64,000 bases of DNA from Phycomyces blakesleeanus NRRL 1555(-) (taxonomy: Eukaryota; Mucoromycota; Mucoromycetes; Mucorales; Phycomycetaceae), in contig NW_017265142.1 of assembly GCF_001638985.1 (NCBI RefSeq), forward strand, positions 1,356,572 to 1,420,571, written 5' to 3'. Below the pieces are notes generated by a model. The model ran no database searches. It was given only the letters and a program-made list of their open reading frames with translations, and was not told the origin of the DNA. Of the stretch, positions 1-64,000 are shown piece after piece; position 1 is the first letter of the stretch; each line of letters begins with the position of its first letter. Both the position numbers and the translations under genes were made by a program.

Positions 1-1100
1 CTATTGTATATTTTATAAAGAGAAGTAGAAGAAATAATTTTTAGGGATCACTACTAGGGCAGATATTTTATCATCTGATGTATGAAAACTGATATGAGCT
101 TTGATATATATGTATATTAACTTTTTTGAGGATAATACTCTAGATATTATTAATTAAAAGCAGCAAAAACCAAAAGAAATCATCTATATCTTTATTGAGT
201 TAATTAAAGTGTTATTACCCTATTTTTTCAACACAAATCCGCCTGAATAAAGAAGAAATCGAATCGAGAGCTTGATAAAATACACAAATCGAATCACACA
301 GACCTCTTGTGAGCTTACAAACAGCTTGGAGACAGTATGACTTTTACTTTTTTTTCTTTATCCGTTAATTTTAGAATGTTCTTAGAATTATCTAAATAGA
401 TCGGAAGACAATCTTCTTAGATTTTAGTAACAAAGATTAGTATGTTATCAATAATAGCTATTTTATTTAGGAATATAACCTATAAACTTCAGACACAATA
501 TTCTATTTCCTATCATAGGTAATACTTTAAAGAGTACTATAAGCTTTTTTCAAATATTATCATTAGAGTCATAACATCTTTCTTATAATGAGCAAAAATA
601 AAAAAGAAAAAAAACTTAATAAGTTAACGGATACATGTAAAGATATACATCTTCTACTAAAAAATATATATATTTTCTATCTTGTTCAAAATACACTTGT
701 CAAATTAAATACACATTCTTATTGGCTATATTCCATTTTTTCAATATGTCGTTTTCGATCTGGGTTGTTCTTCCAATGCTATAACACAGCCAAAATTGGT
801 CAAATCCACTGGGAATCGTAAACGAAGATAAAAAAATAAAAAGAGGATAGAAAGATAGATAACTTTTATTGAATGAAATAACGCCCTCTTTTACATCTTT
901 TCTAAACCTACTCAGCCATTATAAATGTCTGTTTCGGTTTCTATTCTACTTTTGTTAAGCTATGTGCTTTCTAATTCTTTTTTGAGCAAAAGGAAATCAC
1001 TTCGGTCGTCGTTCTCAAAAGAGAATTCTGTGTAATCGTCATCCTGATTGGCTGACAAGAATTCGGGCACGACAAATATTTGCGAAAAAGATGGAAAAAG
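1..1100. other. AT-rich intergenic DNA
   Basis: I see no convincing gene here. The one open frame (588-821) is rich in Lys, Ile and Tyr, as expected of AT-rich noncoding DNA. Near the right end, at about 1062-1075, there is an ATTCGGGCACGAC motif. It matches the ends of the inverted-repeat element at 19.1-19.5 kb and may be a solitary transposon end. Confidence 0.5.
1095..1099 (-). terminator. Pol III T-run terminator of tRNA-Gln
   Basis: Reading the minus strand, a run of five T begins one base after the discriminator base of the tRNA. A second T5 run follows at 1085-1089. T runs of this kind terminate RNA polymerase III. Confidence 0.6.
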
Positions 1101-1172
1101 AGGTCTCGCCGAGATTTGAACTCGGATAATGAGAATCAGAATCTCAGATGCTAACCATTACATCACGAAACC
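1101..1172 (-). tRNA. tRNA-Gln (anticodon CTG)
   Basis: The minus strand folds into a full 72-nt cloverleaf without an intron. The acceptor stem GGTTTCG/CGAGACC has one G-U pair. The D stem is GATG/CATC. The anticodon stem TGAGA/TCTCA encloses the loop TTCTGAT, with CTG at the anticodon positions. The variable region is TTAT. The T stem CCGAG/CTCGG encloses TTCAAAT, which fits the B-box pattern GTTCAAATC. The discriminator is T. It reads CAG codons. A Pol III T-run follows immediately. The flanks are AT-rich, and a truncated LINE lies about 570 bp away; tRNA flanks are common transposon targets, but no direct link is visible. Confidence 0.93.
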
Positions 1173-1744
1173 ACACATGTTTTTAGCATGTTGCAAAATA
1201 TATAACACTAACATAATTTATAATATAAAAACAGGCAAAGAAGTATAATCAAATTAAAATAATATTGTAAATAAAAGATAATTTTATAATATATTGTTAT
1301 TAATAGAGAGGGTAGCTACTTATTTATTTTTGAATAAGTTTATGATAGTTATCTAAGTGAGGTTTTAATTAGTGGTATTCTGCATATCATATTTTAGATT
1401 GCTTTAAATTTATTTAATTGTTATTTATAAATGAGTTTAATTCTAATAGAAAAAATGTGATTTTTAACCTAATTTTAAATAAACTAAAAATAATACTATA
1501 TATAAGCATTATTTATATTATAAAACAGTACTTCATATTTATATGTTTTTAATAATCTAAGTTTTATAGGTAACACTCAGATATTTGATAAAAATAATAA
1601 TTTTCAAAAATTAATATTTTTTTGTATGGAGCCAGGAATAAAAAGCTCAGGATTTTATTAAAGATCTCTGATTGAATAGGAAAAGAGAAAATTAAAATAT
1701 TTATTTGTAAGGTTTTGTAGATTATATGATGTTTTTGGCTTTTA
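1173..1744. other. AT-rich intergenic DNA
   Basis: I see nothing but AT-rich sequence with no coding potential. Confidence 0.5.
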
Positions 1745-1980
1745 AATTTTATGGTTATTTTTGTTTTTATTTTGTTTTGTTTTTTAAAAAAATGAAGAAG
1801 TTATGGAGAGTCCAGCTCTAGTTCAGAGCAGAGACAAGAAATTGACTTGTGCACAGTGTGGAGCACCACAGAGGGAAGGAAAGGGACAGAGTTAAAGTGG
1901 AAAGACCAGTGGTGATCCCAAATAGCCAGGATAGTTAGGCCAAAGATGAAGAAAGCAGGGATCACAGGGTTAAGCGTGGG
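1745..1980 (-). mobile_element. 5'-truncated LINE tail (LINE-A family relative)
   Basis: The reverse complement of 1800-1980 aligns by eye with the 3' end of LINE-A ORF2 (about 8160-8390). Shared landmarks include CACGCT(T/G)AACCCT, a GGCTATTTGGGA/TGCTATCTGGGA segment, and CCACTTTAACTCTG. It corresponds to the last 60 or so codons plus the 3' UTR. An A-rich tail (T-rich on the plus strand, 1745-1795) marks the 3' end. The break at about 1980 beside a run of G is the 5' truncation typical of target-primed reverse transcription. I could not identify a target-site duplication. Confidence 0.75.
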
Positions 1981-2050
1981 GGGGGGAAGACAAAGGATTA
2001 GAAAGCATTTTAAAAATAAATAGGTAATTACTCTCTCTAATATTTATACT

Positions 2051-2583
2051 TGTTGTAAATGAATATTGACTACTGCTGTAATTGAGAATAAGTCTGAAGG
2101 AAATAATATAAGGCTTCAGCTATTCCAGTCAAAGGTGTCTACCAATTACTTTATTATTTAACACACAGGTTTAGCATGCATGATAGTGATTATATTTCAT
2201 ATGATGATATCACCATAATATAGGATACATCAGTGGATTATTATAAGCATAATTATAACTCATAAACACATTTACTTTCGATGTTACTACTTCATTGGGA
2301 CTACACACATTTATATAATTAATCATACATTAATTATCCCAAGATCACGTTGCTCTGATTAAGGCTCAGATAGGATCGATTACCCGACCCCAGTCATATA
2401 ATTTTCCCAATCCAAAACAATATAAATAGCAGTAGTAGTTCAGTGTAGGAACCTGGTCAAACTTTGATACAAAATCCTTTCTCAATAAACAAAACCTACA
2501 CAAGTTCTCATGAATCTTCGTTCCTAATCTCAAATCTTCAATTCTTCCTCTTAAAAACTTCTTCAACTTCAACCACCACAACA
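2051..2583 (+). repeat. Candidate solo LTR (unproven)
   Basis: The segment begins TGTTGT and ends ACAACA, a perfect 6-bp terminal inverted repeat of the LTR type. Inside, in LTR order, are a TATA box (AATATAAATAG at about 2427) and a polyadenylation-like AATAAA about 60 bp downstream (about 2485), followed by a pyrimidine/CA-rich tail. The flanking five bases (ATACT left, GTATC right) do not form a duplication, so the boundaries are uncertain. The minus-strand frame over 2366-2581 looks like a shadow. Confidence 0.35.
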
Positions 2584-2772
2584 GTATCTATTAGCTTTAA
2601 TGTCTAAAAAATTAAACAGCTATTACAGTTTGAGGGTAAAAAGTAACAAACTTTGATTCACACTAATTACATGATTTTAAGTTCGTGAGTTTAGTAAATT
2701 AACATGGCCAATAAATGTAATATCACACATTTTCATTATATATGGAAGCCTTGAATATGAAACATGAGACTC

Positions 2773-4128
2773 ATGGCTCTTTCCACTAACACTCCAGAAC
2801 CACCAGGGGTCAAAAACCCCTCCACCACTGGCTCATCTCCACCATTGGCAACCTCATTCACACCAATCTCACCTACTCTGACACCACTATACTCACAAGT
2901 AGCTACACAGAATGCACCTCCACTCACTGAAAAGCAACCACATGTTATCTTTAGCTCTACAAATAATACAACCCCACGTACCTGGCATGTAGGGCCCTTT
3001 AAAGTCTCTGTATTCTTTACCGCCCCACCAAAAACGTCACCCAACTTCGACCCTTTCTGGAGAGCCCTTCTCGCAGCTTACCCTCGCGAAGTTAACATGG
3101 GAATCACTCTTGGATCTCGCTCTTCCCCTGATACATGTGAGCTCCACCTGGCTACCAGTGCTGACTGTGAGAGAGCGTGCTCTCATTCTTTGATAGTCGG
3201 CATTTCATCTTTTCCTGCTCAACCGGCTGTTCCCATTGGCACAATTGTTTGCTGTGTTTTCCTGACCAAGCTTCCTCATGTCCCCTATCTGGAACTTGCT
3301 ATACAGCTCACAAAATATATGTCTTCTTTTGGTAAAGTGCATGAGATTGCCATTCATGAAACGTATGGGTTTTTTGATGGCTCTGGATATGTTGTCCTTG
3401 CCAACACCCCCACTGACGAGGTGTCATCCAATTCCCTGATGTATCAAATAGCATACAACGCTACGCAAAAGATACTTTGTAAGTGGCCTTCGATGGGCTC
3501 CCACTACACTTATTGCAAGGAAATGGGACACGAAGTCACCCAGTGCACTAAGCGCCCAGCCAAAACCCAAACGTGCTTTGGATGCTACAAGATCGGCCAC
3601 CTGCAAGCCAATTGCCCACACTCCTCTGATCCATCCAAGACTTCTAAGACCTCAAACAAGCGCTCCTGTCACCCCCACCGCAATGTTAAGCTCGATCGAC
3701 CTATCCACAAGCCTAAGCCTCTGATTCTGACTGTACTCTTGCTCACCTACAGAGGATCCGAGGCTTCCAAGCACAATCTGCACAAACCTGCTTTGCTTGA
3801 GTCTGCAGAACTAACCCTACCAGCAACTCTCCCTGCCATCACAACAACATCTGCAACAACCACGTCCTCCGACCCTCGTCTCCAAAGTCGTTCTGTTGAC
3901 ACTCCTGCAAAGGGCTGGGACGATGAGATAGATGACAACATGATTACTGACTTCACGGATAGAGTCAAGGCTCGGACTCTCTGTCTTCAGAATGCCTCTT
4001 GCCTCCCTCATCTCCGGTTTTCTTGGACAGTACGTCCAATAGGCCACAACACATCTCTCTCACCTCCTCGCTTCACTCCCCCACATAGCAAGAAAGCCCT
4101 CGACGCAGAGGCCAAGATTAACCAATGA
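2773..4128 (+). CDS. LINE-A ORF1, zinc-knuckle RNA-binding protein
   Basis: This is an open frame of 451 codons. ORF1 proteins of such LINEs coat the element RNA. The N-terminal third is rich in Pro, Ser and Thr. Two CCHC knuckles lie near residues 240-275. The second, CFGCYKIGHLQANC, is intact. The first has Tyr where the first Cys should be (HYTYCKEMGHEVTQC), probably a TGC-to-TAC change. I chose the ATG at 2773 because the upstream in-frame ATG at 2764 lies inside the 14-bp target-site duplication and is host sequence. The stop overlaps the ORF2 start as ATGA at 4125-4128, the usual coupling of LINE ORFs. Confidence 0.8.
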   Translation: MALSTNTPEPPGVKNPSTTGSSPPLATSFTPISPTLTPLYSQVATQNAPPLTEKQPHVIFSSTNNTTPRTWHVGPFKVSVFFTAPPKTSPNFDPFWRALLAAYPREVNMGITLGSRSSPDTCELHLATSADCERACSHSLIVGISSFPAQPAVPIGTIVCCVFLTKLPHVPYLELAIQLTKYMSSFGKVHEIAIHETYGFFDGSGYVVLANTPTDEVSSNSLMYQIAYNATQKILCKWPSMGSHYTYCKEMGHEVTQCTKRPAKTQTCFGCYKIGHLQANCPHSSDPSKTSKTSNKRSCHPHRNVKLDRPIHKPKPLILTVLLLTYRGSEASKHNLHKPALLESAELTLPATLPAITTTSATTTSSDPRLQSRSVDTPAKGWDDEIDDNMITDFTDRVKARTLCLQNASCLPHLRFSWTVRPIGHNTSLSPPRFTPPHSKKALDAEAKINQ

Positions 4129-7100
4129 TAAAAATAGGCACAATGAACTGTAGAGGTCTACCCAAAGTTGGACACCCTGAATCATGCTCCTTTTTTATAC
4201 GCCACCTACACTCTCAGAGAATTGATATACTAGCCCTGCAAGAAACCCATGCCTCCTCTTCTATGCTTCAAGACACTTTTGACCAACAATTTTGGTCATC
4301 TTCATCTTTATGGTCGCCACACTGTGGTGTTGTATGCCTCTCCCCCCATATTATTCTCACAGACCCTTTATTTAGTCCTTGCGGCAGGTGCATCATTACA
4401 ACTGTCACTCATACTGACAATAAATTTTCTCCATGCAAGATGGGTGTCATCTATGCTCCCGCCTCTCGAACTCCCCACTATGATTTTCTTTCTTCCTTAC
4501 TGTCGACACCTGACCTCATTCCATCCAATCCTTTCAACTTCATTTTATTAGGTGATTTTAACCATGCCATTCACTCTAACTACGCTTTCGGACGTCGTGT
4601 CCCACTAGCATGGCTCCAGTTTCTGAACAACCATATGGTTGACTGTGTCACTTCTCCTGGCCAGAACCCACAACCCACCTTCCATCGCGCCTTGTCTTCC
4701 ACTACAATCGACTATATTCTTGCCTCTCCTGATCTTCACTCTCGCACTACTGACTCCCAGGTGAGATATATTCACCAAAACTGGTCCAATCATTGCCTGT
4801 TGATCGTGTAGTGATCCAGACACTTGGTTGTTGGATTTATTACATCTAAGAACATATTCCTATTATTATAGTAAAACAGCTATCATTACAAGAACAAATG
4901 AATAATTTATTTATTTTACTTATGGTAAATCAATAAGACCAATAATTAATTACAGTAAGTACTGTAATTATGACAGCTCAGTAAGCACTGAGTTAATATG
5001 AGAACACTGCAATTAAATTAAATTATAAACATAGCAGTACCAGCTCTCTAATATCTAAATGAACTCAGACTTAAGAAATTAAGATGTGACTGACAAAGCA
5101 GATCGTGTTTTGATATAAAAAGGACAACTTTGTATTCTTTAATAAAGACAACCTATATACAGTCTCAAAGTATTCTTATATACGTCTCAATCTTTTTTAC
5201 TGTTGATTTTATTCTATAAAACTTCACAGACCGTCCGCTTGGCTCTCCCTTCCACCTAATCCTCTGGTAAGGGACTTTGGCGTGCTAACCCCCAACTTGC
5301 CAGGTTGACATCTTTCTGCGCCGACCTCAACACTCTTCTATCTACTCTCATCCCTGCCCTTCCTGCAAACTTCTCTCCTCAAGCACGATGGGACTCAATA
5401 AAGAGCGAAGCCATACACTTTATCAAGTGTTTCTCTCGCCACCTCCAACCCTCTCTCACCAACCTGGAAGCAAGCCTGCAACAACGGAGAGACAGACTAA
5501 TACACCATTTTCGACACCAGCCTGCACAGAATTTTCAGCTGCCTATTGTTGAGCAGCTTCTGCAGCAAGTCCAACTTGAACGAGTGGAGATCATGGCCCT
5601 TAGGGCTGGGAAACACTGGCGGGAACAAGGTGAGACCTCTGCTGGATATCTCAAGTGCACCATCGCCACTCGTCAGTCACGCAAGTCAATTGCCAGCCTT
5701 TGCCACCCTGCAACAAACGAAATATGTTCCACCCCTGAAAAGATGACCGAGGCAGCTGCCGCCTTTTATGAAGGCTTGTATACCCCGGACCCTATCGACC
5801 AATCTGCTCTGGACGACCTGCTCTCTCACCTGCCTTCTGACCTTGGTCTGTCAGAAAGTTGGCAGACTGCCCTCACTTGTCCTCTGTCATTGTCTACTAT
5901 TCGCTCTGGTGTGTCACGCACTCCAACCTCTAGCAGTCCCGGTCCCGATGACTTACCCTACGAGATCCTTTGCTTGATACTAGACCACCCAGTCTGTGGT
6001 GATCTGGTTTCGGAAGTCTACAACGACGCCCTATCAAAGGCATTTTTCCGGAATCCTGGCAATCCACCTGCGTTTGCCTGCTCCCAAAAAAGGGCGATCT
6101 CACCTCTTTGAAGAACTGGCGCCTAATTGCCTTGATCAACACCAATGCCAAGGTATTTACCCGATTGCTGAATGCTCGCATGATTCCCACAGTCACTTCA
6201 CTTGTCTCTTCTTACCAGACAGGGTTCGTTCAGGGTCGCTTCATCGCCAATAATGGAATGCTGACCAGGCTGGTCATGGCACAAGCCGCCAAGGACGGAT
6301 CAGCTGGTGTTGGACTTCTCCTCGATCAGGAGAAAGCATATGATAGAGTACATCCGGAATATTTTCGCCAAGTACTGACACACTTTCGATTTCCCTCCTC
6401 TCTTGTCACCTTGATCTCTAACCTCTTCTTTTCTACTAAATTGCAAATAAATGTGAATGGCTTCCTCTCGCACCCTCCGCCTCAATATCGGGGACTACGC
6501 CAAGGGGACCCTCTCTCCCCTATACTGTCCAATCTAGTTTTTGAGCCTCTACTATGACGAGTGATCCATGACCAGTCCTTCTTGGGCTTTCAACCATCTG
6601 TTCCTGCTGGTCTTTCTCCTCTGTCACCGATCAAACTCCTTGCGTATGCTGATGATTTACTTGTTTTTCTTTCTGACACAGGGCAGTTGTCTTGCCTCCA
6701 CACCCACCTCAACACCTATGCTGCGGCTTCCAACGCCTGCGTAAATCTTCACAAGATGCAGACATTTTCACTTTCGGGCTCACCCCTGCCAGACTGGTCC
6801 TCACATCTATGGACCCACAATATTACGGATTGGCATGACCGGACCTCCTCCTCTTCTCTTTGCTGTCTGGGATATCCAATTTTCTCCTCCATTGCCCAAT
6901 GAGACTCATTTGGCCAGACCCTTCTTTCTAAGATTGAGAATAGCTGTATTCTACACAGCTCACGCACCCTGTCCTTCCACGGCCATGCCACCATCATGAA
7001 CTCTCTCATTCTTGCCCAACTTTGGCATGTCTTGTGCGTAGTATCCTTCCCTGTCTCTTTTCTCAAAAAAATATGCACTCTGATGTGCCATTTCTTCCGC

Positions 7101-8355
7101 TTCTGTTCGTTCCTCCCCCCCCATTGCTTTGGACACCCTCTGCCTTCCTCGCTTTCAAGGTGGTCTTGGCATCCTCAACCCGATTACACAGCAATGCGCT
7201 CTTCAGCTTCGTTGGCTCAAGCCAGTAATCCAGAACCCATTGGGTCCCCGTGGTTTGGTCCCCAAATAGATGGCTTCTCTCCTTCGCACTGAGAATACGG
7301 ATTGTGATCCCCTTCTACTTTGGATCTTCCCAGACTCTAGACCTCGCACCCATCGCTCACTGGATTCGCCTCTTCATCTTGTCCTGAAGGCCATGGACCA
7401 CCTCCCACACAAGTTTGACGACATCTTCACGAATCTATCCACATGCCTTATGTTGCCCTTGTCTGCCATGGTTAATAGCCCTCCCTCTCATCCGCCCTAC
7501 CGACAATCTTGGCGAGACCTGAAGGTTAACCACCTATACCAAATTGATCATAATTTGGACGTCCTGATGCCCATTGCCCCTGCTAGACCTCTTCCTCGAT
7601 TTATCACTCTTAATCATATCCTACAAAGACTTCTCGACCATTCACTTGTGGCTCACCCTATCCTTTTCAGAGCTTGTATTCCTACATTCATCCTAGAATC
7701 GCGACATTTGGATATGCCTCCTTGAGATGGGTCCCCCTTTGACTTTGATCCCTTCATCTCTGCTCTGGTCTTCGGCAAACCTTGGTCACGCTTGTCCACG
7801 CGCTCTTATTGGCTGACCTGTTCTCATCATCATGCTAATGCTCAACCACTTAGCCCCCATCTTAGCCCTCGCCAACTGCACTCTTTCTGGTCTTTCACAC
7901 TTCCTCACCAGGCCCGTAATGTTTGGTTTCGCGGCTTACACAACAAACTATCTTGCCGAGCTCTTCTGCACCACATTATGCCCTTCACTGTTCCTTCACC
8001 TCTCTGCAATATCTGCCAGATGTCAATCGAGATGCAAGAGCATTTTCTTCTTTCTTGTCCTTTGAAATCTGCGGTGTGGTTAGGCATTTGGTTAGAATTT
8101 CTCAGCACTGTCCCACCACCTTCTGCACTTTCCTTGGCATTCACATCCTTTCTCTTCCCTCCCACGCTGAACCCTAGTATTCCAGCCGCCTTGGTTTTCG
8201 GACTGACCATCCTTGCTATCTGGGACTACCATTGGACACTCCACTTTAACTCTGCTCCTTTTTTACCTTTCTTGGTTCTTGCCACTGCTAGGAAATCAAT
8301 CTCCCGCATCTGCTCAGAGCACGAGCTTGACTCCGCTGACTCTTCCCTCGCATAA
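4125..8355 (+). pseudogene. LINE-A ORF2, broken endonuclease/reverse transcriptase
   Basis: Residues 1-228 form an APE-type endonuclease with NCRG, LQETH, GVIYAP, LLGDFN, IDYI and WSNHCLL motifs. The frame then stops inside the inserted LTR. Past the LTR the frame resumes (GKGLWRANPQL, about 5270) after one TAA. A frameshift before about 6080 separates the front of the RT domain from LLPKKGDLTSLKNW. RT motifs follow: LLDQEKAYDRVH (about 6320), GLRQGDPLSP (about 6490) and LLAYADDLLVF (about 6640). A TGA at 6555-6557 aligns with Arg in LINE-B, a further TGA lies at 6900-6902, and a frameshift sits at a run of C at about 7110-7120. The C-terminal zf-RVT knuckle CNICQM..EHFLLSC is near 8010. The protein cannot be made. 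Confidence 0.9.
4807..5228 (+). mobile_element. Solo LTR inserted in LINE-A ORF2
   Basis: The LTR starts TGTAGTGATC and ends CTTCACA, flanked by GATCG (4802-4806) and GACCG (5229-5233), a 5-bp duplication with one mismatch. It holds a TATA box (about 5114, TATAAAA) and AATAAA (about 5140), as LTRs do. It matches the segment at 15423-15964 at its start (GATC(C/T)AGACACT(T/C)GG, GGATTTATTACAT) and near its end (ACAGTCTCAAAGTATT, ACGTCTC). Removing the LTR and one copy of the duplication brings the LINE ORF2 frame back into register, which supports the boundaries. No internal retrotransposon genes remain, so LTR-LTR recombination has occurred. Confidence 0.88.
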
Positions 8356-8513
8356 CACCACATTAACATTTTAACAAAAAAAAAAGTTTAAATCACACAA
8401 AAACAAGTCAAAAACCAAAAAGCCAAAAACATCAAATAACCCCCATAAACCCTCAAAACAAATGTTGTAATTTTCTCTTTTGCCCTACTCATTCAGAGAA
8501 CTTTAATAAATCT

Positions 8514-8529
8514 GAGCCTGTCACAGCTC
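8514..8529 (+). other. 3'-terminal hairpin of LINE-A
   Basis: GAGCCTG TCA CAGCTC forms a stem of GAG/CTC and CTG/CAG with a bulged C and a TCA loop. It lies just before the A-rich tail, like the hairpin of LINE-B. In LINEs of the stringent type the RT recognises such 3' hairpins; that role here is inferred. Confidence 0.45.
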
Positions 8530-8560
8530 CATACAAACAAAAAAAAATGAAACATGAGAC

Positions 8561-9262
8561 CGTATGAAATTACATGTATGGTTAAATGTTTCAAAAATAT
8601 TTTATATGATGTGTCCAAAGTCCCTATTGAATTAAATTTTTAAAAAAAAATATAAATAAAAAATATAGTAAGATTTTATTTTATAAGAAAAAAAATATTA
8701 TTACTATTTATATTATATATTTATATAGAGATTATAGTTTAAGTGATAATAAAAGTATACTATATAATATCTGTTTTTTTTATAATTAATAAAATATATT
8801 ATATTTTGAATAAAATTTGATTATAATAATAAGTACCACTGCAAAAATTATTTAACTTTATTATGTAGAAATAAAGCAAATATTATTTTAAAAACATGAA
8901 TTTCAATATAGTTTTATCATAGTTACTCTAAAATACTTAGTATACTTATAATAAGTAAAAAAAATACCTAAAATCATGAAGAAAATATTGTTCTACTAGA
9001 AAGCAATACTGCTTCTCAGTCTGCTAACATTATTTGAATATATAATATATATGCTTATATTGTATATTTGAATTATAAAAGTATTATATTTCCTTTTGAA
9101 TCTGTATTTAATTCATAAAAAGAAGCAGACATGGATGCTGTTTTAACATATATACTTTTCCACATTTTATTATATAATTATTTACTATCTATAGTTGATA
9201 TTTATAGGAAAATATACTTTAAGATTTCTAATTTGTAAGAGAGTCTTCTTTTTAATGCAGAC
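8561..9262. other. AT-rich spacer between the two LINEs
   Basis: The spacer is very AT-rich with poly(A) runs. I see no gene or repeat. Confidence 0.5.
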
Positions 9263-9358
9263 AAATACTTCTTTAACCGCTCTTTTTCTCCGCTAAAGAA
9301 TAGTTTTACAGAAATTCATATAACCGATACAAGTTAATACCAATTAACGTTTTCTGAC

Positions 9359-10705
9359 ATGAGTACCCCTGAGGGATTGAACCCACAGGACAGGGCACAC
9401 ACGTTACGGCAAGGTAACCCACCTAACCGTGCCCAGTCTATAACACTACGTCCAAAGAACAAATCTTTGCACATCTTCACTGCTCCCAACTTTGACAAGA
9501 ATATGATTGTGGATCTTGCATCCGCTGCATGGGCTAGTACCATCCATCCAATGAGTGTCTTGTTTAATCTCGGAAAACTCGTTCCCGCAAGGGACGTGGA
9601 TGATGTTCTCTCTGACCATGTAGGCCGGATGACCTCTCTCACTCTCCGTTATACTTGCTCAAAAGACCTTCTGGCAGAAGCCTTCTTTACTGACCCTTCC
9701 TCCCGCACCAAAGCAACGTCTGATGGGTTGACCTATCAGAACACCCGAATCATTGCTACACCAAGATTGCCTTCTAACAGCCACATTGTTAAGGTTAATC
9801 TTTACCATATTAACGCCTGCGATCCTAGCACAGATCTACTCGAGCCCATCGAAAATGCATTCTGGCCTTTTGGCAAAATCGTTCAGCTGAGAGCTTATCT
9901 CTCACACCGTGGTACTTTCCGTGGTGAAGCCACTATCTATTTAGACACCTCTGGACAAGATGAAGTCCGCAGTCTCCCAAGCCGTCTCCACCTTGGTGGG
10001 TCTCTTTCCTGCCTTGCTGAGCTCCACTCCACCGATATCACACCTGTGTGTGGATACTGCTGAGAGGAAGGGCATTATCTACGCTCCTGCACAAAACGTC
10101 CTCCCTGCGCACCTCGCTGCCAACGATGCGGTGTTCTTGGTCACGCCATAGACAGTTGCAAGTGCCCCACTCATCCAGACAATATCGAAGCCGAGCGGGC
10201 TATCCAAGAGCAGCAGCAGATTGCACTTGCCGATACTGCGTCCCTTCGCGCACACCAATACTCGGTCGCTATGATAGAGACACCCGTACCACCAGTCACT
10301 TCATCAACCTTGACTCCTACCCATGCTTCACCCATTCTCAACCCACCTGCTACACACACAATACGTCGCCGTTCCATATCAGTGATGAATACTCGCGCCA
10401 TGACGACCAGAAACCGGACCCCACACAACGACAATCCCCCAATTCCATTTGATACAACTATGTATGACCCGACTGGCCGTGGGCTCAATGCCAGCAAGCA
10501 CTCACCAGGCGCCCGAGGCCTACATAGTCGCGATGATGGCATTAACCCAGCAATTTACACTGATGATGAACTTTGACAGTCTCTTTTTGAGGCCACTCTC
10601 CGGACTCGCGCCCAAGGTGCATTCCCGTATACTGATCTGGATGGTAACACACCTATGACTGATGGAACTGAAAAGTCTGACCGCTCAGGTCAGCCAAGTT
10701 CATAA
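9359..10705 (+). pseudogene. LINE-B ORF1, zinc-knuckle protein with two in-frame TGA codons
   Basis: The frame runs 448 codons from ATG 9359 to TAA 10703-10705, close to the 451 aa of LINE-A ORF1. TGA codons interrupt it at 10061-10063 and 10574-10576. The first lies within the first CCHC knuckle (CGYC, stop, EEGHYLRSC), at a position where LINE-A has Lys, so a basic residue such as Arg is plausible. The second knuckle CQRCGVLGHAIDSC is intact. Both flanks of each TGA continue in the same frame with coding character. The stop is followed directly by the ORF2 ATG. Inference: both TGA codons were CGA. Confidence 0.85.
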
Positions 10706-13700
10706 ATGACTGTACAACATCTTCACATAGGAACCTTGAATGTTCGAGGTCTCCTCTCTACCATCAATAACCCGCAATCCCCAAAACTTCTTTTCATCTG
10801 ACACCTTCGTACCCTTTCCCCTTCCCTTTCATTACTTGCTCTCCAAGAGACTCATTTACTCCCTATACATCACTCATCTATTCACCTTACATTCCAAGCA
10901 CAGGCCAGCCTATGGACCCCACATTGCGGCTTCGTCTCTTTCGATCCCCTCCTCCAATTATCTCAACTGCATGTTTCTCCTGACAACCGTGCATTCGTTG
11001 TCAAGGTTACACATACCAACCATCATGTTAATCCTTTTGTAGTTGTGGTTATTTATGCACCCAACATTCCTTCCCACCGGCGTACTTTCTTCTCCTCATT
11101 AGCACGCACTCTCCCTACTGTCATTCCTTCCCTGCCCGCCTTTATTCTGGGGGACTTTAACTGTGATCTTAGCCATCGTCGCAGCCATCCACCGGACTGG
11201 AAAGGATACATTCAGGGTAATTGCGTGGATGCCATCACTAATTCTTCTTCACCCCCATTACCCACTTTCCACAGCTCTCGCACCTGCACACGCATTGACT
11301 ACATTTTCTGTCCACACAGCATTGTTACCGAACGCCCTGATGTAACATTTATCAATCCTTTATGGACTGACCACTGCCTTCTTGCAGTCTCCATTCCTTT
11401 CTCTCGCCCACCAGGTCCTGGAGTCTGGAGGTTTAATACGCAATATCTCCTGCATGATGAATTTGATGCTCTCATTACTGACTTTCTGGATAAGGCCGAC
11501 TCTTTTCTCTCTCCTGACATGTCTCCCGGTTCTCGGTGGGATCATATTAAGCATGCTATCAAACAGCTCGCCCTAACGTACTCTAAACGAGTTCAACGTC
11601 AACTCCGAAATCAGGAACGCCATCTTCATCGTGCTCGAAATGAACTTGCAATTCATACTCGTTCTCCTCAACTTCTCCGCATTGAACATGAGCTTGCCAC
11701 CATACAATTGTCTCGGGCCTCCACCTTGGCTGCCAGATCTGGTGCTAAATGGTGTGAAGCTGGCGAGTCTTCTTCGAAATATTTCTTTCGTGTGCTCAAA
11801 CAGCGAGCCACTGCAAAAACTATCTCCTCTCTTGTCGACCCTGTCACTGGCGCGATCTACACCTCTCCCGCGGATTTGCTTGGCCATACTCGCTCTTTCT
11901 ACCAATCTCTTTACTCGCCGGAACCCATTGACTATCCTGCTGCACACTCTCTTATCAACAAATTCCCACCTTCTGCCCGTCTGTCTTCCACTGACTCTGC
12001 CTACCTCATTGCTGATGTCACCTTGGATGACATTCTGTCTGTCCTTAAAGCCACCCCCATCAACTCTAGTCCTGGGATGGATGGTTTGCCCTACCCATTA
12101 TGGGCTCGGCTCTTCTGTCACCCAACGGTCCAAAATCTTGCAGTTCAAGTCTATAATAATGCATTGCATGGTGTTTTTCCTCCATCTTGGCTGGAAACCG
12201 TACTTGTTCTCCTACCAAAAGCCAGTGACACTACCTCTCTCCGCAACTGGCGACCCATATCTCTTATAAACTGTGATGCCAAGTTGTTCACCAAAATGCT
12301 TACGTCCTGTTTACGATATGGTATCAACACACTCATAACACCATTCCAAACGGGTTTTATGGCAGATCGGTTTATTGCTGACAATGGTTTGCTGACACGC
12401 CTTGCCATGTCACATGCACAAATAACCCAAGACCCATGTGTTGCCCTTCTTTTGGATCAGGAGAAGGCCTATGACCGTGTCCACCCTGCGTATCTTCGTC
12501 TTGTCCTGGCCAGAGCCAGTTTCCCCACAATTTTTGTTGACTCCATCTGTGGTCTCTTCTTTTCTACTCAAATCCACGTGAATGTGAATGGGCACATATC
12601 TTCTTCTTTTCTACAAAGCCAGGGGCTACGTCAAGGTGATCCTCTCTCCCCCTTGCTGTTTAACCTGGCCTTCGAACCTTTGCTTAGATCCATTCTCGCT
12701 TCTCCTGCCATCCGTGGTTTCCGATTTCTGGTTCCGCCATTTCTCTCATCGTCCTCTCCTGAGCTCTCACCACCTCCACTCAAACTTCTTGCTTATGCCG
12801 ATGACCTTCTCGTCTTTCTTTCTCTGCCTGCCGAGATGAGTGGTCTACTCAACCTTTTGCATATATTTGGCTTAGCCTCTAACGCGAAAGTCAATCTCCA
12901 TAAGACAGTTGCTGTTGCTATGTCTGGACAATTTCATCCGGATTGGGGCCCTGTATTGGATGCTGCTGATATTCACAGTCGACATGACCGTCACTCCGCC
13001 ACTGCCATCCGTTACCTAGGCTTCCCATTGAGCTCACATCCGTCCCAGCTTGAGACCTTCCGTGCGGCTTTACTGGTCAAGCTTAGGAACCATTGCACGC
13101 TACTTTCTCAAAGATGCTTGTCCGTTTGTGGTAAAAGTATTGTGGCAAACTCACTTCTTCTCAGCTCAGTATGGCATATGCTATACGTGACTCCTGCACT
13201 GCTATCTTCCTTTGCTGCCATTCGCACTCATATTCGCTCGTTCCTGCGACTGGGTTTCGGTAGCCCTGGCTGGCCGCTTCTCTGTCTGCCACGCAAATCA
13301 GGCGGTTTGGGCCTGATTGATCCTGATCATCAACAACGAGCTCTTCAATTGCGCTGGATTCTCCCTATCTTGCATTCTCACTCTTTTTCTTCTACTTCCT
13401 TTATACTGCCATACCTCGAATTTATACTTCCTCTAAACTTTCGCGCTCCTTCTGCCAGTATTGCACTTTTGTTTCCCTGTAGTAGTGCAACTTGCCCGAC
13501 TTCACTTCTTCCACTGCATCGCGCTTGTACCTCACTTCTTCCAGCTTCTCTCCCATCCAACTTGCAATTGCCGCCAACTGTGGTCCAACACTTCCCATTA
13601 ACTTCAATATGGATGAACGCGCCACCCTTTGTTGACTCTTCTCTGAACCTGAAAACAATTCTGGTTTCTGATGCATTTTCTCTGGAGACTGATGACCGTC

Positions 13701-14419
13701 TTGTCCGCAAGGTTCGTGGTACGTTTTCTCGGGCACATAATTGTATCGGTCATTTCTTCCAACAGATTGATTCTGGCAGGATGGTCCTCTGTCCTTGGTT
13801 TATCTCTTGCCTTGAACATCGACCTTCTACTGACACCCCTTCCCCCGATCTTTCCTCACTTCTTTCTTTGGTACGGTTGGACAACACTAGTTTGGGTAAA
13901 GCTAGCACCGGATCTCTTCGACGCCATCTTCGCCTGCAAGTGCCCTCATCTCTAAATTCGTCTGTCCAATGGCGTAAATTCTGGTCTGTCTCTATACCCC
14001 ACCACTGTCGCACAGTCTGGTGGAAAATGCTTTGGGATAGAACGCCAACCCGAAAACGTCTCAATCTATTTATACCTCGACGCTTCCCCAGCTCATCTTG
14101 CATCTTTTGTCAAGATGCTACTGAAGATCAGTATCACTTTTTCTTTGGCTGTTCTATCAAACGGCAGGTGTGGAACGTCATTCTCTCTCGCTTTTGCCTG
14201 GCCTGGAACCTTGCTGAAATCTGCCTTCTCCTTACCAGAGGCAGCTTCCCACCACGTTCCTCCCATCAAGGCCTTTGGATTATCCTTTCCGCTGTCACTA
14301 CTAAAGCGATTTGGAGTGCTCATTGGAAATTTGTTTTTGATGACCAACCCTTTCTGTCAGGCGTTGTGGCACAAAAAGCGTCCACTGTAATAGAAAAACA
14401 CATCGGTACACTAGCTTAA
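10706..14419 (+). pseudogene. LINE-B ORF2, endonuclease/reverse transcriptase with one in-frame TGA
   Basis: The frame is 1238 codons and open except for TGA at 10799-10801 (codon 32). LINE-A has CGC (Arg) at this position within the matching FIRHL context. The APE endonuclease covers residues 1 to about 235 (LNVRG, LALQETH, VVIYAP, ILGDFN, RIDYI, WTDHCLL). The reverse transcriptase includes LLLDQEKAYDRVH (about 582), GLRQGDPLSPLLFN (about 645) and LLAYADDLLVF (about 694). A C-terminal zf-RVT knuckle (CIFC...HFFFGC) starts near residue 1131. The protein nicks the target DNA and copies element RNA in place. One nonsense change separates this copy from an open frame. Confidence 0.9.
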
Positions 14420-14543
14420 GTATTTCCTGTCTAATTTCCTCTCCTGTTTCATTCCGTTTTTTTCTTATATTTTCGTATTTCCTCCCCCTTGTCTCTCTAT
14501 CTCTTATCTGTTCAATTAAGTCCACTTTGATGGCATTTTAAAA

Positions 14544-14565
14544 GCTGCACGCAGAGCGTGGCAGC
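14544..14565 (+). other. 3'-terminal hairpin of LINE-B
   Basis: GCTGCACG CAGAG CGTGGCAGC pairs as GCTGC/GCAGC and ACG/CGT with a bulged G. It lies about 15 nt before the A tail, the same place as the LINE-A hairpin although the sequences differ. Confidence 0.5.
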
Positions 14566-14817
14566 AGATCAATAAAATACTAAAAAAAAAAATACTTCTT
14601 TAACCAATATATTTTCTTCATTTTTCACTGTATATTTAATTCTAGTTTTATAATAAAAATCTATAATATAGTATATTTTATGATTTATAATATGTAAGAG
14701 AACATACATTTTAAAAAAGTCTTTTTTATATTGATTTGATTGAAAATTGGTTTGATTTGTTTATTTTAGATAATTAAAAAAACTTTTTTTTGACAAACAT
14801 TGTAATTATATAATAGT

Positions 14818-15096
14818 TGAGGTGTACGAATAAATTTCATAAAGGGAACAATAGGTACTGTGAGAGTGTTGTTTATTTAAGAAAGAAGATCATAGCTGTT
14901 TATATAGACATTTGGTTCCCTAATTTAAGATCTCCGTTAGTTAATGGTTGGTTATCACTGAAGCAGTGTGAAGTGTACGAGTGCCTGGTGTGTGTTACGT
15001 TCCTGAGATGTGACCCTGCCAGGTTCATTAGCAATTGTAGTATCCGTTATGGATTGTGGAGTTTGTATTTCACTCAATTGTGGTGTGTATACCACA
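14818..15096 (+). repeat. Candidate solo LTR, second family
   Basis: This 279-bp, GC-richer block starts TGAGGT and ends ACCACA, and is flanked on both sides by ATAGT (14813-14817 and 15097-15101), a 5-bp duplication. No coding function is supported; the frame through it lacks recognisable features and begins with TTG. It does not resemble the LTR at 4807 or 15423. The ends are short, so chance is possible. Confidence 0.4.
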
Positions 15097-15422
15097 ATAG
15101 TTATTCATAAAACTATCAAATCCATTAATGATTTTAAGTATATACTGCTAATTGATCCTTAGTTTATGATATTATACTAATGCTTATATAAAGTATAATA
15201 TGATTTTAAAGCTTGTAATAAAAAAAATTGAGAAAATAATTTTTAGACAATAGAATACATATAAGCTAATATTATCTTAGTATAATTATTATATGCATAT
15301 ATCTTAAAAAGAACTTACTGATATAAAAATAATATAATCCTTGCCATATGAACTATTGTTACAAAATATTATGGTTAACATTACATTTAAGATAAATATA
15401 AAAGCAATTAACATACAAGAGA

Positions 15423-15964
15423 TATGGTGATCTAGACACTCGGATGCTGGATTTATTACATATAAAAACATATTTATATTGAGATAGCGTAGTAGCTATC
15501 ATCTTGGCAGCATATAGAATATATATAAACGATTAAGTAATCAGCCCAATAATTATTACAGTTAGTACTGTAGATAATATCTTAAAGATTGTTAAGATAA
15601 TTATATCATACTGCCGGGTAAACTGTGTCAGATCGATATGGAGCTAATTTAGTAGGAAGTCCTAAAGCTCTAGTGTAAAAGAGAAAATAATAGCTAAGAG
15701 CTAAAGAAATACAATTTATGACTTGATGTCATAATTGTAACACTGACACTAGTTAAGTAGTAAATATACTCTAATAACCGAATATAGTAAAGGAAGAAAA
15801 CCTTAAGAAACTAAGACGTAATGACAAGAGCAGATTGTGTTTTCTTATAAAAAGGGACACTTTTTATTTATGAATAAAAAACTTATATACAGTCTCAAAG
15901 TATTTCTATACGTCTCTATTATCAAATATTTTATTTTCTATTATTTCGTACTTGAAATACCATA
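15423..15964 (+). mobile_element. Solo LTR, second copy of the LINE-A-inserted family
   Basis: The segment is flanked by a perfect 5-bp duplication AGAGA (15418-15422 and 15965-15969). Its ends read TAT and ATA where copy 1 has TGT and ACA, consistent with one G-to-A and one C-to-T change. Shared blocks with 4807-5228 include GGATTTATTACAT, the GCAGAT(T/C)GTGTTTT...TATAAAA promoter region, the ATATACAGTCTCAAAGTATT block and ACGTCTC. It is 120 bp longer than copy 1, so one has an internal indel. No internal region remains. Confidence 0.85.
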
Positions 15965-16503
15965 AGAGACTTACTAAACACTGTTTTTTGCATAATAAAA
16001 AAGTATAGACTGGTTAAATAAGCCCTGTTAAAGAAATATAATAACAAAGATAAAATAATAATTAAAATATAGAAGATACAAAACTTCAATAAATATGTAC
16101 TACAAAATTTCACAAGAATAATATTGCTAAGAGGATCAAATAGATACAAAGTCTAGAATATTAAAGCTTTATAATCCATTAAATATTTCCTCAAAATTAA
16201 GCTTATTCTCTCGCTCTCAAATTAAGGTATAGGATAGCCAGGAGTGTCTATTGTATATGTAATTACTTTATTCGATCTTTAAAGGTCGAATTTATTTTAA
16301 AAAAATATTGAAATTTATGAAGATTTATTTTTCTTATATTTGACACAGTATGATGTTCTCATCGATTGATAAGTTTCCACAACTGCTGCCGGAGTGCTTT
16401 GTTTTTTACTGGGTTTGTCCAATCTTTATTTTTTAGCAGACATACCTTTTCCATTAGATAACACCTATAATACCAATGGATATTAAAGTTTTTTCATGTA
16501 TAG

Positions 16504-17397
16504 AAATTGAACAATTTTGCACCTGCCGACTATTCGTCCAACGACTTTTTGTATGCTGTTATTGCACGCAGTACTGCTCCGGACAGTAGCAAATTCATGC
16601 TACCTGATAATGCAACGACTGCTATGATGTCAACTCATAGCCAGGCTACCGAAAGTACGTCGGATCCGTTGATTTCGATGATGAGCACAATGAACAACCA
16701 GTTGAAAGGTCTGGCAAACCAGGTTTTGCTCATGGCTGGTGATATCACTTTATCCAACCAGACCATGACTTGCCTCCAGGAGACTGTGACCAACATCCTC
16801 GCTGGCCAGGCTGTCATTCACGATGTTGCTTCCAGATGTAATACTACATCAAGCACTGAACTCGTTGGTGGTTTTTCAGCTTTGATGGAAGAAGACAGTG
16901 TTTCTGGAAGGAGACACACAGAAATATCAGTAAGTCTTTTTAAAAAAAATATATGGTAAAAGCATCTGACACTGCTCTTGTAGGTCCTTATTAGGGACTA
17001 TGTTAAGACACGAAACTTTACCAGCATTGATCCAAGAAAAATTGCTGCGAATGATGCAAAACCAGAATGGGTGCTGACAAGCTACTTCACAAGTAGCTAT
17101 AACCGTGGTCTTGCGTCGGCTATGAGCGCATACTTGCGGAGACAGCCCTGTTCTACTGGAATACCTACACGGGTTCTTGAAGGTATGGTAAAAAACCATT
17201 TCACCAACCAAGTGCGTGAATCTCGCAGACCGGCCGAATCTGTAGAAAAGAAAAACACTGCCTCAAGAAGACGTCAGCGCGGTGTGGCAGTAAGTTATTC
17301 ATTTAATATATATATATATTATGGCACACTATTTTTAATATATTTCCAGCTTCTTCTCCGGCGTGGAAATGCATACAAAGAAAATAAAGATGCATAG
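16504..17397 (+). pseudogene. Unidentified intron-containing gene, incomplete 5' end
   Basis: Three coding exons join in phase 0: 16504-16929, 16984-17289 and 17350-17397, with introns GTAAGT...TTGTAG and GTAAGT...TTCCAG. The product has a Met/Thr-rich N-terminal part, then a central segment (VLIRDYVKTRNFTSIDPRK, PEWVLTSYF) and a basic C-terminus (RRRQRGVA, LLLRRGNAYKENKDA). No start codon is in frame. A plausible first exon (MFSSIDKFPQLLPECFVFYW, from 16353) is out of register, so there is an unseen splice or damage. I do not recognise the family. The terminal TAG is formed by the TA and first G of the inserted element that follows. Confidence 0.5.
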
Positions 17398-19084
17398 CTT
17401 CCGATGTGTGTCGATGTGTGAGAAATTGGTGATTGGATATTTTTTTCTCGTTTTTTTTTCTTTTTTAACAAACAACCAGTTAAGTAAAATCGTTCACTTT
17501 AGGTACTGCTGCAGCTATTGTCAGCGCCCGTTGATTGATTCGACAAGATTGCGTAACCATTTATCCAACATTCATAACATTCATGTTCCTTCCATCTCCA
17601 GAGGGAAAAGGCGCTTCGATACCCTGCCAATTACCTATGTCAACAAGTTTAGTTATGGTCAAAATCAAGACATCAATAAAGAATATGGTTGTCCTGCATG
17701 CTTTTCCCACTTTCCCGAGATCAATTCACTGCATTCACATATCCAGGAGGTACACATGAAGCAAAATAATGAACATGTTTCCGATCAAAGTGAAGAAGAC
17801 GGTAATACAAACGCAACACTTGTATCTATTGCAACATACAGTGGTAAATCGATTGATTTTTCTGCAACACACAATATATACGAGCAGCATCTTCCAAAGC
17901 TGTCAAGAGATTGTCTCAAATTCCTGGAACCAATAGTAACAGTTGACTTGCCATCTAGCAAATGTTTAAACAAAAAAATGCGTGACGAGGTTACCAATGA
18001 AAACCGAAAAAAGAGAGAATTACATACCCTCCAGTCTTTCACAAATGTACAAGCACTCCTGCTGGCTACTTTAGAACAATCTCTAGGTACATTGCCGCGC
18101 TGGATATGGACGCAGACAAACGAAGATATCGCGAATATAAGCCATGAATATCAACTTCTCCAGGCATCCAAATTCATCCTTACCACATTTGCAGACAACT
18201 GCACACAGAAAAAGCAGCAGAAAACCAACTCGGAACGAACATACTGGATTAGGCACATAGTACATATTTTTCAATCATTTGCGAACCAAACTGGCTATTT
18301 GCAGTTCAACTGGTGCGAATCTCAGACCAAACAGCATGCATTGGCAGGAATCAATCTGAACAACTGGACAAAGCCCACAGCGCGATTCTGTGATGGTCTC
18401 GGATTCGACTGGCTAGGCAAAGAAAGATTGTCAATGGAAGGATCTAGCGGTCAACATGAAGAAAAAATCGATCATACTATCAGCGATACCGCCAAACAAA
18501 TAATCAATACTATTTCAATGCTGAAAGGATTCACAATGGCAAATACGGATGCAAGCTTTGAAACATTGAGACAGGTTAAGATCTTTGGTGTGCAGGCTAT
18601 TGAAAGGACGATCACCTTAACAGAAACAAGCTATGACTAGGAATCTACCAACTATCTCTACAAGGTGGTACGAACAGCGCGGATTCCAATCGAGTATGAA
18701 GAGCGGTATAATTGGCTATGAGTATTTGAATTATTAGCGTACCTGCTAGTTGAATTGAAAGAACAAGTTCGTGTACATGAAACTCTTAACAAGGAACAAA
18801 GCAGCATTAGTATAGTTCATCCCGAAGAAACTGTACGAATCAAGCTGAGCATCGGTTTAGACGACAGCGCATAAAAATGATCAATATTTATTTCAGTATT
18901 GTATGGAAATTTATGGTTATCTAAATCATTGTGTGGCTAGGAGGGCCTGCACAGGATTTCTTATTCTATTATCGAATTATGAAAAATAAATAAATCAGTT
19001 TTCTTATATTATAACCGCCAGTAACTTCTATTGAAGCCGGCACACATCGACACACAACGGCACACAACGGCACACATCGGAAGC
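17397..19084 (+). mobile_element. 1.69-kb TIR element carrying a decayed zinc-finger gene
   Basis: The left end GCTTCCGATGTGTG (17397 onward) is the inverse of the right end CACACATCGGAAGC (to 19084). With TA on both sides, 24 of 26 bases match when two mismatches further inward are counted. The right arm extends as four CACACA(T/A)CG-type units, the left as two. TA duplications lie at 17395-17396 and 19085-19086. The interior is almost filled by the C2H2 gene at 17503-18874. I see no DDE motif, so mobility would need another source, or the zinc-finger protein belongs to an unrecognised transposase type. Confidence 0.55.
17503..18874 (+). pseudogene. Decayed C2H2 zinc-finger protein gene inside the TIR element
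   Basis: The coding frame runs from a splice acceptor (TTCACTTTAG, ending 17502) to TAA 18872-18874, interrupted by TAG 18638-18640 and TGA 18719-18721. Beyond both stops the frame stays clearly coding (ESTNYLYKVVRTARIPIEY, VFELLAYLLVELKEQVRVH). The N-terminus has two C2H2 fingers: YCCSYCQRPLIDSTRLRNHL..H and YGCPACFSHFPEINSLHSHI..H. The rest is unfamiliar and holds no DDE, RNase H or recombinase motif I can recognise. A first exon is not identified. Both stops are explained by C-to-T changes (CAG or CAA, and CGA). Confidence 0.55.
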
Positions 19085-19133
19085 TATTGATTTTTATTAA
19101 AGTCATAGTTTGGATTAAATTTGATTATCACTA

Positions 19134-19486
19134 TTATTCGGGCCCGACGTTTTTCCTCTCGGGCACGACGTTTACAAATTATATATTTTCTATATACTGC
19201 ATATAAAAAAATCAAGAAATTAATATATTTACTACTTAAGTACAGCTAAAAATTCCATTATATTAAATGAAGAAGTACTATTCATAAATTAAATTATTTA
19301 TATTTTGATAAATTGATTTTACTCATATAAACTACTTAGGGTGGTTAGGGACCAGATAAAATTGCTGGATGCCGGACAACAAGTCACTTTTTATGAGGCC
19401 GGTAAATGGTGAAAGGCGGAGATTCAATAAGCGTAGCGCTCCAGAAAAACGTCGTGCCCGAGAGGAAAAGTGTCTGGCCCGAATAA
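19134..19486. repeat. MITE-like element with 40-bp inverted repeats
   Basis: The left arm TTATTCGGGCCCGACGTTTT... (19134-19173) is the inverse of 19447-19486 with about three mismatches. Each arm contains two direct copies of a CGGGCnCGACGTTT-like unit, resembling paired transposase binding sites. A TA lies near each end (19132, 19488), with one extra T on the right. There is no coding capacity. Confidence 0.6.
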
Positions 19487-19545
19487 TTAGCAAAATACGT
19501 TACAATAATAAAAAAAGAGTTGCATGGCCAAAAACACCACCCTAA
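19336..19545. repeat. Second, overlapping inverted repeat
   Basis: TTAGGGTGGT at 19336-19345 is the inverse of ACCACCCTAA at 19536-19545. It overlaps rather than nests in the 19134-19486 element, so one of the pairs may be accidental or the block is a chimera. Confidence 0.3.
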
Positions 19546-21011
19546 AAGATTTTTGTAAAAAAAAATCGAAATAATTATGTCCTTTAAACATCTCTTATAT
19601 CGTTATTTTAATACATAAAAAATATCCTAAGGGTAGCTGTAAATATACCTGATTTACGCTTTGTCTGATAATTCAAATAAAAGCTACCATGTCTTTAGAA
19701 ACTCTAATACGATGCATAAAAAAACCAAACTAACTCAAGACAGGTAAAGTCATGTCAAATCAAGTCAAGTAGTCACACTATGGAAAAAGACAGAAATATG
19801 GCTTTGGAAGATGATTTTTGCAAAAAAAAAAATACCTCTAAAAACACACCTTTTCCACAATGTTAATTGACAGCAGAGAGAAATAATACACACAGCTTTG
19901 TTTTATAGTTTTACAGCCACAGCTACAAGCAGAAAAAAATCGGACCTTCACTCTTTAGTCCAAGGCTCGTTTTAATGTACATCATGGTATTATCAATAAA
20001 ACAAAATACACCAAAAGCCTCTTTCCACATAAATTAGAATAGATACACATAGCTATAATGTTCTATTTAGACTTATAGAAATAGCACGGAACACATACGG
20101 CATGATAAATAAAAAGTCTCTTCTCCTTCTCCTTCATTATCATTATCATTAGCTTTAAATTTTACACACTTAGTGTAAATTGAAAGGATGAAATAAAAAG
20201 AAAAAATAATGTTTTTAGGTCGAACTCAAGTTCTTGATGATTTCATAGTATTATTTTGTGGCTAGAAAACTTCTTTCTTTCTTCTTCTGTTTTAGGTTCA
20301 ATTAGCTCACTAAATTTTTACTTTAGAGTCAACATATCAGATACAGCCCAACGTTTCATCATTCATTTATATTTAGATATACTTTGACAAAGCTTCTCAA
20401 ATATTTCAGACCTAACAGTAATAGTAATAATAAGAGCCGAAATTGTAATTTATACATGTAATTTATATAGAGCTGTGCCTTTAAGCTATAATGGTGTATT
20501 TTCTGTATGTTGGACTCAATAAACATTTATATAAGTTGTAACAAAGCTTCAAAGTAACAGGATAAATGTAAAGACATTCTTTTATTTATTTATTCATTTT
20601 ACTCTCAAAATAATAACTTTAATATATATATATTTAAATATTTAAATGACAAATATTTGCTCTGTAATAGTTATGACACACGGCCATATCTAGTCCAACC
20701 GATCGTCAAAACATGTATTACATTCTAAGTTGCGTCTTATATCGTTTATGCTAAGCCAAAGTAAAAGCCGAAACCAAAACCAAAAACTAGATAACTTACC
20801 AAGAAGCGATCTAAACGTTAAATTTAAGCCACCCTTTTGTGTGTGTATCTATGCTAAGCCAGAAAGTCTGTACACACTACTACTGATGTCAAATAGTCTT
20901 GAAAGAAAAGATCTATTGAAGTATATATATATTATATATATGTATACACATTTCACTCTTATTCCTATCTCTCTCTCTCTATTTTTTTTTTTTACATTAT
21001 ATCAATACCAC
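19546..21011. other. AT-rich intergenic DNA
   Basis: I see no gene. The last 150 bp contains (TA)n, a CT-rich tract and a T run just upstream of the ATG at 21012, typical of a fungal promoter. Confidence 0.5.
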
Positions 21012-21485
21012 ATGAAGATCACTACAATTATAGCTTTAATATTCATTTTTACAGCCACAATTGGAGCAGCCCCGACACAGCATTCTGTCCAGGTCTTTGA
21101 CCCTCTTCCTCATACCAGCTGGAGAGCTGGCACCGTAGGAATCATGCGATGGCAGATACCTAGCGATCCAGATTTGTTTTACAATATTCATCTACTGAAA
21201 GGAGACACATTCCCACCTAAACTGGTCTCTACACTCGTTCGTTGGATTGAGGCCGATTTTGGATACGCGATAGTCTATCTGCCTGACAATACTACAGCAG
21301 GGTCAGACTACTGGATTGGCATTGGACAATACTATAGCGAAATGACATATATTCATCCCATCACAGTAAAGGAGTACGATTACCGACTTGAATCAACATC
21401 CGAATACAAAGATCTTAATAATGACCAATATCATGTTATGCTTGATAATATTGAGATATGGGAAGTGTTAGCAGAGACTGAATGA
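21012..21485 (+). CDS. Secreted Kre9/Knh1-like (PF10342-type) protein
   Basis: This is a single-exon gene of 157 aa. Residues 1-20 form a signal peptide (MKITTIIALIFIFTATIGAA). The mature part has the pattern of the Kre9/Knh1 or Ser-Thr-rich membrane-anchored family: FDPLPHTSWRAGTVGIMRW, a hydrophobic LLKGD strand, and AGSDYWIGIGQ near residue 100. These domains are about 90-100 aa and occur in fungal cell-wall proteins. No Ser/Thr-rich tail or GPI signal follows, so the protein is probably secreted freely. I chose ATG 21012 because the frame upstream is low-complexity and lies over the promoter. An AATAAA-like site lies near 21729. Confidence 0.7.
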   Translation: MKITTIIALIFIFTATIGAAPTQHSVQVFDPLPHTSWRAGTVGIMRWQIPSDPDLFYNIHLLKGDTFPPKLVSTLVRWIEADFGYAIVYLPDNTTAGSDYWIGIGQYYSEMTYIHPITVKEYDYRLESTSEYKDLNNDQYHVMLDNIEIWEVLAETE

Positions 21486-22255
21486 AAAATTGAAATTGCA
21501 TTTTAACAACAAGGCAAGGCGAAACAAGGAAAGCAGATCCAAGTCAAGTGCACCAATATTGAACCAAAATTGTATAAATATCAATGCGTGTATATATTTA
21601 TGTATATATTAAAGAAAAAAAAGAAGCCTCAAACATGTCATATCCAAGCTCACATTAATCAGTGAATTCTACGTTATGTAACCAAGAGACATATATCAAA
21701 AATCAAATATCAAAACATTTTGTAAAATAAAATAAACTATTCTTTGAAAATACTTTCCGATAGAACCTTTAATAGAATCCTTATTATTGTCAAAATATAA
21801 CCAATGAGCGCGTTTAGACAGCGTCTAATTTATATCGATGTTTATTTTTAATTTCTTTTGGAGGATAAGTTATATTAACATAAAGAAGTAAGTCATAATA
21901 AAATAATGGACCAATATGTACACTCGACAAGTCTGTTATTTAAAATTACCCCATAGTTTAAGATTGTTGACTGCGATTTCCTTTACAATTGTTACAACAA
22001 AGACACAGAAGCATACGATAATATTTATAGCCTGCGGCTCTACCGGAACATTCTGCTGACGAAGCAGATAATATATCTTATTATTATTATTATTATTATA
22101 TATATGCCCGTGTGCATGTGTATATTTGTAGTGAGCTGATTGTATAATCTAAGTAATTTCTTTTTACATATGAATGAACGGATAAGCAATTCACATCTTT
22201 GACCGATACGTCTACGCATACTTTGGGCTCTGAAGCGCACTTGAGAAGCCTCTTA

Positions 22256-22351
22256 CACTACGAAAAGAATGGGCGATTCAGAGAGTGTTTTGAAAAAGAC
22301 CACAAGCGTTTTTCGAAAGTGTCCTCTGAATGACCCCTTTTTTTCGTAGTG
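22256..22351. repeat. 96-bp MITE-like palindrome
   Basis: CACTACGAAAAGAATGGG at the left is mirrored by CCCCTTTTTTTCGTAGTG at the right. The similarity runs about 45 bp inward (ATTCAGAG/CTCTGAAT). The whole unit could fold as one imperfect hairpin. CACTACG-type ends with TA on the left suggest a Tc1/mariner-derived MITE, though the right flank reads TT. Confidence 0.6.
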
Positions 22352-25300
22352 TTCTACTAGGATTGATAATAATATAAGTTTAATATATAGAGTATAATCA
22401 GTAGGTGATTAGTAAGCTAGACTGTCAGTCGAAAAAAAAGAAGTAATAATCCACGAAGGGGGGAGTATTACATATTTACAATCAAATATGACGATACAGA
22501 AAGTTACTTTCTTGCTTAAAAAAAGTTGATTTAATCCGATCATTGTTGGGTTTGCTTGACCGGTGATATACGGGTTTTCTGATCCTTCCCCCCCAAGACA
22601 GGATATTGTCCTTGTGATTATCCGGTTTCTTGATCGTAGCCAAATGGTATGTGAGACAACATATATACACAAAAAGAATTCTTGAGTGACATTCATTTTA
22701 ATTTTCGTCTTTTAGTGATATATCTCAAGTGTAATCATGTGTTTGATGAGATGGGATAAAAGTGGCAAGGAAACCCTAGTCGACTGATGTCTTATTGCCA
22801 TGTTGTTAATGGTGTTGTCTTTCTTTACTTTATTTCCTGTCATATATATATACACACACATTAATCTTCCAGTCACTACAATGTTCTCTACCTAGCAGTA
22901 ATTATACACTACAGACTAAACCATAATTATAGATAATTGATTGAACACCAAAAAGAAAGAAGCACATGGCAACATGTTAACCAGTACTTCTAAAAATGGT
23001 ATCGACAGATTTCTTATTTGAATCCTATAGACAACATTGTACTTTAAATCCATGCTCCCAAAAACTTTATTTTTTATATACACATACAAGATCTTACAAA
23101 GTCATACACGAGGATGTTACATATATATCGTTGGTTGTAGTATAGTAGTGAATAGGATCCACTGAATAGATCTGTAATTACTGTTAGCTTATATATTATT
23201 TTTAGAAGGATTCTCTAGAAGCAGGAGATCATTTCAATCCATCCACTGTTTCCATTATTGTTTATTTCCATAAGAGTTTAGAAGTTTGTACATTTTTGAA
23301 CATAATTAAATAAGTAAATATATGGTCTCTTGAAGGACATCAGCTCTAGGCGCCCTTACTATAATAATAAATCAATTGATCAATTGCTAACAAAAATAAA
23401 GAAATACAACTTATTGGTATTTTCTCTCCGTATTATATATATTTATAGTATAAAAATACTTTAATGAACAAGACAAAGATGGATGATTTTTATTGATTCG
23501 GAATCAAGATGGGTATGTACATATTCAATATTTTAGGTACTTTAAAGATAAGCAGCTTTACTCTATGGTTACCATAACAACTAATTATGTCTACCTTGGA
23601 TTCTATAATTTTCTTTTTTATTACATTTTTCACAATAATTGTTTTCTTCCTTTCATCGATTTCAATATGTATATATATATATGCAGAAGAAATGGCAGAA
23701 GTATCTGATACATTTTAATAATAATAATAAAAAAGGGTCATGAAACCATTTCTCCAAAATGCTGAAAGTATTGAAAACTGAATTAAAATAGGCTCTGTAT
23801 GATATTGGCGAGCAGTATATGGCATAGGATATTAAACATAAATAAAGGTTAAATGGTACTTAGAATTTTATAATGTCTTACATACATATTTGGATCAAGT
23901 TAATATCTAAGTGATTTATGAGCGTGTATTGCATACATACACATACTTTTTTTTTGCGTGTGTGTTTTTAAGTGATCTTATTTGAACATCAAAATATCAA
24001 AGTAAACCTGGTCTTCTTTTAATAAGAATATATAGTTATATGCTTTAAGAGGATAGCCAATATTTCGTGACCGTTAAAGTTTGATGTGCTTTATTTTTTA
24101 AATGCCATCGATCCAGTATTGGTGCTGAATCTCAAGAAGTCTCAGAGAAAGCCTGTCACGAACAGTAACAAAATTTTTTTTTTTCAAAATAAAATTTCAA
24201 AAGGTATTTAAGCCACTCAATTGTTGGTTTGGAAAAAATAATTCTTTTGTTCTTTCTCTAATGTCTTTTGCACGTTCTTCGTAAATGGTAAGCATCCTTT
24301 CACCAATAGTTTATTATACCCTTTTCTTCTATATTATTTTGGTGTGATGAAAAAACACATGTCTTCATTTTATCTTATCGACCATGGTGAAACAACCCGC
24401 TGTGCTTCGCTGAGTGCAGTTGATACTTGCCAGTATATTTTCCTGACCATTTTAAAAAAAAATTCAAAAATTACTATTCTTTATTGAAATATACATTTTT
24501 TTGAAACACGATACTCATATATACTTTATGAAATTGTAGATCTAATCATATGAATCCAAATATTACACTGGATGATTGGTTAAATTATTCGCGTACTTTT
24601 GAACTTTGCAACCGAAAACGATATTTTTCTTCCGGTTTTTTCGTCATTGCACATGTCGATTTTTTTATTTAAAAAATATGGAAGAAAAAAGATTGATTGA
24701 TTCCATATGATGATGAAATCCCGTGTTCGCAGTTTCCTCTGGAAGAGACTTAGTCGTGGGTGAAAAATAGTAGAGTCAATTCTGTTGGCTTGAACTCTAG
24801 TAGCTCCTCTCATTGTCAGCAAATAACACTTCCTTGGATGTCTGATGGATTATCACTCATTCTTTCATTTTTTTTTCAGTTTAGCAATAAACTGTTTTTT
24901 TGTTTCAAAAAATATTTCCTTGATTTTTTTTTTTTAATTTATTATTTCTTTATTTTTTTTTATGGTACACTTTTATATGATGATTTTATCTTTTGCATTT
25001 CTGGCATCTCTAATACTAGTGGGCTTCCGTTCTTTTACCGAGGCCTACAATGTATGCAACCTTGATTACTGATTAAAGTGTACCTAAAAAAGATTCATTT
25101 ATTACTTAATAAAAAAAATTCAATAAAACTATTTTTCTTGACACTGTAAAATTCGAAACCATGATTTTTTGTTCTATTTAGTTTACCAGGAAATAAAATC
25201 AAATTTCTATTTTGGGAATTAAATGAATTATATATAGATAAAAATAAATATTTTATATATATAAATTATACAGTTTATTTTAAAATAAGAATGAATAAAA

Positions 25301-25854
25301 TTTTAAATATTTTCAAAAAAGTATATATAAAATGCTATCAATTATTAGATAGAAAATTTTCTATATAAATATATATATATATTTGAAAAAAAAGTGCATG
25401 TGCGTGCGTGTATAAGATTTAATAAAGAAATATATGATCTGCAAAATTGTTAAAAAAAAAAGAGAACTAAATAATTGATTGAATACTTTTGGGTTGGCTG
25501 GTTGGTTATTGGGGGTGTGTTGATTTTTTGCTGTTATTTGTATTTTTTGGTTATCAACATTACACTAAAAGCATAAATGTAGGAAGTGTAGGAAGGGTGG
25601 AAGTGTGAGATTGCTGGGAAAGGTAAAGAGGAAGGGCACGTATGGATCAAAGCCGTCGATGATTTGCTCTTGGAAGCAAGGGAAGGTCAACGTGACGGGG
25701 AAAGAGTCCAATCAGAGACACAGATAATGAGGCGTGTTCTAGGCGATTGGTAAATAATCAGGATTTGACGTTCCTTAAAGTAATGATATCGTACCGTTTC
25801 CAAGGCAAACGCATCAACACACCTTTCTCTTTCTCCTTCTTTCTCTCGTCTCTG
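22352..25854. other. Long AT-rich intergenic region
   Basis: No gene can be supported. Short stretches of higher complexity occur at 24060-24310, 24580-24830 and 24990-25065, but they have no consistent frame or recognisable product. From about 25560 the sequence is GC-richer and probably forms the promoter and 5' UTR of the bHLH gene. Confidence 0.4.
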
Positions 25855-27078
25855 ATGTCCAGCCCTATTCAAACCACCCCAAAGAAGAGAAAACACACTG
25901 GTGGATCAGTATCTGACCAAAGGGCCTCAAAGTCTGATTCATTGTCTGACCCAAAAGGATCTACACCAATTGCTTCAACTCCTTTGGTTGCCCTGTCTCC
26001 TCCTGTCATGCCTTATCCACCTATTTTGTCAGTCGTATCGCCATCCTATTATCCAGTCTACCAGCACCCATTCTACCTATCAGTAACATCTTCTCCACCA
26101 CTACCACCTCCACAACCATCAAATAGGTCCATGTCATTATCTTCTCCCCGTTTTGAAAGGATCCTTCCAAAGTCAGACAATCAAACCCACCACCAACAAC
26201 AGCAACAACAACAGCAACAACAACAACAACAACAACAAGCATCATATTCTGTTCAGCCCCATTTTTATCACCCATTTTCACTCTCACCACAGCTACATCC
26301 AACAATGGTCCCAATTCATCCCATGCGCCACAACTCCACACCAAATACTTCCACAAGCAGACCACCAACAGCAACGAAAACAACGACTGCAGATCAACGA
26401 GAACAGGCACGCAAAGTTTCTCACAGCGCAATTGAGCGCCGACGAAGAGAGCGGATCAACGACAAGATTCTCCAGCTCAAAGAATTAATTCCGTCTTGTG
26501 CAGAACAGGACCAGCTGCACAAGATGAGTATTCTTCAGAGTGCAATCGACTACATCACATATCTCAAGGATATTGTGGAAACTATTGACGGAAACCAGGA
26601 CCGAGTTCAGGGGAAACACATAAATGTCAAGACACATAAGCCTCTTCTGGCCAAAGAGATCCAGCCCTTCACACACCAATTTTCATCAACACAAGAACAG
26701 CCGGCGGCAGCTGAAGAAGACGCCTGGTCAGTCAGTTCAACGTCCTCAATGTCTCCATCTATACCAGCCGTGCCTGTAATTCTGCCACCCCCATTCTCCG
26801 AAAACACACCAACCAGCCCCTTATTCCACAGCACTAGCATCCGACCGCACACCCCACTCCACTCTCCCATTTCAGAACCAGTCACCAAAGGACTCAAGCC
26901 AAGCGATGTTATCAAAGCCGGAGGAGAGCCGTCCATTCCTGCAACAGAACCACCAATTGTCTCGTCATTAACCTCATGCAGTATCACAGACAGCCCCCCA
27001 GAGAAAGAAATCACACTACGGCCAGCATCACTTTCTTCTGAGAATAAAGACATGAGCCTAGAGCATTTACTATGCTAA
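25855..27078 (+). CDS. bHLH transcription factor, class B, with polyGln
   Basis: This is a single-exon gene of 407 aa. The bHLH domain covers residues 184-242: basic region KVSHSAIERRRRERIN, with the His-Glu-Arg triad of factors that bind CACGTG E-boxes, then helix 1 (KILQLKELIPSC), a short loop and helix 2 (MSILQSAIDYITYLKDI). No leucine zipper is obvious after helix 2. The N-terminal third is Pro/Ser-rich with 15 Gln at about residues 114-128. The C-terminal part is Ser/Pro/Thr-rich. I chose ATG 25855 because the upstream in-frame codons read through a CT-rich leader. It acts in the nucleus; its targets cannot be named. Relatives include yeast Pho4/Cbf1-like and animal USF-like factors. Confidence 0.88.
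   Translation: MSSPIQTTPKKRKHTGGSVSDQRASKSDSLSDPKGSTPIASTPLVALSPPVMPYPPILSVVSPSYYPVYQHPFYLSVTSSPPLPPPQPSNRSMSLSSPRFERILPKSDNQTHHQQQQQQQQQQQQQQQASYSVQPHFYHPFSLSPQLHPTMVPIHPMRHNSTPNTSTSRPPTATKTTTADQREQARKVSHSAIERRRRERINDKILQLKELIPSCAEQDQLHKMSILQSAIDYITYLKDIVETIDGNQDRVQGKHINVKTHKPLLAKEIQPFTHQFSSTQEQPAAAEEDAWSVSSTSSMSPSIPAVPVILPPPFSENTPTSPLFHSTSIRPHTPLHSPISEPVTKGLKPSDVIKAGGEPSIPATEPPIVSSLTSCSITDSPPEKEITLRPASLSSENKDMSLEHLLC
26194..26238 (+). repeat. CAA/CAG polyglutamine tract
   Basis: Fifteen consecutive Gln codons, mostly CAA with interspersed CAG, lie in the bHLH gene. Length variation between strains is likely. Confidence 0.85.
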
Positions 27079-27695
27079 CATTTTCACCAACCTGTTTCTT
27101 TTACTCCTCCCTCCTTTTATATACATATTATATGTATAAAACATTCTTTATGTATGATTCATTTTTATTATAATTTAAGCAAGCGCCTAACTCTCCCTCT
27201 CTTTTACTCTTCTTCTTCTTCTTCTTCTTCTTTAAATTCTTTCGTTTGCCTACAAAAAATATCTATCCTTTACTTTACTATCATCCTTTCTTTGTCTATC
27301 TAACTATCTAACTATGAAGCAAACATAACCATTCAAACCACATATTAATACACCCACAATAATGTACTATTTCTTTGTATTCAAATAATCAATAACAAGC
27401 AAGAGCGGTAACTAATACTTTTTTTTTTCCTTTACAAAAATAAATAAATAAATAACAATTAATAACCATGTATACCTCTATAATCTTCATTACATTAATG
27501 TTCATACTCTTCTTTCTGCCAAAGATGTATGCAAGTGAGTGAATCATAATAATTCATTCATTCATTTAATTGGTATCTGCTCCTCCCTTCCTTCCTTCCT
27601 TACATACATATATGAGAGAATATTTATTATACTATTTATACTTGATTTTTTTTGTTTGTTTGTTTGTTTGTTTGTTGCTCTTATTGTTTTGGGTT

Positions 27696-30155
27696 TTAAA
27701 AGTCTGGGAAAAGATGTCGGTAGGGATCGCTAATTCCAGTGATACCATATTGTTCTTGAGTCTCCGGATACTTGTCGAAATGACTGGCATCTCCATCGCC
27801 CCTGATTTGAGGCACATAAGGTGGCCTGATTTGACGGGCCAGGATTCTGTTAAAATCAACACCCTGGAACCAGGGATGTCGCTTGATATCTTCACTTCCA
27901 CCCTTTAGATTACCATAGCGTTTCGAAAGGTCGGACATCAGTAATCTCTTCAGAAGATCCTTTGCGTTGGGATCAAAATATTGTGGCCATTTAATCTTTC
28001 CTGCCAAGATCTTTTCATACAACTTTAAGTGGTCATCATCGTAGAAAGGCGGATATCTAATATACCATAACAAGATATTGTGAATGTACGTTTTGGTTAG
28101 CATTTATTAAATAATACTAATGGTCATCTTTTTTCTTTCTTTACTATCATAGATTCCAAACTCGCTCTCTCTCTCTCTTTACTTACCCTGCCAACATTTC
28201 AAAGATAAGAATGCCAAGACTCCACCAGTCCACTGCTTTACCGTAACCTTTAGATTGAATAATCTCTGGCGCTGTAATAGAAAAATAATATAAATAATAG
28301 AAATATCAATTAGAGTTGAATAACAATTACAATAATAGCAGTAATAAGGGGAAATATAATTTCATTTTCTTCTTTTTTTTTTCTCTCTTTTTTAGAAAAA
28401 AGAAAAGAGTTAATTAGTTAATTCTTATTTGGTTACCAAGGTAATCGGGTGTGCCACACAGTGTCCATGTAATATCAGGAACATATTTCGCAAATCCAAA
28501 ATCGGTTATTTTGATATGACCTTGGGCATCCAATAGCAGGTTCTCTGGCTTCAAATCGCGGTAGATCATATCTTTTGAGTGCATGTACTCGATGGCCAGC
28601 ATAACTTCGGCAGCGTAGAATTTGGCGACATGGTCTGGGAACCGCTAATCATTTTTTTTAGGTTTTGAGATTCGTTTGATCAAATAATCATCATCTATAT
28701 GCCCTTTTTTTTGTACCTGCGATCGGCGAAGTACAGAAAAGAGTTCTCCACCAGGTACATAGTCCATAACCATATAAAGGTTTGCATCGTCTTGGAAGGT
28801 TCCCCACATGTTGACCAGGAACGGGTGGGCTACTGCCTCCAGGATATGCTTTTCGTTGTTGGTGTGTTCAACCTGCTTCAGTCGTACAACCTCGGTCTTC
28901 TTGAGGACCTTGATGGCATAGTACCGTGCATTGACCTTGGATTGTACGAGATGTACACGCCCAAAGGAACCTGTTCCGAGGGTGCGCAAGATTTGGAAAT
29001 CAGCCAGCTTAAGTCTGGGTCGGTTGGAGCGTTGTTGAATGATCGATTGGTCATTGTAAATAGCCGTGTAGGACGGCACACTTCTCAATGGTCGGTGAGG
29101 TTGTGGAGGTGCCCGTAACGTAGGCGTCTGGTGGGATTCATCACCTTCCTGACGGGCAGGTCGGCTAGATGTGTAAGAAGAAACGGTTGAAGATGAAGCA
29201 GAAAGGGTTGCCACGGGGCGATCTAAAGTAATAATAGTAATTATTATTATTATTATTATTATTGTTGTTGTTAAGTTACCATGCCAATAAATACTAATAC
29301 TAATATATATATATATATATGTAAAAAAAATGAGCAGTGTAAAATAATATAATAATTGTCTCTGTGAACACACACACACACACTCATAAACACACTTTTA
29401 TAAATATATATATATATATTATACACAACCCCTGCCCCTGTCCAAATACAATACAATGTAATAGTCATAATGTTCTTCTTCTTTTTTCAATATTTCTCTT
29501 GTTCATGATTAAATAAATAAATAAAGAAGAAAACCTTACATAGTAGTTACACTTACCGTTCTGAGTCAAAGTGTCGGGATTTGTGTGAGGTAGTGTCCGG
29601 GCATGTTCTAAAGGAAGAGATGATGAGTCATGAGAAAGACAAAAAATTCCAAGGATAAAGCACAAAGAATTGAATATAAAAAAAAACAAAAATTTTAAAG
29701 GAGAAGAAGCAAAGATAGAAATAATAATAATAATAATAAAAAAGGGAAAGGAAAGGGGGAGGAAAGGTGAAAGTTAAAAGCTTCATTGGGTGCCAAGACA
29801 ACCTGATGCGCAAGCCCATCATGTTCTTACTGCAGGAATGACGAGCCGTCTCTTTTTTCTCTTCATCCCTCTCTGCCCAAGGCAGTATTCGCTTGTTACC
29901 TGGACTATCGACGCTCATTCGCATTGTACCATTACTCTGAGGATCATGATGACTTATGATTGAGGGTGTAGGTGCAGTAGACGCAGGTGGTGTGACGAGG
30001 CCATGGAGCTGGGATGCCTGCTTTGTTTCATGGGCCGAGTTGACAGAGCTCTGTGTTCCAGACGTGTTTGATGAACTGCTGGTCAACTGGTCATTGGTAG
30101 GCATCGATTGACTGTGGTTCCTGGCCCTGTCGATAAACTTGTTGAAAAAAGACAT
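27696..30155 (-). CDS. cAMP-dependent protein kinase catalytic subunit (PKA-C)
   Basis: Six exons (30155-29900, 29607-29557, 29222-28717, 28644-28437, 28271-28187, 28056-27696) close to 488 aa. The AGC kinase domain starts near residue 178: GTGSFG loop (185-190), AIK Lys207, HRD-type YRDLKPEN with Asp301, DFG Asp319, activation-loop Thr332 in [14 protein letters not shown], and APE. The C-tail ends in the hydrophobic motif YRHLFPDF at the very C-terminus, as in fungal PKA. The 177-residue N-terminus is Ser/Thr/Gln-rich and disordered; such extensions are usual for fungal PKA-C. The kinase phosphorylates R-R-x-S/T sites when cAMP frees it from the regulatory subunit. All introns are GT-AG. Confidence 0.95.
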
Positions 30156-30724
30156 CTTTTTCTTTCTTTTTTTTTCGCAGATGAGGCGCGAAAGAGAGTG
30201 GTTAATAGAAACGGGAAATGGGTGTCTGAGTCATAAAATAAATAAGGGAGGGCGTGTGGATCTGAGTTGAACCCGCCAAAAAAGAATAACAAAAAAATAA
30301 ATAAAAAAAATAAATAATTATTGAATAATTGAATAATTAAAATATTTATATTTTATATATAGAAAGACATACTTCTTTATTAAATATTAATATTGAATTC
30401 TTTGTCTTTGTGCCATAAACTTGGTCATTTTCAATTCTAATGATAAAGCTAGAAAATAGCAGCACTTTTCATTAAAGAAAAAGAAAAAATAAAAAACAAG
30501 TTTATTGGCTGTGTATTAAATTATTCATTCAAATGATTCCACTTCAAATGACAGTACGAAGAACAAGGGGGAGTTTTGTACTTTATTTATGCAGAGTGAT
30601 ATTTTAAGCACACACACATTTTTGTATATATAAAAAAAAAATAAGGACATTTTTTTTTCTCTCTCTCTCTCTTACTGCTTCAATAAATTTATGTCGCCAT
30701 TAAATATAATACCAATGTTCATAT

Positions 30725-32587
30725 TCACCATTCTCCATCGTCTGTTGCATCAATCCACATGGGCTCCCCTAGACTGGGGACATCACCCTGTTTTACAAAC
30801 CGACTCGTCTCAATCACCACGTCTGGTTGTCTCGTCCCACCGGCCTGCGGTGTCTGTTGGGGAAGACTAAAGTAGTTTGGAGGTGATGCGACTGGCGGAG
30901 TAGCTCGAAGTGTCGTCATTGGGCCCCACATCGAAGTCGACGAAGGAGGATTCTCGAGCACAGGATCAAAGAATATCGGGCATTCAGTCGACTGCCGGTA
31001 ATCCTGAAGCGATGTCAGGTCCGGGATGGCCAGGATATTGTCGTGCGAGAGATTGCCGATACTGATGGGCATTGTAAAGGATGCGGTCTGGATACTCGAG
31101 GACTTGAGAAGCGTCTTGAGTAGCTCAATTCGTACAGTTACCACAAGGCTGTAATGAGTGCGAATGTGTTTTGACTGAAAACAGGGTGACACGAGTCGGC
31201 CAGGGAGCTTAAAGTGCAGTGGCAAGCGCACTGACCCGTCGTTGCCATGGACTGGCACGTTTTCGCTCAATATCTCTTGTGTTTCTAATCTGCGTACTGT
31301 TCCGACCTGATACGTCTTTCGTCCCTCCAACGTTTTCTCGAGAATAAACGATAATTCGGACACGACAGCATTGGACGGAATAGCCTTGATGTCCAAATAG
31401 CCTTCCACGTCTTCTTCTACAATTTGTTATAGTTATCAATAATCATGTTAAACTTACTTTCTTGTATTAATGCATAAAAATATTTACATCTCTGATTTTA
31501 TTCTATAAGCGTCTTATTACCAGGACAAAATACGTGACGAGGGAAACATGCAACTACGTTTGCGAGTGGTTTCTTTTCTCGGTAAAGTGTTTCATAATAT
31601 TCCCATACTTCAGGCAACGGCGCACACAGAGTAGGTCTGAAGGATGACTTTAGTTCTTCGCTCACCGTTTCAGATCCCAAGGCAGGTCCTATCAAACGTG
31701 CAGTCCAGATGTATCGAACAGCAAACCCGGTCGGAGACTCAGAAGAAGGAGGGAAGTTGGTATTCGACATCTTAATCCGGTTGAACAATTAACACAAATT
31801 AGTGATCCTTTTTTGCTTTTGCTTATCACTATCGCTACCTTGATAGCAAATGGGTATAAGTGTTGCCCTGGTTCAATCTTTTTCCAACTACTGGCGGAAT
31901 AGGCTTTACATAATAAGAATCAAAATCAGTTTATAGTTGTTACAGCTAACTAGGATCACTAGTATTCTTTGGTTATTGAAAGTGAGTGCATTACATATCG
32001 TATTACTTGCCAGTTGGTTCATTTCCCCAAACCTTGTATGATATATTAAAGTACGTTGTCTTCGTTTGATCGATTCTGTCCATCTTTAAATTCTGTTCAT
32101 TTGTTTCACGAGTCTTTACTGTCGCTATTTCTTCTACCCTCAGCTACGACAGCAACAACAATTATAATACAATGTAAGATATATATATATATATTATAAT
32201 TTCATACCTCTATGCGTATCTGGGCAGCATATACTGGATTAATATTTTTCATTTTTACATTTCCTAAACGCGAACAATGATCAACTATCCTCGTCAGTCC
32301 CACGGTCCTGTAGTTCAGGTACAGTAAATTTTACCTCTGTAAATTTGGTTAGGCCTAAGTACAGGTGGCGTATCTCCATCTAAAGAAACAGCCAAGGTTG
32401 TGGAGGGTGGTAGCTCTGGTGTTGCTTCTGGCACGAAATGGTTTGGAACTTCTAAACTAGAGCCTGATTGGGAGTTTCTTGTCCAAGGTCCAGTAACCAT
32501 GCCTGTTATATGTTGAGAGAGTCTACGAGCCGAAAAACTGGATTGACTACCTCCAGCTGCAGACGTTGAAGATGAACGGGCACGCAT
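30725..32587 (-). CDS. Alpha-arrestin (ART-type trafficking adaptor)
   Basis: Six exons (32587-32335, 32263-32208, 32143-32011, 31903-31839, 31770-31521, 31416-30725) give 482 aa. Arrestin N-domain features include LRPNQIYRGNV, then W-K-x-I-EPGQHLYPFAIK; the C-domain follows with HFKLPGRLVSPCFQSKHIRTHYSLVVTV-type strands (about 310-370). Alpha-arrestins link ubiquitin ligases of the Rsp5 class to membrane transporters; a PPNY sequence (in SPPNYFS) near the C-terminus fits a PPxY WW-binding motif. I chose ATG 32587 because the frame upstream is microsatellite. The third intron starts with GC (CTG|GCAAGT), a rare GC-AG intron. The unspliced frames each show stops, which supports the exon model. 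Confidence 0.9.
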
Positions 32588-33277
32588 AGGTACAATAATG
32601 TAGTAGTAATAGAAGAAGAAGATTATCAACAAAAGAATATATATATATATATATATATACAGACACAGACACACGGACACACACAAAATAAGAGTTGATA
32701 TAAGAAAGGAAAGAAAAAGAAAAAGAAAAAGAGGGTGTAAAATGACGTTTTAGACTTTAAGGTGCTCCAGAAGCGTCATGCTGAGAGAGAGAGAGAAAGA
32801 GACAAATATATCGTCACAAAATGCACTTGTCATACTAGATTATGATCCAATTTTGGAAAAGTTCCAGAATTAAGCTGAGAATACAACCCAAAAAAAAAGA
32901 AACACATACTTTACAGTGCTTCCAGCAAGCAATATCATAGCCAGTCAAAATTGATGTCGTTAACCAATCAAAAATGCCGTACCATATATAATGGAACCCC
33001 ATCTATCGTCACCATCGGCACTCAACGGCATAAGAAAGCGAAGCCCATCACTTTGATTCTCAGCAACGACCATCTATGATAAAGAAGACCAACAGCAGCC
33101 GAAAGTCAAACCACAGATTAAGCTAATTCTCAGAGAAAAAGTTTGGTTTCTGGTTTTCAGAGTCTGCCTTTTTTTTTGGTGTGCCTGATTGTGTCCTTTG
33201 ACACACTTCCTTTCCTCTCTTTCTCTGTTCTTTTTACCAGATTGTTAAATTTATTTTATATCGACAAAGCATGACAG
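32588..33277. other. Divergent promoter region upstream of the arrestin gene
   Basis: The region contains (TA)n, (CA)n, AG-rich and CT-rich tracts typical of the promoters in this window. Two very short ATG frames (near 32990 and 33076) are seen but not supported as genes. Confidence 0.4.
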
Positions 33278-33523
33278 AAGCTACCGAAGATTTTTTTTCA
33301 ATACAAATTGGCCTCCGAGTTTCGCCCAGGTACCGATACCATCAATAAGAATCATTCTATAAGATCAGTTAATCTTGAACCTTGTCGCAGTAACTGTTGT
33401 TGGTGCTCCCGGACAATATATACATCTGTAAGATCTAGGCAGGACAAGGAAGAGAGGCTGGCAAGGATACTGGAAGAGCGCTTGGCCAGTTCACAGAATA
33501 TTTCAACTACCACAAAAATATAG
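33278..33523 (+). CDS. Possible small protein or exon, unidentified
   Basis: An open frame from a splice acceptor (CATGACAG, ending 33277) to TAG 33521-33523 encodes about 81 residues with ordinary codon use. It includes a Cys-rich CRSNCCWC and a charged helix (RQDKEERLARILEERLASS). An ATG at 33271 lies in another frame. No upstream exon can be placed. I do not recognise the protein. Confidence 0.25.
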   Translation, partial: KLPKIFFQYKLASEFRPGTDTINKNHSIRSVNLEPCRSNCCWCSRTIYTSVRSRQDKEERLARILEERLASSQNISTTTKI

Positions 33524-34308
33524 ACATCATTTTTATTACTTTTTTGTTAATGGGTTAGAGACAGGATATGCTAGCAACGAACAATGGGAAACATCTGACA
33601 CAAAAGAAACAAGAAAAGATCGTCAGGAACAAAACTCACAAGTTAGCTGAAAGTCACGGGGGATCATTCCTGGGCTCCAAAATAATAATAATAATAATAA
33701 TAATAAGGTCATCTAAGAAAAGTAATGTGAATTACAAACCTACAGACGTAGTCAAGTGTCACATACAGGACCCAAAGCCAAATCTATAATACTCCATAGG
33801 CCATATCTACCTGTGTGCTACCTGGTATTTCAACTCTGTATTTTAGACCCCGTATTTTCAAAACTCGACACACGCGCACACGCACACGCACACACGCACA
33901 CACGCACACCATTTCCATCTATCTCTTTTACTATATTATATTATATTATATTATTATTATTATTGCCACTGCCCGCAAAGATGGTCTACAATAACCACAA
34001 GTTGTAATAGACAAACAGCACCACACCAATTTAAGAAACCACAGACATACTTTTCTTTCTATTTCTCCCTTTACCTGCCCACGCTTCTTGTGTTGTGTAG
34101 ATTAAATTATTATAAGTAGTATAAAAGAAAGAAAGAACAAAACAGGCACAAAAACACACAGAAACAGACGCTCTAATCTAAGCCAAGGATATAATAGAAA
34201 AGCTGCACAGCACCAAAGATGATCTAATAGAAAGAACATAAAACATTTACATGAGAAATTTGATGTTTATCTTGACCTTGACCTTGACCTTGGCCTTGAT
34301 AATCATAA

Positions 34309-35979
34309 TCATCTCAATTTCCCATATATAACAAAACTAATACTCACAGGCTGCCAGACCACCAGGTAACGAACACCGTCAAGAAGGTTGAGATAAAGCT
34401 GTTGTTGAGTATCCCATCTATTAAATTAAATAAAAGTGAGTTATAGACATGAACTAGATCTCAATTCCTTTTTCTTTAAAATATAAAATAAATTCACTTA
34501 CGGGTTCTTTTTGAATTGCTTCAGATCAACCTTTTCTTTACTATAAGATTTATGAAATATATTAGTCAATAAGAAGATCCACAATATTTTCCCTTTCTAT
34601 ACATATATGATATTCTCGAAAGAAAGAAAAAGGTAACTACTTGGGGTTATTTGTAATGATACTTTACCAATAAGGACAAATGTCTCTCTTGCCAATCAGG
34701 CACCAGCCACGAATACACTTTTCATGAAACACATGTTGGCATGCCAACTGGTGAACCGGATCATCTGCAAAGACAGCTCTCTGAGGCGGATCGACCAAGG
34801 TTCCGGTATCATCTGATGTCGGTTGTCCACAAACAGCACAAATGTGTGCACTCAAATGTTTCTGAGGGAGACCATCTTTGGAGTAGTACCCAATGGTTGC
34901 CGCCATTCGATCAGTGCAAATCTCAACAAAGTCACGTCCCAAAACACTACCAAAAAAAAAGAGCACACAAGACAAGGTAAGTATTATATTGAATTGTTCA
35001 TAATATCATCATATTATCACAATCATTTACCACTACTTTATAAACCATAACACCAATAGATTTACACACATGACTTACCCAAAGTAAAGACCATAGCTCA
35101 GCATCAAAATTCCTGTTTGCATTACACCAGGTCCTTCAGTGAATAATGCAGCCAAACCACAGAATACAGCCAAAATAAGGAAATAACCAATAAGGCCGAT
35201 AACAAATGATGTGTTGTGAAGAACAGTGTACCACTTGTAAACCATACGAGGTGTCATAGCCTCAAGGGGTTTACGTGTTGCCTTGTGAATAACTATTATA
35301 TAAATAAAGAGTTTAATTTTATGTTCGTACAAGTTACGCTCTCTATTCTTCGTATCCCAAACCCCAATTTTCACCAAATAATTATCCTATTCAAAGTCTT
35401 ACCAAAACCATTCAAAGCAGAGAATATAGTCCACACAGTCAAGAATCTATACCATCCATCATAGATACCAAACAGAACAGGGAATGTGTACAGACAGACC
35501 AAACTGACGAGCTGGAAAGAAGAAAAGTGCTTCTTTTTCCAGTAGAGAATCAAGAATTGGAAAGCGAACAAGGCAAACAGGAGAATGAATGCCATTAACT
35601 CGTGACGCGAATCATGACCTAGATAATAAAGACATATAAAAGTTGTCAGCCAAATAAAGAAAGAATGAAATAAGAAAGCATAATAACCTTTGTGTTCTTC
35701 CAGATATTCTTGATGAAGTTTATATCTAGATAAAAGCATAGTAATGATGAGTATTTGATGTAAAGCAAAACAAAAAAAAAGAATATGATTCATAAGACGA
35801 TGATGATTATGATGATGATGAATATAGAAATGTTTATAGATATCAATGATTCCAAAATACTAATCTCTTTTTCTTTACCTTTCAAGATGCTCAGTGTCCA
35901 ATCCGGCTAATTGCTCTGGTGAGAGTTGACCTCTATGCCATGCTTCATTATAGTTTGGATCCTGATGTGGATTCTCCAT
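34309..35979 (-). CDS. RNF121/RNF175-like membrane RING E3 ligase
   Basis: Seven exons (35979-35879, 35725-35688, 35618-35403, 35292-35079, 34946-34668, 34540-34502, 34417-34309) close to 331 aa, against 327 for human RNF121. Several membrane segments lie between residues 47 and 190. A RING-H2 domain spans 226-283 (CAVCGQ...[25 protein letters not shown]). After it comes the family signature KEKVDLKQFKKNPWDTQQQLYLNLLDGVRYLVVWQPV. ATRKP..TPRMVYKWY and GRDFVEICTDRMA are also family-specific. The protein is an ER/Golgi E3 ubiquitin ligase involved in quality control of membrane proteins. The second intron is recognised by homology: EEHK|GHDSRHELM restores the family sequence. Confidence 0.93.
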
Positions 35980-36480
35980 GCCAGATAAAGAATATAAGCA
36001 AAAAAAAAAAGAATAAGAAAAATTAAAACAGAAATATATATATATATATATCTTTATTTAAAAAGACCGGTCTCAAAGTGTAGATTTCATTTTGTAACCC
36101 ACCTTCAAATACCCCGTCCGTTTTATTTTGGGGGTGTTTTACTTTCTATTCATTACCATCTATTATTTGTTATAATTTATTACATATATACTATTCATAA
36201 TGTACAAAGCAACACCTGCTTATGAACATTTACACACTATATTGTAACAATGAAAATTGATACTTGTTTAATATCTATTCTGTATGAATTGTTTCATTTG
36301 CATAGATTTTTTTCTTTTTTGCCTTTGTTTGTTTGCTTAAATATATATATATATATATAATATTAATCAAAATAGTCCTTGTGTATATTAGAATGTTTGT
36401 ATATAGATCTAGATATGTATATACATCATTATCATTTTTTTTTTTTCAGATTTTTTTTTTTAATTTTAATTTTTTTTTTT

Positions 36481-39036
36481 TTACTTTCCACCAAAGCCAA
36501 AGAAACCCCATAGTTTACTAGCTGGCTTGTCGGCACGCTCAGTGAGTGCAGAGGGATACTTGATCTGATTGGCAGCAAGATCAAAGTAAAGAGGTTTGCA
36601 GGCCACAGGTTGGAATACCGGAGGGAAATCGATAAGATGAGGAGCCGAACCAGTATTGGTCGCCAGTGTGGCAGGGTAAACATCCAAGCGATTGATAAGT
36701 GCAGTCTCACCCTGCTTATCAAGATTGAGATGGTTCATCTTGTGGGTCAAGTCATTCTCATAGTCTTCGGAGTCTGTAGGATGCTCAAGGTACCAGGAAG
36801 CATGGGCCTTGTGGGTTCCAGTGCGGATGGTCTGCTCAAGAGAATTGAGCTCTGTATCAGACACCTTGAGAATAGCATCTTCCGAAAACTGTCCTCCAAG
36901 TTGCTGGAGTCCCTGTTTGGCCTGGACAACATAAAGCTGAGATCTCTGGTAAAGAGAGAGTGCCTCTGGTGTCATTGCCTTTTCAGCATAGATACGTGCA
37001 ACGTAAACACATCTAATATGAATCCCCAAGTCAATACCATCTCCTTTTCCTTTTTGTTCTTTGCTTTTTATACCTCCCCACCCCTCCCATTAATCGATCG
37101 ATTCAATCATCCATCTATCCCTTTCCCTTTTCTTTTTACCTGTGTGCCCTGTAAAAGTGAGCAAGGGTATCTAATTCAAGATCAAATGCAGCATCTTCCT
37201 GAACCACATTAAGGTCCCGAATAGAATCCACATTCTATTCATATACACATATATACACATATATGGTTACCATACAATCCCATTTTTCTTCTTTCCTTTC
37301 TCTCTCTCATTCATTAGTTTGTTTACCTTTAATATGTCATCATAGAGTTTGATCAACTCCCGTTCCTTGCCTCTAGTAGACTTTAATTCTTCGACCAGCA
37401 CAAGGTTGCGCTGAATAGATCTGGCATAGAGATTGTAGATCACAAATGCCTGGATCCACACCAACTCTTCACTAGCCTGGACAGATTTTGACGAAGTGAC
37501 CTTTGCAGAGACTTCCTTGTCCTCCTTGATTGTCTTTCTGGCCTGTTTCTCGGCCTCAGCCCAGTGCGACAGAATGGGGTCAAAGCTCTCGACCGTCTTG
37601 TTTTCATTTTCTGATCGAGCTGTTGTCGTAGTATCCAGGTGACGCACAGAATCTTCGGCCTTTTGGATAGGATCCGCAAGATTCTTGTTTTTGACGGTCA
37701 AGGTCTTTGAGCGCCAGTTGATGGTTTGTGAAATACGACGGTTCAGGAAGTTTTGCTGATCGTGTTGCCCTTGGCCACTTGTTTCTTTTACCTTGGCCAA
37801 TTCGGTTTCCAATGATTCCATTCCGGTGACGGGTTTGATGTGCTTGGTAATAGCATCCATGTCTTGGGAAGATGTATCGATCTGAAGCTTGTAAGCGCAG
37901 AAACGAATATTGGGATCCAGGGTATCGATCGCAGAGTAATACAATGCTTCCTGATGAGCATTACTGCTTGTCTGTGCAAGGGTTTCGTACAAAGATCTAC
38001 CATACCGATTTTTTTTTCAATATATATTCATATTATCTTATATGATCTATCTCTTCCTTTCCAAAAACCAAGAGAAAATAAAAAAGCAAACTCTAATGTA
38101 ATTTGATATACTGTCCTTCCTCTTTTTTTTTGTTACCTTGCTGATACACATTGATCCAACGCGTCTTGCCATTGCTTTCGCTCAATATAATAATATCCTT
38201 TCATAGTCATTGCGTATGCCTTGATGTTCAACACCGTGATGCTATCTACAGACAGTTTCTGGCAAAGGGCATAGAGTGCATCTGTATGCTGTCCGGCCTT
38301 CTTCAACTTTTGGGTAAAGTGGTGTCTCTTTCGTGTACCCATGCTTGATTCTGCCTCTGCCTTTAGCTCCATTGCAGTTGCCCAGGCACGTTCGGCTTCA
38401 TAGATGTAGAGTTCCAAATAACGTTTGTCGTCCACATTGGCCGGGATTTCTTTTCTCTGAGCATTCTTTTTTGTCATGTCTTGTCCAATGTGGAGCAACT
38501 GTCGAATACGTCCAATACGATGTGCGCAATGTTTGCTTTTGTTGTTTTATATAAAATAAAGAAAGAAAGAGTTGATTCAGTAAAGTTAATCTTATGTGTT
38601 GTTTTATGTAATGTTATATAAGATGTACACATGTATGAATGTGTACGTAGTCAATTATGTACCGGTAACGCTGATAGTCTTGATGTCTAAGACCATAGGT
38701 CATTCGTGCCTCATTGATGATGTGAAGAACTATAGAAAAGAAAAAAGAAAAATAGAAAGAGAGATGCCATGTACAAAGTATAGAATCATATGAATATATA
38801 ACATGTATAGATTAATTATAATAAAATAAATCAGTAAATAAATAGTTCCATGTAGGTACATTTCTATTTATTTTATATATATATATTACTAACCATCCAC
38901 AGACATTGGAGACTTTGATGAATCCTCAAGGTCCATTGCTAATATAAGCACGTATGTTGTTTGTTATGGCTCTTTTGTTCTTTCGCGTTTAAATGAATAT
39001 CAAGAAAATAAGAAGAAGAAGCTTACGTTCAGCCAT
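36481..39036 (-). CDS. SRP68: Signal recognition particle subunit SRP68
   Basis: Seven exons (39036-39027, 38938-38894, 38729-38663, 38535-38137, 37996-37327, 37234-37140, 37012-36481) close to 605 aa; human SRP68 is 627. The first exon encodes only MAE plus one base. The N-terminal RNA-binding region carries IINEARMTYGLRHQDYQRYR and CAHRIGRIRQLL. YEAERAWATAMELK and SPxIRYCAY-like DPNIRFCAYK follow. The C-terminal segment FPPVFQPVACKPLYFDLAANQIKYP is the SRP72-contacting end of the family. SRP68 binds 7S RNA with SRP72 and supports targeting of ribosomes to the ER membrane. Confidence 0.95.
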
Positions 39037-40340
39037 GTTTTTAGATATATAGATAGGTTATGATGATAATAATAATAATAGTAGTAGTAGTAGTAAAAGG
39101 TAGAAAATTCGTACTGGAATTCTCAAAATTTCAGTAAGCGAGAAACACAAAAGAAATATATATTAAATATTAAATATTAATATAAAAAAAAAAAGAGACG
39201 AGGGCCAGCCAAGGGCTTAAATAATAATAATAATATAAAAAAAATTAAAGTTATACTATTGACTGTGAGTATTATGTGTAGTATGTGTACTATGTGTGCT
39301 GTGTGTATCTGTGTGTATGTCGAATGTGTGTGTGTGTGCGTATATATAAATAAAATTGCCCAACCACAGGGTGGCGTTGATGTCACTGTCGTACAACTCA
39401 ATGATTGTAATACGCTCGACCAATGAGAATCAAGTACTATATAAATAAATAAATAAACAAGAAATAAAATTCCATTTTTTCCCTTTATTTATATTATATA
39501 TTTTATCAATTTTTTTTAATTTTTTTACTTCTTCCTCTTCCCCTTCCTCTTCTTTATTCATTATGTTATTTTATAGATTAAAATATATATAAAAGCTTCC
39601 TGTCAATTGTTACTATCCTATAATCAATATCGACTGTTCGATCGACGTACGACAAAACCAACAAATCTTCAAGTAAGTAAACTAAAAGAAAAACATACAT
39701 GCGTAGAGTATAAGTATGTATTTTTACGCGCCTATGTGCCTACATATAGTATATTGTATTGTATTGTATTGGAGTGTAGTATGGGCAATGATTAGAAAAT
39801 TGATTGGATTATAAAGACGGCAAAAAGTTTTAAAGAAATTTAAAGGAAAGAAAAAGAAGATAATGATGATGATGATAATGGCAATGAAATATTGTATTGT
39901 AACAACAACAACAACAAAGAAAGTATATCTATAAGATAGAAGGGTAACCAATGCTTTATATCTTTAAAGACATGAGAGTTTAACTTCTTTATTTTATTTG
40001 TTGCTGATGGTGTTGCTATTGATATCGTTGCTGTTGCTGTTGCTGTTATTTTTTTTCTTTTTCTTTTTCTTTTTCTTTTTTAATTTTTTTAAAGAAAAAA
40101 TGATTGTCATAAAACAAAACGCTTGATATGAGCCACAACTACATTACATTACATTACATTACATTATATAAATGATTCTCGTCATCTAACTATTGTCTGC
40201 TATTATTATTGTAGTGCGATTGACATGTAAAACATAAGAGAGATTATATATTGTCTGTGTGTCCATTATAAATAAATAAAATAAAATACTATTATCATTA
40301 TGTTAATTCTTTGTAATCTATTCTTAATTGCATGGCCTTA
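39037..40340. other. Intergenic DNA with microsatellites
   Basis: (TAA)n, (GTA)n, (TG)n and, at 40141-40165, (ACATT)n repeats dominate. A TATA-like box and a possible donor (TTCAA|GTAAGT near 39668) at 39580-39680 could mark an untranslated exon on the plus strand, but no coding exon follows. Confidence 0.4.
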
Positions 40341-41660
40341 CAGTAAAACACACTATAAAAGTCCCACAATTCGATAATACAAGGCGTATCTTTTTCTTGT
40401 CTTTCAAATAAACCCCACAAAAAAGCATTCTTAGGCTATTAGCCCATTAAACATCCTGACACTATTTTTTTTTGTATAATGCATACTCAACCTTTTGTTT
40501 AAATATAAAAAGCTTTGAAAGATTTTTATCCCGAAAAGATTAGAATTTTGTATTTTTTTTTATTTTTATATTTCTGTACAAGTACTCAGATTCATTAACA
40601 TCTTCAGCAGTTACATTATCGAAAACATTATATATAGTGTATATTAGCCACACCGAGAATTGAATACAGGTCAAAAGGAGATATTCAAATTGTGCTTATT
40701 TTATAAAATAACATTTGCACTTCTTGACGGTCTAAAGATGTCTTTTGCTTTGTCAACTTGGAGAGGAACCCATCGACCAACTGCTTCCAAAGATCTGATA
40801 AAGGCAAACAAACCAACAGTCTCTTTGAGCCATTTAGACATACAGGTAAAATGTCAACGTTAATTTCTACTTTGTCCAAATTTCATTCTCGTTTTGTCGA
40901 CAAAAGGTAAGCACATTGTCTACAGTTACATTTTGATTCCCCTCTTGACCTCTCTATTAAGACTTCCGTTTCTGATTTTCGAGGCCATATTCAGTCACGC
41001 CCACTTACACCAAATCTTTCTCGCGCAGCATGGATCCGGTTTTAAAAACTCATAATTCTTCATGACAGTCATACCATCTGAAGGAATGCCCTGTGAGGAC
41101 GCCTGGCTACTCGATCTCTTGTATTTCAAAAAGACTGAAAATTTTGTTGACGACGACATCTGCACCATATGCATGTTGGCAATAGACACCCCTGATCGCT
41201 TCCTCATCAACTGCCCCCAAAAACAAGATTGGTATGGAGTATAATCCTTTCTCAGGTAACGCCTGCGCTGGTCACTGGCAAGGATGAACACTCTCCTAAT
41301 CACGATGACTTTTTCTGACACTTCCATCTCCAAATATACACACACACACAAATTCTTGGTGTAGGCTCTACAATCCATGTCATTTGGCGATCTCGCTGTA
41401 CCTCTGGCATGAACAAAGATCCCTTCCTAGTGTGATGCCAGCCAAGGTACTTGTGGTGATAAGGCTCTTATTGGACTAGTCTTTCCCTCTCATATGAATA
41501 TTGTAATACAAAAGTTCAGGCATATTAAACCAATTGCCCAGTGATTTACACTGTAGCTGACCAATACAAGAGAAAAATAATAATTAAAAGTGCGACATAT
41601 TTTCTCGAATTATGCGACTTGAATTTTCGAACCGTGCGACTTTTATAGTGTGTTTTACTG
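40341..41660. mobile_element. Non-autonomous pogo/Tc1-like TIR element, 1.32 kb
   Basis: The left end CAGTAAAACACACTATAAAA is repeated inverted at the right end (TTTTATAGTGTGTTTTACTG, to 41660). Twenty-six of the first 27 bases match, with weaker similarity to about 50 bp. TA flanks both ends (40339-40340 and 41661-41662). No transposase is encoded. The interior contains a degraded LINE ORF2 segment. The CAGT ends and TA target suit the pogo/Tc1 superfamily. Confidence 0.75.
40880..41450 (+). pseudogene. LINE ORF2 C-terminal relic
   Basis: Fragments in shifting frames resemble the C-terminus of LINE ORF2. ICTICMLAIDTPDRFLINCPQ (about 41158-41220) fits the zf-RVT knuckle CxxC...F..C of LINE-A (CNICQM..EHFLLSC). 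About 230 bp later, GVGSTIHVIWRSR matches LINE-A GLTILAIWDYHW at the expected spacing. Stops, frameshifts and a (CA)n insertion interrupt it. It is an old copy from a third LINE lineage. Confidence 0.55.
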
Positions 41661-41943
41661 TATATAGTGCACTACATTACATTAAATTACATAAAATATA
41701 TAAAGGTCATTTTATTTTATTTTTATTTAAGAAATAAATAAATTAAAATAATAATAATAGTAGTAGGAATTCCTTTTGGTTTGTTAAAAGTAAAGTAAAG
41801 TAAAGGGGAAGGGGAGGGAGTTATTTTTTGTTTATTTGGGATATTTACAGTTGAAGAAAAGAAAAATAGGGATGTGCACAATAGAGGAGAAGGGAATAAG
41901 AGGAAAGGAAAGGGAGAAGAAGAAGAGGAGAAGGAAGAGGGGG

Positions 41944-41976
<33 letters not shown>

Positions 41977-42025
41977 ATATTTATAATTGAATGATTGAAT
42001 GACTGAATGAATGTATATGAATGAA

Positions 42026-43192
42026 TCAAGGAAAGAGGGATTTAAGAGAAGGTAGCCGGTAAGGAAAGATAGGAGACATATTATTGCTGTCGTGGACTTT
42101 CCATGGAAGTTCCTTGTCATGTTGAGAGAGGGGGGGTAAATAGATAGTCTCCTGCTTGTCTAGACCACAGTATCCCAATTCTTTGTCGGGAGAGTGCCAT
42201 GAAGGTAACCAGCCCTTCTCCTCTTCCTCTTCATATTTCTGAGTTTGTGAAGAGCATTGATAATAACTATAATTGTGTAGATGATGATTATGATGATGGT
42301 GATGATTTTCAGGTGTACGTGGTGAATGGTCAAGATTGACCGAACGAAAGGTGGGTGAGGATGTGGCCGTAGATGTAGACCCAGACAAAGTGTAGGTTTC
42401 GTCAGCCGAGAGTGTGGGGGAGGGCATGCCGGCCAACATCTTTTGGGCTACTATGTCAGGGTCATCAAGGTCGGCTTTTGTTAGACGCACGCCATGCTGC
42501 TTCTCAATGTGGCGTGTCAACTGGCCCCTTCGCCAAAAGGACTTGTAGCAGGCTTCGGCAGGGCAATGGTGGAGTTTGGCTCCGGGAGCCTGTCGGTAAG
42601 GGCTAACACGCGATGGAGAAGGCGAAGAAGAGGATAGAGAAGGGGGTTGAGGTTGGGTGCATTGTGAGAGGGGGAGATGATCCGAAGATGTAGACAATGC
42701 TGAGGATGACGTTGAAGATGTGGATGTTGATGTTGATAAAGATGATGATGAAGATGTGGATATAGATGTGTTTGTGTTTAAGTGGGTTGTTGGCTGAATG
42801 AATCGTAAAATCGAACAGTGCTGCTGTTGCTTTGCATAGGCCTCTTCATCTTCGGTTGACCGAGGCTTGCTGGTATATTTGGCATGCTGTCTGGTTTTTC
42901 TCCTGCGCTGGAGTAATACAGCAGAGGGGGCAGTGTGGACACGAACGTGCCGACTGAGTTCGTCTGAGCGTGCGAATCGTTTGTCGCATTGTCCATAGGA
43001 ACATGCATGAGGTTTTTCGCCTGTGTGGGTGCGTACATGGCGTACTTTGTGCTCAAGACGGTAGAATGATTTGTGGCAAAAGTCGCATTTGTAGGGTCTC
43101 TGAAGAGCGACCTGTTGTGAATCTGACACAAAGGGACCTGATTTGATATTTACGGGACAAGCGGCGAGTTTTACCGGGCAATGGATATCCAT
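42026..43192 (-). CDS. CreA/Mig1-like C2H2 transcription factor
   Basis: This is a single-exon gene of 388 aa. Fingers 1 and 2 (residues 34-86) read [25 protein letters not shown] and [24 protein letters not shown], with the RLEH and RSDEL recognition helices of carbon-catabolite repressors, which bind SYGGRG-type sites. A third C2H2-like finger ([21 protein letters not shown], about 209-232) is unusual for the family. Ser/Thr-rich stretches, a His-rich tract (about 300) and a Glu run follow. I chose ATG 43192; the in-frame codon at 43219 is TTG. It probably represses alternative carbon use when glucose is present, although the third finger allows another role. Confidence 0.85.
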
Positions 43193-45028
43193 AACTAATA
43201 AAATCCGGCCAAAATACAAGTGATACTGATAGTTGATTGTGATGGTAAAGGCAGAGTAAGAATGAGAACTGAAATAAGCTATTTAACAATAAAAAAACGA
43301 AGCACAGACGAAGAAGTAGAAGTAGAAGAAGTAGAATAAGAAACAAAAAAAGGTGACAATTAAAGACGAGGAAGAAAAAAAAAAAAGGAAAGGAAGAAGA
43401 AACAGGGCCGCTTTATAAGGAATGAAAATAATGAAAATAAAAGAAATAGGTAAAGTTCTCCTCAGTTATCGGGTGTAAAAGGCTATTGTAATTATTTCTA
43501 TGGAGACAAAGATTTAAGGTTTCCGTCAAGAATACATAAATTTTATTTTATTTATATAAGACCTTTATTTGGATATCTCCCCGCGAATGAACTATCTTTT
43601 TTTGTTTATTATATAATTAGATATTTATATTTATATATAAATAAATAAAAACATACATACATACATATTTACATATTTACATATATAGTATATAAAAGAT
43701 ATATGTAATATATTTATTTACAAATTAGTAAAAAAAAAAAAAGAAAGAAAGCAAGCAAGCAAGAGAAATCATTACAATCAGTTCCCCAAACCCCATCCCC
43801 CACATCAACAACAGTTATAAGCTGTATCTCCGCTGACCGTGCCCTTTGAGCAGGATCGGTACTTAAAATAACAAAAAAGGAGGTGCAGAGTTGCCTTGTT
43901 CAGCAAGTAGGTTGTACCCAATTGGAGTATATATCATTTGACCACTACTGATTTCTTATTTTATTTTATTTTATTTTTTGATTTTTGTTGGAACACACAG
44001 TTTTGTGGATGAGCGATGATCTCTCTTTCTTTCTTTTTTGTCTTTGACTTTCTATATTTGGAAAAAAGTAACAAAGGAGCGGCCTAAATGGGAATATGAG
44101 CCAATAATATCCCTTGATTGTGTACATGTTAATCTACAAAATAAATATATATATATATATATATATATTTGGATAAGAAAAGTCAAGACAATTCAAGACA
44201 GGCCAGACCAGGACATGTTTTAACTAGTACACACAATAATGCATACCTTTGCAAAATAATAATAATAATAATAATAATAAAAAAGGGCTTTGTATAGCTA
44301 AATGACAAAGCAGTACAAAGCAGTACAAATCAAATATGAGCAAAAACAATTTGAACTATTACAATAGAGTCAAGTATCTAATAGTATAAATAAATAGATA
44401 CAGATAGAGAGAGATAATAGATAAAAGATGCCTCAAATACCTCATTTGATCTATCAAACCAAGTCTAAATCACTACAAAAATACCGTCACACAGCGTTTA
44501 TCAGGAAACACGCACTCACATCATCTATAATAAAACAAGATAAAAAGGTAATTAAATAGATATATAGATGTACTGCTGTAATATAATTTCTGTATATATT
44601 TTAGAATCAGTATCAACTGCACAGAGCATTTGCTCAATTATGAAGCAATATAGGGCATGGCTTGAGCGCCAATGCGTTCCTGATGTTCTCGGTTTAGCTA
44701 ATCTCAAAAGTGTGAAATATTTTTAGAATCACTCTCATCTACAGATTGTACATTAATAATAATAACCAGTATCAGTATCAGTATTTATTACTCACTGATA
44801 AACCATATATTCTAATGTTCGATTTTACTTATAAATGCATACATACACACACTTGAATGTCTTTCTAAAAAAGATCATCACAGCCACCCGATGAAGCCTC
44901 TGACCATCCTCGTGGAATAGAAGATTAAAGAAGGTCCGCTATGGCGCCTTATGCATACACTGAGTCTACCTCTCAAGTTTCAGGTTTATTAAAGGAATTA
45001 AAGAATAGAAAAAAAAATAAGAACAAAT

Positions 45029-45061
<33 letters not shown>

Positions 45062-45823
45062 AATGTTCATTTTTTTTTGTGGTTGGCATGGTTGGTGTAT
45101 TGATTTGCAAGCAAGTTTGAATGCAACCCTTTTTATTTTATTTTATTTTATTTTATTTTATTTTACAGTGCCAATCAGCTCTTCCGTAAATTTGGCCGTC
45201 AGTCCGTAAGGTCAAGTCAGGTTTGGTTTGGTCTGGTCTGGTCTGGTCATGTTAGGTCAGGTCAGGTCAGGTATGTTCTGTCCTTGGTCAGGTCGGTTTT
45301 GGTTATGATTTGGGTTTGGGTTTGGATTTTGGTGGTAAAAGAAAGCCAAAAAAAAAAAGGTTTTTATTTAAGCTTTAATCTATAGAAATATAATAGCAAT
45401 AGCAATATCTTATTTTATTATATATACAAGTTAGATTATCTCTTTTATTCTGTACCAGTGACTTGAGTCATTAGTTTACATAAAAGGCTATATTTGAGAT
45501 AACCGTACTTTTAAAATGATATTATGAACAACAAGAGAGAATTGAGACATTTCTGTACTGTATATATAAATATATCCTTGTACACGTTCAAGCGAGGCAC
45601 AGCGCAACATTTATTATTATATTCTTTGTGTACACTATACTACAATACAATACAATACAATACAATAACATAACATACAGTACATTACAGTATAATATGA
45701 TACAACACAACACAAAATACCTGTGTACAACCAACCGAGCAACCAAACAAAAATAAATAAATAAGTGGAATAAATCGTATAAAGTATAAAGATATGTATT
45801 AAACACTGTCAAAACCACAAGTA
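43193..45823. other. Gene-free region with simple repeats
   Basis: I see no gene. Simple repeats include (TA)n at about 44145, (TAA)n at 44258-44280, (TTTTA)n at about 45130-45168, and a GGTCTGGTCT/GGTCAGGTCA minisatellite at about 45230-45300. The minisatellite resembles a short tandem array with a GGTC core. Confidence 0.45.
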
Positions 45824-46121
45824 CAGTCAAAGCTCGATATAGTGATATTCGATATAGTGATAGTGATAAAATTTGAATCCACCAGTATCACTATATCGAG
45901 CTCTGAGTTTATTTCTGTAGTATATATTTTATTTAGCATTTTAAAGCAAGCCCAGTTTCTTAGACAAAATACTATGAATCCTATTAGAAAACAGTAGTCA
46001 CTCACAGCGGCATTGGAAATATCACTAAATAATGTGTGGAGTAAGAAAAAAACATGCTCAATATAGTGATAGTGATAAAATTTCTGTTCACCATCCATAT
46101 CACTATATCGAGCTTTGACTG
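45824..46121. repeat. Pogo-type MITE, 298 bp
   Basis: The left end CAGTCAAAGCTCGATATAGT is mirrored at the right end (CACTATATCGAGCTTTGACTG). TA duplications lie at 45822-45823 and 46122-46123. Each arm is itself a hairpin: CTCGATATAGTGATA pairs with TATCACTATATCGAG within 45832-45903, and again in 46055-46113. CAGTnnAA..CTCGATATA ends are typical of pogo/Tigger elements. There is no coding capacity. Confidence 0.8.
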
Positions 46122-46123
46122 TA

Positions 46124-47830
46124 CCAAGATGTCAATTTTCGCAAAATATACTCACATTGACAGACAGAGGTAATAGCTTATTTCCCGCAAATACATATAT
46201 ATATATATACTACATAGTCAATAAATAAACAACACCAGTAGTGTAAGACCAAGTGTGGAGCTTGTCAAATATACATACATACATATAAATATAACCCCAA
46301 CAACTATAGGCTTTTTTTTTTTCAAACGAACACACATCGTGAAGTCTATTGCCTATTTTGACAATGTTTGGTGTTTATTCAAAAGACAGAGAAAGAGAAG
46401 AAAAAAAGTGTTCTCACGCACTGTAAGACCTGAGTACAGATGACATATATCAAAATAAGAGCAAGAAAATCTCTCTCTCTCTCTTTTATATATATATATA
46501 TATATATATAGAAGGATAATTGGCATTAAAATGAGATAGACATTTTTCTAAATAAAATAAAAGAATAAGAAAGGAGGGGGAAGAGAGAAAAGAATGATAA
46601 TTAATAGCGCATTTGACACCAGATTTCTCAATAAGACAAGTGATTCCAGATGCTGTAGTGTGAATACTCGCGTGTAATATACATATTGAAAGAATAAATG
46701 AATACCTATATGTGTGAGGTTGGAAATTATAAATTCACAAGAGAAAGGGGAGGAGGGAAAATAACATGTTGTATATGTATGTTTTCTTTTTTCACTCATG
46801 CTCCCCACGGTCTTTCTTATGCGTACTGTTATTACTTGTTCTTTTCACATGAATAAACGCAATTTCATTTCATTTCATCTTACTTTACTTTTCGTTACCA
46901 GGGGAACCACACGGAATTAAAGCAAAAAAGCAAAAAAAAAAAAGAAAAAAGATTATATATAATATATATATTTAATATTCAATGATAGTTTTCCCACAGG
47001 TTAAATAAAATAAATAATACTCAGCATAAATAGTCAAACAGACAAAGAAACAGAATCAAGTCTAATGAATTTTTTTTTCTTTTGGCTCTGATTTAAGTTA
47101 CACTGGCACACAATGGGGTAACCGGCATATCCAACAAACCTATATAATTGCTTATTTTGGATATATTTGAGATATCATGATTGGCCTATTTGATCTTGAA
47201 CAAAACAAAACAAAAAGGTACAAGAACCGTCCCATAATATCCACCTTCACCCTCACCCTCACTCCCCCCCCCCCTTATTTTCCTCTCTCTCTAATTTTTT
47301 TTTTATATTAGGAACTGATCGGAAAGCTTGTTTATTTATACGTTCTATTATATTATATAAAAACTTACTTAAAATCCATGTACATAATATATTTATATTT
47401 ATATTACTTGTCCACCCTTATTCTATACAAAGAAATTCAGCCAACACACACTACACACATAATTAACACTAGCACAAAAAAAGAAAAAAAGAAATAAAGA
47501 GGACTTCTAGTCATGGGCTCAGTTGTACAAAATTCAAATATTGAACACGGATGGCGCATTTCTTTCTTTCTTTCTTTTCTTTCCCTGTTTTTATTTATTT
47601 GTAAAGTTCTTTCCGGCTATTGTAAGTATTGCGACTTGATTTCGTCACCCATTCTATTCTATTCTATTCTATTATATTGTATTGTATTTACTACAGCTAC
47701 ATTATACACATACACAAGTACATTCAACAACAAAAACAACAACAGGAATAAGAATAGCCAGAAAGTTCTGGTCGCGCTATCAGATCAGAAATATCAATTC
47801 TAAAATCATATATATATATATATATATATA
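46124..47830. other. AT-rich intergenic DNA
   Basis: No gene is supported. There are (TA)n tracts, a C12 run at about 47266-47277 and T-rich tracts. The short frames at 46255, 46548 and 47513 are low-complexity. Confidence 0.45.
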
Positions 47831-48805
47831 TACACTCTTTCCAGAAAGTAAATTCGCTCTTGTCGGAAAGTAAATACAGCCAATGACGAGAACAGAATTC
47901 ATGTTGAACAACAAATAAATTCGCCCTGGTGGAAAATGATTTCATCAGATGGCAAGAACAAAATTCATATTCTACGAAATGTAAATTCGTATTCGCTGTC
48001 AAATAGGATGTCCTGTTGCCAAGAATATTTAGCCTTGGCATCATTGGATATAACCTTGTTTGATTTTGTAAAAAAGCACTGCATCTTGTCTCTCAAAAAA
48101 GCTCGTTTTCAACCTGTAGATTGGAACAGCAAGGAAAAGATTCAAGAACGCCTGGATTGGATTCATAAATGGGAAAAAACAGACATGGATTTTACGACCA
48201 ACTGCGTCGTCCTTGATGAATCTGCATTTCATATTAATTTGAAACGTAGTATGGCATGGTCAAAGAAAGGCTCCCCTGCAGTGGTCACAGTTCCCAAAAC
48301 ACGAGCAAAAACAACAGCCATTTTAGGTCCAATTTCTGCCCAAGGTCTGATTAAATGTAGCCTCAGGCTTCCTCAGCCTCCATCCAATAAAAAGAGAAAG
48401 CAAGGAGAAGACGTTGGGCGTGTGAGCAAAGGGACAGTTATGGGACACTATGTTAGTTTTCTAAAAGCCACGATGGATGAAATGGACCAGCATCCACATA
48501 TGAAAGGCCATTACCTCGTGATGGATAATGCTCCAATCCATACATCGGTTGATATAGCTAAATATGTAGAATCTCGCGGTTACTGCTGTGTCTATTTGCC
48601 GTCCTATTCTCTTGAACTTAATCCAATTGAACAGTTTTGGTCAGTGGTTAAGAGTAAAGTCAAACGAAACAAGCTACTGGAAACTGAGACACTTATGACA
48701 AGAAGCAGTGAGGCATCTAATAGTTTTACGCTGAGCGATTTTAAAGGGTTTGTTGGGTATTCTCACAAATGCTTGGACAAGTGTCGTAACAGGCAAGCAC
48801 TCTGA
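47831..48805 (+). mobile_element. One-ended Tc1/mariner element (N-terminally truncated)
   Basis: The left end TACACTCTTTCCAGAAAGTA lies beside a (TA)n run. Two subterminal copies of a unit of about 66 bp follow (GAACAGAATTCATGTT near 47890 and GAACAAAATTCATATT near 47955). A transposase fragment reaches 48805. I could not find an inverted copy of the end between 48806 and 50084. The left end also occurs alone at 60750. Confidence 0.65.
47936..48805 (+). pseudogene. Tc1/mariner DD34E transposase, N-terminus missing
   Basis: The frame of 289 aa contains the DDE catalytic core: VVLDESAFH (first Asp), LVMDNAPIH (second Asp) and LELNPIEQFW (Glu), with 34 residues between the last two, so DD34E. 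MAWSKKGSPA and SKVKRNKLL-like segments match Mucoromycota Tc1-type proteins of the 'DDE superfamily endonuclease' kind. The helix-turn-helix DNA-binding part (about 100 aa) is absent: the left terminal repeat directly abuts the core. The first 35 or so codons overlap the subterminal repeats and are probably not protein. The copy is likely inactive. Confidence 0.8.
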
Positions 48806-50084
48806 AGATCTTATTCATGGTCAATGCAGTAAAAAAAAACCCAAAAAAAAAAAGACCTCGAATAATAAGATGTTTCCAAGTATTTATAAGAATAAGAGAA
48901 AGTTGCTGAGCAATAGAGGTTGGGGTTGTTTTATTATACACTCCGACAGAATAAGTCAGCGATAAACCACATTTTTTTACATTTTTTTTTTCTTTAAAAA
49001 AAAAATGGGTTCGCAAATGCCAAAAAACATACACACACACACGCAAAAGAAAAGGCTCAACTGATATATGTAAACTACATGAACATCTTTAGAACAGCAT
49101 CTTAACAATACTATTAAGAGCTTATAGGCTTTTAGAACTACTTGGAGAAGAAAAAAATAATACGTCAACTGTTAATGAATTAACTAATTAGTTAATTATA
49201 TCTTTCTTTGTAATACATGTGTATATAGTAAGTATTGTACCGTATTTTATTAGGGTTGCCTTAAATCTTGTCAGATAAATAAATAAAAGCATATCTTTGG
49301 TTACTCTAATGATAAGAGGTTAGATTAATCCAAATCAGCTCAAACCATGATATTATGGCTGTAGCACTAAAAGAAAAAAGAAAAGGCTACAAAATAGTAT
49401 AGCAAAAAAGGGAACAGATATTTGGTATCTGACAAACTTGAAATGTACGAAGTAAAATAAGGCAACCGGAAAAGAGAATCAAACTTACTTTAGATATTTA
49501 AACAAGAAGCTGAGCATACATTATATATAAGAAAAAATTAGTGTCAAAATATTCAACAAGTTAATAACCTAAAAATAACACATTTCTGTATTGTTTATTT
49601 GAAAAGAAGATACATTCAGCGGTTAATTCTTTAAAAATACGTCTTGTCTAGTGTGCTTCACTGTACAAGCCATATGCCTTTTTTTTCTTTTCTTTCTTTA
49701 TCTATTGGTTAGATTTGACAATGCTGATTTGAAACAATAAAAGCAAAAAAATCGTAAAAAACATCAACTTGCGCTATTATTGACGTCTAGTTATAATCTC
49801 CGCCCAAATTAACAAACAATGCAACTGTTTTTTTTTATAAAAAAAAAATTCATACGGTAGTTAAATGTTATGATGTCAGCCCAAATCCAGAGAAGACAGT
49901 TATCGCTCCTCTTTTAAGTTAATTCTTTCTTTCTTTCATTCATTTTTTTTTCTTTGTTTTCCTCTCTATCTCTTTTATTGTCTTTATACATATACACACA
50001 TACACACACGCCTATAAACCTATCTACACATATCTGTCTATATCTTCCTTTTATTTTTACAATCAACAGAGTCTCAATTACAGA
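48806..50084. other. AT-rich intergenic DNA
   Basis: No gene is supported. The last 150 bp has CT-rich and T-rich tracts expected in the promoter and leader of the Rab7 gene. Confidence 0.45.
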
Positions 50085-51412
<1,328 letters not shown>

Positions 51413-51837
51413 AGTACCCCATAAAATAATAACAGTAATAGTAATCCCAGAATTCTAAAGAAACCCACATACACAACAAAGAAAATAATAAGAACATTTA
51501 GTAAGAATAATTATAATCATCATAAATAAAACAAAAACAATGAATAATGAATAATGAAATCAGTAACGCACAGACATTCTTATCATCAATAACACAGACA
51601 TGTGTAAAAATCTTTATGTAATTAAAATTACAGTTCCTGTAATACTCTGATAATCAAGGGAGTCCAACTGTTCTTTTCTTTGGTAATATATATATATATA
51701 TTTATTTACAATTCAAATAAAACAGTTTGAATTCCTTCATTCGTTCATTACTGATGTTCTTTTTCTTAAAAAAAAAAAGAAACATTGGATTATCATTATC
51801 ATTATCATCTTCTTCCTTTTATCTTTTTTGTTTTGGT
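51413..51837. other. Convergent 3' ends of the Rab7 and SOD2 genes
   Basis: The region is AT-rich and holds both 3' UTRs. AATAAA-like motifs occur on each strand (for example 51716-51721). No gene is seen. Confidence 0.4.
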
Positions 51838-53231
51838 TTACTGAGCCTTGGCAAAACGCTCAGCAACGGTCTTCCAGTTAACGACCTGCCAGATAGCCTT
51901 GAGGTAATCAGGGCGGACGTTCTTGTATTGCAAGTAGTATGCCTATATTATATTTATATACATATAAAGAATTTTGGTAAGTAAAGATACTTTAATTTAA
52001 TGTTATAGGATAGGGAGGATTTGTTTGTAAAGGATAATTATAAAATAAATTGTTTCAATTCACACACACACAGAGAGATATAAAAGAAAGGTATTCTTTA
52101 TCATTATAATGATGATTTAACTTACGTGCTCCCAGACATCAATACCCAAGACAGGTGTCAAGGCTTAATATATACATGTAAATATAAGAAAGTTTTGTTT
52201 AGAGAAAAGAAATATGTTATAAAGATTTCATTTGATTTCTTACTGAGAAGAGGATCCTGGTTAGGAGTAGTAGCGATCTCAAGACGCTTAGCAGCCTTGT
52301 TGTAACCCTATATGCACACAAATAGATAAGAAAAACAGGTTAGCATATGGTATATACTTGACATCTTTCTTTTGCAAAAACATACCAACCAAGCCCAGCC
52401 AGAGCCTATTTGTAATATAATATAATATAATATAATACAATATAATATAAAAATTAATATATTGTATATACACCATCACGGATAAGAAATTATCCAATTA
52501 ACACAATCACACACAAAATAACCAATCAATCAATCAAGCAATCAATCAAAGCAGTACTCTTCAAAGCAATCAAAGCAATACTCTCTAATCAAGTTCTTTC
52601 CTGATTCTTCAAAAATCACTTACCCTGGACACCGGCAGCAGCGGTGTTGAACTGAGTGACAAAGTTGTCAAAGGTACCAAATTCCTTCTCAATAGCAGAC
52701 AACAAGGATCCCTTGGGAGCCTGTCCACCACCCTCACTCTGAGGAGCCAAGTTCTTCCAGAAAAGACTGTGGTTGATGTGTCCTGATAATTGAATGCATA
52801 TAAATACATAGAATGGAATACAAATACAATTTTATCATATAATTAGATCTTAACTCACCACCACCATTGAACTTGAGAGCATTCTGGAGAGCAAGCTGCT
52901 GGGTCAAATCGTTGGCCTGGAAAGCACCCTGAAGCTTCTCTTCAGCCAAGTTGAAACCATTGACATAAGCCTGGTGGTGCTTGCTGTGGTGGATCTTCAT
53001 GATCTCACCAGAAACATAGGGCTCAAGAGCCTACAGACACAGACACATATTAAATATTCATTGATAATCTACTTCAAAATAATACTCTTATTATTAAAAA
53101 AAAACAAAGATCTTTTGTACCTCGTATGCGTAAGGGAGCTCGGGCAAGGTAACCTTGGTGCGGACAGCAGTCAAGGGACGGAGAGTCTTGACAGAGGAGG
53201 TCTTGATGGAACGGGCAGCGATAGAAAGCAT
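51838..53231 (-). CDS. sod2: Mitochondrial manganese superoxide dismutase
   Basis: Seven exons (53231-53121, 53030-52859, 52782-52624, 52405-52386, 52307-52244, 52163-52126, 51942-51838) close to 222 aa, with one exon of only 20 nt. Residues 1-25 are basic and hydroxylated ([18 protein letters not shown]), a mitochondrial targeting peptide. Metal ligands are His51 (IHHSKHH), His99 (HINHSLFW), and Asp184 and His188 in DVWEHAYYLQY, the Mn/Fe-SOD signature. [11 protein letters not shown] suits the Mn form. The enzyme converts superoxide to hydrogen peroxide in the mitochondrial matrix. The stop TAA follows AKAQ. It converges with the Rab7 gene. Confidence 0.96.
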
Positions 53232-54893
53232 AATTGTTTTGTTGTTGTTGTTGTTTTTTGGATAGTCTTTTGTGGTTTTACAAGAAGCGTATAATAAAAA
53301 AATAAAATAAAAAAAAGAAGGGCCATATTTGTACTTGCCCTTGCCACGCCCCGACGCGCGTGTGTGATGTCATGAGTATGTGTGTGTTACGCTTACTAAC
53401 ACAATGTCCAATCTTCCCCACAGGACACACAATAATAATAATAATTTTTGGCTTTTTTTTTTCTTTCTTCAGGACCAAAAACTAATTTTTTTAATAAGAG
53501 GCAAAGATTGTATAAGACACTTGATTTATACTTCTTTGTTGGCTTTTTTTTATATATGAATATAATTGATCTGTTAAGCCAATTGTTGTTACTAGATATA
53601 TAGAAGCTTGTATTCATATCTGTGTAGATTAGGTTGTCCACGTCACGTACAATGCACATTTACGGTGCAGATAGCACTGACCTTGGAAATTATGAAATTA
53701 AAATAAAATAAAATAGGAATATTTGGCATCTCCGACAGGCTACCATAAAAGTGGAGGTCATCTTAATATATATATATATATATATAAAAGATTACTCTAT
53801 TATCCGGAGGAAGAGGGCGTCTACTATTATTATAAAGATACATACAATAGGTATATTTAGTATGGGGAGAGGGGTTAATAATATGATAGTAATACAGATA
53901 AATGACATACATAGATCCATTTGTTGAAATTCAGAAATCCTTTTTAAATGAAGTATATAACAATTATCTATATATAATTAAATAGATACCGTAAGATGAG
54001 ATTTTACGGATCAACTGTGGCCCGTTCCTGAATATATACAAGTATCTAAATTAATTATATATAAATTAAGGCCTCTTTGAACTTGAACTTGAACTTGAAC
54101 TTTGTCCGGCCAATTGATTACAAAGTATCAGTATAGCATCATTGTCAAACTTTTTCCGAATATTCTTAACCAAGGCGCCTGTCTACTTTTAGCTGATTAA
54201 TGAAACTTGAAAGTTTTTGTTTTCTGAACGGAGGTAGGTTCACTGATATGTCGATCTTCTTCGGCAGGGTTACCTTCATTTGCGTAATAAACCTTTATCG
54301 CTGGTGTGACTCTGGCTTTTTTTCCTAAAGGTAATTAATAATTTTTCTCTTTGTTGGTTGTTGGAGAATTATGCTGGGACAGGAAAAGCTCGGCTGCAAT
54401 AATATGATTTGGCTTCATGTCGTTCCTCAGTTTTCTTCTTCTTCTTTCTTCATTTGTAACTTGACCAAAGAAAAAAAAAGAGGATGTAGAGCTTGTAGCC
54501 TAAAGGTTGACTCTTTATAGTTTTATAGTTTCTTAGAGATTTAGTGCTGTAGTAGTAATATTTGATTATATTGAGAAAGTAAGTGTTAATGATTTAATGG
54601 TAATGGTAATGGTAATGGTAATGGTGAGCAAGTGAATTTGATACTTGAGCGTGTAAGCTTGATTGAGAAAGTAAATTAATCAATCTAATAATAATATTAT
54701 TAAATTATTATTGTTATTATTGTTATTATTATTGTATATATAAAATATAAAAAGGCTAGTGTGTTCTCGTACATGCAGAGTAGATAAAGAGATACATATT
54801 ATATATATATACTTGTATATATATATGGAGATGGATAAATAGAGATAGAGATAAAGAGAAAGAGAAGGAAAATAAGGCTCCAAGAATTTTAAA
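53232..54893. other. Intergenic region between SOD2 and DOT1 genes
   Basis: No gene is supported. Simple repeats include (TA)n at about 53767, a TTGAAC array at about 54079-54100, and GGTAAT units at 54598-54625. The 5' part should hold the SOD2 promoter. Confidence 0.45.
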
Positions 54894-56745
54894 TCATGAA
54901 TGTCCATACATGCCCTTGTAGAACGGTTCAAGACGAGTCCGGTCAACAGTAGCAAGATAGTACTTGCCGCCACTGTGGGTCCAGCTCACAGCTTCCGAAA
55001 AGTACTCGTATTCCTCGACTCTCAGAATAGATTCTGGCATATGAAACGTCCGCTGGTTGATCTTGTGGTGTTTGGGCACAAATGATTTTAGAGAGATGAT
55101 CCGGGTACCTTCTTTAAGATCAAGAAAGAGCTGTGCAAGAGCATGATTTGTGGCAGCATCGAATGCGTAATTGTTGACCAGCAACACATCAGCCCTCTTT
55201 AGTGTCGAATACATGCCGTTGGTTGCCATATCCAAAAAATCCCCATGACGAAAATGAATCTTTCCGGTAGGTAACAGCCAAGCTCTGTATCAAACAAACA
55301 AATATTTTTTTTTGAGTTTTGGACTTCGTTTGCTTCTGTAACAATCCTTATTTTCTTACCTCATTCTGGATGCATACTCTTTGAGTTGTCGTTTGGCATA
55401 TCTGCAGGGTGTTTCCATAATCTCTATTCCATAGGCTTCACAACCTGTCTGGGCTGCGACTTGTAACACCACATTCCCAATCCCACAGCCAAGGTCCATA
55501 AATACACTCGATGAAGTAATTCCCGTTTTGGATATAAACTCTTTGACCAAAATTGAGTTGATCTCACCATATACATTATTTGAAAATGCTAAAGATTTTT
55601 TTTTTTGGTTTGTTTCATTAGTTTCAATTGCTTGCTCATAAGTTCAAATCAAAAAAAAAAGAAAAGAGAAAAATTACCTGCGTAGTTATTAAGTGCATCT
55701 GCTTCATGGGCAACAGTCCTACTGTAGACCTGATAGAGAACATGGCAGGCGAGATCGTAATCAGGATGTCGCATTGCCTGTGCGTTCTTCTTCAACTCCC
55801 CCTTTTCTTTGAGTGTCCTGATCACCTTATTGAAATCTGTTACGGCCTGGATAAATCCAGGGCTGTGGCGTCGATTCCTGTACTTTGTCAGGTTTCTCAT
55901 GATGCCTTGCGAATCATCTCCGAGAAGCTTCTGTTGAGCCGGCGTCAGGTAATCATCGTGGATGAAATCAACTGTTCGCATTAGATCGCACATAGGATTG
56001 TATTCGTCTTTATCCTCTACTTCACTATCGATCGTCTTTCCGTGAGCGTTTGTCTTAATCACTGGCTTGAGTAAAAGAAAACTTGGAGAAAGACAAATAA
56101 ATACATAAAAATCACATACACACATTTATATATACATATGTTTAGACTGTACTATGTATTACTGTTCCCATCTTTGCTTACTGTTCATATTCTCCTGGAT
56201 ATTCCAGTGTCACTCGATGTACTTGTTTGCTTTGTCTGGATATATTGGAGCTAGTATCATCTGAATCATATTGGCTTTCTATTGGCGCAGTAAAATCTAA
56301 ACAATATTCATATATTCTCTTACTCAATAAACAATATACCTCTGCACTTCACCTCTTCGCTCTCCTTTTCTTTATCCTATCTAGCTTTATATCTTTCTCT
56401 CTTTCAAAAATAATAATAGCAATTATATATATATATATATATGTGTGTGTAATATTTACAAGGTCGATATTTGGACCGAGCAGCCTGAATAATCAATTCA
56501 GAGTGGGTAATCGTTCTTCTCTTTGGTTGAGGGGGAGTCTCACGGAGCTTCTTTTCTCTGCCATGCTCAACCGTCAATTTTCGTTTTGTGGTCATAGTCT
56601 CGGCTAATGATGACTTTGAAGAGGATGAGCCGTGTAGTTTAGTCGAGTCTGATGCTGGTCGACTAATGACAGGTCTTTTCTTGTCTATGCGTAAGAGGGA
56701 TCCTTGGACATTTGAATGTCGAGTAGTTGCTGTCGTAATATTCAT
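54894..56745 (-). CDS. DOT1: Dot1 histone H3-K79 methyltransferase
   Basis: Five exons (56745-56460, 56296-56182, 56081-55678, 55588-55360, 55284-54894) close to 474 aa. The catalytic domain (about 130-474) shows NNVYGEI (273-278), the SAM loop FMDLGCGIGNVVLQVA (298-313), EAYGIEIMETP, and the active-site NNYAF (382-386). HFLLLKPVIK and DEYNPMCDLMRTV precede it, as in fungal Dot1. The 130-residue N-terminus is basic (TTKRKL, EKKLRE, PKRRT), suited to nucleosome binding. Dot1 methylates Lys79 of histone H3 without a SET domain. The start ATG 56745 is chosen because upstream frame is poly-Phe/Tyr simple sequence. Exon 3's acceptor is fixed by the frame. Confidence 0.94.
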
Positions 56746-57105
56746 AAACACAAAGAAAAAGAAGGAAAGAAGGAAGGAAGGAGAGAAAAGAAAGTAGTAG
56801 TAGTAGTAGTAGTGATAGTAATAGTAAGAAGAAATAGGAAGACGGACAGAAGGAGTAATATTTAACCCAGGGAGAGAATAAAAATAAAAATAAGAGTTAG
56901 TGAGTGAGTGAGTGCGAGAGAGAAAGAAAGAGAGAGAAAAGAGAGAGAAAGGTCTGGAAGAGCTAAAAATGGATTCTGGGCATTGACTTGAGTTGAATTG
57001 GATTGAATTGAATTGAATTGAATTGAATTTATTTAATAACATAAAATAAAAATAAAAATAAAAATAAAAATCTAGTATACCACCAGGTACAGAAAAAGAA
57101 CACCA

Positions 57106-57288
57106 ATGAAGCATGTTGGATTTTCAGTTGCCGATCCATTCAAAAAATACAACATCTTGGCATACGAAAATAAATTATACGCAGTCTGTAAGCGATACTT
57201 CAATATCCAATTATTTAATTTCGATTATACAAAAAGAGATCTAACATTGGATTTAAATCAGCGCTTCTGTGATCTCAATCAAGAATAA
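57106..57288 (+). CDS. Possible small protein or exon relic, unidentified
   Basis: An ATG frame of 60 codons lies in the gap between the DOT1 start and the TM9SF end, on the opposite strand. Its composition is ordinary (FSVADPFKKYNILAYENKLY), unlike the simple sequence around it. No domain, upstream exon or neighbour helps to identify it. A gene relic is as likely as a real small gene. Confidence 0.25.
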   Translation: MKHVGFSVADPFKKYNILAYENKLYAVCKRYFNIQLFNFDYTKRDLTLDLNQRFCDLNQE

Positions 57289-57445
57289 GAACTGTGATAA
57301 GTATACATATAAATATATATTTGCAAGCCAAATTTGTGTATAATATTGTGTATTTATTTAGCTGTAATTTTTTGCGTGCGATTTTGTGTTTAACATATAT
57401 ATATATAAAATTTAAGGAAATCAAAATAAAAACCAAAAAAAAGAA

Positions 57446-60400
57446 TCAATCAATCTTGACACTTTGATATATTCTACGTACAAAGATGGTTGCAAATGTG
57501 TGCCCTACATAGCCTATAAAAGACAAACATTATGTCATTTGCATATGCGTATATTTAGTTACCCTTGAAAATACTCCAAAAAAAAAAAGTAAAATAAAAT
57601 AAAGAACTGTAATAATGATAATAATTACCTAGCATGAAAAACATCCCAAGTGACAGGAGGGCAGTGTATCCAAAGTAGAAGCTGATCTGGAAGAGACCAG
57701 TCATTCTACAAAGAAAATAACAATGATATTTAATCATATTAAGAATAATGCAAGCCCCCAAAATAACAGTAACACATAACACCAATATAAAGGTTAAATT
57801 TTGAATGGAATTTTAACAGTAACTTAATACTTATTATCATCTCTCTCGATATCTCTATCTTTAGGTCTGTTTCTTTTACCTCGTTTTCGCAAAGAAATAA
57901 TAGATAGAGTACAAATATATGTAGGCCGATGTAGAAGCACATGTCATGAAGCTCACCCAATGCCTGTTCAAAATCACCAGTCGTGAAACCTTAATCCAAA
58001 AAAGGAAATACCCAAAAATAATGATTAATTACTTACCAGCGATGGTCTTCAGAGTTGAGCAGGAAATATGTGCTCACGATAGCTACACAGGCACTGACAA
58101 TCAAGAGAATGCAGAACACCAGCAACATAAAACCATATACATAATAGATCTTGTAGGTCCAGAACGAGGTGAAGATAAAGTAGATCTCAATAAAGATCGA
58201 TCCAAAAGGAAGAATTCCACCCAATGCGATAATCATCAGGGGTTCAGCGTACCAGACCTTCTCTGGAATAGGTCTCGGGATAGGGTTCACACGACAAGGG
58301 AAGTCGGCCGGCCTCTTCCAGTTTCTACCCATAATTGCACCAAGCAAAGTCAATGGGAAACAGAGGAACGTCCATATAGCAACCATAGCCAACTAATAAA
58401 GTACAATGCATCCCCATCAAATACAGGCATAACAACTTTGAGCATTAAAAATTGTATTCCTTCCACCCCCTCTTTTATGTATGTATATATAATGTTTTTT
58501 TTTCTTTTCTTTTTTCGGCCTTGTGATTACCATAATTGGAAATGCAATTGCACGAGAGCTGGAATAGTAGATCGCAACGCTGTTAATGTAGCCACCCACG
58601 CACACTACCATAGCAGGCCACAGACTTGCAGTGAGAATAACAGTTTTCACCCAATCTTTGCCTATCGACACATTTATATCCTTAGCGACCCTGTTCACTT
58701 TCATTTGGTTCTATTCAACTGTCCAACATTGACTTACCTCCCCAGCAAGCGTAGTACCTCGCACTTGTAAACCCTGCCACCGCAGATGTAACCGCGTACA
58801 AGAAAACAGTAGCCGTCAAAATTGTGGCTCTTTCTGTGTATAGTCCTCCAACAATTGTGTATAAAATCACCACACCCGCCAGGATCACCAATTGACTTCC
58901 AGTACCCATAAAAGCCGACAACAACATCAAGCGTGGAGGTTGTCTAAAAACATCTCCATGAACCTGTTTCCATCCATAATCATCCCCAAAGTCTCTATCC
59001 TATACACAAAAGAGTAAAATTAAAAAGAACAAGAACACGTTAATTAAAGCAATTAACTTCTATTCTTTTTCTAACTCTCTTACTCTCTCCGCTATTTAAA
59101 ATAACTGCTTACAAAATCTGCTGGTCCCTCTTCACGGTCATAACGAGCATAATCGCTCTTGATTGTTCTCAACAGGATAACAGACACCAGGCCAGTCAGG
59201 AAGAGCACCATCATAAACGAACTGAAAATCGAAAGCCAGTGTACCTATTTATTTATTTATTTATTTATTTATTCCAAACCTTCAATACTCTTTTTATATA
59301 TTTTTTATGCTCATTTACCTTGTGTTCAAAAAAGTCAGTTTCAAGCAACAATTTGAAGCGATCCTCAAACTCAATTGATGTTTGCTGCCATTGAACAGAG
59401 TAACTAAAGGACATTTCGAAAGGTACAACATCTGTGACCTTTACTGGATTACCCATTTGGAGTTTCACCGAAATAATCTGTACTTCAATACATTAAAATC
59501 CACCCACCCATCAATCAATCAATCAATCAAGCAAGCAAAGAAGCATGATCATCCACACCGTTAGCCAACTTACTCTGTCCGCATTGTATTCAAACAAAAG
59601 ATTCTTGTGAGTAAATATATAGTATTCTTTCCGTTGAACCGGGGAGCTATCATCAAATTCAGCTTTAGCTAAACGAGTTCCGACTGGACCAGAGATCGGC
59701 AGGTCATCTTTATTGTACCATCCAATGTAAATGTAGTTTGTTTTAAATTAGCCATTATAAATATATATATATATATATATATATACACAAAAAAAAGAAC
59801 CTTGTATTTGTACTTATCAAAAGAGAAGCCTACCGATGAACATTGTAAACCAATATGCATTCATTGCTGCAGATTCAAACATGGCGATATCTTCTTGATT
59901 CAGCTTCTTTGTACAGAGAGGTTGATCCTCCACATCAGCTACTCATACATTAACCCAAGTTATATATATGTTTATATATATATATATATATTATGTTTGT
60001 CATTTTCTGTCTCTATCTATCTTTTAAATCATCGATACGCCTATTTCACTTTCATAGCTTTGAAAAGAAAACAAGAATGTCCTTACTCAGGTATCGAATA
60101 GAAATTCCAGAGTTGATAAGATCCATGCCCTGAAGCGCTTCACCAAATGTTTCATGATGATGCTGAACAGCACTGTCTCCATGGCAGAATGGGAGTTGAT
60201 AGTAAGGATAGGTCTCCTGACGATTGTGAATTGGTCTGACTGTATCCATCCATGCTACCACCTCTTCTCCTTTCTCATACTAAAACTTTTATCATCAGCT
60301 CATCTGGATTAACAGAACAGAAAAAGAAGAGAAAGAAGAAAAAAAACTTGGAATGTAGAATGTGGAAAAGGGAAATATTTCTCCTACCACATGATTGTGT

Positions 60401-60462
60401 TCATCTGCCCACACGCTCCCTACAAGAAGTAGCAGTAGAGCTACTAGGGTCGCTTTAGTCAT
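57446..60462 (-). CDS. TM9SF1/3-type nonaspanin, nine-membrane-segment protein
   Basis: Twelve exons (60462-60388, 60279-60087, 59938-59834, 59707-59574, 59477-59319, 59244-59113, 58999-58738, 58661-58531, 58392-58037, 57963-57880, 57705-57629, 57513-57446) close to 591 aa. Residues 1-19 form a signal peptide; the mature protein begins [16 protein letters not shown], the family hallmark. PQETY-like [13 protein letters not shown] follows. The luminal domain ends at [12 protein letters not shown], then nine hydrophobic segments. [32 protein letters not shown] and the C-terminal VKID with TGA are conserved; KxD ends retain the protein in the Golgi or endosomes. Nonaspanins help sort membrane proteins and act in adhesion and nutrient responses. 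Confidence 0.95.
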
Positions 60463-60749
60463 TCTATGCCGTCGTATCACACACGATCGGGAACAAAAAA
60501 AAAGAGGAATGAAAAAGAAGAGAGGGATTTGTTCTAATTGATGTGTGTGCCTGAATGTGTATATACGAGTGGGTATGTGTGTGTATATCCTCTATTAAAG
60601 AAGGATAAAAACAGATATTTAGAAAGGATGAAGAAAGGTATTATAGATTGATGAGCAAGAAGTGAAGGAAAGGGAAACAGGGAGGATTGTGACGTCGCAT
60701 AAACGTCCAAGTGAGAGGCACGTTGCAAGACCGCACATACACACATAGA

Positions 60750-60776
60750 TACACTCTTTCCGGAAAGTAAATTCGC
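60750..60776 (+). repeat. Orphan end of the 47.8-kb Tc1 family
   Basis: TACACTCTTTCCGGAAAGTA and the following AATTCGC match 47831-47857 with one difference. Similarity continues loosely (CATATTCTAC, CTGTCATTTTCTAC). No transposase lies near; this is a fragment or a MITE whose second end is lost. Confidence 0.6.
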
Positions 60777-61039
60777 CCATATTCTACAAGTACGGAGCTA
60801 TAAATCCTGTCATTTTCTACAGTTCTCATGTACAACCAAGAAAATAAAAAACCTACTCTTTCCCATTTTTTTTTAAAAAAAAATCGTACCTATGTTGTTC
60901 GAGTGCATTCGTTGCGCTAATCAATTTGAAACCAAACGCATGAGGGTCAAATTTTGGAAAGCGATCGGCTGCATTTTATTATTATTATTTTCTGGGAGAG
61001 GAAGGAGGGTGTATTCAGAGACGGAGGAGTGAAGGGTAA

Positions 61040-61538
61040 TTAACGGTTGTAATGTCCTGTAATTGATTTTCGCTCACGCGTTAATTTGGGGTCAGTAACG
61101 TGGAAGAGGATATTATCAGTGAGTGTAGTTTGGCCGTTTACACGGTTGTGATTGTCGCTATTTATAATGTACTGGAAGCAGGCAATTGCCTTAATGATCT
61201 TGTTCACTTGCGAAAGAAAGAGAGGCTTTTGATCAAAGGTTAAAGGGGGTTGGATGTGAGCGCTTTCACACATGGTATACAGATGCGTTTGGACACAATG
61301 AAGGATGTAAGAAGTGGAATATTTAGCTATGACATAAATAAAGGTGAGGATGCGAGCGACCGATGGAACACAACCGAAGCTTACCGAAAGCAATAAAGGC
61401 AAATATGACCTTCAACCTGTGCTTATCTGATGCAGAATTGACCAACGCTGTGATGCGTATCAGATCAATGCCAACCAACCGATGATTGAGAGCCCGGTAC
61501 TGGGTTTTGACCTCAACCGAGCCAATTTGTTTGCTCAA
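61040..61538 (-). pseudogene. Unidentified coding relic
   Basis: Two overlapping minus-strand frames (61538-61323 and 61402-61040) have balanced composition, unlike the surrounding AT-rich DNA: KTQYRALNHRLVGIDLIRIT in one and VNKIIKAIACFQYIINSDNH in the other. One frameshift would join them. I recognise no family. It lies directly beside the Tc1 element and may be part of an older mobile element. Confidence 0.3.
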
Positions 61539-61932
61539 GGATGCTTTATATATGATATTGATCCAAGTAGTAGGTTTTGTAGTAGCTTGCTTTTCCTTGC
61601 CGTTGACAGATATTCTGCTAAAATTGGATTATGGGAGTCAAATCTCAATCTTTTCTGCGATATCCATTCTCTTTCCTCTGAAAGTCTTTACTTACGCTAA
61701 TTATAGGGAGACAACATCTTGATTCTACCGGACCACAAATTGTGCCTTCTTTGCCTTCATAGAATATTTATATCTGGTCCCTAAGGATACAGAATATTCG
61801 TATAAACATTTTCTTTTGTGCTTTAAAAAAAAAGAGCGGTTGTGGATTACTTACCAGTTGGTACTGGCAAACTCTGGAAATATAAGTAGTTGAAAGAAAA
61901 CGAAAGTCATCACACACGTAAGAAGGCTGATA

Positions 61933-62145
61933 TAGTAAATTCAAAAACCGGGAGCAAATGTAAAATTTGTACTCCGCAACTTATATCTTCTTGAGTTCTT
62001 ATTCTTTCGCGATAGTTTTAATACACTCTAGGACGTCTGTTAAAGAGCTACAACATACTATGCTAGTATAGATATATATATATAGTATTAATAAAAAGTT
62101 ATATGAAAAAAAGTGGAAATTTTCAGTGGCCCGGTTTTTTAGGTA
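61933..62145 (+). repeat. Left long TIR of the Tc1 element
   Basis: The repeat contains an outer CCGGG box, a palindromic (TA)n segment near 62070, and an inner GGCCCGG box ending AGGTA. It differs from the right copy by a short gap in the outer box (GGGAGC against GGGCCAGC) and the length of the (TA)n run. Confidence 0.9.
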
Positions 62146-62158
62146 AAGGTATCTTTTT

Positions 62159-63175
62159 TTATTTTTCATTAATAAGATACCCTTTCTTCAAAATGCATTT
62201 ATACATTCTGCTTTGCATGGATTCAATTAGATTCTTGCACATCTCCTCTGGGATACTATCCCACTCATTCTGGAAACGGGATCACAATTCCCTCATTGAG
62301 CTGGCTGACTCTTCATATTGGTAGAGTTTACCCTTTGTGTACGCCCAAAGGTTTTCGATGGGATTAAGGTCAGGCGAAAACGGTGGGAAATCAATGACCT
62401 CAATCCCCTCTGCCTTCAACCACTTTCTGGTATTGGCTGCAGTGTGTGACCGGGCGTTATCATGCAAAAACATGATATCGGACTTGATGAGATTCTGCTT
62501 CTTCAAGGTCTTCAGTAAGCCCTGCTCCAAAACTGTTACGTATTTTGGGCTTGTCATGGTTTCATTGATCTTGAGAAGCTCTCCGTGACCTCTGGACGAA
62601 AAGCATCCCCAAACCATAACGTGTCCTCCAGCACGAACAGGGGAAGTCTTATCCTTATATTTTTTAATTGCCGACTTCTTCAACTTCCACCTCCATCACT
62701 TTCCATCCGAGCCAAAGCGATTCACCTTACATTCGTCTGAGAAGACAACACACTTCCAGTCCTCCACGGTGAAGTTGATATAGTTCCTTGCGAACTCCAT
62801 AGGCTGCTTGCGGATAGCGGGGTTTGTTTTTACCTTCGGAGGTGGTTCCAAGGTACAGATGAACCCAGATGCTTTTAGCAAGGTGCGGATTGCTGGAGCC
62901 TTGACAGCAAAACCTTCACCACATAGCCGTCTCTCTGCCTCTGTTGTTGTCATAAATTCCTCATTTAGGAATGCATAGATGATATGGTGGGCGAGCCTTT
63001 CATCGATTTGGGCAGGTCTACCCCCAGGAACTGAGGTAGAGATGTTCAATTTTCTTCGATATCTCTTGACAGAAGTCTGCGAAACACCAACAATCTTTGC
63101 TACCTCGGCTGTAGACTTTCCATGTCTAAGTTCAACTTCAATTGAGAGTATTTTGTCGCGTGAGATGGGAGACAT
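62159..63175 (-). pseudogene. Tc1 DD34E transposase with two in-frame TGA codons
   Basis: The frame runs 338 residues from ATG 63175 (MSPISRDKIL) to TAA 62159-62161, the usual length for Tc1 transposases. TGA occurs at 62696-62698 and 62282-62284 (minus strand). The N-terminal helix-turn-helix pair reads STAEVAKIVGVSQTSVKRYRR and GRPAQIDERL. The catalytic residues are VVFSDECKV, FLHDNARSH and DLNPIENLW, with DD34E spacing, followed by coding sequence to YLINEK. The first TGA follows FGSDGK, a site where Tc1 proteins often have Arg, so CGA-to-TGA is likely. The copy is otherwise intact. Confidence 0.88.
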
Positions 63176-63351
63176 TTTTGTTTTAAAGTTGAGCAAAGGA
63201 ACAAGGAAAACTCTGAAAAATTCAATATAATATATCTATTTTGTTTGCATGATTGTGATGTAATGACAAGACACACTCCGTATAAAAATTATCATAAAGC
63301 AGTTCTGCATTGAAAGTAAAGAAATAATGCTTTACTCTATTTTTTGGCCCA

Positions 63352-63570
63352 TACCTAAAAAACCGGGCCACTGAAAATTTCCACTTTTTTTCATATAACT
63401 TTTTATTAATACTATATATATATATATATCTATACTAGCATAGTATGTTGTAGCTCTTTAACAGATGTCCTAGAGTGTATTAAAACTATCGCGAAAGAAT
63501 AAGAACTCAAGAAGATATAAGTTGCGGAGTACAAATTTTACATTTGCTGGCCCGGTTTTTGAATTTACTA
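63352..63570 (+). repeat. Right long TIR of the Tc1 element
   Basis: This is the inverted copy of 61933-62145, in the order inner box, (TA)n segment, outer box. Confidence 0.9.
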
Positions 63571-64000
63571 TAAATAGCAAGATATCCAACAAGATTGCGT
63601 CATAAAGTATGTAATAACAACAGCTCCTTATAATCTTCTGCATAACTGGCTATTGATACAATGTATTTGTGACTAATTATTATTACTTCTTTATTGTCAA
63701 GTTTAAATTTAGGGATAGTAATTGAATATATTGTATTCTTTTCAGGACACGCCATTTTGCCCTGAAGGACTAAAGAACGACCCCGGACTGCGGAGAGGTA
63801 GTCACAATTAATTAGCCCGGTTAGATAGAAACGTCGTACCCGTAATATTGCTGCACACCCAAGCTAGTTAAGTTGTACATAATAATGAATTGGAAGGCAT
63901 TCTGCTTCCTTTTGCTTACACTGAACCGTTTCTGAAAGGCGGTCGATTATTAAAAGTAAAAAAAAAAATTAATATTAATACTGACAATAAGAAAATTAGC
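63571..64000. other. Intergenic DNA at the window edge
   Basis: I see no gene. Around 63740-63850 the sequence is GC-richer and holds AACGTCGTACCCG, close to the inverted-repeat unit of the 19.1-kb element. It may be a remnant of that family. Confidence 0.4.

What the first reader, a model, noticed from the sequence alone, without database searches (positions are those of the whole stretch)
9359..63175. Recurrent CGA-to-TGA nonsense signature across unrelated transposons
LINE-B (three), the terminal Tc1 transposase (two), LINE-A (at 6555, aligned with Arg in LINE-B) and the zinc-finger gene (18719, plus a TAG at 18638) are interrupted mainly by TGA in otherwise continuous frames. RIP would be expected to give many TAG/TAA from CAG, CAA and TGG as well. 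The bias to CGA points to CpG transitions, as from methylcytosine deamination. Host genes here show no such damage. Early-diverging fungi are better known for adenine methylation, so a cytosine-based process acting on transposons would be noteworthy.
Basis: partly seen in the sequence, partly recalled or inferred. Interest (0 to 1): 0.8.

Follow-up and report, generated by a model that had tools for sequence, protein, structure and literature searches.

The report
Methyl-cytosine decay of Phycomyces transposons
In the mould Phycomyces, some transposon copies carry a strong C-to-T scar at CpG sites that makes TGA stop codons; this is what one expects from the DNA methylation already measured on this fungus's transposons, so it is real but not a new kind of process.

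Summary
The three LINE-B TGAs and the LINE-A TGA (6555) are CGA-to-TGA changes relative to other genomic copies. The two Tc1 TGAs come from AGA and TGG, and the window Tc1 copy is CpG-clean. In the zinc-finger gene, TAG faces Glu/Asp in relatives and TGA faces Arg/Lys. In 33 copies of three families, 12 carry heavy damage. Their private C-to-T changes are CG 287/2299, CHH 150/11761, CHG 17/3352, against A/T transitions 39/20790. In the LINEs hits are close to independent between copies, and no copy shows strand runs. Flanks of damaged copies are CpG-poorer. The host is Phycomyces, very likely P. blakesleeanus, whose published methylome has CG and CHH but not CHG enrichment on transposons. The scar follows that order, so 5mC deamination is the best explanation. 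The novelty premise fails: 5mC on this fungus's transposons is in print, and CpG-type transposon mutation is known in other fungi. Raw CpG o/e does not separate repeats from genes here.

The parts
2761..8550 (+). LINE-A, a degraded non-LTR retrotransposon copy (endonuclease and reverse transcriptase); 94 transitions at 464 CpG positions against the majority of 12 other copies (3303-4807 and 5229-8550 aligned)
4808..5228 (.). 421-bp repeat inserted in LINE-A, 98-99% identical to 11 other genomic places; holds 2 CpG
6555..6557 (+). TGA in LINE-A ORF2; CGA in 11 of 12 other copies, TGA in 1
9300..14419 (+). LINE-B, non-LTR retrotransposon copy (reverse transcriptase, zf-RVT, endonuclease); 34 transitions at 392 CpG positions (9300-13859 aligned)
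10061..10063 (+). TGA in LINE-B ORF1; CGA in 6 of 7 other copies, CAA in 1
10574..10576 (+). TGA in LINE-B ORF1; CGA in 7 of 7 other copies
10799..10801 (+). TGA in LINE-B ORF2; CGA in 5 of 7 other copies, CAA in 2
61931..63572 (-). Tc1-like DNA transposon with terminal inverted repeats; the window copy is CpG-clean (1 of 78) while 5 of the 12 other copies aligned were put in the damaged class
62282..62284 (-). TGA in the Tc1 transposase; TGG in 10 of 12 other copies, TGA in 2 (not a CpG change)
62696..62698 (-). TGA in the Tc1 transposase; AGA in 11 of 12 other copies, AGG in 1 (transversion)
17339..18871 (+). C2H2 zinc-finger pseudogene; TAG 18638 faces Glu/Asp, TGA 18719 faces Arg/Lys in relatives

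Best explanation
Transposon copies in this Phycomyces genome are methylated on cytosine by the host's DNMT1-type and DIM-2-type enzymes, mainly at CG and more weakly at CHH. Deamination of 5-methylcytosine to thymine then fixes as C-to-T (G-to-A on the other strand). Each inserted copy decays on its own after insertion. Where a hit falls on the first base of a CGA codon it makes TGA, the only stop that a CpG transition can make. Shown here: the context-specific spectrum, near-independent hits between copies in the LINEs, hits on both strands without runs, the CGA origin of the four LINE stops of the window, DNMT1-family genes, and CpG-poorer flanks around damaged copies. Inferred: that the mutated cytosines were methylated, that the deamination is spontaneous, and which enzyme wrote the marks.
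For: Against the leave-one-out majority: CG 152/3048 vs other C 52/14485 (LINE-B, 8 copies), 276/6013 vs 101/25582 (LINE-A, 13), 113/1004 vs 170/7153 (Tc1, 13). Private changes in 12 damaged copies: CG 287/2299, CHH 150/11761, CHG 17/3352, A/T transitions 39/20790; in 21 clean copies CG 7/3833, CHH 26/22571, CHG 4/6351, A/T 29/38807. CHG below CHH, P 7e-5, 9e-5 with polarity from clean copies only. Copies hit per CpG site, observed vs expected if independent: LINE-B 100/75/30/8/1 vs 91.6/87/30.5/4.7/0.3; LINE-A 60/89/68/15 vs 52.9/101.6/64.2/13.3 (no formal test). No excess of strand runs in any of 12 damaged copies (lowest P 0.146). Published bisulfite data for P. blakesleeanus: 3.4% CG, 0.5% CHG, 0.9% CHH; transposons enriched in CG and CHH, not CHG; methylation varies among copies of an element (passages). 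Host: an NCBI P. blakesleeanus protein matches G000 at 100% over its 250 residues. DNMT1-type gene with two BAH domains, another exon of the DNMT1 superfamily.
Against: No methylation was measured at these copies. The CG to A/T-transition ratio (66-fold on private changes) is high, so an active mutator is not excluded. GCG is hit half as often as other NCG (46/617 vs 241/1682) and TCG most in two of three families, which plain deamination does not predict by itself. Damaged and clean copies were sorted after seeing CpG load, so CG contrasts between them are circular; the CH, CHG-CHH, flank and recurrence results are less so. The flank result has confounds: the window LINE-A and LINE-B copies lie in each other's flanks, L003 and L004 have alike flanks, and only one side was used for the LINEs. 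Raw CpG o/e does not set repeats apart from host DNA. In Tc1 the recurrence fit is poor (1/8/19/3/9/2 vs 1.4/7.1/14.1/13.1/5.6/0.8). Where two copies are hit at one site the same strand is favoured (LINE-A 71 to 42, LINE-B 35 to 25, Tc1 54 to 48, summed), from context or some shared ancestry.
Confidence: 0.84

Rival explanations
1. A RIP-like programmed mutator acts on repeats at CpG, for example in the sexual cycle, by methyltransferase-directed deamination in bursts rather than slow decay.
For: Very high CG to background ratio, and CG hits relative to background differ among copies (LINE-B chi2 45.9, P 9e-8; LINE-A chi2 35.5, P 2e-5; Tc1 not significant, P 0.12). NCG context is uneven (GCG low); a TpCpG bias is reported in Microbotryum (passage).
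Against: No excess of strand runs in 12 of 12 damaged copies; load is graded between families (private CG 8%, 17%, 21%); 21 of 33 copies are nearly undamaged although they are repeats; published lists of P. blakesleeanus enzymes name DNMT1, DIM2 and two DNMT2, no RID. Copying errors at birth followed by CpG decay with age would also explain the differences between copies.
Confidence: 0.12
2. Classic RIP (CpA-centred, Neurospora type).
For: The stops in the low-load LINE-B copies L003, L004 and L005 come from TGG and CAA, which are CpA changes on one strand or the other.
Against: The private CpA rate (62/5313) lies between those of CpC and CpT and about ten times below CG; the stops of damaged LINE-B copies in the aligned part are TGA in 8 of 8.
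Confidence: 0.01
3. Chance and ordinary AT-biased mutation; the TGA excess is noise.
For: The Tc1 and zinc-finger stops of the window are of mixed origin; raw CpG o/e is alike in repeats and genes; TAG and TAA make up 34 of 81 stops over LINE ORF2 matches.
Against: CG transitions exceed A/T transitions 66-fold in damaged and 2.4-fold in clean copies; 8 of 8 stops against 18 of 101 routes.
Confidence: 0.02
4. TGA is recoded or read through in these elements, so the stops are functional.
For: Frames stay open around the TGAs.
Against: TGA positions differ from copy to copy, with CGA or CAA in the others (6555 is TGA in two copies); matches with long open frames and no stop exist.
Confidence: 0.01

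Closest known systems
5mC on transposons of Phycomyces blakesleeanus (Lax et al. 2024, PMC11258239; passages read)
   Same: Very likely the same species; CG and CHH but not CHG enriched on transposons, described as absent from active genes, variable between copies.
   Different: That paper measures methylation; 'deamination' and 'point mutation' have no occurrence in its main text. Here the mutational scar is counted.
CpG-signature C-to-T mutation of transposons linked to a Masc2/DNMT1-type enzyme (Amselem et al. 2015, PMC4352252; passages read)
   Same: CpG-type C-to-T mutation of transposon copies in a genome with a DNMT1-type gene and no listed RID.
   Different: Ten genomes there, none found under the terms Phycomyces, Rhizopus or zygomyc; here a Mucoromycota genome, with a CHH component and a DIM-2-type enzyme besides.
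[quoted passage not shown] title only, in a reference list)
   Same: By its title the same phenomenon, including 'some lower fungi'.
   Different: Not held here; whether Phycomyces is among its species I could not see.
RIP of Neurospora
   Same: C-to-T hypermutation of repeats involving the DNMT family.
   Different: CpA preference is not met; premeiotic burst and RID dependence were not testable.

Membership tests
5mC-deamination decay of methylated transposons | C-to-T excess in the sequence contexts that are methylated in the host | tested here: met
   CG > CHH > CHG against published CG and CHH but not CHG enrichment
5mC-deamination decay of methylated transposons | Hits accumulate independently in each copy on both strands | tested here: met
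   close to expectation in both LINEs, poor in Tc1
5mC-deamination decay of methylated transposons | The mutated copies are methylated in vivo | not testable with these tools
   no methylation reads at hand
5mC-deamination decay of methylated transposons | Cytosine-5 DNA methyltransferases in the genome | tested here: met
   PF00145 matches at four loci; DNMT1-type with two BAH domains
RIP | CpA-centred C-to-T mutation | tested here: not met
   CAN 62/5313 (CAA 11, CAC 18, CAG 9, CAT 24) against CG 287/2299
RIP | RID/Masc1 gene | tested here: inconclusive
   PF00145 found four loci, none classified by a tree here; published lists name DNMT1, DIM2 and two DNMT2
RIP | Premeiotic burst on duplicated DNA | not testable with these tools
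   needs crosses

The most novel reading that the evidence does not exclude
Phycomyces has an active, methyltransferase-guided CpG mutator of repeats (a CG and CHH version of RIP in an early-diverging fungus without RID), not just passive decay; it acts regionally, spares some copies, and leaves a CG > CHH > CHG signature with GCG avoided.
Probability: 0.12. Interest if true: 0.7.

Novelty: new member of a known kind. Interest (0 to 1): 0.38.

Why it matters
It gives a quantitative mutational footprint of cytosine methylation in an early-diverging fungus, including a CHH-but-not-CHG component that mirrors the published methylome. If it holds genome-wide, transposon sequence alone would record long-term methylation context, and the link between a DNMT1/Masc2-type enzyme and CpG-type mutation would extend from Dikarya to Mucoromycota. 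It also shows that TGA-rich broken frames in such genomes need no recoding.

Tried and rejected
Raw CpG o/e in the window: repeats 0.53 to 0.70, host 0.68, not informative. Per copy it is: LINE-A 0.81-0.82 clean, 0.53-0.59 damaged; LINE-B 0.83 clean, 0.67-0.74 damaged; Tc1 0.64-0.73 clean, 0.28-0.55 damaged. Conserved-TGA or recoding idea rejected. The first LINE-B alignment mixed strands and was discarded. Strand-run test for a single-event RIP: negative. UDG-family genes match at two loci (PF03167); I did not classify them, so poor T:G repair is neither shown nor excluded. The 421-bp insert could not date the damage because it holds only 2 CpG. Rows left out: Tc1 copy L041 (86% identical); partial Tc1 hits L042-L058 (other families, fragments or terminal repeats); two of ten LINE-B hits over the whole 3-kb query and partial LINE-A hits were not fetched or not used. 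Paper searches for CpG mutation of transposons in Phycomyces or Mucorales (open-access library; one search listed 20 of 131) showed no such report in the listings; Bewick 2019 and Clutterbuck 2017 are not held, so 'not in print' is not claimed.
Full report
What the window is. The window lies in a 53.5-Mb, 60-contig genome. A host bHLH protein is 76% identical to Phycomyces nitens, and an NCBI Phycomyces blakesleeanus protein matches the genome at 100% over its 250 residues. The host is therefore very likely P. blakesleeanus; one protein is a narrow basis for a species name.

Observation. LINE-B has in-frame TGAs at 10061, 10574 and 10799. In 7 other copies these codons are CGA in 6, 7 and 5, the rest CAA, which is the same CpG changed on the other strand. 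LINE-A 6555 is CGA in 11 of 12 other copies and TGA in 1. The Tc1 stops are of other origin: 62696 is AGA in 11 of 12 and AGG in 1; 62282 is TGG in 10 of 12 and TGA in 2. The zinc-finger TAG faces Glu, Glu, Glu and Asp in the four close relatives that cover it, and the TGA faces Arg, Arg, Lys and Arg. So the recurrent signature is right for the two LINEs, which are related (LINE-B ORF2 matches LINE-A copies at 38%), and wrong or unproven for the two other elements as they stand in the window. The Tc1 family elsewhere does carry it.

Counting substitutions. I aligned 8 LINE-B copies (of 10 hits over the whole 3-kb query; window 9300-13859), 13 LINE-A copies and 13 Tc1 copies. Against the majority of the other copies, CG transitions were 152/3048, 276/6013 and 113/1004. 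Transitions at other cytosines were 52/14485, 101/25582 and 170/7153; A/T transitions were 19/18437, 44/30738 and 114/12862. The window copies give 34/392 (LINE-B), 94/464 (LINE-A) and 1/78 (Tc1) at CpG positions. Later counts leave out the divergent Tc1 copy L041.

Two classes of copies. On private changes, 12 copies carry heavy CpG load and 21 little. L036 sits in the damaged class by its shared changes; it has only 1 private CG hit of 22. Damaged: CG 287/2299, CHH 150/11761, CHG 17/3352, A/T transitions 39/20790. Clean: 7/3833, 26/22571, 4/6351, 29/38807. The classes were drawn after seeing CpG load, so the CG contrast is circular. The CHG-CHH contrast (P 7e-5; Mantel-Haenszel odds ratio 0.40 over three families; P 9e-5 with polarity from clean copies only), the CH contrast and the flank contrast were not chosen in that way. 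CG hits relative to background differ among copies in LINE-B and LINE-A, not significantly in Tc1. Copying errors at birth followed by CpG decay with age would give this; so would methylation of some copies and not others.

How the hits fall. In both LINEs the number of copies hit at each CpG is close to what independent hits give; Tc1 fits worse. Where two copies are hit at one site the same strand is favoured (71 to 42 in LINE-A, 35 to 25 in LINE-B, 54 to 48 in Tc1, summed), which a context preference or some shared ancestry could give. TG and CA outcomes are mixed along each of the 12 damaged copies, and a double hit (TA) occurs once. GCG is hit half as often as other NCG (46/617 against 241/1682, P 5e-6); TCG is mildly favoured (P 0.025). 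CpG o/e of flanks is lower around damaged than clean copies (Tc1 0.36 against 0.71, LINE-B upstream 0.55 against 0.67, LINE-A downstream 0.66 against 0.82; stratified permutation P 2e-4; per family Spearman P 0.013, 0.076, 0.051). Confounds: the window LINE-A and LINE-B copies lie in each other's flanks, L003 and L004 have alike flanks, and I did not establish whether flanks are other repeats.

Stops. A CpG transition can make only one stop, TGA from CGA. In the aligned part the four damaged LINE-B copies hold 8 stops, all TGA. The stops in low-load copies L003, L004 and L005 come from TGG and CAA (L003 and L004 share one). Over the whole ORF2, L007 has in addition one TGA and one TAG; 15 matches at 82% or more hold 15 TGA, 8 TAG, 4 TAA, and all 40 matches 47 TGA, 17 TAG, 17 TAA (by hand). 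LINE-A frames were scanned in part: TGA at CGA sites four times (once in L009, three times in L021), and CAG or CAA stops once each in L010, L020 and L021. Among 150 scored of 444 candidate reverse-transcriptase domains, 43 carry stops: 47 TGA, 9 TAA, 2 TAG (by hand). TGA is thus the commonest stop but not the only one, in line with the weaker CHH process.

CpG o/e. The measure fails because low-load LINE copies start higher (LINE-A about 0.82, LINE-B about 0.83) and host DNA is itself below 1. Host genes cannot be called free of CpG loss on this evidence.

Mechanism and known work. Published bisulfite data for P. blakesleeanus show 5mC almost only in repeat-rich regions, 3.4% CG, 0.5% CHG, 0.9% CHH, with CG and CHH but not CHG enrichment on transposons and variation among copies (PMC11258239, passages). 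The same paper names DIM2, DNMT1 and two DNMT2; a review table agrees in its counts (PMC7862722, passages without column heads). In this genome PF00145 matches four loci: one is DNMT1-type with two BAH domains, one has an exon of the DNMT1 superfamily, one looks like DNMT2 by its motif (my recall, sequence), one was not read. Amselem et al. 2015 tie CpG-type transposon mutation to Masc2/DNMT1-type enzymes without RID in Basidiomycota (passages). The scar here follows the methylome order CG > CHH > CHG, so deamination of 5mC is the best explanation (0.84). A RIP-like active CpG mutator stays open (0.12). Moller et al. 2021 report a DIM-2-dependent mitotic mutator at CA in Zymoseptoria (PMC8016269, passages), so active versions exist in another context.

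Verdict. Real, countable and well explained; a new member of a known kind. The CHH-without-CHG scar and the regional flanks are the parts that I did not see described in the passages read.

Noticed in passing
window 17339-18871: The broken C2H2 zinc-finger gene is 81-89% identical in protein to sequences of Mucor ambiguus, Backusella, Rhizopus arrhizus and Mycotypha, while the window's bHLH protein is about 39-61% identical to most of its relatives in those genera, over partial cover, and 90% only over a 13% core in Mycotypha. One Rhizopus record carries integrase and chromodomain matches on the same protein. It may be mobile or horizontally spread.
   Followed up: partly
window 4808-5228: A 421-bp, 27% GC repeat, 98-99% identical at 11 other places, is inserted in LINE-A.
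   Followed up: partly
window 19137-19505: A repeat of about 360 bp with 23 near-full-length related places (78-93% identity) and inverted ends, MITE-like.
   Followed up: no
L003 and L004 (contig C11, about 30 kb apart, opposite strands): Two LINE-B copies share a stop at window-equivalent 11750, which suggests a local duplication or a close parent-daughter pair.
   Followed up: no
L010-L019: Ten LINE-A copies are nearly identical and almost free of CpG hits, as after a recent burst; 9 of the 10 have an open frame of 1267 residues at the reverse transcriptase.
   Followed up: partly
window 47852-48802: An open 317-residue frame with a DDE_3 transposase match, not examined for copies.
   Followed up: no
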